From Gammaproteobacteria bacterium (GTDB lineage: Bacteria > Pseudomonadota > Gammaproteobacteria > Pseudomonadales > Pseudohongiellaceae): DNA of 35,535 nucleotides. A program made the position numbers and the translations under genes. The stretch lies in the NCBI GenBank assembly GCA_029245905.1, contig JAQWOJ010000058.1, positions 1 through 35,535 on the forward strand, given 5' to 3'. The notes under the pieces were generated by a model. The model saw only the letters and a program-made list of their open reading frames with translations. It was not told where the DNA came from and did not search any database. Positions 1 to 35,535 of the stretch are shown one piece after another; the first letter of the stretch is position 1, and every line of letters begins with the position of its first letter.

Positions 1-950
1 AGTTTCCCAGTTCGATGATCGAGGGCAACAGTTGAGCCTTGATACAATCGATCCGGATATTCCCCATTGGTTCCCGCCAGCTCTGGCTGTTGTGGTGCGC
101 TTGAGCCAATACCAAATATAAAAAGCCCTCGCTCTTTGTCCACTGCGGGGGTCATCCAAGGTGACATGTTACGTCGTTGCTCAAGAGGGTACACCTGAGG
201 GTCATCACCCCAGGTATTGTGCATCGGGTCATTGGGAGTTGGGCTCGTATACCAGCGCCATAATAAAGTGCCGTCTTGTGTACTGTACGCCGATAAATGA
301 CAGGGGTCAGGTGCGGTCCAGGCGGTACAATTGTAGGGAACAACCAGTGAGCCGCCAAATGCTACGGGTGCGCCACTTGGTTGTTGTCCAGATCGATAGT
401 CTTGCATCGCAGCTTCCCAAAGCAGGCGTCCGTTTCTCGGATCGAGCGCAAAAAGCATCCCGTCCGTTGCATGCGATATCAGTTTGTCCTCATAAATAAA
501 GACGCCTCGGCCTCTGTGTACCGAAAGTCTCGTCTCATAGCCGCTGACTTCTGAGACCAAAGGTCGAGAATACTGCCAGATTAGGTCGCCGGTGCTCGCA
601 TCATGTGCCGAGTACTTCTCGTTGGGGTGGCGAACATACATCACGCCATTGTAGACAGTGGGTTCTACCTGCATACCATTCGAGCCAGGTGCCGCCGGTT
701 CAAATTCCCATGACCACGCAAGCCGTATTTGACTTACATTTCCCCGGTTAATTTGATCGAGTTGGCTATACCCCCAATTTTCATAGTTGCCACGCCACAT
801 GAGCCAATCTTGCGGATCAGGGTTGTTAAGGATGCCCTGAGAAACCCATTGGAAATCGACTTCAGAGGGAACTTGTGACCAGACGCTACCGCTTGCGGAC
901 AGCCCCAATATTAGGAGCAATCTTGCTCCTCTCACCGTAAATGCAACCAT
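1..950 (-). CDS. PQQ-dependent dehydrogenase, N-terminal part (runs off left edge)
   Basis: The minus strand is open from an ATG at 950 to the window edge, giving the first 316 residues of a larger protein. A Sec-type signal peptide occupies residues 1-26 (basic start, hydrophobic core, ending VWSQ). Next comes the usual entry to a quinoprotein alcohol dehydrogenase propeller: W-R-G-N-Y-E-N-W-G-Y-S near residue 55, then L-D-Q-I-N, then repeated tryptophan blades with A-L-D-P-R-N-G and L-L-W. Known members oxidise alcohols or sugars in the periplasm with PQQ bound in an eight-bladed propeller. The catalytic Asp and any C-terminal cytochrome c domain would lie outside the window, so substrate and electron acceptor cannot be judged. 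It is divergent from the tannase gene and shares 128 bases of upstream DNA with it. Confidence 0.85.
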   Translation of the reverse strand, partial: MVAFTVRGARLLLILGLSASGSVWSQVPSEVDFQWVSQGILNNPDPQDWLMWRGNYENWGYSQLDQINRGNVSQIRLAWSWEFEPAAPGSNGMQVEPTVYNGVMYVRHPNEKYSAHDASTGDLIWQYSRPLVSEVSGYETRLSVHRGRGVFIYEDKLISHATDGMLFALDPRNGRLLWEAAMQDYRSGQQPSGAPVAFGGSLVVPYNCTAWTAPDPCHLSAYSTQDGTLLWRWYTSPTPNDPMHNTWGDDPQVYPLEQRRNMSPWMTPAVDKERGLFIFGIGSSAPQQPELAGTNGEYPDRLYQGSTVALDHRTGK

Positions 951-1078
951 AGCTTTTCTCGAAATCTTGACATGCCAGAGCGCATGTTCAAATATGCTGC
1001 TTAAGATGTCAAACAACTAAAAATTACAGGTATGCCTTGAACCGAAGGCGTTAAAAAATGTTTTTTCCGGAGCTATCG

Positions 1079-2596
1079 ATGCGCACAAAGTCTACTTTAC
1101 TTTTTATGATTGCTGCCAGTTTATCGACTGCAACTTTGTCGCAGCCTTGTGACGATCTAAGTTCGATTACATTACTAAATGTGATGATTGAGAAGGCTGA
1201 GCTGGTTGGCGATGGAGGCTTTGTTCCGCCAACGGGGGGAACAAATAATTCCATGATCTATCAAGAGCTGCCAGAGTTTTGCAGGGTGTCTATGTTGCTC
1301 ACGCCCTCGATTGACTCCGATATTCACGTGGAATTATGGCTGCCTACCGAAAGCTGGAACGGTAAATATCTAGCGATTGGTAATGGAGCTTTTACTGGCA
1401 ATATAAGGCATTCCGGGATGGCGATGCCTTTGAGTCGAGGCTACGCTACTAGCTCTACCGACACCGGCCATCTTGGTAACACCGCAAGTTTCGCCCTTGG
1501 GCATCCAGAGAAAGTTTATGACTTTGGTTGGCGTTCGGTGCATGAAATGGCGGTAGCTTCAAAGGCTGTCATTGATGCGTTTTATAGCGAAGCACCTCGA
1601 TACTCCTATTTCACTGGCTGCTCCGCAGGAGGTCGTCAGGCTATGAAAGAAGCGCAACGATTTCCGGATGATTTTAATGGCATTGTGGCGGGTGCGCCAG
1701 GCTTAGATTGGACGGGACGGGCCGCTGCAGCTCTGCGTATTGAAACTCATTTAGTTTCCAATCCCTCGGCACAGTTAAGGCAGCCAGATCGAGAATTGCT
1801 TTATCGCACCGCCCTTGATTTCTGCGATGCTACCGATGGAATCCAAGATGGGCTCATTGGTAATCCGGCTGGGTGTAACTTTGATCCAGCAGTGCTTCAA
1901 TGTGATGCCGAAAATGCGGGAGCATGCCTGACTGAGGCGCAAGTTAATACTGCCCAGATGATCTATTCGTCTCCTATAAATTCCCGGACTGGAAGGGAAA
2001 TTACTGGTCTCTTGCCGGGCAGCGAGATCGGTTGGACCGATTTAGGATGGACAGCCTCCGCCCGAGCTACCGGCCTTGACCAGTATCGCTACCTTGTATA
2101 TGAAGATGAAAGTTGGGCGGTGGACCAATTTCGGTTTGAATTTGATATCTCAAGGGCAGAAAGAAAGGACGATGATACGCTGAATGCTTTAAGTCCTGAT
2201 CTTTTTGAATTTATTGAAGGTGGAGGTAAATTGATTGCTTATCATGGATGGGCAGATCCGCAGATCTCACCGTCTAATGCTACCCAATATTATGACAGAG
2301 TGGCCCAGGTTCATCGCGGCCGCGATAACATTCACGATTCTTTCCGGTTATTTATGGCTCCTGGCATGGGTCATTGTGCTGGAGGGCCAGGTCCAAATAG
2401 CTTCGATTCGTTAGCAGCATTGGAGAATTGGGTGGAGGATGACACGGCGCCCGATGAAATAATCGCGGTGCATCGGACAGACGGGGTGGTAGACAGAAGT
2501 CGCCCGCTTTGTCCCTACCCAGAAGTCTCCGTATACAACGGGAGTGGCAGCACGGATGAGGCTGAAAATTTTGTTTGTCAGCGCGTTAATCAATAG
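1079..2596 (+). CDS. Tannase/feruloyl esterase family hydrolase
   Basis: This 505-residue protein belongs to the tannase/feruloyl esterase family, exported alpha/beta hydrolases that cut esters of phenolic acids; the family also includes the PET-monomer esterase MHETase. The nucleophile motif G-C-S-A-G-G-R-Q puts the serine near residue 182. The acid is the Asp of H-G-W-A-D-P, and the His lies in G-M-G-H-C-A-G-G. A cysteine directly before the Ser and another directly after the His form the CS-D-HC arrangement known in this family, where a disulfide joins the two catalytic loops. I chose the ATG at 1079 because CGGAG lies six bases upstream and the protein then starts with a clean signal peptide; the in-frame ATG at 1058 would add seven residues and lacks a good binding site. 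The unknown-family gene at 2739 follows on the same strand. The exact ester substrate cannot be read from sequence. Confidence 0.9.
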   Translation: MRTKSTLLFMIAASLSTATLSQPCDDLSSITLLNVMIEKAELVGDGGFVPPTGGTNNSMIYQELPEFCRVSMLLTPSIDSDIHVELWLPTESWNGKYLAIGNGAFTGNIRHSGMAMPLSRGYATSSTDTGHLGNTASFALGHPEKVYDFGWRSVHEMAVASKAVIDAFYSEAPRYSYFTGCSAGGRQAMKEAQRFPDDFNGIVAGAPGLDWTGRAAAALRIETHLVSNPSAQLRQPDRELLYRTALDFCDATDGIQDGLIGNPAGCNFDPAVLQCDAENAGACLTEAQVNTAQMIYSSPINSRTGREITGLLPGSEIGWTDLGWTASARATGLDQYRYLVYEDESWAVDQFRFEFDISRAERKDDDTLNALSPDLFEFIEGGGKLIAYHGWADPQISPSNATQYYDRVAQVHRGRDNIHDSFRLFMAPGMGHCAGGPGPNSFDSLAALENWVEDDTAPDEIIAVHRTDGVVDRSRPLCPYPEVSVYNGSGSTDEAENFVCQRVNQ

Positions 2597-2738
2597 GACT
2601 ATTCAAGGAAAGGTGCCTTGCTGGGCGAGATGAGTGTTTTCATATCATTGATTCTCTATCGTTTGCTTGATCTTTCATCTCAGCAGGCGTAGTTTTCTTT
2701 ACAAGTCTTATCCAGAATTATAAAAAAAGGAGATTTGA

Positions 2739-3704
2739 ATGAAGATTCAAAACTGCCACAACACAATAGTTTGGAAGGGGGCCTTGCTTCCGGTTCTATT
2801 TCTGCCGTTAACTCTTTTTGCTCAATCTGCCGACATTCCTCGCATGGAAAACGGCAAGCCTGATACGCAGGGAACCTGGGATTTTCGGACTATAACTCCT
2901 TTTCAGAGACCCGAAGCGCTGGGCGAGAAAGAATATCTCTCTGCGGAGGAATTTGCCGCTTTTGAAGAGGAAGAAAGAGAACGAAGAGATAGAGATAATT
3001 TCACGGATACCACAACTACCGGTGATTATAATCAGTTTTGGTATGATCGGGGCGAGGAGTTGTTAGAGGACAGACGAACTTCCTTAGTTACTGTGCCAAG
3101 TAACGGCAGAGTGCCTCCGTTGACAGAGGCCGCGCGGCAGCGGAATGCGGAACGGCAGGAATTGGCTCGTCTTGCAGCGGGGGTTGAGGTCAGGCCTTTG
3201 GCGGAGCGCTGTATAATGGGGTTTAATTCCGGCCCGCCCATGATTCCATCCGCGTATAACAATAATGTCCAGATTGTGCAAACGGGAGGCTATTTCCTCA
3301 TGCACAATGAGATGATTCACAATGTAAGGCCCGTGCGCCTTGATGACGCTCAGCATCGCGATGTCCCTAGAAAATGGGAGGGAGACTCTATAGGCTACTG
3401 GGATGGTGATACGATGGTGGTGGAGACAAGAAACTTTGCTAGAGATACCGCGTTTGGCAACTCCTCTGAACGCATGCATTTAACCGAGAGATTCACAATG
3501 CTGGATGCGGATACGCTAACCTATGAATTTACCATCGAAGATCCCTCAACCTGGACCGAGCCTTGGACCGTCATGTTTCCGATGAGCAGGGCAGATTTGC
3601 CTATATATGAATATGCTTGCCATGAGGGTAACTACAGCATGGCAGGAATTCTTGGTGGCTGGAGAATGCTTGAAAGTTTGGGGCAATCGGGTCAGCAAGA
3701 TTAG
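2739..3704 (+). CDS. Exported protein of unknown function, paralogue A of a repeated family
   Basis: I recognise no characterised function. The 321-residue product starts with a signal peptide (hydrophobic stretch about 13-28, then FAQS). It shares a colinear motif set with four other proteins in this window: G-T-W-D-F-R-T-I-T-P-F near 45-55, R-T-S-L then P-S-N-G near 113-123, E-R-C near 156-158, Y-N-N-N near 173-176, W-E-G-D-S and W-D-G-D-T with M-V-V-E-T-R-N-F at 213-233, L-T-E-R-F near 250, Y-E-F-T-I near 262, and a closing A-C-H-E-G-N-Y at 293-299. The conserved Cys158 and Cys294 could pair as a disulfide, and His295/Glu296 could bind a ligand; both are guesses. A highly charged stretch lies at 73-88. 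A strong AAAAGGAG site precedes the ATG. It is likely cotranscribed with the tannase gene 142 bases upstream. Confidence 0.85.
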   Translation: MKIQNCHNTIVWKGALLPVLFLPLTLFAQSADIPRMENGKPDTQGTWDFRTITPFQRPEALGEKEYLSAEEFAAFEEEERERRDRDNFTDTTTTGDYNQFWYDRGEELLEDRRTSLVTVPSNGRVPPLTEAARQRNAERQELARLAAGVEVRPLAERCIMGFNSGPPMIPSAYNNNVQIVQTGGYFLMHNEMIHNVRPVRLDDAQHRDVPRKWEGDSIGYWDGDTMVVETRNFARDTAFGNSSERMHLTERFTMLDADTLTYEFTIEDPSTWTEPWTVMFPMSRADLPIYEYACHEGNYSMAGILGGWRMLESLGQSGQQD

Positions 3705-3734
3705 AGCCGAAGTTTTATAATTCTTAAAATCGAA

Positions 3735-3760
3735 AAGAGGGCTCTGGTTAAAGCCCTCTT
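3735..3760. terminator. Bidirectional intrinsic terminator
   Basis: AAGAGGGCT at 3735-3743 pairs perfectly with AGCCCTCTT at 3752-3760 around an eight-base loop. T-rich sequence follows on the plus strand (CTTATTTTAT), and on the minus strand the stem runs out through TTTTCGATTTTAAG. It sits in the 66-base gap between the convergent genes ending at 3704 and 3771, so it can end both transcripts. Confidence 0.85.
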
Positions 3761-3770
3761 CTTATTTTAT

Positions 3771-5003
3771 TCAAGGCTCAATTCTTGCGTTAGTCAATTC
3801 TGCAATAGCGGACAGAGTGGTTTGAGCTGCATTCAATCCCAATCGGAAATCATCGTCCGTGAATGTCGTCCAAACGTCTAACGGACTATGCCAAGTTGGA
3901 TTCCATCCTGCGCCGGTGTGAGTGCCACGTTCATTTTCCCGCAAGCTAATTGACGGTACCTCATTCATAAACGGCGTAGAGTCTGTGTTTGTCATGTGGG
4001 GGCCAACCGTCGCAGGATAGTCCGTGTTGTACTTGTCTGCCGCGGCTTTAAATGCGAATGCCAAATGCATTGAATCTTCTGCTAATTGAGAGTTCGATTG
4101 GAATTCTATATTTACGTCTGCCTCAGGGCGTTGATTGGGACTGACCGTTCCGTCAGGCCCGGGAGCACCATGGTCCCAGAGCATCATGTCATGCTGGATC
4201 ATTCCCAACCATCTTGGCTCTGGGTAAATGCCGGAATCAGTTGGATTTTCGATGCCCTGAAGATTTTTGCGCTGGTCGACATAAGCGGAGGCGCCGTTGA
4301 GCCCAGTTTCTTCGTTATTCCAAAGAGCAAAACGAATCGACACATCGGTTTCAATGTCAGGTGAATTGAAGATTCGGGCGAGCTCCATGACTAGAGCGGT
4401 TCCAGACGCATCATCATTTACCGCTTCGTTTACACCATGCCCGTCCATATGAGCGCCCAGAATGTACATTACCTCCGGCCGCGTTGTGCCGACTTTTGTG
4501 CAATAAACTTCAGATCGCGGCCCATTGGTAGGTTCCTCGCGATTGAGTTCGCGAATCCGCTCGTCAGGTTGTGCCATTAGGTCGCGGTTTACTCCTGTGG
4601 GGGCGCGGTACCCGAAAATAGCGGCTCCCCCTGGCCCGCTCCCATTTCGGCCCACCTTGCCTCCTGTAGATGTAGTTAAGTCGTTTGGTTCGCTCGTCCG
4701 AGTTCTTTCCCGAGGAGGTCTTGGCTCAGGATCATATACGTAATGCAACCGCTGTGTATTGGTACAACCTACTGCTTGAAGTTGTTCTTCGATCCAATCG
4801 ACTGCTCTTCGGTTCCTTGCGGTTCCTTGACGGCGGTCCCCAAATTGGGCTAGACCTTTAATAACTAATTTATACCGTTCAAGATCGAGCCGGTTCACCA
4901 TCTCTTGGATCGTATTTTCCTCTTGCGCGAAAAAATACGTTGGATTACTGAGAAGTATACCTGTTAGAACAGCAGCTTTTATATTCCAATGATCTTTGCC
5001 CAT
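3771..5003 (-). CDS. M28 family zinc metallopeptidase, exported
   Basis: The 410-residue protein has the M28 aminopeptidase/carboxypeptidase metal site. G-A-H-M-D-G-H-G gives His185 and Asp187, N-D-D-A-S-G gives Asp198 as bridging ligand, and W-N-N-E-E-T-G gives Glu231 (general base) and Glu232 (ligand). Further ligands are probably in N-T-D-S-T-P-F and W-H-S-P-L-D near the C-terminus. A hydrophobic signal segment ending F-F-A-Q at residues 24-27 predicts export. M28 enzymes use two zinc ions to release N- or C-terminal amino acids. The ATG at 5003 was chosen over an in-frame TTG at 5036 because the longer form adds eleven residues in front of the signal peptide. Residues about 91-165, before the metal site, form a polar Pro/Arg/Gly-rich insertion. 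It stands alone, convergent with the gene to its left. Confidence 0.88.
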   Translation of the reverse strand: MGKDHWNIKAAVLTGILLSNPTYFFAQEENTIQEMVNRLDLERYKLVIKGLAQFGDRRQGTARNRRAVDWIEEQLQAVGCTNTQRLHYVYDPEPRPPRERTRTSEPNDLTTSTGGKVGRNGSGPGGAAIFGYRAPTGVNRDLMAQPDERIRELNREEPTNGPRSEVYCTKVGTTRPEVMYILGAHMDGHGVNEAVNDDASGTALVMELARIFNSPDIETDVSIRFALWNNEETGLNGASAYVDQRKNLQGIENPTDSGIYPEPRWLGMIQHDMMLWDHGAPGPDGTVSPNQRPEADVNIEFQSNSQLAEDSMHLAFAFKAAADKYNTDYPATVGPHMTNTDSTPFMNEVPSISLRENERGTHTGAGWNPTWHSPLDVWTTFTDDDFRLGLNAAQTTLSAIAELTNARIEP

Positions 5004-5148
5004 AATAGATAGTTCCAGAACTGAAGTTAACCACAAACTAAATATAAGTTAGCTTGGCCTTTGAGTCTAGTTGATCAATAATTAGGGGGTGTTAAGATTT
5101 GGTAAAAGCCTATCAAAAAAAGAATACCAACTAGTGGCGGGTGGAAAA

Positions 5149-6630
5149 ATGAAACGCAGAACATTTTTAACAAACGGCGGAAAAATTGGTATGACATTAG
5201 CTGTCTCTTCTGTTCTTCCGTCTCGCGGTTTTGCTGCAATGATGCCCTCTGAATTGACTAGCCTGTCGGCTATAGATTTGTCTATAGCCATTCGGGGAAA
5301 ACACATCAGTTGCGTCGAGGTTATGCAAGCATATCTTGAGCGTATCCATAGATATAATGGCGTTTATAACGCTATTATTAGCTTGCAGTCTGATGACGAT
5401 CTGGTGAAGCAGGCATTGGAGGCCGATAAAGAATTGGCTCGAGGAACCTATCGGGGGTGGATGCATGGAATGCCTCACGCCGTAAAAGACCTCACTGCCG
5501 TGAAAGGAATTCGTTATACAAGTGGCTCGTTGTTATATTCGGATCGAATCGCTGAACGGGATAGTGCAATGGTTGCCCGAATTCGCAATGCGGGAGCTAT
5601 CTTCATTGGTAAAACTAACACACCAGAGTTCGGGCTTGGATCTCAGTCATATAACCCCGTATTCGGAGCTACTGGTTGTGCATACAACCCAGAATTAACT
5701 TCGGGCGGCAGCAGTGGTGGTGCAGGCTGTGGGTTGGCCACTCAGATGCTTCCAGTTGCGGACGGCAGCGATATGATGGGCTCTCTAAGGAATCCTGGCG
5801 CCTTTAATAATGTGATCGGTTATCGACCTAGTACGAATGTGATGAGTGGAAGAGATCCCAGTCAACGAAGCCTCTCCGTTTCAGGTCCGATGGGTCGAAA
5901 TACAGCCGATACAATTGAATTTTTGAAAACAATCGCCGTGCAAGACGTAGGCGAAAACTTCAGCCCCGCAAAATTGTCTGGATTAAAGATTGGTTGGTTA
6001 GGAGATCTGGATGGGTATTTTGCAACAGAGCCAGGTGTCCTAAATTTATGTGAAAACAGTTTGGGTACAGTTAGAGATGCGGGCTCGACAATCGATAATG
6101 TATCGCCTAAATTTAATCCTGAAAATCTATGGTTCTGCTGGACGACGCTCCGGCATTTAGGTCGCTCAAACATGAAGCGCTTTTATGATGATCCTGCGAC
6201 GAGAGATAAGTTAAAGCCTGATCTTGTCTGGGAAATAGAACAATCACAAATTCTTACAGAGGGAGATAGGGCTCGTGCCAACGCTATTCGTGGAGAATGG
6301 TACAGAGAATTAGACCGCCTTTTTCTGGACTATGACTTCCTCGCCATTCCATCCGCTCAAGTTTTTCCTTATCCCAAAAGCATGGCTTGGCCTACAGAGA
6401 TAGATGGACGCCAGATGGATACGTACCATAGATGGATGGAAATCGTAATATTAGCGAGCCTGGGGGGGATTCCTGTAATAAATGTTCCAGTTGGTTTCGA
6501 TGAGTTGGGTAGGCCGATGGGGATGCAAGTCATGGCAAATTTCGGCCAGGATAAAAAGGTCCTCGAGTTTGGCTTAGCTTACGACCAAATCACTGATTTT
6601 TTGCAGCACCGCCCTGAGATGGTTGGATAA
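5149..6630 (+). CDS. Amidase signature family enzyme, exported
   Basis: The 493-residue protein belongs to the amidase signature family, which hydrolyses amides with a Ser-cisSer-Lys triad. The triad is visible: Lys113 in A-V-K-D, Ser188 in S-G-G-S-S-G-G, and Ser212 in M-M-G-S-L-R-N-P. The 24-residue spacing between the two serines matches fatty acid amide hydrolase. The N-terminus M-K-R-R-T-F-L followed by a hydrophobic stretch resembles a twin-arginine signal, so the enzyme is probably exported; most amidases of this family are cytoplasmic. The start at 5149 is preceded by GGCGGGTGG and gives that signal directly; an in-frame start at 5089 would bury it 20 residues in. Unknown-family paralogue B lies 97 bases downstream on the same strand. 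The amide substrate is unknown. Confidence 0.88.
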   Translation: MKRRTFLTNGGKIGMTLAVSSVLPSRGFAAMMPSELTSLSAIDLSIAIRGKHISCVEVMQAYLERIHRYNGVYNAIISLQSDDDLVKQALEADKELARGTYRGWMHGMPHAVKDLTAVKGIRYTSGSLLYSDRIAERDSAMVARIRNAGAIFIGKTNTPEFGLGSQSYNPVFGATGCAYNPELTSGGSSGGAGCGLATQMLPVADGSDMMGSLRNPGAFNNVIGYRPSTNVMSGRDPSQRSLSVSGPMGRNTADTIEFLKTIAVQDVGENFSPAKLSGLKIGWLGDLDGYFATEPGVLNLCENSLGTVRDAGSTIDNVSPKFNPENLWFCWTTLRHLGRSNMKRFYDDPATRDKLKPDLVWEIEQSQILTEGDRARANAIRGEWYRELDRLFLDYDFLAIPSAQVFPYPKSMAWPTEIDGRQMDTYHRWMEIVILASLGGIPVINVPVGFDELGRPMGMQVMANFGQDKKVLEFGLAYDQITDFLQHRPEMVG

Positions 6631-6713
6631 TTTGAACATAAAGTTTGAAGCGCAATTGATTAATCAAAGTGCATAAGTATCTTTAATATATAAATCATTG
6701 AGCTGGGGAGCTA

Positions 6714-6719
6714 GAGGGA
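6714..6719 (+). promoter_or_regulatory. Ribosome binding site fixing a TTG start
   Basis: GAGGGA lies eight bases before the TTG at 6728. No comparable site precedes the upstream in-frame TTG at 6698, so translation of paralogue B most likely begins at 6728. Confidence 0.65.
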
Positions 6720-6727
6720 ATTTAAAG

Positions 6728-7762
6728 TTGAACGTTGTAAAGTATTTATGTATCCCGCTGCTTATGATGTTCAATTTCGTGTGGGCGCAGAGTTACAAGG
6801 TGCCAAGAAACGAGTATGCCCAGCCTGATCTGAGCGGGGTATGGAATTTTAATGACTCAACTCCTTTTGAGCGCCCTGATCGTTTCGGAACGCGTGAGTA
6901 TCTATCCAAGGAAGAGTTGTTAACTAGGGATATGAGGCTGTCTTCAGGTCAACAACGCCGGGATGAAAGTGAGTCTGATGTTTCTGCACAGATTTTAAAT
7001 GTACCAACTAACGATACTGGCGCTTATAACTTATTTTGGTCTAATTATGATGAGCCTTACCCTAACAATCGTACATCCTTAATCGTATACCCAACCGATG
7101 GGAAGATTCCCCCTACCGTCGAAGGCGTGATAACACAGCTGTCGCCACCGCCGTCAAATCCATGTAACTATGGAGATGTTGTTATCACAGACCGACCAGT
7201 CAGAGTTTCTTTTGCGGCCTTGTCGTGTGATCGACCGGAAGATTTTGGTCTGGCATCACGTTGCATCGGATTTCCGCAGACTTTTCCGCCGCATATCAAG
7301 GCGAACTCATATAACAATAACCTGCAGATCATTCAGACAAAAGATCATGTAATGATTAAATCTGAACTAGGGAATGATCCGCGTATCATTCCCCTGGATG
7401 GAAGGCCTTTCTTAACGGATATAATCCGTTATTGGACTGGGAGTTCGCGAGGGCGTTGGGAGGGCGAGACGCTGGTAGTGGTGACCCAAAACTTTCCGGA
7501 CACGCTGCCTAGTTTGTTCTTACGAACCGAGTCTTATGGTACCGCAGAAAATTCGGTGTTAACCGAACGGTTCACCAGGGTAGGCGATGATGCGTTAGAC
7601 TATGAATTTACGATAGATGATTCCCACACGTTTACTGACAGACTTACGGTTAAAACAAATCTGTCTCGCCTCGATGGGCCTATTTATGAGTTTGCCTGTC
7701 ATGAAGGAAATTACGCCCTGGAGAATATGCTGCGAGCAGCAAGGATTACTGATCGACAATAG
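6728..7762 (+). CDS. Exported protein of unknown function, paralogue B
   Basis: This 344-residue member of the unknown family begins with TTG, supported by GAGGGA eight bases upstream, and opens with a signal peptide ending V-W-A-Q-S. It keeps the family landmarks: D-L-S-G-V-W-N-F, T-P-F-E-R-P, R-T-S-L-I-V-Y-P-T-D-G, S-R-C-I-G-F, Y-N-N-N-L-Q-I-I-Q, R-W-E-G-E-T-L-V-V, L-T-E-R-F, Y-E-F-T-I and A-C-H-E-G-N-Y. It is longer than paralogues A, C and E because of extra residues between P-T-D-G and R-C-I, where N-P-C-N-Y and L-S-C-D-R add two cysteines not seen in the others. Only 28 bases separate it from the sugar-dehydrogenase-type propeller gene, so the two are probably translated from one message with the amidase. 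Function is not known. Confidence 0.83.
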   Translation: MNVVKYLCIPLLMMFNFVWAQSYKVPRNEYAQPDLSGVWNFNDSTPFERPDRFGTREYLSKEELLTRDMRLSSGQQRRDESESDVSAQILNVPTNDTGAYNLFWSNYDEPYPNNRTSLIVYPTDGKIPPTVEGVITQLSPPPSNPCNYGDVVITDRPVRVSFAALSCDRPEDFGLASRCIGFPQTFPPHIKANSYNNNLQIIQTKDHVMIKSELGNDPRIIPLDGRPFLTDIIRYWTGSSRGRWEGETLVVVTQNFPDTLPSLFLRTESYGTAENSVLTERFTRVGDDALDYEFTIDDSHTFTDRLTVKTNLSRLDGPIYEFACHEGNYALENMLRAARITDRQ

Positions 7763-7777
7763 TCAAATAAATCGTTT

Positions 7778-7783
7778 AGGGGA
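7778..7783 (+). promoter_or_regulatory. Ribosome binding site fixing a TTG start
   Basis: AGGGGA lies seven bases before the TTG at 7791. It supports that start over the longer open frame, which runs back into the end of paralogue B. Confidence 0.65.
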
Positions 7784-7790
7784 AGATGCC

Positions 7791-8882
7791 TTGAAAATTT
7801 TTTGTACTTTGATGCTGGTGCTTATTTCTATCGAGAGCAACGCCCAAAATATCGATGTGGATAAACTTAGATTACCTCAAGGATTTTCTGTCTCTGTCTA
7901 CGCAGAGATAGAAAATCCTCGGCAGTTGGCCCTAGGTGCTGACAATACAGTTTTTGTTGGTAGCTTACGCGGCAATGTTTGGGCTCTAATAAATCCCGAG
8001 GAAGATGTTCGAGCTAATGAAGTGGTTCGAGTCGCGGAAGGTTTAAATACGCCAAATGGGGTTGCCTACCATAGAGGCGATCTCTATGTTGGGGAAATAA
8101 ACCGCATTAGTAAAATCCAAAATATAGATGCAAAATTGAATGGCTTGCAGCCCACAGAAACCGTCACAGATAAATTACCCAATCGGCGGCATCACGGATT
8201 CAAATTTTTAGCGATAGGTTCGGATGATAAAATTTATCTGCCCGTTGGGGCTCCTTGCAATGTTTGCGAGGAAGAAGAAATTTTTGGAACACTACTGAAG
8301 ATAAACTTAGACGGTAGCGGTATGGAAATTATTGCTAGAGGGATTAGAAACACTGTTGGATTTGATTTTCACCCAAGCTCAGGAGAGCTCTGGTTTACTG
8401 ACAACGGTAGGGATATGTTGGGAGACGATGTGCCGGCTTGTGAAATCAATCGACTCTCCGAAGAAGGCCAGCATTTTGGTTTTCCTTACATACATCAGGG
8501 CGATTTGCCGGACCCCACATTTGGAGGCGGTCATGACCCTGGGGACTATACCCCCCCGGCGCTTAAGCTTGGTGCTCATGTTGCACCTCTCGGGCTAGCT
8601 TTCTATAAGGGAGAAGAATTCCCAGATCGTTTTGCGAACACGTTGTTCTGGGCAGAGCATGGTTCATGGAACCGTTCACGAAAAAGTGGTTACAGAGTCA
8701 TGATGGGCAAGCTTGACGCCGATCATACTAGCATCATTGCTACTGAGCCTTTTGTGGAGGGCTGGCTAGAAGATCAAAACAACTGGGGGCGTCCGGTAGA
8801 TATTTTGAATATGCCAGATGGTTCTATCTTAGTCTCAGATGATATGGCTAATGCTATATACCGCATTTCTTACGATGGTTAA
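7791..8882 (+). CDS. PQQ-dependent sugar dehydrogenase-like propeller protein (sorbosone/aldose dehydrogenase type)
   Basis: The 363-residue product resembles the soluble glucose/sorbosone dehydrogenase family, six-bladed propellers that oxidise aldoses at C1 with PQQ. Family features are L-P-Q-G-F-S-V-S-V-Y-A, N-P-R-Q-L-A-L-G, G-L-N-T-P-N-G-V-A, R-R-H-H-G (probable catalytic His region), G-I-R-N-T-V-G-F-D-F-H-P, W-F-T-D-N-G-R-D, G-F-P-Y-I-H-Q-G, A-P-L-G-L-A-F-Y and W-G-R-P-V-D. A signal peptide ending S-N-A-Q follows the TTG at 7791. The open frame extends upstream to 7617 but overlaps paralogue B there, so that extension is rejected. A long hairpin lies inside the gene at 7881-7918. C-N-V-C-E-E could be a disulfide or a metal site. 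The product of such enzymes is a lactone, the substrate class of the gluconolactonase-like protein at 19611. Confidence 0.83.
   Translation: MKIFCTLMLVLISIESNAQNIDVDKLRLPQGFSVSVYAEIENPRQLALGADNTVFVGSLRGNVWALINPEEDVRANEVVRVAEGLNTPNGVAYHRGDLYVGEINRISKIQNIDAKLNGLQPTETVTDKLPNRRHHGFKFLAIGSDDKIYLPVGAPCNVCEEEEIFGTLLKINLDGSGMEIIARGIRNTVGFDFHPSSGELWFTDNGRDMLGDDVPACEINRLSEEGQHFGFPYIHQGDLPDPTFGGGHDPGDYTPPALKLGAHVAPLGLAFYKGEEFPDRFANTLFWAEHGSWNRSRKSGYRVMMGKLDADHTSIIATEPFVEGWLEDQNNWGRPVDILNMPDGSILVSDDMANAIYRISYDG
7881..7918 (+). repeat. Long inverted repeat (hairpin) inside a coding sequence
   Basis: Positions 7881-7896 pair with 7903-7918 across a six-base loop (TCTACG at 7897-7902). The arms are GGATTTTCTGTCTCTG and CAGAGATAGAAAATCC, with a single G-T juxtaposition that becomes a G-U pair in RNA. 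It lies about 90 bases into the sugar-dehydrogenase-type gene and no T run follows, so it is not a standard terminator. Confidence 0.85.
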
Positions 8883-8900
8883 CCTGATAACAGCGAGAGT

Positions 8901-8904
8901 AGGA
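8901..8904 (+). promoter_or_regulatory. Probable ribosome binding site for a TTG start
   Basis: AGGA lies nine bases before the TTG at 8914. The ATG at 8875, which overlaps the end of the previous gene, has no purine-rich site before it. The choice between the two remains moderate. Confidence 0.45.
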
Positions 8905-8913
8905 AAAAGAATT

Positions 8914-9882
8914 TTGACCAAATGTTTTGTGCTGTTGGTGCTCTTTTTGTCGTTTCAGAGTAAGGCTCAGAATGGAAATACGTTTCGTAATATAGAAGTG
9001 GAAATACCACCGGCCACCGATCGCCCTGAGGGAATAATCGAAGTCGACGCAATCTTTGATGGTTACTCTGTTAACTACCTAAATGACGTCGTTTACGCGA
9101 GTTATGGGGAAAGGGATCTTTTAGCAAACATACTCTTGCCGAGCATTGAAACTCCTGAAGCTTTTCCATTGATAGTGTTTGTGCAAGGTTCTGGTTGGTT
9201 GCCTCAAAATGTCTATAGATCATTACCTGTATTAGTGGATCTCGCAAGATCCGGTTACGTCATTGCTAGTGTAGAGTACCGACATTCCAGAGAGGCTCTA
9301 GCGCCTGCTCAAGTGCAAGACGTAAAATCCGCCATTCGATTCATGCGTGCCAATGCTAACCGGTACAATATAGATTCTGGGAAAGTGGCCGTGATGGGAA
9401 GCTCATCCGGAGGTCATATAGCGGCACTGGTTGGCACTAGCGACGGTGAAGTCACTTTTTTGACACAAGATAATTCTGATGAGTCTAGTGATGTCCAAGC
9501 GGTGGTCGATTTTTTTGGGCCGACTGATTTTCGTCGGATGGACGATTACCCAAGTCAAATAAAGCACGACGACGCCAGATCACCGGAGTCTTTGGTCATT
9601 GGAGGTGCGATACAACAGCCAGAGCAGGAAGCGGCGGTAGCGGCTTATAACCCTATTACTTACATCACGGGAGAAAAGGAGATACCACCGTTTCTTATTG
9701 TTCACGGTGACATTGACGATTTAGTGCCCTTTAATCAGAGCGTTTTGCTATATGAGTCTCTTAAAGAAGCAAATAAGGAAGTAACGTTTTATAGGGTTAA
9801 TGGAGCCGGTCATGGCCCCGGTATTTTTTCAAAGGAAATGATGAGAATAGTTAAGATCTTTTTAGATCAACACCTGAAGTAA
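8914..9882 (+). CDS. Alpha/beta hydrolase, exported carbohydrate-esterase/lipase type
   Basis: The 322-residue protein is an alpha/beta hydrolase of the esterase/lipase (BD-FAE-like) group. V-Q-G-S-G-W near residue 90 supplies the oxyanion loop that is H-G-G-G-W in relatives. G-S-S-S-G-G has Ser164 as nucleophile, V-H-G-D-I-D-D provides the acid, and G-A-G-H-G-P-G the His. Relatives remove acetyl or feruloyl groups from polysaccharides or cut small esters. With the TTG at 8914 it opens with a signal peptide ending S-K-A-Q; the ATG at 8875 would give a 13-residue longer, more basic N-terminus that could still be exported. It is the third consecutive gene here with a probable TTG start and lies 31 bases after the previous stop. 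The remnant of a cyclase gene follows. Confidence 0.83.
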   Translation: MTKCFVLLVLFLSFQSKAQNGNTFRNIEVEIPPATDRPEGIIEVDAIFDGYSVNYLNDVVYASYGERDLLANILLPSIETPEAFPLIVFVQGSGWLPQNVYRSLPVLVDLARSGYVIASVEYRHSREALAPAQVQDVKSAIRFMRANANRYNIDSGKVAVMGSSSGGHIAALVGTSDGEVTFLTQDNSDESSDVQAVVDFFGPTDFRRMDDYPSQIKHDDARSPESLVIGGAIQQPEQEAAVAAYNPITYITGEKEIPPFLIVHGDIDDLVPFNQSVLLYESLKEANKEVTFYRVNGAGHGPGIFSKEMMRIVKIFLDQHLK

Positions 9883-9900
9883 AAGATTCAAAAAACTTAA

Positions 9901-10239
9901 TTAAGTCGAGATCTGCTAAGGCGATTCGTCGTCGATACTTGGTAAGAGGCTGCGGGCCCAGACAGCTCTTTAATTCCTTGGTTGCGGGAGAGAGATATTT
10001 CTATGTTAGGTTGTGAGCCCCCGGGTTATACTCCTCGGCCTGAGTGCGATTTGCTGACCCTTGCATTGCGTGATTTTGCACCGATAATGCTAGCGATACT
10101 TTTCGTAGATCGGCCAAATCTAAAGGTGTTAGCTGGAATGGATGGAGCTAAAGGCTGGCGGGAATTTATGTTAACAATAGCTCCATTACCAATTTCAAAT
10201 GATACAGAACCTCCAACAAACCCAATTGCTATCGTTTAA
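9901..10239 (+). pseudogene. Remnant of a cyclase-family (kynurenine formamidase-like) gene, C-terminal end
   Basis: Between the two hydrolase genes one plus-strand frame reads as the last third of a cyclase-family protein: E-A-A-G-P-D, then S-L-I-P-W-L-R-E-R-D-I-S-M-L-G, and at the end W-R-E-F-M-L-T-I-A-P-L-P-I, then N-P-I-A-I-V and a stop. Intact relatives have the same order (aldehyde/amide-binding N-terminal half, I-P-W-L, then a final A-P-L with N-P-I-A). Here the metal-binding N-terminal half (H-x-G-T-H-x-D) is absent, and an in-frame TAA at 9943 lies just upstream of E-A-A-G. Another TAA at 9898 marks the left limit of the readable part. A TTG at 9982 could still open an 85-residue frame, but I doubt it is made. 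The family assignment comes from remembered motifs and needs a protein search. Confidence 0.6.
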
Positions 10240-10250
10240 TAGAGTTATAT

Positions 10251-11246
10251 ATGGCACCTACACGAAGAGAATTTTTTAAAAAAGTAGGAATTACTGGGAT
10301 TGTAGCGGCCGCAATGAAAAAAATTCATCCGGTTTTTATCTCTGCGCAAACTACGAATAAAATTAAAACAGTCGAAGCTGGGGTCTTGTCGGTTGCTTAT
10401 GAGGAGCATGGTGCTTCAGATGGTTTTCCAATAATCCTTGTGCATGGGTTTCCATATGACGTTCGGTCATTCGATGGGGTACCAGAGACGTTAGTAAATG
10501 CTGGTTATCGTGTTTTGTTGCCATACGTGCGCGGATATGGGCAGACTCGATTTCTGAATGATGATGCGCCGCGTGTGGCAGAGCAAGCGGCGATAGCGCA
10601 AGATTTAATTGATTTTGCTGACGCTCTGAACATAGAGCGTTTCGCGGCTGCAGGTTTCGATTGGGGTAATCGTGCTATATGTATTGCAGCAATTTTGTAC
10701 CCGCATAGGATTGCGGCACAAGTGGCCTGCGGAGGTTATTCTGTCCAGGATACGACAAACTTGGCCCAACCGGCGTCGGCGCGTCTTGAGTCGCTACTTT
10801 GGTATCAATGGTATTTCAATACTGAAAGAGGTGTCCGAGGATTGACGGAAAATCGCCATGATATTATTCGCCATCTTTGGGATACGTGGTCACCAGCTTG
10901 GACTTATAGTGACGAAGATTACATGCGATCTGCCTCTTCTTTCGATAACCCGGATTTTGTGGATATTGTCATCCATTCTTATCGTCACCGACATGTGAAT
11001 GCAGTGGGTGAGGACCGGTTCTTGGAAGTCGAGCGCCTCCTAGCAGAAAGACCGTCGATATCAGTCCCCGCAATTGTTTTGAGGGCTGCTCAAAGCGGCT
11101 TTGGTCCGCCCTCATCAGACCCTTCAGGTGATTTGGCAAAATTTTCTAACTTACTAGACCGACGCATTGTTGAAGGAGCAGGACATGATTTGCCAGCACA
11201 TCGACCTGATGCCGTTGCGGAGGCTCTTATTGAATTATTGGCGTGA
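10251..11246 (+). CDS. Alpha/beta hydrolase, epoxide hydrolase-like, with twin-arginine-like signal
   Basis: The 331-residue product has the alpha/beta hydrolase fold with an aspartate, not serine, at the nucleophile elbow: G-F-D-W-G at 135-139 (Asp137). H-G-F-P at 65-68 forms the oxyanion loop, and E-G-A-G-H-D-L-P near 311 carries the catalytic His. Asp nucleophiles are typical of epoxide hydrolases and haloalkane dehalogenases, and H-G-F-P with G-x-D-W-G favours epoxide hydrolase. The R-D-R-x-x-R motif of fluoroacetate dehalogenases is not seen. The start M-A-P-T-R-R-E-F-F-K-K followed by an alanine-rich stretch resembles a Tat signal, so the enzyme may act outside the cytoplasm, which is uncommon for this family. 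The ATG lies 11 bases after the cyclase remnant stop. The substrate is unknown. Confidence 0.83.
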   Translation: MAPTRREFFKKVGITGIVAAAMKKIHPVFISAQTTNKIKTVEAGVLSVAYEEHGASDGFPIILVHGFPYDVRSFDGVPETLVNAGYRVLLPYVRGYGQTRFLNDDAPRVAEQAAIAQDLIDFADALNIERFAAAGFDWGNRAICIAAILYPHRIAAQVACGGYSVQDTTNLAQPASARLESLLWYQWYFNTERGVRGLTENRHDIIRHLWDTWSPAWTYSDEDYMRSASSFDNPDFVDIVIHSYRHRHVNAVGEDRFLEVERLLAERPSISVPAIVLRAAQSGFGPPSSDPSGDLAKFSNLLDRRIVEGAGHDLPAHRPDAVAEALIELLA

Positions 11247-11405
11247 ACCTCGACATTCTTTCTTTGCGAGTTAACTTTGCATATCGATTGAGAATTTATT
11301 TGACTTACCTTTTTGATACTAGCTAGAGAGTAAATTTGCATTTAAAATTACTGTCTCTTGCAATATCAGAATTAACAGCCACTTCTTACCGAATGAGCAC
11401 TATTT

Positions 11406-13082
11406 ATGGTTTTTTATTCTCATCTACAATCTAATCTCAAGCTTTATTTTTTCGTACCCTTAATAATTACTGTTGTACTTGGCGCAAGTAAATCAAGTTT
11501 GGCCCAGGGACAGGATATACAAGACGAGATGGATGAGTGGGTGAACGACACCATGTGTACGTTAGATGATCGCTCGGTAAAGCTTGGCCAAGCCCCTTCG
11601 TTTACTTTTACTCAATCTGATGGAAACAACTCACGTCATCTTGGAGCTGCGCAGGCGGGTCTTTCTACCGCCGATTTGTCAGACTTGGAATTGGCTTGGG
11701 CGGTCGCTTTTCCAGAAACATCGGGTTTACGCGCCGCACCGGTGATTATTGGATCAACTATTTTTTATTCTGCTACTGATTCAGGTCGGGTCTTCGCGTT
11801 AGACATCAACAGCGGATGTGCTAAATGGGTCTATGAGGCAGAGTCACGTCTTCGTTCCTCCTTGGCTTACTCCAAAATCGATGACTTGGGAATCCTTGTT
11901 TTCAGCGACGCTAGGGGAATGGTTCACGCAATCGACGCGAGAACTGGGCTCCCGATCTGGGTTGCTAGCGGACAAGCTTCCAACAATCAAGGAATGCTGA
12001 CTGGAACACCTGTTATTCACGAAGACAAAGTTATCGTTCCAGTTTCTGGTTCTGGCGTTATTACTGGGGGCAATCCGAACTATGAATGCTGCGAGAACCA
12101 CGGAGCGGTTACCGCGTTGGATGTGCATTCCGGTGAAAAGGTCTGGGAGTACCATACTATGCCGGCAGCTGAATACACTGGGCAGGTCAGCCCCACCGGC
12201 GTTAAACAGCGTGGTCCGTCAGGAGCTCCCATTTGGACTACGCCAACCATTGACATAAAGCGTGGCCAGATTTATGTCACTACCGGTGAGAATACCTCGC
12301 ATCCTACTACCAACACTAGTGATGCAATCATTGCGCTTGATATTGAGACAGGCAAGGCTAACTGGGTTTTCCAGGCTCTCGAGAATGATATTTGGAATTT
12401 CGGCTGCAGCGTTGGCGGTCCGAACTGCATTATTTTAGATGACACTAACTCCGTGGATTTTGACTTTGGAGGGCCTGCTATTCTGGTGGAGACAGACGCT
12501 GGAGAGTTGCTTATTGCTGGCCAGAAATCAGGCGACCTATGGGCGTTGGACCCGGAGACAGGGGCGTTGGTCTGGAATCAGCGAGTCGGAGAGGGAACAG
12601 AGTTAGGCGGGAATCACTGGGGTATCGCCGCGGATTCTGAGCGCGCTTTTATGACTATCAATGACCCTGGGAGAGGGAATGGAAACAGCCGCCCGGGAAT
12701 CTATAGCTATTTTGTCAGCACAGGAGAGCCAAGCTGGTTTTACGAAGTCCAGCCAAAGTGCAATGAACAGCGAAGCGAAAGGATCAGGCGTTGTGAATCA
12801 CTGCACGGCTTTTCAGCTACGCCGCTATCTGTGGACGGAGCAGTCATCACTGGGGGCCGAGATGGGCGATTGTTCATCTTCAATTCGGATTCAGGTGAGC
12901 TGATTTTCGAATATGATACGGTGAAGGATTATGAAACTGTAAACGGCGTTGAGGGCTACGGTGGTTCGATCGACAGTCATTCTATTGCCGCAGGATCCGG
13001 CATGGTTTTTGTGGGTTCAGGATACGGGCAGTTTCGCCAAGTGCCGGGTAATGTGCTGTTGGCCTTTAAGCCAAGGGAATAA
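11406..13082 (+). CDS. PQQ-binding beta-propeller protein, polyvinyl-alcohol-dehydrogenase-like
   Basis: The 558-residue product has an N-terminal signal peptide ending S-L-A-Q-G and then a propeller rich in A-L-D-x-x-x-G-x-x-x-W blades, characteristic of quinoproteins. The order of motifs (N-S-R-H-L-G-A-A-Q near 80, Y-E-C-C-E-N-H-G-A-V-T-A-L-D near 225, A-P-I-W-T-T-P-T-I-D near 275, G-Q-K-S-G-D-L-W-A-L-D near 375) is that of polyvinyl-alcohol-dehydrogenase-like proteins, which oxidise secondary alcohols in the periplasm. Those enzymes often carry a cytochrome c domain with C-x-x-C-H; none is present here, and only a lone Cys (D-T-M-C-T) precedes the propeller. An external electron acceptor would be needed, or the protein may not be a dehydrogenase. 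It ends the plus-strand run, 111 bases before the convergent paralogue C. Confidence 0.82.
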   Translation: MVFYSHLQSNLKLYFFVPLIITVVLGASKSSLAQGQDIQDEMDEWVNDTMCTLDDRSVKLGQAPSFTFTQSDGNNSRHLGAAQAGLSTADLSDLELAWAVAFPETSGLRAAPVIIGSTIFYSATDSGRVFALDINSGCAKWVYEAESRLRSSLAYSKIDDLGILVFSDARGMVHAIDARTGLPIWVASGQASNNQGMLTGTPVIHEDKVIVPVSGSGVITGGNPNYECCENHGAVTALDVHSGEKVWEYHTMPAAEYTGQVSPTGVKQRGPSGAPIWTTPTIDIKRGQIYVTTGENTSHPTTNTSDAIIALDIETGKANWVFQALENDIWNFGCSVGGPNCIILDDTNSVDFDFGGPAILVETDAGELLIAGQKSGDLWALDPETGALVWNQRVGEGTELGGNHWGIAADSERAFMTINDPGRGNGNSRPGIYSYFVSTGEPSWFYEVQPKCNEQRSERIRRCESLHGFSATPLSVDGAVITGGRDGRLFIFNSDSGELIFEYDTVKDYETVNGVEGYGGSIDSHSIAAGSGMVFVGSGYGQFRQVPGNVLLAFKPRE

Positions 13083-13193
13083 CGCGTTTCTGGATTAGCA
13101 GTTAAATATAAAGAGTCTTTCCAGGATTTGCCGGTTAGAGCGAAGCCACGGATTTAAACGCTAGTGTTAGCAGCGGGGCGGTTTCCCGTTGGC

Positions 13194-14174
13194 TTAGTGG
13201 CTTCCGCCTTCGCGTTCTTGTTTTTCCAAGTTTCTTGCGACAGACAAAATGTTGAGTAAGCCATAGTTGCCCTCATGACAGGCAAATTCATAGATGGGCT
13301 CCTCGCCGCGAACCATGGGGAAGGATACCGTCCAATCCTCCGCCCATGTAGTGTCGTCCATAACTGTAAGTGTATACTCCAATAATTCGTTATCGTTTCG
13401 ACGAAACCGTTCTTCTATTTCTAAATCAACATTAGCCCGGCGGAAACTCGTTTTTGGAGAGAAATTCTTAGTGCGAACGACCAAAGTTTCCCCTTCCCAG
13501 TGCCCTCGAGAGTCACCATGCCAAAGCTTTACGTTGTCAGGTAAATGGGGTCGGTCATCAATCGGGATTATTCTGACGTCATGTGCCATTTCAATGTACA
13601 GCATAACGAAATCCTGGGATTGAATAATTTTTAGATTGTTATTGTAAGCTTGCGGTAACATCCCCTGGGGAACGCCCCAGGTAATGCAACGTTCGTTCAA
13701 TGAGCGATCCGTCCAGCTATCAGCAGGGCCTCGGCCCTCTCTTAGAGCTTTTAATCTTTCAGCCCTTACTTCTGCAACCTGGGTATAGCCAGGAATCTTT
13801 CCGTTAGAGGGGGCCACTATTAATGAAGTCTGACCGGTCGCCAGCACAGTTGAACCATAATCCAGGTCGGCGGGGTCATGAACGGAAAGGCTAGTGCGAC
13901 TGAAATCCAGCGGCCGACCGTCTTCTCGTGCGGCGCTTGCTCTTTCATAATCCACGATTTCTTCCGGAGTTAGAAATGCTTTATCACCAAGCCGGTCGGG
14001 GCGCTCTAGAGGTGTAATTGTTCTCCTGTCCCAGGTCCCCTGAATGTTTGGATCTCCCCACGGGGTCGTGTCTTGAAGATAGGACCCGACATTTTGATTT
14101 TGAGCCGCAATTGAAAAGGATGCAATGATACTGAGAGCTACCATTAAGAGCTTAAGTATGGTCAGGCGCGCCAT
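13194..14174 (-). CDS. Exported protein of unknown function, paralogue C
   Basis: This 326-residue member of the unknown family starts at an ATG preceded by GGAGG six bases upstream; an in-frame TTG at 14186 is therefore not used. A signal peptide spans about residues 1-24 (ends I-A-A-Q). Landmarks: I-Q-G-T-W-D-R-R-T-I-T-P-L-E-R-P near 45-59, T-S-L-I-V-A-P-S-N-G, E-R-C-I-T-W-G, A-Y-N-N-N-L-K-I-I-Q, R-I-I-P-I-D, H-W-E-G-E-T-L-V-V-R-T-K-N-F, I-E-E-R-F, and Y-E-F-A-C-H-E-G-N-Y. The C-terminus is charged and acidic/basic mixed (E-K-Q-E-R-E-G-G). It lies 79 bases after the enolase-superfamily gene on the same strand, so the two are probably cotranscribed. No function can be assigned. Confidence 0.85.
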   Translation of the reverse strand: MARLTILKLLMVALSIIASFSIAAQNQNVGSYLQDTTPWGDPNIQGTWDRRTITPLERPDRLGDKAFLTPEEIVDYERASAAREDGRPLDFSRTSLSVHDPADLDYGSTVLATGQTSLIVAPSNGKIPGYTQVAEVRAERLKALREGRGPADSWTDRSLNERCITWGVPQGMLPQAYNNNLKIIQSQDFVMLYIEMAHDVRIIPIDDRPHLPDNVKLWHGDSRGHWEGETLVVRTKNFSPKTSFRRANVDLEIEERFRRNDNELLEYTLTVMDDTTWAEDWTVSFPMVRGEEPIYEFACHEGNYGLLNILSVARNLEKQEREGGSH

Positions 14175-14253
14175 GACGACCTCCAAGTTCTTCCATAGAG
14201 ATAGGGTTTAGTAATTTTGAGGCTCTTGTTTCACAATACTGCCCAGTTTACCC

Positions 14254-15504
14254 CTAAATCCTGTGTTGTTCCAATGTCCTTTCATTTAGAGTGATGCCGT
14301 AACCGGGGTCTTTAGAAACCATTATAGAACCATCAAAAAAACTCTCGCTAGGTTCTATTAATTTACTTCTCCACGTTTGTTCGCCCCATTGAAATTCCAA
14401 GATATCAAAATTGGGTATCGCTGCGCATAAGGCTACTGAAGCAGCTGTTGAAATCGGTCCACTAGGATTATGCGGCGATACTTTGACGTCATAAGCCTCA
14501 GCGAGAGAAGAGATTTTGATCGCTTCCCACATGCCCCCGCAATGTTTAATGTCGGGCATAATAATATCCACCGCGTTCTTTTCGCACAGTGGTTTAAATC
14601 CCTCCACTCCAAACAAAAATTCTCCTCCCGCAAGGGTTTGAGAAATGGCCTCGTGAATAATACGAGTATTTTCTGTTTGAGTCGGAGGAACGGGTTCTTC
14701 GTACCAGCTCAGATTTGCCGCCTCTAGTTGTTGTGCGACTTCTATCGACATTTGCGTGTTAAAAAAGCTATGAGCATCAATTTTAATTGCGACGTCGTCA
14801 CCCACTCTTTCGCGCATAGCATATACGCACGCTATGCCTAAATTTTTGGCCTCGTTGACTTCCGCTGATGACGAACTTAAAGATGGAAATCCGTCAAAGG
14901 GGGCGGCTTTGATCGCCTTAAAGCCATCGGCTGTTGCTAGTTCGGCACTGTCGGCAAATCCTTCTGGGGTGCGCTTTGTCGTAGCTCGGTTAATGTTCGC
15001 ATACACGGTAAGGTCGCTATGGAGCCGGCCTCCTACTAAATCATAGAAAGGTATGTTCAATGACTTTGAGGTTAAATCCCAGAGCGCTTGTTCAATAGCG
15101 CTAAAGGCTGTGGCAACTGACCGACTGCCGTTTGCGGCAATTTTTCTGCCTGCTTGCCGGTATTTGTGGATATCGAAGGCAGATTCACCCTCAACTAGTT
15201 TATAAAAGTCACTTAGTTCTCTTAACTCTGCGGCTCCGCCAATAGAGGCCTCTCCGAGACCCCTTAGGCCGTTGCTACCGATGAGTTGAACAACTATCCA
15301 ATTAGTCCGGTTTGTTACTGCAACAACATATATTTCAATGCCCGCAACGCGGACGTTCCTATCGGCGTTGGTGGCTTGTGCAAAGATTGATTCTGGGCTT
15401 ATTAGAAGTGCGCTGCCGAAAAGCAATCCACTCTTGCAGAATTCTCGGCGATGCCTAGAAAATTTGTTAAGCCCCTGAGCATTGTGATTTATTTTTATGT
15501 TCAC
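14254..15504 (-). CDS. Mandelate racemase/enolase-superfamily sugar-acid dehydratase, galactonate-dehydratase-like, Tat-exported
   Basis: The 416-residue protein is an enolase-superfamily enzyme. Magnesium ligands are Asp243 (K-I-D-A-H), Glu269 (W-Y-E-E-P) and Glu295 (A-G-G-E). His245 sits two residues after the first ligand and His345 lies in S-P-H-N-P-S-G-P. The spacings 26, 26 and 50 equal those I recall for E. coli D-galactonate dehydratase (Asp183, Glu209, Glu235, His285, with His185), which points to dehydration of an aldonic acid to a 2-keto-3-deoxy acid. Unusually, residues 17-45 look like a twin-arginine signal (R-H-R-R-E-F-C-K, then a hydrophobic stretch ending F-A-Q-A), and the catalytic domain begins only near residue 50. 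Cytoplasmic relatives have no such leader. It precedes paralogue C in the same direction. The acid it uses (galactonate, gluconate or another) is undetermined. Confidence 0.85.
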   Translation of the reverse strand: MNIKINHNAQGLNKFSRHRREFCKSGLLFGSALLISPESIFAQATNADRNVRVAGIEIYVVAVTNRTNWIVVQLIGSNGLRGLGEASIGGAAELRELSDFYKLVEGESAFDIHKYRQAGRKIAANGSRSVATAFSAIEQALWDLTSKSLNIPFYDLVGGRLHSDLTVYANINRATTKRTPEGFADSAELATADGFKAIKAAPFDGFPSLSSSSAEVNEAKNLGIACVYAMRERVGDDVAIKIDAHSFFNTQMSIEVAQQLEAANLSWYEEPVPPTQTENTRIIHEAISQTLAGGEFLFGVEGFKPLCEKNAVDIIMPDIKHCGGMWEAIKISSLAEAYDVKVSPHNPSGPISTAASVALCAAIPNFDILEFQWGEQTWRSKLIEPSESFFDGSIMVSKDPGYGITLNERTLEQHRI

Positions 15505-15587
15505 AGCCTTGATAATATCAGAATCTTACCTTCTATCTATGATTGGAGGGTGATTTCTTTAGCCGGTACTTATCAGTTGGTGATGTT

Positions 15588-16586
15588 ATGGAGCTTGAAG
15601 AATTAGAAAAGCGCTTACTTCCTTTCAGTCGTTTTCATTATGAGGACGAGAGTGTTGAGATAATTGATGTTTTTCGAATGCCTGGGCATGCGGGTTTTTC
15701 TTACGGCTTTGGTGTTAAGAAAGACAATAACGTTGAGAATTGGTACATAAGGCTTCCCCCTCCGGGGGTTAAACTACAAGGCACTGCGGACGTTCTCCGA
15801 CAGGTAGCGGTCTTGAATGTGTTGCCCGACTCAATTCCACACTGCCGCATTAAATGGTCTGGTGATGATCTTTATTGGTTCGGCAGTCCATATTTTGTTG
15901 TTGAAAAACTGGAGGGCGATGTAGTTCGCTCGAAGGCAGACTGGGTAAGAAGTTTGGCTGAGGAGACTCGCGTAGCTATGGCGAGGCAAGCGATTCAAGC
16001 TATGGTGGACATTCATAGATTAGACCCGACCCTGGTTCCCTATTTAGGTCAGTCTCTTATGTTAGAAAACGATGTCCACAGGTGGGATCGTTTCGCAGAG
16101 AAGGCGGCGGAACCCGCCAAGCTAAAGTTAGTTCCAGAAATCAAACGGCTTCTTCTTTCGCATATGCCAAGGCGCGCTAACGTCGGTATATTCCATGGAG
16201 ACTTTCAGTGGTCGAATCTTTTTTATTGTGAGAAAGGGGGATTACTCGCAGTTATAGATTGGGAGTTGGTTGGGATAGGTTCGACACTGAATGACATTGG
16301 TTGGTTTGCCACGTTCAACGATCCAGAGGCATGGAATGATGCGGACCATAATCAACATATCATGCCTAGAGCTAAAGATCTGATTGCAATGTACGAGGAG
16401 GCTTGGGGCGAAGAGCTAGCAGAAATTTCCTGGTTCAGAGCTTTAGCCGCATACAAGTTTGCAATAATTACTGGCTTTAATTTAATGCTGCATCGTCGAG
16501 GTAAGCGGTATGACCCCGCATGGGAAACAACCAAAGACTCGACAGAATCTCTCTTGCACCGAGCATATTCGCTGCTGACCGAGTAG
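15588..16586 (+). CDS. Phosphotransferase family protein (APH/choline-kinase fold)
   Basis: The 332-residue cytoplasmic protein has the kinase-like phosphotransferase fold. The catalytic loop H-G-D-F-Q-W-S-N is at about 203-210 and the metal-binding V-I-D-W-E at about 222-226. The nucleotide-loop region G-F-S-Y-G-F near residue 36 is weak. Homologues annotated as aminoglycoside phosphotransferases in such genomes are often acyl-CoA-dehydrogenase-associated or small-alcohol kinases, so resistance should not be inferred. The ATG at 15588 was chosen; the in-frame TTG at 15543 has no binding site in front of it. A GGAGGG at 15545-15550 has no start codon at suitable distance in this frame. It is divergent from the dehydratase and 73 bases before the flavin-dehydrogenase pair, so it could be cotranscribed with them. 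Confidence 0.8.
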   Translation: MELEELEKRLLPFSRFHYEDESVEIIDVFRMPGHAGFSYGFGVKKDNNVENWYIRLPPPGVKLQGTADVLRQVAVLNVLPDSIPHCRIKWSGDDLYWFGSPYFVVEKLEGDVVRSKADWVRSLAEETRVAMARQAIQAMVDIHRLDPTLVPYLGQSLMLENDVHRWDRFAEKAAEPAKLKLVPEIKRLLLSHMPRRANVGIFHGDFQWSNLFYCEKGGLLAVIDWELVGIGSTLNDIGWFATFNDPEAWNDADHNQHIMPRAKDLIAMYEEAWGEELAEISWFRALAAYKFAIITGFNLMLHRRGKRYDPAWETTKDSTESLLHRAYSLLTE

Positions 16587-16659
16587 CCATTATTGATCCA
16601 TGACTGCTACACTATCGTTACTCACAGCATGTTTGTCTTTTTCTCTCCCGGGGGGCTAA

Positions 16660-17241
16660 ATGGGGAAGGACTTTATAACTCGCAGAGCTTTCTTAGGCTC
16701 CGTGAAAAGCTCGGTCGGCAAATCAATCATAGTGCTTTCATCTTCGGCTATCGTTGCGGCATGCAGGGATTCCAAGTTTGCGAGAGCGGCAGGTGAGGCG
16801 TTTGTAAACCTTAACGAAACAGAAGCTTCAGAATTTGACGCTATTGCAGGAAGAATTCTGCCTTCTACAACTTCGCCCGGGGCCAAAGAAGCGGGAGTGG
16901 TTTACTTTATCGATAATGTGCTTGACGATAGCCGCAGTGCCGAGTTTGATGTGTTGAAAAAAGGTCTCCAAGAGTTACGAGCAAGCGCCTCCCAAAAATT
17001 CAACTCCCCTAATTTTTTCTCTCTGAATGAAGCGCAGCAAGATTCGCTTCTAAGGCAGGCTGAAAGTACTGCTTTTTTTTCTACGATGCGCTATCTAGTT
17101 ATAGCTGGCATGTTTGCCTTGCCGGAGTACGGAGGCAACAAAGATTCAGTTGGTTACGATTTGATGGGTTTCGATGATCGACACAGTTGGCTCTCGCCCT
17201 ATGGGTATTACGATGCTGATTATCTAGAGAAGGGTGAGTAG
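16660..17241 (+). CDS. Gluconate 2-dehydrogenase subunit 3 family protein (small Tat-targeted subunit)
   Basis: The 193-residue product matches the gluconate 2-dehydrogenase subunit 3 family. Its N-terminus carries a clear twin-arginine signal, T-R-R-A-F-L-G at residues 8-14, followed by a hydrophobic segment. Later come the typical A-G-R-I-L-P-S, G-A-K-E-A-G-V-V-Y-F-I-D and the C-terminal G-Y-D-L-M-G-F. In known complexes this small subunit pairs with the flavoprotein and carries it through the Tat system, since the large subunit has no signal of its own. That fits here: the GMC gene begins two bases after this stop, on the same strand. A lipobox-like A-A-C follows the hydrophobic stretch near residue 35, so it may be lipid-anchored. 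No cytochrome c subunit gene is adjacent. Confidence 0.88.
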   Translation: MGKDFITRRAFLGSVKSSVGKSIIVLSSSAIVAACRDSKFARAAGEAFVNLNETEASEFDAIAGRILPSTTSPGAKEAGVVYFIDNVLDDSRSAEFDVLKKGLQELRASASQKFNSPNFFSLNEAQQDSLLRQAESTAFFSTMRYLVIAGMFALPEYGGNKDSVGYDLMGFDDRHSWLSPYGYYDADYLEKGE

Positions 17242-17243
17242 GA

Positions 17244-18914
17244 ATGGCTGAACTAAAGTCCATCAGTTTTAGCACTAGAGAAGAAGTTGATTTTGTAGTG
17301 ATCGGTTCGGGATCCGCAGGCGGTATTATCGCAAAAGAATTAGCGACGGCGGGTCATTCTGTTGTTGTGTTAGAGCAGGGCCCTTATTTACAGGCGTCAG
17401 ATTTTAAGCATGATGAGTGGGGCTATGAGCACAATTACGATTTAACGTGGAGCGCGAGAAAAGGAAACGTACAAACCTTCCGCAAGAACGAAAATGAAGA
17501 AGCGGAACCTCGGGAAGCCGTGCTGCGTTATGCACACAATGTGGGTGGCAGTAGCGTACATTATTCAGGAAACTTCTGGCGCCTGCGCCCAATTGATTTT
17601 AACGAAGCCAGTGTCCGCGGGACAATCCCAGGGACTAACTTTGTGGACTGGCCTATTACCTACGAAGATTTGGAGCCTTATTATACCAAGGTTGATTGGG
17701 AAATTGGCGTCTCTGGTCTGCAGGGCCCTTGGGATCCGTATCGCTCAAGAGATTACCCGTGCCCCCCAATGCCCATTAAGGGCTCAGATGTCTTATTGGA
17801 AAGGGCCGCAAAAAGCTTGGGTTTAAATCCTTATCCGGCCCCAGTGGCAATACTCTCTGCGCCTCACAATGGTAGGCCGGGTTGCATTCATTGTGGGTAC
17901 TGCAATGGTTATGGTTGTGAGGTGAATGCGAAATCCTCTTCAATGGTGGCGATGATTCCGCTGGCGCTAGCATCTGGTAACTGTGAACTTCGAACTATGG
18001 CAACCGTGTCCCGGATTAATACGAATGATGGCGGTCGAGTGAATGAAGTGGTGTATTTTGATTCAAACGGCGTTGAGCAAGCTCAAAAAACTAGAGCAGC
18101 GGTCGTATGCGCTAACGGTGCAGAAACCCCAAGACTCCTTTTAATGTCTTCTTCGAATATTTTTCCTGACGGACTGGCTAATTCTAGTGGATCAGTTGGA
18201 CAGAATCTTATGTTCAATGGATACTCTTCTGTGACAGGTTTGTTTGACGAGCCAGTTAACGCCTGGAAAAGCATACCAGCTACTCGCGTAGTGCATGATT
18301 TCTATGAGCTGGATCCCTCTTTAGGGTTCTACGGCGGCGGGGGTATTGATGGTCGCCATCCTTCAGCCGGAACGCCATTGAAATTTGCCTTAGGTGCCCA
18401 TGATTTATTTGGTGGGCCGAATTGGGGGGGTGAATTCAAAGATAGTTTAGCGTTTCAATTTTCTCATTGCGCTGCTTTTGACGGTCATACTACTTCTTTG
18501 CCTTTGTCTTCAAATAACGTGACACTTGACCCAGTATATAAAGATAGTTTTGGGAGGCCGGCGATTCGTTGTACCTATATGGATCACCCAGACGATCTGT
18601 CCACGATGAAATGGTTTAAGGATAAGAGTATTGAATTGATGGAGGCCGCGGGAGCAGCCCGTATTAGCGGGTCCTACCCTGAATCTGGGCAATCGGGGAA
18701 TGTGCACTTACTAGGTACTTGCCGAATGGGATCCGATCCCGCTAATTCTGTTATAAATGCAGGCCACCGAGCACATGATGTTCCTAACTTGTTCACATGT
18801 GATGGCAGTTCATTGGTGACTTCAAGTCGCGGCCAACCCACTATGACTATCATGGCCCTAGCCTTTCGCGCGGCAGATCTAATCAATGAAGCAGCAAGAA
18901 GGAACGAAATTTAG
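17244..18914 (+). CDS. GMC-family flavin dehydrogenase, large subunit (gluconate/glucose dehydrogenase type)
   Basis: The 556-residue protein is a glucose-methanol-choline family flavoprotein. The FAD-binding G-S-G-S-A-G-G is at 21-27, N-V-G-G-S-S-V-H-Y near 99-107, and the C-terminal catalytic region has H-L-L-G-T-C-R-M-G and R-G-Q-P-T-M-T-I-M-A-L. It probably oxidises a sugar or sugar acid in the periplasm, in complex with the preceding subunit. Cys214, Cys217, Cys220 and Cys225 form C-x2-C-x2-C-x4-C, a likely iron-sulfur ligand set; bacterial FAD glucose dehydrogenases of this complex type carry a 3Fe-4S cluster in this region. It has no signal peptide of its own, as expected for a hitch-hiker substrate of the Tat system. 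The start follows the previous stop by two bases. The physiological electron acceptor gene (usually a cytochrome c subunit) is not seen nearby. Confidence 0.9.
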   Translation: MAELKSISFSTREEVDFVVIGSGSAGGIIAKELATAGHSVVVLEQGPYLQASDFKHDEWGYEHNYDLTWSARKGNVQTFRKNENEEAEPREAVLRYAHNVGGSSVHYSGNFWRLRPIDFNEASVRGTIPGTNFVDWPITYEDLEPYYTKVDWEIGVSGLQGPWDPYRSRDYPCPPMPIKGSDVLLERAAKSLGLNPYPAPVAILSAPHNGRPGCIHCGYCNGYGCEVNAKSSSMVAMIPLALASGNCELRTMATVSRINTNDGGRVNEVVYFDSNGVEQAQKTRAAVVCANGAETPRLLLMSSSNIFPDGLANSSGSVGQNLMFNGYSSVTGLFDEPVNAWKSIPATRVVHDFYELDPSLGFYGGGGIDGRHPSAGTPLKFALGAHDLFGGPNWGGEFKDSLAFQFSHCAAFDGHTTSLPLSSNNVTLDPVYKDSFGRPAIRCTYMDHPDDLSTMKWFKDKSIELMEAAGAARISGSYPESGQSGNVHLLGTCRMGSDPANSVINAGHRAHDVPNLFTCDGSSLVTSSRGQPTMTIMALAFRAADLINEAARRNEI

Positions 18915-18973
18915 CTCTTTTCAAGAGTGCGGCGAACCCAAAGGCGTGAAAATCTCGATTTGCGGTTAACGCA

Positions 18974-19013
18974 ATGCCCTCTCTCGCAAGGGCATGCGCC
19001 GATCTGCTTTTTC
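18974..19013 (+). terminator. Possible terminator after the GMC gene
   Basis: ATGCCCT at 18974-18980 pairs with AGGGCAT at 18989-18995, with an extra GC pair beyond a bulged A. A short T run (CTTTTT) follows only after about 12 bases, so the match to a standard intrinsic terminator is loose. It lies between convergent genes. Confidence 0.4.
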
Positions 19014-19017
19014 CGTT

Positions 19018-19500
19018 TCAGTGCTGTTCGGAAGCAGTCTCGATGCTGGCGAAAATAGAATGGCTGCCATCTTTGTTGATAAGCAAGATATCGTAAGGCG
19101 TAAATCTATTTCCCATTTCCATACCAGGACCCCCGATTGGCATGCCTGGTACTGCTAGACCCATTGCTCCCGCTGGCGGAGATGCAAGAAATTGCGCAAT
19201 AAATTTTTCAGGAATGTGCCCCTCAAAATAATATCCGTCTTTATGCACGGCCGTATGGCAAGAACGCCATTCATTCTTTAAGCCGAACTCGTCTTTGAGC
19301 TTTTGGATATCGACCGGGTGGTGGAATGCAGTGGAATAACCATTTTCATTCATGTGGTCTATCCAACCGTTGCAACAACCGCAGGTCGGCTCTTTATAAA
19401 CGTTCAGGACGACATCGTCGATCGACTGTGCGCTGACCGCAGATTGCGTGATACTTAACCAAGTAGCAAAAGCGAAATTTGTAGCTATATGTAACCTCAT
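19018..19500 (-). CDS. DUF411 family exported metal-binding-type protein
   Basis: The 160-residue product is a DUF411 protein: signal peptide about 1-24 (ends V-S-A-Q), then V-Y-K-E-P-T-C-G-C-C-N-G-W with Cys40, Cys42 and Cys43, and a further Cys in R-S-C-H-T-A. The family is small, periplasmic and often found with copper-handling genes, and the Cys set together with C-terminal Met/His residues (M-P-I-G-G-P-G-M-E-M) suggests copper or another soft metal. That role is inferred from family context. Here no copper pump or oxidase gene is adjacent; the neighbours are a lactonase-like gene upstream and the GMC gene downstream (convergent). GGAG lies about six bases before the ATG. The gap of 110 bases to the lactonase-like gene leaves cotranscription open. 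Confidence 0.85.
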   Translation of the reverse strand: MRLHIATNFAFATWLSITQSAVSAQSIDDVVLNVYKEPTCGCCNGWIDHMNENGYSTAFHHPVDIQKLKDEFGLKNEWRSCHTAVHKDGYYFEGHIPEKFIAQFLASPPAGAMGLAVPGMPIGGPGMEMGNRFTPYDILLINKDGSHSIFASIETASEQH

Positions 19501-19610
19501 GATTGGCTCCGTTACTAATTTTTTATGAGTGCCTGTCCCAGAATCTAACTACCGCGAAACTTGAGAGTAGGCAGTATACGGCGGTTTTCGGTATTTAGAA
19601 GGCTGTGGGC

Positions 19611-20621
19611 TCAAGGAATCTCTCCGCGGGTACTTAATTGAATGCGATAAAGTCCTGTTCGAGCTGTCATATAGAGGGTAGAACCGTCGTCGCCCCACGC
19701 AACATTTGCAGGCACCTCGTCCGGCTTAATCGTACCAAGGTGGGAGCCGTCTGGATCAAAAATCCATACTCCTCCAGGACCTGTGGCAAAAATATTACCG
19801 CTCTCATCAACTTTCATCCCGTCAGCTGCGCCGGTCTCCGTTTGATCGTTAGCGTCGAAGAAAATTCTGGGGTTACCAATAATTCCGTGAATGACAGTGT
19901 AGGCATACCAAACCTTGTTTTCGGCATCTGAATTCGCTACGTAGAGCGTCTCTTCATCCGGTGAGAATGCCAAACCGTTCGGCCGCGTTTGGTTCCTTTC
20001 TAACAGTTGAATTTCTCCGTCAGGGCTCAGCCTATAGATCCCGTTATAATCAAGTTCCCGCAGTGGGTCATTTTCCAGTTCAGCGAGGCCGTAAGATGGG
20101 TCAGTGAAATATAACCATCCGTTGCTATGCGAGGCAACATCGTTGGGACTGTTTAAGCGCATATCTCTGTAGCGATCAACTAACGTTGTGCGGTCGCCAT
20201 TAGTTTCTAACCGGGAAACTCTCCTATAGCCGTGTTCCATTAATATCAGCCTACCTTCCTCATCAAGAGTGAGGCCGTTTGAGCCGACGGATGGATGGTC
20301 TGATTCTTCAGCATACACAGGTTGAATGAAAGGCTTCGCCCCGGCCTCTTCGCTCCAGGAGTAGATCGTGTTACCGCGAACGTCGCTAAAGTAAAGTCGC
20401 TCGTTACGTGCATCCCAAACCGGGCCTTCGGTAAAAGTGAAACCTTCAGCGAGTTTTTGTATGTTGGCGTCCGCTGGAATCAAGGCGTCAATTCGTGGAT
20501 CGTTGCGCTCAATAGTGCCTGCATTATTTTTAATGTTAACTTCAGAGTTACCGTCAGCGCCGCAGGTGGAGAGCAATAATCCGGTTAGTCCGACGACAGT
20601 AATTTTTTTCGCACGATTCAT
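19611..20621 (-). CDS. SMP-30/gluconolactonase family lipoprotein
   Basis: The 336-residue protein is an SMP-30/gluconolactonase/LRE family propeller. Typical motifs are T-E-G-P-V-W-D near the N-terminal end of the propeller (metal-binding Glu), F-S-D-V-R-G-N, S-P-N-D-V-A, Y-F-T-D-P-S-Y-G, R-P-N-G-L-A-F-S-P-D-E, L-Y-V-A-N-S-D and D-G-M-K-V-D-E-S-G-N. Known members hydrolyse sugar lactones to aldonic acids using a divalent metal. The N-terminus has a lipobox, L-L-S-T-C with Cys20, so it is probably anchored to a membrane. The ATG at 20621 follows GGGAGAG by five bases; the upstream ATG at 20639 overlaps the stop of the MBL-fold gene and has no better site. It is cotranscribed with that gene, 14 bases away. 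Confidence 0.88.
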   Translation of the reverse strand: MNRAKKITVVGLTGLLLSTCGADGNSEVNIKNNAGTIERNDPRIDALIPADANIQKLAEGFTFTEGPVWDARNERLYFSDVRGNTIYSWSEEAGAKPFIQPVYAEESDHPSVGSNGLTLDEEGRLILMEHGYRRVSRLETNGDRTTLVDRYRDMRLNSPNDVASHSNGWLYFTDPSYGLAELENDPLRELDYNGIYRLSPDGEIQLLERNQTRPNGLAFSPDEETLYVANSDAENKVWYAYTVIHGIIGNPRIFFDANDQTETGAADGMKVDESGNIFATGPGGVWIFDPDGSHLGTIKPDEVPANVAWGDDGSTLYMTARTGLYRIQLSTRGEIP

Positions 20622-20626
20622 AAGAT

Positions 20627-20633
20627 CTCTCCC
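20627..20633 (-). promoter_or_regulatory. Ribosome binding site deciding the lactonase start
   Basis: On the minus strand GGGAGAG lies five bases before the ATG at 20621. This makes it the likely start over the overlapping ATG at 20639. Confidence 0.65.
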
Positions 20634-20635
20634 AC

Positions 20636-21691
20636 TCATTGAATATTACCATCCCATATATCATACATACGTTGGACTGCTTCCTCATTAGCACCAAGCT
20701 GATTAACGCCTAGGGCTTCCTCATGTTGTCTTAAGTCTGCCCGCGCCGCCGCCTCGTTGGCCGAGTAACCTAAATCTTTTAGTCTTCGAATTTCTTCAGT
20801 GAGGTCTGTGTAGTAGGCCTGAACATGAGAAATGCGCTCAATATCTGTAAAGCCGGGGCCGTGTCCTGGTAAAACAAGTTCTATGTCCAGACCTTTGAGA
20901 CCTTGCAGAGTGTCAGCCCATTCTGCAACGTAACCGTCCCCCATATAAGAGATCCCGCCGAGCATCATATCCCCGGTGAATACAATTTTTTCAGCTGGAA
21001 GGTAAATAGCTAAGTCGCCGCCGGTATGCGCACGACCAAAATAATGTAACTGGATTTCGCGGCCGCCTCTATACAGGGTCATCTTGTCTCTCAAAGTCTG
21101 TGTAGGTGGGGTAAAAACTATCTCTGACTGGGCTGCAACATGTCGCTGCCAATATGCTAACTCGCGCTGCAATTGATCTCGGTCATCATTGTCACTTGAG
21201 TTATCTAATGCTGCTTGCAGGCGACTAACTGTATTATCAAAGCGGGTAAGTGAAGACTGAAAAGTATGCTCATTTTCCGGATCTTCAGTGAGCTTTTCAT
21301 AAGTGACCTCATGACCAATTATCTCAATATTATTTCCAAAAGCGGGGGTCCCGTTTGAATGGTCATAGTGAAAGTGGGAATTAATCAGCGTAGTAACGGG
21401 TTTGTCTGTAACTGATTCAATCGAACTTAACAAAGCTCGGCCTGCTGCGGGTGTGATATGCGAATCAACAATTACTACATCATTGTCACGTTCAATAATT
21501 AAGGCATTACTCATTGTATAGATGTCGCCTGCTCCTGTGGCGAAATATACTCCGTCGGCAACTTTTTCTAGTCGGTGGGTATCGGTGTTGATGGTTTCTT
21601 GTGAATAACTGGCAAGATGAAAACCAGTGAGACTTAAAAAAAGGAGATAACTATGCCGAAATGTTTTAGGAATTCTGATGAGAGTCCGCAT
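20636..21691 (-). CDS. MBL-fold metallo-hydrolase, exported
   Basis: The 351-residue protein has the metallo-beta-lactamase fold. S-H-F-H-Y-D-H-S-N-G supplies His106, His108, Asp110 and His111; G-R-A-H-T-G-G-D, F-T-G-D-M-M-L and L-P-G-H-G-P supply the remaining metal ligands. A signal peptide of roughly 30 residues (ends A-S-Y-S-Q) predicts export. A polar helical stretch, about 140-190 (R-L-Q-A-A-L-D, then D-Q-L-Q-R-E-L), separates the first and later metal motifs. A strong AGGAGGT lies five bases before the ATG. Exported MBL-fold proteins of this type include class B lactamases, lactonases and quinol-linked hydrolases, so the sequence does not choose between them. Cotranscription with the lactone hydrolase suggests a role in the same ester/lactone chemistry, which is inference. 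Confidence 0.87.
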   Translation of the reverse strand: MRTLIRIPKTFRHSYLLFLSLTGFHLASYSQETINTDTHRLEKVADGVYFATGAGDIYTMSNALIIERDNDVVIVDSHITPAAGRALLSSIESVTDKPVTTLINSHFHYDHSNGTPAFGNNIEIIGHEVTYEKLTEDPENEHTFQSSLTRFDNTVSRLQAALDNSSDNDDRDQLQRELAYWQRHVAAQSEIVFTPPTQTLRDKMTLYRGGREIQLHYFGRAHTGGDLAIYLPAEKIVFTGDMMLGGISYMGDGYVAEWADTLQGLKGLDIELVLPGHGPGFTDIERISHVQAYYTDLTEEIRRLKDLGYSANEAAARADLRQHEEALGVNQLGANEEAVQRMYDIWDGNIQ

Positions 21692-21855
21692 CTAGCACCT
21701 CCTTGAATATTCACTTTTTGGTAAATTAAAATCGTTTATGGTAATGAATATACTCGCCCCGCATTAATATTGCATCCTCGCTCTTGAGTTTTGATAGAAA
21801 AATTGGTTTTTATAAGGCAAACTTCAGGAAAATTAGCCCAGAGAGGAGGCAAACG
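21692..21855. promoter_or_regulatory. Shared upstream region of divergent genes
   Basis: This 164-base stretch separates the MBL-fold gene (minus) from the DUF6152 gene (plus) and must hold both promoters. It is AT-rich (e.g. GGTAAATTAAAATCG), but I could not define convincing -35/-10 pairs or an operator palindrome by eye. Confidence 0.4.
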
Positions 21856-22299
21856 ATGAAGCAACTTCGTACTTTAATAATCTTGATGGGCTTAACGGTG
21901 CTCTTGCAATCGTCTTTGCGAAGCCATCATGCTTTTTCATCTGAGTTCGATATAGACAAGCCGATTGAGTTGCGCGGCGTGATTACCCGCATGGAATGGG
22001 TCAATCCTCACACTTGGTTGCATATGACTGCAACGTTAGAGGGTGAAGTTACAGAAGAGTGGATGTTGGAAGGTGGCACACCTAACACGCTTTTGCGTCA
22101 GGGCCTTACCGATAAAATTCTTCAGATTGGGACAGAGATTCTGGTTAGGGGATATCAAAGCAAGGACCCTGACTGCATCCCTAAATGCCGCGGTAGTGGT
22201 AGAGATATCACTTTCCTAGACGGGAGTAATATTTTTATGGGTTCCTCGGGCGTAGGAGCCCCTCCTGGTGGGTTTCCAGGTGATAACGAGAATCGATGA
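21856..22299 (+). CDS. DUF6152 family exported protein
   Basis: The 147-residue product is a DUF6152 protein. After a signal peptide (ends S-L-R-S), it has the family hallmark H-H-A-F-S-S-E-F-D, followed by G-V-I-T-R-M-E-W-V-N-P-H-T-W-L-H and later W-M-L-E-G-G-T-P-N-T-L-L-R-Q-G. The conserved His pair after the signal and the N-P-H-T-W-L-H motif could bind a metal, but no activity is known. GAGGAGG lies six bases before the ATG at 21856, so an upstream in-frame start at 21784 is unlikely. The C-terminal tail is Gly/Pro-rich (G-V-G-A-P-P-G-G-F-P-G-D). It heads a three-gene unit with paralogues D and E, with gaps of 49 and 35 bases. Confidence 0.88.
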   Translation: MKQLRTLIILMGLTVLLQSSLRSHHAFSSEFDIDKPIELRGVITRMEWVNPHTWLHMTATLEGEVTEEWMLEGGTPNTLLRQGLTDKILQIGTEILVRGYQSKDPDCIPKCRGSGRDITFLDGSNIFMGSSGVGAPPGGFPGDNENR

Positions 22300-22348
22300 A
22301 AGATGAGAGAAAAACTGTCAATCAAATGTACTAAGCAAGAGTAGGTTT

Positions 22349-23212
22349 ATGAAAACTCAAAATATTTTAATGCGATTTGCCTGCGTTATTACACTGGCGG
22401 CCTTGCTCCATTCGTGTTCACAAGAAGATTCTGTTAACAATGCGACTGTGGATTCGCTTGATCAATTTAACGAGCCTGTTACGCCTGATTTGAGTGGAAT
22501 TTGGCAGGCGGTTAACACTGCCAGCTGGAATTTGGAAGGACATACGGCTAGCAAAATGCCAGTGACTACCGTGCTCGGCGCATTGGGAGGGATTCCCGCG
22601 GGTATGAGTGTGGTTGAGGATGGTGAGATTCCCTACTTGCCAGACGCTCTTTCGCAGAGAGATACTAATCGTGCTGATTGGACAAATTTGGACCCGGTGG
22701 CTAAGTGCTATATCCCTGGCGTTCCGCGCTCAACATACATGCCATGGCCTCTTCAAATTCTTCAAACAGATACAGAGATATTTGTGGCGTATGAGTTCGG
22801 GAGTAACAGCCGGACCATCTTTATGGATAGACCGGGAACTGAAGCGCCCATACCATCTTGGATGGGATATTCTTTGGGTCGTTGGGAAGGGGATAGCTTA
22901 GTAGTGAATGTGACAAAACAAGTGGCCGACACCTGGTTAGACGCCTCTGGCAATTATCACGGGCCCAATCTTATGGTGGAGGAGCGTTACACTCTCATCG
23001 ATGAGAATCACATTCAATATGAGGCGACCATTAACGACCCTGAAGTTTATAGTAGACCTTGGAAGATCAGTATGCCTCTATACCGCAGGATAGAAGATAA
23101 TGCTCGCTTACTAGAATATAAGTGCGTCGAGTTTGGAGAAGATCTGCTTTATGATCATCTGCGAAAAGACTACGATGGACCGAAGGCATTAGACGGAAGT
23201 CTTAGAGAATAA
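22349..23212 (+). CDS. Exported lipoprotein of unknown function, divergent relative D of the repeated family
   Basis: This 287-residue protein has a lipobox (L-L-H-S-C, Cys23) after a short signal, so it is probably a membrane-anchored lipoprotein. It shares the skeleton of the unknown family but is the most divergent copy here: D-L-S-G-I-W-Q at the start, a single Cys in A-K-C-Y-I-P-G-V-P-R, then Q-I-L-Q-T, R-T-I-F-M-D, Y-S-L-G-R-W-E-G-D-S-L-V-V-N-V, V-E-E-R-Y, Y-E-A-T-I-N-D-P and a final Y-K-C-V-E-F in place of A-C-H-E-G-N-Y. The T-P-F-E-R-P and T-S-L-I-V-x-P-x-x-G segments are missing, which explains its shorter length. It is translated between DUF6152 and paralogue E. Function is unknown. 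Confidence 0.8.
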   Translation: MKTQNILMRFACVITLAALLHSCSQEDSVNNATVDSLDQFNEPVTPDLSGIWQAVNTASWNLEGHTASKMPVTTVLGALGGIPAGMSVVEDGEIPYLPDALSQRDTNRADWTNLDPVAKCYIPGVPRSTYMPWPLQILQTDTEIFVAYEFGSNSRTIFMDRPGTEAPIPSWMGYSLGRWEGDSLVVNVTKQVADTWLDASGNYHGPNLMVEERYTLIDENHIQYEATINDPEVYSRPWKISMPLYRRIEDNARLLEYKCVEFGEDLLYDHLRKDYDGPKALDGSLRE

Positions 23213-23247
23213 TCGCAAATTAAATCGCTGGAAATGAGGAAAATATA

Positions 23248-24234
23248 ATGAAAAGAACAACCTCCTTTTTATCTATCTTGGGTTTTACTTTTTTGATTGC
23301 ACCAAGCTATGGCGATGTTCCCGTCACGAAGTGGGGCAAGCCAAGCTTACAGGGCAACTGGGATTTCAGAACTGTTACTCCTTTCCAGAGGCCGGCGTCT
23401 TTTGCAGATAAAGAATTTTTGACGGAGGGAGAAATAGAAGAATTCGAAGCGGCAATAATTGCCGGCCGTGAGGCGCGGGCGGCCGCGAATTTCGATGGCG
23501 AATACGATCAACGGGATCTCGATGTTGGCTACAATCAGTTTTATCTGGATCAAGGCACGACGATGACAACAACTATGCGCACCTCTCAATTGATCTACCC
23601 AACGGATGGTCGTATGCCTGCTATGACACAGAGGGGTCGTGAGACTGCTGCTTATTTTCGTGCCTTGCAGAGCCGCTCACCGGAGGGTCCAGAGGACCGT
23701 AATCTTTACGATCGTTGTATCCTAGGTTTCAATGCGGGACCTCCTATGAGATCAGGCGCTTACAATAATATTATGAAGTTAGTGCAAACAGAAGGTCACG
23801 TAGCGATTATGGTCGAGATGGTCAATGACCACCGAATTATACCGACTAACATGAGTGGTCCAGATTTGCCTGACGATATGCGTTTATGGAAAGGTGATTC
23901 GAGAGGGTATTGGGATGGAGACACGTTCGTTGTTGATACTAAAAACTTAACCCATTTGAGCAGGTTTAGCGGGACGGGCCAGAATATGGTTTTAACTGAG
24001 CGCTTTACTCGACTCGATGAAAATAGGTTGGAGTATATGTGGACGGTTGATGATCCCGAAATGTTTGAAGACAAATTTACAGCGGTGGTCGAGATGCAGT
24101 TAACTGACGATGATGTTTTCGAATATGCTTGTCATGAGGCTAATTACGCGATGCCGTTGATGCTGAGTGGTGCTCGAAAACAAGAAGCCTCTGGTGAAGA
24201 CGATGATACCTGGCTCCCCAGCTGGTCTCGCTAG
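23248..24234 (+). CDS. Exported protein of unknown function, paralogue E
   Basis: The 328-residue product has a signal peptide (residues 1-22, ends P-S-Y-G-D) and the complete motif order of the unknown family: L-Q-G-N-W-D-F-R-T-V-T-P-F-Q-R-P near 34-48, R-T-S-Q-L-I-Y-P-T-D-G, D-R-C-I-L-G-F-N-A-G-P-P-M, A-Y-N-N, R-I-I-P, W-K-G-D-S-R-G-Y-W-D-G-D-T-F-V-V-D-T-K-N-L, L-T-E-R-F, and Y-A-C-H-E-A-N-Y at the end. The Gly of A-C-H-E-G-N-Y is Ala here. C-I-L-G-F-N-x-G-P-P-M makes it closest to paralogue A by eye. GAGGAAA precedes the ATG. It closes the DUF6152 unit; 31 bases later the DUF418 gene begins. Confidence 0.84.
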   Translation: MKRTTSFLSILGFTFLIAPSYGDVPVTKWGKPSLQGNWDFRTVTPFQRPASFADKEFLTEGEIEEFEAAIIAGREARAAANFDGEYDQRDLDVGYNQFYLDQGTTMTTTMRTSQLIYPTDGRMPAMTQRGRETAAYFRALQSRSPEGPEDRNLYDRCILGFNAGPPMRSGAYNNIMKLVQTEGHVAIMVEMVNDHRIIPTNMSGPDLPDDMRLWKGDSRGYWDGDTFVVDTKNLTHLSRFSGTGQNMVLTERFTRLDENRLEYMWTVDDPEMFEDKFTAVVEMQLTDDDVFEYACHEANYAMPLMLSGARKQEASGEDDDTWLPSWSR

Positions 24235-24265
24235 AAAGCTAGGCTCAGTCAATTAGTCTGCGTGT

Positions 24266-24778
24266 ATGAATAATTCAACTGACACGTCGACACCTGGAAT
24301 TACATCTTCCCTAAGCCCCGTTAGGCAACAGCAAAGAATTCGGTCAATCGACACGTTACGTGGAGTTGCCTTATTGGGTATCCTATTGCTGAACATAATT
24401 GCTTTTTCTGGGCCGTTAGCAACCTACTTTGATCCGTCAGCGGGTGAGAGAGTTGCGGGTCTCGACCTCGCTGTCGCGATGTTCGTGGATATCTGGGCCG
24501 AAGGTGCATTCAGAGCGATATTCTCCATGTTGTTTGGCGCTGGGCTGCTCATTTTCTTTGCAAAGCCAGGTATCCCTGAGAGCGCTATAAAATCAATTTA
24601 TTATCGCCGCACCTGGTTGCTAGTCGGATTTGGTCTTGTCAATTCCTATCTTTTGCTTTGGGTCGGAGATATTCTCTATGCATATGGAGTTACCGGCCTT
24701 TTCTATATTTTTTTAGGAACTTATCTGCCAAGAGACTGGCTTTATGCTCGGCGACGCTATTTCTTCTTCTTGGTCTAA
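24266..24778 (+). CDS. DUF418 (YeiB-like) membrane protein, N-terminal part before a frameshift
   Basis: The reading frame from the ATG at 24266 gives the first part of a polytopic DUF418 protein: a polar N-terminal tail, then R-I-R-S-I-D-T-L-R-G-V-A-L-L-G-I-L-L-L-N-type entry, a second membrane segment near I-F-S-M-L-F-G-A-G-L-L, and a third ending L-L-W-V-G-D-I-L. The frame is correct up to a run of seven T at 24708-24714. After that it reads through unrelated residues to a stop at 24776, while the DUF418 continuation is in the next frame. The protein is therefore either broken or made from an mRNA or sequence with one more T. Relatives are inner-membrane proteins of the acyltransferase-related COG2311 group, with no settled function. 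Confidence 0.75.
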   Translation: MNNSTDTSTPGITSSLSPVRQQQRIRSIDTLRGVALLGILLLNIIAFSGPLATYFDPSAGERVAGLDLAVAMFVDIWAEGAFRAIFSMLFGAGLLIFFAKPGIPESAIKSIYYRRTWLLVGFGLVNSYLLLWVGDILYAYGVTGLFYIFLGTYLPRDWLYARRRYFFFLV

Positions 24779-25584
24779 TTCATACAGGCAATTATCTCGG
24801 TACTCGTTTGGTATATGAAGAATACCAGGCAGTGATTTCTTTGACAGACGAAGTAGAACTCTCTGAGAGGCAGAATCAGTCGTTAGAAAACTGGGATTTC
24901 TACCTGCAGCAACAACTAGCGGCGCCGGAACAAATCGCAATGGAAATGGAAATACGCAAGCAAGGCTATTTAGAGAATTTTACCTTTTCTGCTGAGATAA
25001 ATATTTTTTTTCAAACCGTGAACTTTTTGGTTAATTCGTTTTGGGACGCGGCTGCCATGATGTTGCTGGGAATGGCATTTATGAAATGGAATATTTTTGA
25101 CGCATCTCGTGATCTAAATTTTTATATAAGGATGATGATTTTTGGTTTCGGTGTTGGCCTTACTGTTAATTCTTGGGAAATGGTTATTTATGTGAGCAAC
25201 GGCTTCGAACCTTTTTGGTCGGCCGCGGCGAGGCCAACTTATGACGTAGGGCGCCTTGGGATGGCGATAGGCTATATCGGTACGGTCATGTTGATGTGCA
25301 AATTAGAAGTTCTTTCTAGAATACGTCATGCCCTAGCTTGCGTTGGTCAGATGGCGTTAACAAACTATTTAGCCCAATCGATTATTTGCAATATTATCTT
25401 TCTTGGGTTCGGCTTTGGGATGTTTGGTCAAATGCAGAGGGCAGAGATTTATTATGTAGTCTTTGGGGTCTGGATTTTTCAGCTTGTATTCAGTGTCCTT
25501 TGGTTGAGGAGCTATCGTTACGGTCCGGCTGAATGGTTATGGCGGAGTCTCACTTATAAAAAGGCACAGTTGTTGAAGTTGTAA
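24715..25584 (+). CDS. DUF418 (YeiB-like) membrane protein, C-terminal part after a frameshift
   Basis: From 24715 the shifted frame continues the same protein: F-R-N-L-S-A-K-R-L-A-L then F-L-L-L-G-L-I, an amphipathic region with charged residues, and a set of membrane segments (A-A-M-M-L-L-G-M-A-F, M-I-F-G-F-G-V-G-L, and the DUF418 domain with Q-M-A-L-T-N-Y-L-A-Q-S and the final G-P-A-E-W-L-W-R-S-L-T). That last motif is the classic DUF418 end. Adding one T at 24708-24714 would join this to the upstream part as one protein of 439 residues, a normal length for the family. No good start codon with a ribosome binding site opens this part on its own; the TTG at 24658 only defines the open frame. 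Confidence 0.75.
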   Translation, partial: RNLSAKRLALCSATLFLLLGLIHTGNYLGTRLVYEEYQAVISLTDEVELSERQNQSLENWDFYLQQQLAAPEQIAMEMEIRKQGYLENFTFSAEINIFFQTVNFLVNSFWDAAAMMLLGMAFMKWNIFDASRDLNFYIRMMIFGFGVGLTVNSWEMVIYVSNGFEPFWSAAARPTYDVGRLGMAIGYIGTVMLMCKLEVLSRIRHALACVGQMALTNYLAQSIICNIIFLGFGFGMFGQMQRAEIYYVVFGVWIFQLVFSVLWLRSYRYGPAEWLWRSLTYKKAQLLKL

Positions 25585-25603
25585 TCTGAGTGAGTAAATT
25601 ATT

Positions 25604-26383
25604 ATGGATTTTGAATTTCTTTCAATCAAGCGAGACCATGAAATAGCTTATTTGACTTTAAATAGGCCGGAGTGTGGTAACGCGTTAAATCTATCTTTGA
25701 TGCGTGAAATAACCGAAGCTGCTTATTCATTTAAATACGATACTGAGACCCGAGTCATCGTGTTTAAAGGGAAGGGTAAGAATTTTTGTGTGGGTGCTGA
25801 CCTTAAGGATAAAGAGCGTTGGACGTCTGGTGAATCTGGAGATTTATTGAATAAAACAAGGTTGACTCAAATTGGTAGGGACTTAATTGAAGCCATCATT
25901 AACGTTAATCAGATTACGATCGCCAGCGTGCAGGGCGCTGCAGCTGGTGGAGGCGCCTGCATTCCTTCTGCTTGCGATTTTCGTATAGCTTCAAAAGACT
26001 GTGTTCTAGGTTACCCAGAAGTCAAATTGGGTATGAATCTCAGTTGGGGTGCATTGCCCCTTTGTTACAACTTGGTCGGGCCTGCTATTACCAAGCGGTT
26101 GATTATTGGAGGAGAACTAGAGACTGCGAAGGACCTATTGTGTTGGGGATTTATGGATGAGGTGGTTGATTCTGAAGAGTTAGATTCCAGAGTTTTTGAG
26201 TTGGCTAAATATTATGGAGAAAGGCCTCCTATGGCGGCACAGATGATCAAGCGAGGAATAAACGCGATCCAGATGACAAGCGCCGCCACAATGCATATGG
26301 ACGGTGATCAAAACGCACTTGCGACCTTGGGAGATGACTTTAAGGAGGCGCGCAAGGCATTTCTCGATAAAGTAAAAGGATAA
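25604..26383 (+). CDS. Enoyl-CoA hydratase/isomerase (crotonase) family protein
   Basis: The 259-residue cytoplasmic protein has the crotonase fold, which handles acyl-CoA thioesters. L-N-R-P-E-C-G-N-A-L-N at 19-29, the oxyanion region F-C-V-G-A-D-L-K near 65, and A-A-A-G-G-G-A-C-I-P near 113-121 are clear. In enoyl-CoA hydratases two glutamates act. The second is kept as Glu139 (G-Y-P-E-V-K-L-G), but the first, normally after G-G-G in G-G-G-C-E, is replaced (G-G-G-A-C-I). A classical hydratase reaction is therefore doubtful, and isomerase, hydrolase or another crotonase activity is more likely. It starts 19 bases after the DUF418 stop and may be cotranscribed with it. The CoA substrate is not indicated by its neighbours. 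Confidence 0.87.
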   Translation: MDFEFLSIKRDHEIAYLTLNRPECGNALNLSLMREITEAAYSFKYDTETRVIVFKGKGKNFCVGADLKDKERWTSGESGDLLNKTRLTQIGRDLIEAIINVNQITIASVQGAAAGGGACIPSACDFRIASKDCVLGYPEVKLGMNLSWGALPLCYNLVGPAITKRLIIGGELETAKDLLCWGFMDEVVDSEELDSRVFELAKYYGERPPMAAQMIKRGINAIQMTSAATMHMDGDQNALATLGDDFKEARKAFLDKVKG

Positions 26384-26402
26384 AGTCAACTCTAGGGCTA
26401 AC

Positions 26403-26438
26403 GGCAATAACGGCGGTAAACAGCAAGTGTTTATTGCC
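26403..26438. repeat. Inverted repeat downstream of the crotonase gene
   Basis: GGCAATAA at 26403-26410 pairs with TTATTGCC at 26431-26438, and AAACA and TGTTT inside the loop can extend the stem around a bulge. No U-tract follows on either strand, so it is not a typical terminator. It lies 20 bases after the crotonase stop in a 203-base gap that otherwise shows nothing. Confidence 0.5.
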
Positions 26439-26586
26439 AATTGAATTTCAAACCATTACCATGCTGACCGGTTTGAACTCGCCGCACTTCTGCTCGGGAT
26501 CAGACCTTCAATTTTAAGATTTCGTTCATCGAATTTCTCGACTCTCGCAAATAAAGCAGCCGAATACGGCGGTTGGCACGTAAGCC

Positions 26587-27966
26587 ATGTGGTTAGAAAA
26601 ATTACATTTTAAAAAAAGCACCATGATTGAATTGGTGAAAATTGCACTACCGATGGTGGTCTCGCAGGGTACATTTGCGGTTATGATTTTCACTGATCGC
26701 TATTTTATGTCTCAAATTGACGCTATTCATATGGCGGCAGCATTAGGTGGAGGGGTCGCAGCCTTTTTTTCCTTTTGTTTCTTTACAGGGCTTTTTTCTT
26801 ATGCGAATGCACTTACTGCCCAGTATTTAGGTGCGGGTGAGCATTCGAAGTGTCCGAAGGTGGTTACTCAAGGCATTGTCATGACGATAATGTGTTCGCC
26901 TTTGCTTGTTGTCATTGCATACTTTGTTTCCGGTATCTTCGAAGGTTTGGGCCATGACCCTAAGCAATTAGAGCTAGAGAGAACCTATTATTTAATACTA
27001 ATGATGGGAGTTGTCGTTACGTTGGCAAAGACTTGTATTTCTTCTTACTTTGCCGGAATAGGGCGAACCAATACCGTTATGATCTGTGATGTCGGTGGTA
27101 TGGTTTGTAATGTGCCTCTTTGTTACGTGATGGTGTTTGGTAAATTGGGATTCCCGGCACTGGGGATAATTGGTGCAGGAGTCTCGACGATTATAGCTAG
27201 CACATTTGCGTTTTTGTTTTTTGCGTTCTTTTACTTCAGAAAGGAGCACCGAGACACTTTCTGTGTGATGGATTCCTTCCGTTTGGACTGGCCTATCTTG
27301 CGTCGCTTTTTAAGGTTAGGGTTTCCCTCGGGGCTTGAGCTTTTTCTAAATATGGCTGCCTTTAATTTATTCTTACTCATGTTCCAGTCTTACGGTGTTG
27401 TTCAAGGAGCTTCCGCAGCAATAGTTTTCAATTGGGATCTATTGTCATTTGTGCCCATGATCGGACTGAATATCGGTGTGATCAGTTTAATAGGACGTTT
27501 TGTCGGTGCCAATAATATGGCACGCACAGACGAGGTCATGGCGGCTGGATTCGTGATAGGGATAATTTATTCTTCCATTTTAGCGGTCATTTATATTACC
27601 TTCCGCTTTCCGTTAGTGGAAATTTTTACGCCTCCGACCGGAGATTTCTCTGAGATAAGAGAGCTCTCCGCATTTATGATGATAGGTCTTTCTAGTTATG
27701 TTATTGCTGACGCCTTAATTATCGTTTCGGGAGGTGTTTTGCGCGGCGCTGGGGACACCCGATGGCTGATGTACGCCTCGGTAGCGTTACATTGGTTAAT
27801 GTTGTTGGTCCAGTACTACGTCATTTTGGTTTGGGAATATGGCCCTCAAGCCTCTTGGTTGACCTTTTGTATGATGATTATTCTCAGCGCAGTTGTTTAT
27901 TTATGGCGATTAAGAAGTGGAGTCTGGCGTGAACCTGAAAGGCTGAAACAGGTAATGGCTGAATAG
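26587..27966 (+). CDS. MATE family efflux transporter
   Basis: The 459-residue protein is an inner-membrane MATE (multidrug and toxic compound extrusion) transporter. About twelve hydrophobic segments are visible in two halves. The first half has I-A-L-P-M-V-V-S-Q then D-R-Y-F-M-S, G-L-F-S-Y-A-N-A-L-T-A-Q-Y-L-G-A-G, and S-Y-F-A-G-I-G-R-T-N-T. The second has R-L-G-F-P-S-G-L-E-L-F, G-R-F-V-G-A-N-N and G-V-L-R-G-A-G-D-T-R. MATE proteins export organic cations in exchange for sodium or protons; the coupling ion cannot be told. The ATG at 26587 lacks a clear ribosome binding site, and an internal ATG at 26623 just before the first membrane segment is an alternative. It stands 203 bases from the crotonase gene and 90 from DUF3500. 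Confidence 0.9.
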   Translation: MWLEKLHFKKSTMIELVKIALPMVVSQGTFAVMIFTDRYFMSQIDAIHMAAALGGGVAAFFSFCFFTGLFSYANALTAQYLGAGEHSKCPKVVTQGIVMTIMCSPLLVVIAYFVSGIFEGLGHDPKQLELERTYYLILMMGVVVTLAKTCISSYFAGIGRTNTVMICDVGGMVCNVPLCYVMVFGKLGFPALGIIGAGVSTIIASTFAFLFFAFFYFRKEHRDTFCVMDSFRLDWPILRRFLRLGFPSGLELFLNMAAFNLFLLMFQSYGVVQGASAAIVFNWDLLSFVPMIGLNIGVISLIGRFVGANNMARTDEVMAAGFVIGIIYSSILAVIYITFRFPLVEIFTPPTGDFSEIRELSAFMMIGLSSYVIADALIIVSGGVLRGAGDTRWLMYASVALHWLMLLVQYYVILVWEYGPQASWLTFCMMIILSAVVYLWRLRSGVWREPERLKQVMAE

Positions 27967-28056
27967 GACCCGCACCGAGTGGTTGCAGACTTCGTTCTTT
28001 GCAGTTAGCCTTTAAGCTCAAAGGGAAAGCTAAAAATATTTGAGAGCGAACTTGCC

Positions 28057-29268
28057 ATGAAATTACTAAGAAGAATAGTTAAACCAGCAGTTTTATCGAT
28101 CGTAGGCTCTATGCTTTTTGCTACTACGATACTTTCCCAATCGCAGTATCCGATAAACCTACTGGAGCAAAAAGGCATTTTTTCAGCTGGAGCTGCAAGA
28201 GCATTAGGCCAGCCATTTCGAGGTGTTGCTACTTCAGGCGGTATTGAGTTAGGTTTATTCCCAATTAAGTCCACTGGTGTTTCCACGGCGCCAATCAGGG
28301 AAGCAGCTGATAATTTTCTAGCGACGTTAAGCACGGCTGATTTATCTCGTACTCACTTTGCGATTAACGATCCCGAATGGCGCGATTGGTCTAATGTCGA
28401 TGTTGGGATTTTCCCACGTCGGGGCATCAGCCTAGAAGATATGACTGAGGCGCAAAAAGACGCGGCATGGAATCTTCTCATGGTGGCTTTGAGTGCTGAG
28501 GGCTTTGAGCAAACACAAAATATTATGAAGACGGAGCAAACTTTGTTTGAAATAAATGGCGAGCCAATTCGCTATGGAACGGAGAAGTACTATTTTACGA
28601 TGATGGGTGTACCTTCGGATGTTAGCCCTTGGGGGTTTCAGCTTGATGGTCATCATTTGGTTATTAATTACTTCGTTTTAGGAGATCAGGTGGTAATGAC
28701 GCCGGCTTTTTGGGGTGGCGAGCCTGTTTACGCAGACTCAGGCATATATGAGGGAAATCATATTTTGCAAGAAGAGCAAGATACCGGTCTTGAGCTAATG
28801 CAGTCTTTGAGCGCCGACCAAAAAGAAAGAGCGACCTTGGATCCGAATAAAGTTCGCAATAACCAAATTGCAGCAGCGAACCAAGATAATTTAACTCTCG
28901 ATTTTGAAGGTATCAAGGGAAGCGAATTTGATAGTCAGCAGAAGCTTGGGCTGCTAAACGTTATAAGGTCATTCATTGGTGCTTTGCGGACCCCACATGC
29001 TGAGGTAACAATGGATGAAATAGGGCAATACTTAGATGATACTTATTTCGCTTGGGTAGGCGGATATGAAGATGATGCGATTTTTTATTATCGGGTTCAT
29101 AGTCCGGTCATTCTCATCGAATTTGATCATCAGGGACCGGTTGGTTCCCTCCACAAAAATGAAGCAGGTGTGCCGACGCGCGATCATATCCATACGATGG
29201 TGAGGACGCCGAATGGGAATGACTATGGGAAAAACCTATTGGCCCAGCACCTGGCGGAAGAGCATTAG
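28057..29268 (+). CDS. DUF3500 family exported protein
   Basis: The 403-residue protein has a signal peptide (ends T-I-L-S-Q) and the DUF3500 sequence: D-N-F-L-A-T-L-S near residue 85, W-S-N-V-D-V-G-I-F-P-R-R-G, A-W-N-L-L-M-V-A-L-S, Y-Y-F-T-M-M-G-V-P-S, W-G-F-Q-L-D-G-H-H-L-V-I-N-Y, and the C-terminal I-E-F-D-H-Q-G-P-V then R-D-H-I-H-T-M-V-R-T-P-N-G-N-D-Y-G. The several conserved His residues in the last two motifs suggest a metal or catalytic site, but the family has no established activity. It sits upstream of the gamma-glutamyltransferase-family gene by 93 bases on the same strand. Confidence 0.87.
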   Translation: MKLLRRIVKPAVLSIVGSMLFATTILSQSQYPINLLEQKGIFSAGAARALGQPFRGVATSGGIELGLFPIKSTGVSTAPIREAADNFLATLSTADLSRTHFAINDPEWRDWSNVDVGIFPRRGISLEDMTEAQKDAAWNLLMVALSAEGFEQTQNIMKTEQTLFEINGEPIRYGTEKYYFTMMGVPSDVSPWGFQLDGHHLVINYFVLGDQVVMTPAFWGGEPVYADSGIYEGNHILQEEQDTGLELMQSLSADQKERATLDPNKVRNNQIAAANQDNLTLDFEGIKGSEFDSQQKLGLLNVIRSFIGALRTPHAEVTMDEIGQYLDDTYFAWVGGYEDDAIFYYRVHSPVILIEFDHQGPVGSLHKNEAGVPTRDHIHTMVRTPNGNDYGKNLLAQHLAEEH

Positions 29269-29361
29269 AGCTCAGCTTTGTCTTGTATTTAAGAAACCAT
29301 GTAGAAAAAACTAAAGCTGCCTGGGCTTTAACTTAATGCCACTGATGGGAGAATTAAAATA

Positions 29362-31176
29362 ATGTGCGGTTCTAAACTTATGGTCGGATTTGGTTTGGCC
29401 CTCTATACGGGTCTATTGACGGCGCAATCGCCCAACCCCTTCGGTATACCTTCAGAGGAATCTCCAACCCCAGCCGCCAATGTCGTTGTGGCAGCTGGTT
29501 CTCGGGGTCAGGGATGGTTGGGTCAGGGTCGGTCAGAGGTCATAGCGCGTCACGGTATTGTTGCTACGAGCGATACCCTTGCAGCTCAGGCGGGATTGGA
29601 AATTTTGCAAAATGGCGGCAATGCGATCGACGCGGCCGTAGCAGCAGGGGCCGTGCTTGACGTTACATCGCAGAACGATACTGGTTTAGCAGGAGATCTA
29701 TTCGCCCTGGTTTACATTGCTGAAGAAAAGAAATTGTATGCGTTGAATTCTGCCGGCTGGGCGCCTGCGGGCTGGACTCCTGAATTTTTTAAAGAGAATC
29801 TCGGTCTTGAAAGTGTGCCCGGGATCGGGGTGAACGCTGCGACTGTTCCCGGAGCAATTTCGGGTTACGATGCTTTGCTTGAGAAATTTGGCACCCTAGG
29901 GTTCAGAGAGACATTTGAGCGAGCGGCGCACATTGCCGAGGAAGGTTGGGGTCAGGGAGAGCGACGCCATCGTGATCTGATCTCTTCAGAGAATAAACTT
30001 CAGGGTGATGAATATTCTGCTGAGGTCTTTTTGGAGAATGGAAAAACACCAGACTTATACAAAATTATTAGAAACCCCGACTTGGCGAATGCTTTGCGCT
30101 TAATTCAGGAGGAGGGCAGAGACGCTTTCTATAAAGGAGCCATTGCTGATGCTCTGGTCGCTAGAGTTCAGGCGGGCGGCGGGGTAATGACACATGAAGA
30201 CCTCGCTGATTTTGAGTCGGAGTGGGTTGAGCCAATCTCAACAAATTATCATGGTTACGACGTTTTTCAGTTGCCGCCACCTGGACAAGGCTGGGCGGGT
30301 TTGGAAATGTTGAACATCCTAGAGGTGTGCGCGCCGCATCATGGTTTAAATCTTGCTTCGCTGGGGCCGTCCAATCCAAACTACTGGCACTTGATGGTCG
30401 AGGCAAAGAAATTAGCATATTCTGATTTGCAAGCTTATAACGGAGATCCGCTTTTTGTTGATGTTCCTCTAGATAAATTATTAGACAAGTCCTATGCGGA
30501 GGGACTTTGCGGTCGTATCGATATGAACAAGGCATCTGCACCAGCGGTCAAAGGTGGTCTAGATGGCGGAACAATCTACCTTACGACGGCGGATCGCTGG
30601 GGAAACATGGTTTCATTTATTCATAGTATTTTTTCAGTTTATGGCTCTGGAATAACGATTCCCCCTTTCGGAATGATGCTGCACAATAGGGGCGTTGCAT
30701 TTTCTTTAGAGGCTGAATCTCCGAATGTCGTTGCTCCGAGAAAGCGCCCCTTCCACTCCATTATTGCTGGGTTTGTGATGCAAAATGACGAGCCCTTAAT
30801 GACCTTCGGAAATATGGGCGGTGCTGTTCAACCCGAGACCCACGCTCAGCATATGGTCAATGTCATTGATCATGGAATGAACATTCAAATGACTACAGAT
30901 GTCGCGCGCTTCACTCATAATCAAAGTAATAATAGGCTCTCCTTGGAGCATGATCTTTATAGTTTAGTAGGCGGAGCTTTAGGTGCGAAGGGTCATGATG
31001 TGCGTGCGGTTAGTGGTGCGGCAGTGGGTGGCTATCAAGGAATTTTGTTCACTAAAGATCCGACATTACCAGAACCAATTTATTCGCAAGAGAGTATCGA
31101 TCAAGACCGCCCAGTTAATGGTATTTATAGAGCTGGGTCAGATCACCGTAAAGATGGCGGTGCGGTTGGCTGGTAG
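29362..31176 (+). CDS. Gamma-glutamyltransferase family N-terminal nucleophile hydrolase, exported
   Basis: The 604-residue product is a gamma-glutamyltransferase family enzyme, normally made as an inactive precursor that cuts itself into two chains before a catalytic Thr. Family motifs: H-G-I-V-A-T-S-D near 65, L-Q-N-G-G-N-A-I-D-A-A-V-A near 85-97, T-V-P-G-A-I-S-G-Y near 160, P-P-P-G-Q-G-W-A-G near 310, and the cleavage region D-G-G-T-I-Y-L with Thr404 as predicted nucleophile, then T-T-A-D-R-W-G-N-M-V-S. E. coli has T-T-H-Y at the cleavage point, so the second Thr is changed to Ile here. It is probably periplasmic (signal peptide ends L-T-A-Q-S). Substrates in the family include glutathione, other gamma-glutamyl amides and acyl side chains. 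A TAAG repeat follows its stop. Confidence 0.88.
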   Translation: MCGSKLMVGFGLALYTGLLTAQSPNPFGIPSEESPTPAANVVVAAGSRGQGWLGQGRSEVIARHGIVATSDTLAAQAGLEILQNGGNAIDAAVAAGAVLDVTSQNDTGLAGDLFALVYIAEEKKLYALNSAGWAPAGWTPEFFKENLGLESVPGIGVNAATVPGAISGYDALLEKFGTLGFRETFERAAHIAEEGWGQGERRHRDLISSENKLQGDEYSAEVFLENGKTPDLYKIIRNPDLANALRLIQEEGRDAFYKGAIADALVARVQAGGGVMTHEDLADFESEWVEPISTNYHGYDVFQLPPPGQGWAGLEMLNILEVCAPHHGLNLASLGPSNPNYWHLMVEAKKLAYSDLQAYNGDPLFVDVPLDKLLDKSYAEGLCGRIDMNKASAPAVKGGLDGGTIYLTTADRWGNMVSFIHSIFSVYGSGITIPPFGMMLHNRGVAFSLEAESPNVVAPRKRPFHSIIAGFVMQNDEPLMTFGNMGGAVQPETHAQHMVNVIDHGMNIQMTTDVARFTHNQSNNRLSLEHDLYSLVGGALGAKGHDVRAVSGAAVGGYQGILFTKDPTLPEPIYSQESIDQDRPVNGIYRAGSDHRKDGGAVGW

Positions 31177-31177
31177 T

Positions 31178-31196
31178 TAAGTAAGTAAGTAAGTAA
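31178..31196. repeat. TAAG tetranucleotide repeat
   Basis: TAAG occurs four times in tandem at 31178-31193, followed by another TAA. It lies directly after the stop of the gamma-glutamyltransferase-family gene, so its copy number would not alter a protein. It places TAA in all three plus-strand frames. Confidence 0.9.
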
Positions 31197-31244
31197 TAAG
31201 AATATTAAACGCAGATGTTATTTAGAGAACGTAGGTGAACACAT

Positions 31245-31697
31245 ATGGAAATGATTTCTGAGCAGAAAATTGCTGCATCTCGTGAACAGGTTTGGGCCGC
31301 ACTTAATGATACTGAGATTTTAAAGAAATCGATGCCTGGATGTGAGTCTTTTGATGCGATTAGTGAAAATACGTTTGAGGCAAAAATTACAGCGAAAGTT
31401 GGCCCTGTAAAAGCTAAATTTAAGTTTAATGTAGAGCTTACAGACATAAGGCCGCCCCATGGATATCTAATCTCGGGCGAGGGCCAAGGTGGTGTGGCTG
31501 GCTTTGCGAAAGGCTCCGCTATGGTTGAACTATCTGAAGACGGAAGCGGAACGATCCTGTCTTACACAGTGAAAGCTAACGTGGGAGGTAAGCTAGCTCA
31601 ACTTGGTGCCCGACTAATCGACGGGACCGCTAAGAAAATGGCTGATGAATTTTTTAGTAATTTCAATGCAATGTTAAGTGGCAATGAATCCTCTTGA
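31245..31697 (+). CDS. coxG: CoxG-like SRPBCC family protein
   Basis: The 150-residue protein is a CoxG-type SRPBCC (START-like) domain protein. It shows I-A-A-S-R-E-Q-V-W-A-A-L-N-D near 9-22, the family motif M-P-G-C-E-S near 30-35, V-G-P-V-K-A-K-F near 52-59, and G-K-L-A-Q-L-G-A-R-L-I-D near 119-130. In carbon monoxide dehydrogenase clusters CoxG is thought to help place the enzyme at the membrane. There is no long membrane tail at the C-terminus here, unlike some CoxG proteins. It heads the cox-type operon; AGGTGA precedes the ATG and the gap to the iron-sulfur subunit is 93 bases. Confidence 0.87.
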   Translation: MEMISEQKIAASREQVWAALNDTEILKKSMPGCESFDAISENTFEAKITAKVGPVKAKFKFNVELTDIRPPHGYLISGEGQGGVAGFAKGSAMVELSEDGSGTILSYTVKANVGGKLAQLGARLIDGTAKKMADEFFSNFNAMLSGNESS

Positions 31698-31790
31698 CCT
31701 CTTCCTTGCAATCTTTAACACTGCGGTGCAGAGGGTTGAAAGGAAGGATCATGGTGTTTATAGCGCTGGGACTATTGAAGGGAGAGAAAA

Positions 31791-32261
31791 ATGGTAAACG
31801 TTTCAATGAGCGTCAATGGTAAGTCAGTAACTGGTGAAGTAGAAGAACGCACACTGCTCGTTCAGTTCTTGCGGGAAAACCTGAGATTAACGGGAACACA
31901 TATTGGATGTGATACCAGTCAGTGTGGCGCTTGCGTCGTGCATGTTGATGGAGTGTCCGTAAAATCGTGCACTATGCTGGCAGTCCAAGCTAACAGTACC
32001 GAAGTGACCACGATAGAAGGGCTTGCAGCTAACGGTGATTTGCACCCTATGCAGCAAGCTTTTAAAGATAATCATGGGCTACAGTGTGGTTTTTGTACCC
32101 CAGGGATGGTCATGAGCGCGATCGATATCGTAAATCGAAATGGTAATGACCTTGATGAGACTACGGTAAGGAAAGAACTTGAGGGCAATATCTGTCGCTG
32201 TACAGGCTACCATAATATCGTCAAATCGATTCAGGCTGGCGCTAAGAGCATGGGAGGCTAG
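31791..32261 (+). CDS. coxS: Molybdenum hydroxylase small subunit, two [2Fe-2S] clusters (CoxS-like)
   Basis: The 156-residue subunit carries two 2Fe-2S clusters and passes electrons from the molybdenum centre to FAD. The N-terminal plant-ferredoxin-type cluster is C-D-T-S-Q-C-G-A-C with a later C in V-K-S-C near 60. The C-terminal cluster is C-G-F-C-T-P-G near 101 and C-R-C-T-G-Y near 138. GGGAGAG lies a few bases before the ATG. Length and motif order are those of CoxS, XDH-type iron-sulfur subunits and related aldehyde, nicotinate or isoquinoline oxidoreductase subunits, so the symbol describes the operon type and not a proven CO oxidation role. The large subunit gene starts three bases after its stop. 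Confidence 0.92.
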
Positions 32262-32264
32262 GAT

Positions 32265-34616
32265 ATGGTTGATAATGGAATTGGCGCAAGTGTCCTGCGT
32301 AAAGAAGATAATCGATTTCTAACTGGTAAGGGTAATTATACCGACGACGTCAATGTGTTGGGACAGACCCATGCTTACTTTATTCGATCTCCGCATGCGC
32401 ACGCTACAATCGACCGGATTGACGTTTCGGCGGCTTCCGCTTCAGAAGGTGTCATCGCTGTATTTACTGGAGACGATCTAGAAAAGGATGGCATCGGCCC
32501 CCTTATTTGTGGGGTAAACGTTACCAGTGACGACGGAGAGCCACACCGTGCGCCCCTTCATCCTGCTCTTGCTCAAGGCAAGGTAAACTATGTTGGAGAT
32601 CATATAGCAGTAGTAATTGCTGAAACATTAGCCCAAGCAAAAGATGCGGCGGAGAAGGTTGAAATAGATTATGGCGTATTACCAGCAATAGCTGATACGG
32701 CGACAGCAGCCGATAATGGACAGCAGCAAATTCATGATGTAGCGCCTGGTAACACTTGTTATAACTGGCCGTTTGGTGATAAGTCTGCCGTGGAAGAGGC
32801 TTTTGAAACGGCTCACAAAATTTCCACATTAGAATTGGTTAATAACCGTATGGTTACTAATCCCATGGAGCCTCGTGCCGCACTGGGTGACTATAATTCG
32901 GGCACTGAAGAAATAACTCTGCATGTGACCACCCAAAACCCCCATGTTCATCGTTTGGTGTTGTCAGCTTTTAACCAATTAGCACCAGAACATAAGCTGC
33001 GAGTGGTTGGTCCAGATGTGGGCGGTGGTTTTGGTGTAAAGATTTTCGTATACGCAGAGGAGTTGGTTGTCGGTTGGGCGTGTCGCAAAGTTAATCGCCC
33101 GGTTAAATGGACATCCGATAGAACTGAGGCATTTATGTCAGATGCGCATGGTCGTGACCACGTTGCCTTCGCTGAAATGGCTATGGATGAGCGGGGCAAA
33201 TTCCTGGCGATGCGGGTCAATACGACTGCAAATTTAGGAGCATACTTGTCAACTTTTTCAACAATGGTGCCTAGCTATCTTTACGCGTTTCTTTTAGCTG
33301 GGCAGTATTCGACACCATTAATTTATTCCGAGGTAAAAGCAGTATTCACAAACACAGCGCCTGTTGATGCGGCGCGCGGAGCAGGTAGACCTGAGGCTAC
33401 GTACTTACTTGAGCGGCTAGTCGACGTCTGCGCTGAGGATATTGGTCTTGATCCCGCAGAGATAAGGCGCCGAAATTTTATTCCAGTTGATGCGTTTCCC
33501 TATCAAACACCGGTCGTGCAATGTTACGACTCAGGAGATTACCCAGCAGCGTTAGAAAAAGCTTTGAGTTTAGCTGATTATGACGGATTTTCTGAGAGAG
33601 CGAAGGAGGCTAAATCTCGTGGCAAAAGGCGTGGGATAGGTCTGTCGTCTTATGTTGAGGCCTGCGGTATCGCGCCATCAGCTGCGGTTGGTCAGCTTGG
33701 CGCTGGAGTTGGTCTTTGGGAAAGCGCGCAAGTAAGATTCAATCCCACTGGTAATGTTCAAGTGTTCACGGGTACTCATTCTCACGGTCAGGGACACGAG
33801 ACAACTTTTGCACAGTTGATCACAGAACAACTTGGTGTCCCTCTTGAAAATATAGAGGTAATTCATGGCGATACCGCAAAGACGCAATTCGGCATGGGGA
33901 CGTACGGATCTAGATCTCTTGCTGTTGGAGGAGTAGCTATTGCTAAGGCCTGCGAAAAATTAATTGCAAAGGGTAAAAAAATTGCCGCACATGCTTTAGA
34001 GGCAGCTGAGGGTGATATTGAGTTTGAGGAAGGAAATTTTTCAGTTGCTGGTACGGACAAGTCTATGAACATCGCGGAGGTCGCGTTCAATGCATATGTT
34101 CCGCATTCGTACCCGGAAGGCTTAGAGCCAGGGTTCGATGAAAACGCATTCTTTGACCCGCTTAACTTCTCTTTTCCGGCCGGCACACATGTTTGTGAAA
34201 TTGAAGTTGATCCGGAAACTGGGGAGGTAGAGATCGTTAAGTATTCAGCGGTAGACGATTTTGGTAAATTAATTAATCCCATGATTGTGGAAGGTCAGGT
34301 CCATGGTGGAATTGTTCATGGAGTTGGACAAGCGTTGCTGGAGGGGTGCCAGTATGATGCTGATGGCCAATTGATTACCGCGTCGTATATGGATTATGCG
34401 ATGCCTCGTGCGGACAATGTCCCAAGTTTTGATGTAGATTATGCGCCAACTAACCCGCCGGATAATCCTTTGGGTGTGAAAGGTTGTGGTGAGGCCGGTG
34501 CTATAGGTGCGCCTCCTGCCGTTATTAATGCGATCACTAATGCATTAGGTATCAAACATATAGATATGCCAGCAACGCCTGAAAATGTGTGGCGTGCTGC
34601 TCAATCAATGGGTTAA
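32265..34616 (+). CDS. coxL: Molybdenum hydroxylase large subunit, form II CoxL-like
   Basis: The 783-residue protein is the molybdopterin-cytosine-dinucleotide subunit of a xanthine-oxidase-family enzyme. G-G-G-F-G-V-K at 263-269 and the active-site Glu743 (G-C-G-E-A-G) are present. The loop that in true aerobic CO dehydrogenase (form I) reads A-Y-x-C-S-F-R instead reads A-A-R-G-A-G-R at 369-375, close to the form II signature A-Y-R-G-A-G-R. There is no cysteine to carry the copper ion, so CO is not an expected substrate; form II enzymes oxidise other, mostly unidentified, substrates. GGGAGG precedes the ATG, and S, L and M are tightly packed (3 and 23 bases). Confidence 0.92.
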
Positions 34617-34639
34617 TCAGGAATAATAAGGAATAATTT

Positions 34640-35434
34640 ATGTACAACTTTTCTTTTGAAAAAGTTAAGAGCGTCGAAGAGGCGGTAACGGCGATCCAAA
34701 AAGCAGAAGATGGTAAGTTTGTGGCAGGAGGACAAACCATGCTGCCTACAATGAAGCATCGTTTAGCTGGTCCCAGTAATATTATCGATTTAAGTGGAGT
34801 TGAGAGTTTAACAGAGATTAAAGCTCATAATGAATGTGTGACAATAGGTGCTATGGTTACCCATCGTTCTGTGGCTTCTTCTCCAGAAGTTCTAAGGGAT
34901 ATTCCTGCGTTGGCTAAACTGGCGGGCAATATTGGCGATCCTGCTGTTCGTAATCGAGGAACTATTGGCGGCTCTATCGCGAATAATGATCCAGCAGCTG
35001 ATTATCCTGCTGCGATAATTGGTCTGGGTGCCACTGTCAACACTAATAAGCGAGAAATTTCCGGTGATGATTTTTTTACTGGGATGTTTGAGACAGCCTT
35101 AGAAGAGGATGAATTGATAACTTCGATATCGTTTCCTGTTGCAAATGTTGCGGCATACATGAAGTTTGAAAATCCGGCGTCGAGGTATGCCATCGTCGGT
35201 GTTTTTCTTGTCAAACTTTCCGATAATGTTCGCGTCGGTGTAACAGGCGCTACTGCCTGTGTCCATCGCGGTAGGCGGTTGGAAGACGCGTTAAATAAGA
35301 ATTTTTCCCCAGCCGCGATAGACCCAGTTGAATTATCGGTAGAGGAGATGAATTCAGATATTCATGCGAGCGCTGAATATAGAGCGCATTTGGTAAAAGT
35401 AATGACCAAGCGAGCGGTTGAGGCTTGTAACTAG
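34640..35434 (+). CDS. coxM: Molybdenum hydroxylase FAD-binding medium subunit (CoxM-like)
   Basis: The 264-residue subunit binds FAD and passes electrons from the iron-sulfur clusters to the acceptor. Two FAD-binding motifs are clear: A-G-G-Q-T-M-L-P near 31-38 and G-D-P-A-V-R-N-R-G-T-I-G-G-S-I-A near 97-112, followed by N-D-P-A-A-D-Y. The length is slightly below the usual 280-290 residues, and the C-terminal domain looks shortened compared with canonical CoxM. AAGGAAT lies upstream of the ATG. The next gene begins three bases after its stop. Confidence 0.92.
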   Translation: MYNFSFEKVKSVEEAVTAIQKAEDGKFVAGGQTMLPTMKHRLAGPSNIIDLSGVESLTEIKAHNECVTIGAMVTHRSVASSPEVLRDIPALAKLAGNIGDPAVRNRGTIGGSIANNDPAADYPAAIIGLGATVNTNKREISGDDFFTGMFETALEEDELITSISFPVANVAAYMKFENPASRYAIVGVFLVKLSDNVRVGVTGATACVHRGRRLEDALNKNFSPAAIDPVELSVEEMNSDIHASAEYRAHLVKVMTKRAVEACN

Positions 35435-35437
35435 TTT

Positions 35438-35535
35438 ATGAGCAAGGAAATTCCCGCTGGAATAGATGAAACTTTATCTCTTCTCAATAGTTCGGCTTAT
35501 ATTGCGGATCGTTCGCTAGCAACGACTCTTTACCT
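35438..35535 (+). CDS. coxD: MoxR-type AAA ATPase, CoxD-like, N-terminus (runs off right edge)
   Basis: Only 32 codons are in the window. They read M-S-K-E-I-P-A-G-I-D then T-L-S-L-L-N-S-S-A-Y-I-A-D-R-S-L-A-T-T-L-Y, which matches the start of CoxD/MoxR ATPases: a short leader, then Y-x-A-D-R-x-L-A-T before the Walker A loop. CoxD is needed to mature the metal centre of CO dehydrogenase in other bacteria. The start three bases after the CoxM stop makes it part of the same operon. No ATP-binding motif is in view, so the call depends on the N-terminal similarity and the context. Confidence 0.7.
   Translation, partial: MSKEIPAGIDETLSLLNSSAYIADRSLATTLY

Follow-up and report, generated by a model that had tools for sequence, protein, structure and literature searches.

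The window analysed here, a 35,535-nucleotide stretch from the draft genome of a bacterium of the Pseudohongiellaceae (Gammaproteobacteria), encodes five proteins that a preliminary description took to be members of one uncharacterised exported family. Do the five truly belong together, and what might such proteins do beside such different genes? All five reading frames are present where they had been placed, with some uncertainty about the start codon of P0002, for which the start given in that description, 6728, lies in the same frame as 6698. The family members, of a long (L) and a short (S) type, and the genes around them are as follows.

3–1016, minus strand: PQQ beta-propeller gene, truncated at the edge of the window
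1058–2596, plus strand: tannase/feruloyl-esterase-like gene, ending 142 bp before the P0001 gene
2739–3704, plus strand: P0001, L type family member (AlphaFold2 model, pLDDT 86)
5089–6630, plus strand: amidase gene, ending 67 bp before the P0002 gene
6698–7762, plus strand: P0002, L type family member (true start uncertain, 6698 or 6728)
11406–13082, plus strand: PQQ beta-propeller gene, neighbour of the P0003 gene
13194–14186, minus strand: P0003, L type family member
14254–15504, minus strand: mandelate-racemase/enolase-type gene, with the P0003 gene 67 bp downstream
21784–22299, plus strand: DUF6152 gene, likely start 21856 (92.4 bits; Pfam cut-off 27)
22349–23212, plus strand: P0004, S type family member
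23248–24234, plus strand: P0005, L type family member

Relatedness, size and history of the family

The similarity among the five is real. All ten pairwise BLASTP comparisons are significant (E 5e-76 to 3e-14), the four L copies of the window are 34–38% identical to one another in the alignment, and 29 columns are invariant in an alignment of all five proteins. The short P0004 scores 95.7 bits against a profile of long relatives from which it was left out, versus a top score of 1.3 bits for shuffled P0004 sequences (n = 300). Read by eye, the N-termini are of the export type, as had been proposed, and P0004 carries a lipobox-like LHSC in its signal. The motifs ascribed to the five do not all occur in each of them. 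P0004 keeps the G-x-W of the opening motif and loses the remainder, shows K-C in place of R-C and E-R-Y in place of E-R-F, and has neither Y-N-N nor C-H-E-G-N-Y. The opening reads GVWNFNDSTPF in P0002 and GTWDRRTITPL in P0003, the C-terminal motif is CHEANY in P0005, and R-I-I-P is missing from P0001 and P0004.

Database searches gave the family no name. None of the five matches a Pfam or NCBIfam family, PHROGs returned no match for three of the five or for the DUF6152 protein, and neither P0001 nor the profile of long relatives matches a PDB sequence. When 104 long relatives were scanned against Pfam, none matched a family, and none of the seven families seen at E ≤0.1 was a lipocalin or FABP family. 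EAD1, DUF2857 and other sub-threshold Pfam rows, each common to at most 2 of the 104, were set aside as chance matches, as was F_actin_bind (E 0.17), which was seen in P0002 alone. Further, ten long reading frames around the relatives yielded no Pfam match that would indicate a fused domain (0/10), and searches of an open-access library found nothing on the barrel family among the papers listed and no hit for DUF6152, PF19649 or DUF6644. By sequence, the family appears nameless in the copies of Pfam, NCBIfam, PHROGs and PDB sequences that were searched. The label of an uncharacterised family is upheld, with no match to a characterised enzyme family in Pfam, NCBIfam or the PDB sequences.

The count of five, in contrast, was far too low. 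The draft genome (2.2 Mb, 86% complete) holds 34 family ORFs, each of the 11 genomes surveyed in the genus has 19–44 family matches, and two named Acidobacteria metagenome-assembled genomes carry at least 128 and at least 129 copies. Six Novosphingobium records in a plasmid collection contain partial family matches. A phylum sample gave at least 9 of 299, a minimum because no more than seven candidates were scored in each genome (E 1e-10), and per-genome counts from that scan were not used. Each L copy of the window is closer to a homologue in another genome (45–57% identity) than to its window neighbours (34–38%), and the four fall apart on the tree. Local tandem duplication was therefore rejected, in agreement with the preliminary description, which had argued against a single recent event. 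P0001 groups with three copies of its own genome (SH-aLRT 97), all three on other contigs. The nearest tree rows to P0005, L070 and L059, are both from Acidobacteriota; the former locus is an S-L-DUF6152 cluster and the latter an S-L pair with DUF6152 facing it. The long type appears to have been amplified singly, tens to more than 100 times per genome.

A predicted calycin-like barrel

The AlphaFold2 model of P0001 (pLDDT 86.2, pTM 0.82) contains one beta-barrel plus helices, on which ground a two-lobed periplasmic substrate-binding protein was rejected. The best Foldseek match was CRBP1 (E 8.7e-4; TM-score 0.23 when scaled to the query, 0.48 to the target), the only hit at ≤0.001, and VIA-align superposed REP1, FABP5 and CRBP4 at 3.0–3.2 Å over 109–112 residues (Z 10.1; model range ~39–286), the barrel match spanning ~110 of the 321 residues. 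The family is predicted, from a model rather than a solved structure, to be a calycin-like (FABP/lipocalin-type) up-and-down antiparallel barrel. G-x-W on the first strand is a hallmark of calycins, in which a basic residue near the C-terminus packs on that Trp; among the long relatives, G45 is present in 103/104 and W47 in 87/104, the remaining 17 having Y or F at this position. Since none of the 104 relatives matched a lipocalin or FABP profile in Pfam, the family is not filed in those sequence families, and membership in the known ones was rejected.

With the FABP/CRBP proteins (4azp, FABP5; 6e6k, CRBP4) the family has in common the barrel (Z 10.1), a helical segment between strands A and B and the G-x-W on the first strand. 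In contrast to them, it has no Pfam match, is exported, carries an insert of ~125 residues where they have a short lid, and possesses a conserved C-terminal helix, two invariant cysteines and many invariant charged residues. The helical insert is variable in sequence, with a mean entropy of 2.85 bits in its helices 1 and 3 as against 1.45 bits in the barrel strands and 1.17 bits in the C-terminal helix. The two cysteines probably form a disulfide. Fifteen residues are invariant across the 104 sequences (35–51% identity to P0001), including seven charged ones (R57, R157, E191, R197, E250, E291 and E296) and two polar ones (S115 and N298), while H295, Y97, N98 and R113 are near-invariant. P0004 keeps E191, R197, E250, E291, E296, C158 and C294 and is without R57, S115, R157, H295 and N298.

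Neighbouring genes and the DUF6152 partner

It had been proposed that each family gene sits beside a hydrolase, dehydratase or DUF6152 gene. While true of the window, this does not describe the family, whose neighbours (in the draft genome, 105 scanned of 107 listed) are mixed apart from DUF6152 and, more weakly, PQQ beta-propellers. In the draft genome, PQQ propellers lie within 5 kb of 13 of the 26 L copies where 4.5 would be expected; it should be noted that this was the one enzyme class tested, that it was picked after the tally had been seen and that PQQ genes (31 in this genome) and family genes are both abundant. PQQ propellers are also the most frequent Pfam neighbour at the relatives' loci (6 of 110 ORFs), in a tally that excludes family and DUF6152 genes by construction, omits the flanking sequence of most loci that follow L094 because of a 49,000-residue limit, and is weakened by false antisense ORFs called in GC-rich contigs. 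One family member carries two glyoxalase/VOC domains as a fusion. We also considered whether a GH39-like gene adjacent to the family copy on a plasmid is homologous to one of the neighbour genes in the draft genome, and rejected this (E 0.005; GH39 versus peptidase M20).

The association with DUF6152 (PF19649) is the stronger one. The window gene scores above Pfam's curated cut-off, the P0004 gene starts 49 bp past it and the P0005 gene starts 35 bp past the P0004 gene. Counting whole ORFs, 41 of the 42 DUF6152 genes in the 11 genus genomes lie next to a family gene or are fused to one, against a chance expectation of 0.99 within 500 bp. This number is made up of 39 genes plus L201, recognised with the divergent-type profile, and the first DUF6152 gene at L195, which lies beside an ORF with a weak family match (33 bits); L202 is the sole exception. 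Divergent-type partners score 25–65 bits against the main profiles. By domain-to-domain distance (≤600 bp), 39/42 are paired with the family. Beyond the genus, all 30 DUF6152 loci fetched (of 153 matches) from 16 named genomes, which were picked because they hold the family, are paired with it. In the phylum sample, the family lies beside 8/9 strong DUF6152 loci versus 0/20 weak ones, and 22 of the 31 DUF6152-positive genomes are without the family. The pairing persists from phylum to phylum, with several arrangements of the genes, and one-ORF fusions of the two occur (G004, G009 and G302). Most family copies stand without DUF6152, amid varied genes. DUF6152 is the family's one constant partner, and the S type with its adjoining L genes seems to form a fixed module.

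The mature chain of the window DUF6152 protein is predicted to begin with His-His at 21925. In 69/69 copies, the pair directly follows a small −1 residue (A/G/S) and an (N/D/K)-P-H motif is kept. In the phylum sample, HH occurs near the domain start at 29/29 loci, with A or S before it in 28; in L233, the first HH is a different one and HHGW follows further on, and several weak copies have P-P-H or G-P-H as the later motif. The model of the protein is an OB fold with middling fold matches (no Foldseek hit at ≤0.001; VIA Z 8.1), and its residues 1–4, the His-His end, are disordered (pLDDT below 50). These motifs make the His-His end a candidate metal site, and DUF6152 may be a metal binder. Known N-terminal-histidine metalloproteins include LPMO, CopC, DUF4198 and DUF6702 (PMC10952591, PMC12537917); DUF6152 is absent from the main text of PMC12537917. 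DUF6152 resembles such proteins in that its predicted cleavage would leave an N-terminal His and in having a second conserved His, within (N/D/K)-P-H, and differs in its predicted His-His start and OB fold, as opposed to the beta-sandwich reported for DUF4198. Its sequence pattern would agree with that of histidine-brace proteins, in which the mature N-terminal His and a second His close to it in space bind copper or another transition metal. At 20 loci of the weak DUF6152 subtype, DUF6644 is the top Pfam neighbour (7 of 84 ORFs). DUF6644 pairs adjoin family genes on contigs C15 and C23 of the draft genome, not on C97, and also on an N. humi plasmid.

Possible roles of the barrels

We give about an even chance to the reading that these are exported calycin-like barrels that hold ligands and serve nearby enzymes, and whose S and L types form a module with DUF6152. 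The barrel, periplasmic or extracellular, would hold a small organic ligand; its invariant polar core would grip a chemical group common to all the ligands, and the variable insert, at the place of the FABP lid, would set which ligand or partner is used. Each copy would serve the product of a nearby gene for an oxidative or hydrolytic enzyme, and the S type, with its neighbouring L genes, would act with DUF6152, an exported OB-fold protein and probable metal binder. Points against this reading are the nine invariant charged or polar residues, the VOC-domain fusion, the limited span and low TM-scores of the fold match, and the DUF6152-positive genomes that are without the family. The ligand-binding part of the earlier suggestion, substrate-binding partners of exported enzymes, fits the calycin-like fold; a partnership with the adjacent enzymes is putative. 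The Bug/TctC-type periplasmic receptors are likewise amplified, exported and scattered beside catabolic genes. The window family resembles them in having many exported paralogues spread next to such genes, but is a barrel and not two-lobed. No recurrent binding-protein-dependent transporter is found among the neighbour families listed (MFS, 3/110).

Alternatively, the barrels could themselves be enzymes, a calycin-like catalytic scaffold with an active site of invariant Arg, Glu, Ser and Asn and a secreted or dissolved substrate that differs per paralogue. Phenolic acid decarboxylase and allene oxide cyclase are examples of catalysis on such a barrel. The nine invariant charged or polar residues, joined by the near-invariant H295, Y97, N98 and R113, seem more than a binding barrel needs and would suit a catalytic site; the VOC-domain fusion of one copy and the amplification of the family in a genome that also carries 31 PQQ genes point the same way. 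However, P0004 is without R57, S115, R157, H295 and N298, so not every family member has the full set. No known calycin enzyme is among the 50 fold matches listed, an absence that carries no weight. On balance, catalysis by the barrels appears rather doubtful.

The system could also be one for handling metals, with DUF6152 as an N-terminal-His chaperone, DUF6644 as its membrane partner (cf. CopC/CopD and YcnI/YcnJ) and S and L barrels that capture or shield metal-ligand complexes. The conservation of HH and (N/D/K)-P-H in all 69 DUF6152 copies is consistent with this, as are the top rank of DUF6644 among Pfam neighbours of weak DUF6152 and its pairs at C15, C23 and the N. humi plasmid. We nevertheless consider it unlikely, given that the 25 neighbour families listed (of 117 and 133 in the tallies) include none for transport of, or resistance to, copper, nickel or zinc, that most L copies stand without DUF6152 and that the model shows a disordered His-His end. 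The metal-handling and ligand-holding readings overlap.

That the proteins are ordinary structural or envelope components without a specific ligand, amplified by drift or for dosage and with motifs that merely hold the fold, would agree with the mixed neighbours and with several invariant residues (G, W, P, C) that look structural, yet is very improbable in view of the 19–44 copies in 11/11 genus genomes, the invariant polar residues despite deep divergence and the persistence of the DUF6152 pairing between phyla in several arrangements.

We tentatively propose, as a reading less likely than not, a new exported system in which DUF6152, a putative OB-fold metalloprotein starting with His-His, would act with S-, L- and divergent-type barrels and in places with the membrane protein DUF6644. 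The barrels would be receptors or enzymes whose ligands are organic or metal-organic. As the family has no match in the copies of Pfam, NCBIfam and the PDB that were searched, annotation is blind to perhaps 2–4% of the genes of such genomes, an estimate that assumes one gene per kb and uses the 34 ORFs of the 2.2-Mb draft genome and the at least 129 copies in 3.7 Mb. If true, the proposal would mean that the amplified long type gives Acidobacteria and marine Gammaproteobacteria a periplasmic repertoire of specificities for small molecules. The hosts are poorly cultured bacteria of soil and sea, and the predicted fold, the DUF6152 partner and the candidate His-His site offer testable ideas on how they may handle dissolved organic molecules or metals.

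Relatedness and extent of the barrel family

The preliminary description claimed five exported relatives within 21.5 kb, and all five open reading frames (ORFs) were recovered in place, four of a long type (L) and one short (S), together with a DUF6152 gene:

2739-3704, +, P0001, L
6698-7762, +, P0002, L
13194-14186, -, P0003, L
21784-22299, +, DUF6152 gene, directly before S then L
22349-23212, +, P0004, S
23248-24234, +, P0005, L

All 10 pairs of the five align significantly (BLASTP, E 5e-76 to 3e-14), with 29 invariant columns in their alignment. Against a profile of long relatives from which it was excluded, P0004 scores 95.7 bits; its shuffled copies (n = 300) reach at most 1.3 bits. Several of the motifs listed in that description do not occur in every member.

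The argument against one recent tandem duplication holds: the four long window proteins are 34-38% identical to each other, as opposed to 45-57% to their best relatives among 100 rows from other genomes (own-genome copies outside the window left out), and for three of the four that relative is an Acidobacteria protein. A quick tree built on 110 rows requires 3 label changes for the window's four rows against the other own-genome copies, and 16 for the 25 own-genome and window rows against the rest. Three own-genome copies, all located on other contigs, form a group with the copy at 2739 (SH-aLRT 97), and the copy at 23248 falls in a starred four-row set (96), its nearest rows being the Acidobacteriota loci L070 (S-L-DUF6152) and L059 (S-L with DUF6152 on the facing strand). 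Closer relatives in other genomes and scattered tree positions rule out local duplication as the origin of the window copies.

The family, very large and unnamed, has a strict partner and offers a clear lead on its fold; here the initial observation proved larger than claimed. A profile of the five returned 35 rows in the own draft genome, corresponding to 34 ORFs: 26 L (one cut by a contig end), 6 S and 2 divergent. All 11 genomes of the genus, including this one, carry the family (19-44 matches each), whereas all four genomes taken from the order's other families lack matches. Across the phylum, at least 9 of 299 evenly sampled genomes match at E 1e-10. In GTDB genomes, a scan restricted by pattern yielded at least 579 confirmed stretches, the best 80 of which come, by title, mostly from Acidobacteria and Gammaproteobacteria MAGs; 16 genomes behind those loci hold 4 to 129 copies, the two highest having, on 141 scored candidates, at least 128 and at least 129. 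Nine matches occur in a MAG record titled Klebsiella pneumoniae (L087), a doubtful species label since the family is otherwise seen in environmental lineages.

Predicted fold and conservation

Both fold and export are predicted. An AlphaFold2 model from 104 sequences (pLDDT 86.2, pTM 0.82) has CRBP1 as its top Foldseek match in the PDB (E 8.7e-4; TM-score 0.23 by query, 0.48 by target). VIA-align gives Z 10.1 to REP1, FABP5 and CRBP4 over 109-112 residues at 3.0-3.2 A (model range about 39-286); by the tool's own note, models without a clear match usually reach a best Z of 7 to 8. The opening G-x-W is the calycin first-strand motif. Strand A (45-48) leads into an insert whose helices reach residue 175, and strands B onward come next; in the model the insert occupies the position of the helical lid of FABPs. 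Mean entropy is 1.45 bits in the barrel strands and 1.17 in the C-terminal helix versus 2.85 in insert helices 1 and 3: the core is constant and the lid variable.

Fifteen residues are invariant in 104/104 sequences: R57, S115, G123, P126, R157, C158, E191, R197, G215, W221, E250, E291, C294, E296 and N298. The two cysteines, which probably form a disulfide, are also kept in P0004 and, by eye, in the divergent types; P0004 lacks R57, S115, R157, H295 and N298. Lipobox-like signals occur in 12 of the 45 strong S frames and in 4 of 165 L frames.

DUF6152 as constant partner

All six DUF6152 copies of the own genome lie beside a family gene. A separate search for DUF6152 across 15 genomes gave 42 copies, all within the 11 genus genomes. 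Of these, 41 lie next to a family ORF or form a fusion with one (the exception is locus L202); chance alone would place about 1 of the 42 within 500 bp. Gene orders include S-L-DUF6152, DUF6152-S-L (the window), S-DUF6152 and DUF6152 on either side of a divergent type, and three loci encode one-ORF fusions (L186, L195, L213). Similarly, 30 of 30 fetched DUF6152 loci (of 153 matches), from 16 named genomes selected for holding the family, have a same-strand family ORF inside 1.5 kb flanks. In the phylum sample, DUF6152 occurs in 31 of 299 genomes, including all nine family-positive ones, leaving 22 without a detected family member. Among 29 loci fetched there, a family ORF adjoins or is fused to strong DUF6152 (>80 bits) in 8 of 9 and to weak DUF6152 in none of 20.

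The mature window DUF6152 was modelled as beta-beta-beta-alpha-beta-beta (pLDDT 80). Its closest folds in VIA-align are OB-fold proteins (PriB, Z 8.1), and Foldseek gave no hit at 0.001; the predicted topology would be typically OB, on middling match scores. The domain opens with His-His in 69/69 copies examined, the residue immediately before it being A in 64, G in 3 and S in 2; all 69 also retain (N/D/K)-P-H. By sequence pattern, this layout appears to match that of N-terminal-His metal proteins described in PMC10952591 and PMC12537917, the main text of the latter not using the name DUF6152; DUF6152 may be a metal binder.

The weak subtype starts similarly, mostly with HHGW, and carries a later N-P-H, P-P-H or G-P-H motif. 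At its loci (L215-L234), without the barrel family alongside, it recurrently adjoins DUF6644 membrane proteins (7 of 84 ORFs, 20 loci), a pair that resembles a chaperone of the N-terminal-His kind and the membrane protein it works with.

Other neighbours and possible function

The 105 genes within two of own copies include seven PQQ propellers and six DUF6152, then hydrolase families, and three DUF6644 (top 25 of 117 families). PQQ again ranks first (6) among 110 neighbour ORFs of relatives, where cytochrome c domains occur in 4 and 2 (top 25 of 133). With PQQ, chosen after the neighbour tally, as the sole enzyme class tested, a PQQ gene is present no more than 5 kb from 13 of the 26 L copies (4.5 expected, binomial 1.3e-4) and from 13 of all 34 copies (5.9 expected, 0.003). 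The genome-wide total of 31 PQQ genes (44 rows merged) looks high for a draft of 2.2 Mb. In the own genome, DUF6644 pairs lie next to family genes on contigs C15 and C23, not on C97, and on a Novosphingobium humi plasmid such a pair stands beside S-like and DUF6152 genes. Each of the three solo L genes of the window follows a same-strand enzyme gene by 67-142 bp (tannase, amidase, mandelate-racemase type). Further genes and one fusion are:

16660-18914, gluconate 2-dehydrogenase subunit 3-like gene, then GMC oxidoreductase (FAD-type dehydrogenase pair)
24266-24778 and 24658-25584, DUF418 membrane protein gene, apparently split over two overlapping frames (Pfam matches the second)
31245-35434, CoxG-like gene (Pfam), then three apparent subunits, by eye, of a xanthine/CO-dehydrogenase-type molybdenum enzyme
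L134:7681-9444, - (own contig C47), family member (L) behind two glyoxalase/VOC domains, one fusion

The apparent DUF418 split, just behind the DUF6152-S-L cluster, would be a frameshift, real or from assembly. Genes named DUF3500 and gamma-glutamyltransferase by Pfam precede the CoxG-like stretch. The L134 fusion lies in an S-L-DUF6152 cluster adjoining an FGE-sulfatase gene; L174 and L180, with similar scores and spacing, are candidate fusions.

The data establish the family and its size, its linkage to DUF6152 and the pattern of conservation. The earlier suggestion that the proteins are binding partners of exported enzymes is supported in part. That the barrels are themselves catalytic is a tentative alternative. 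A metal-handling system in which they take part, a reading that overlaps with ligand binding, seems rather unlikely, and a structural role improbable. As to the ligand, metal and function of the system, we infer, with the balance about even, that the family comprises exported ligand-binding barrels with a grip common to all and a variable lid, and that one branch works with DUF6152, a candidate His-His OB-fold metal binder.
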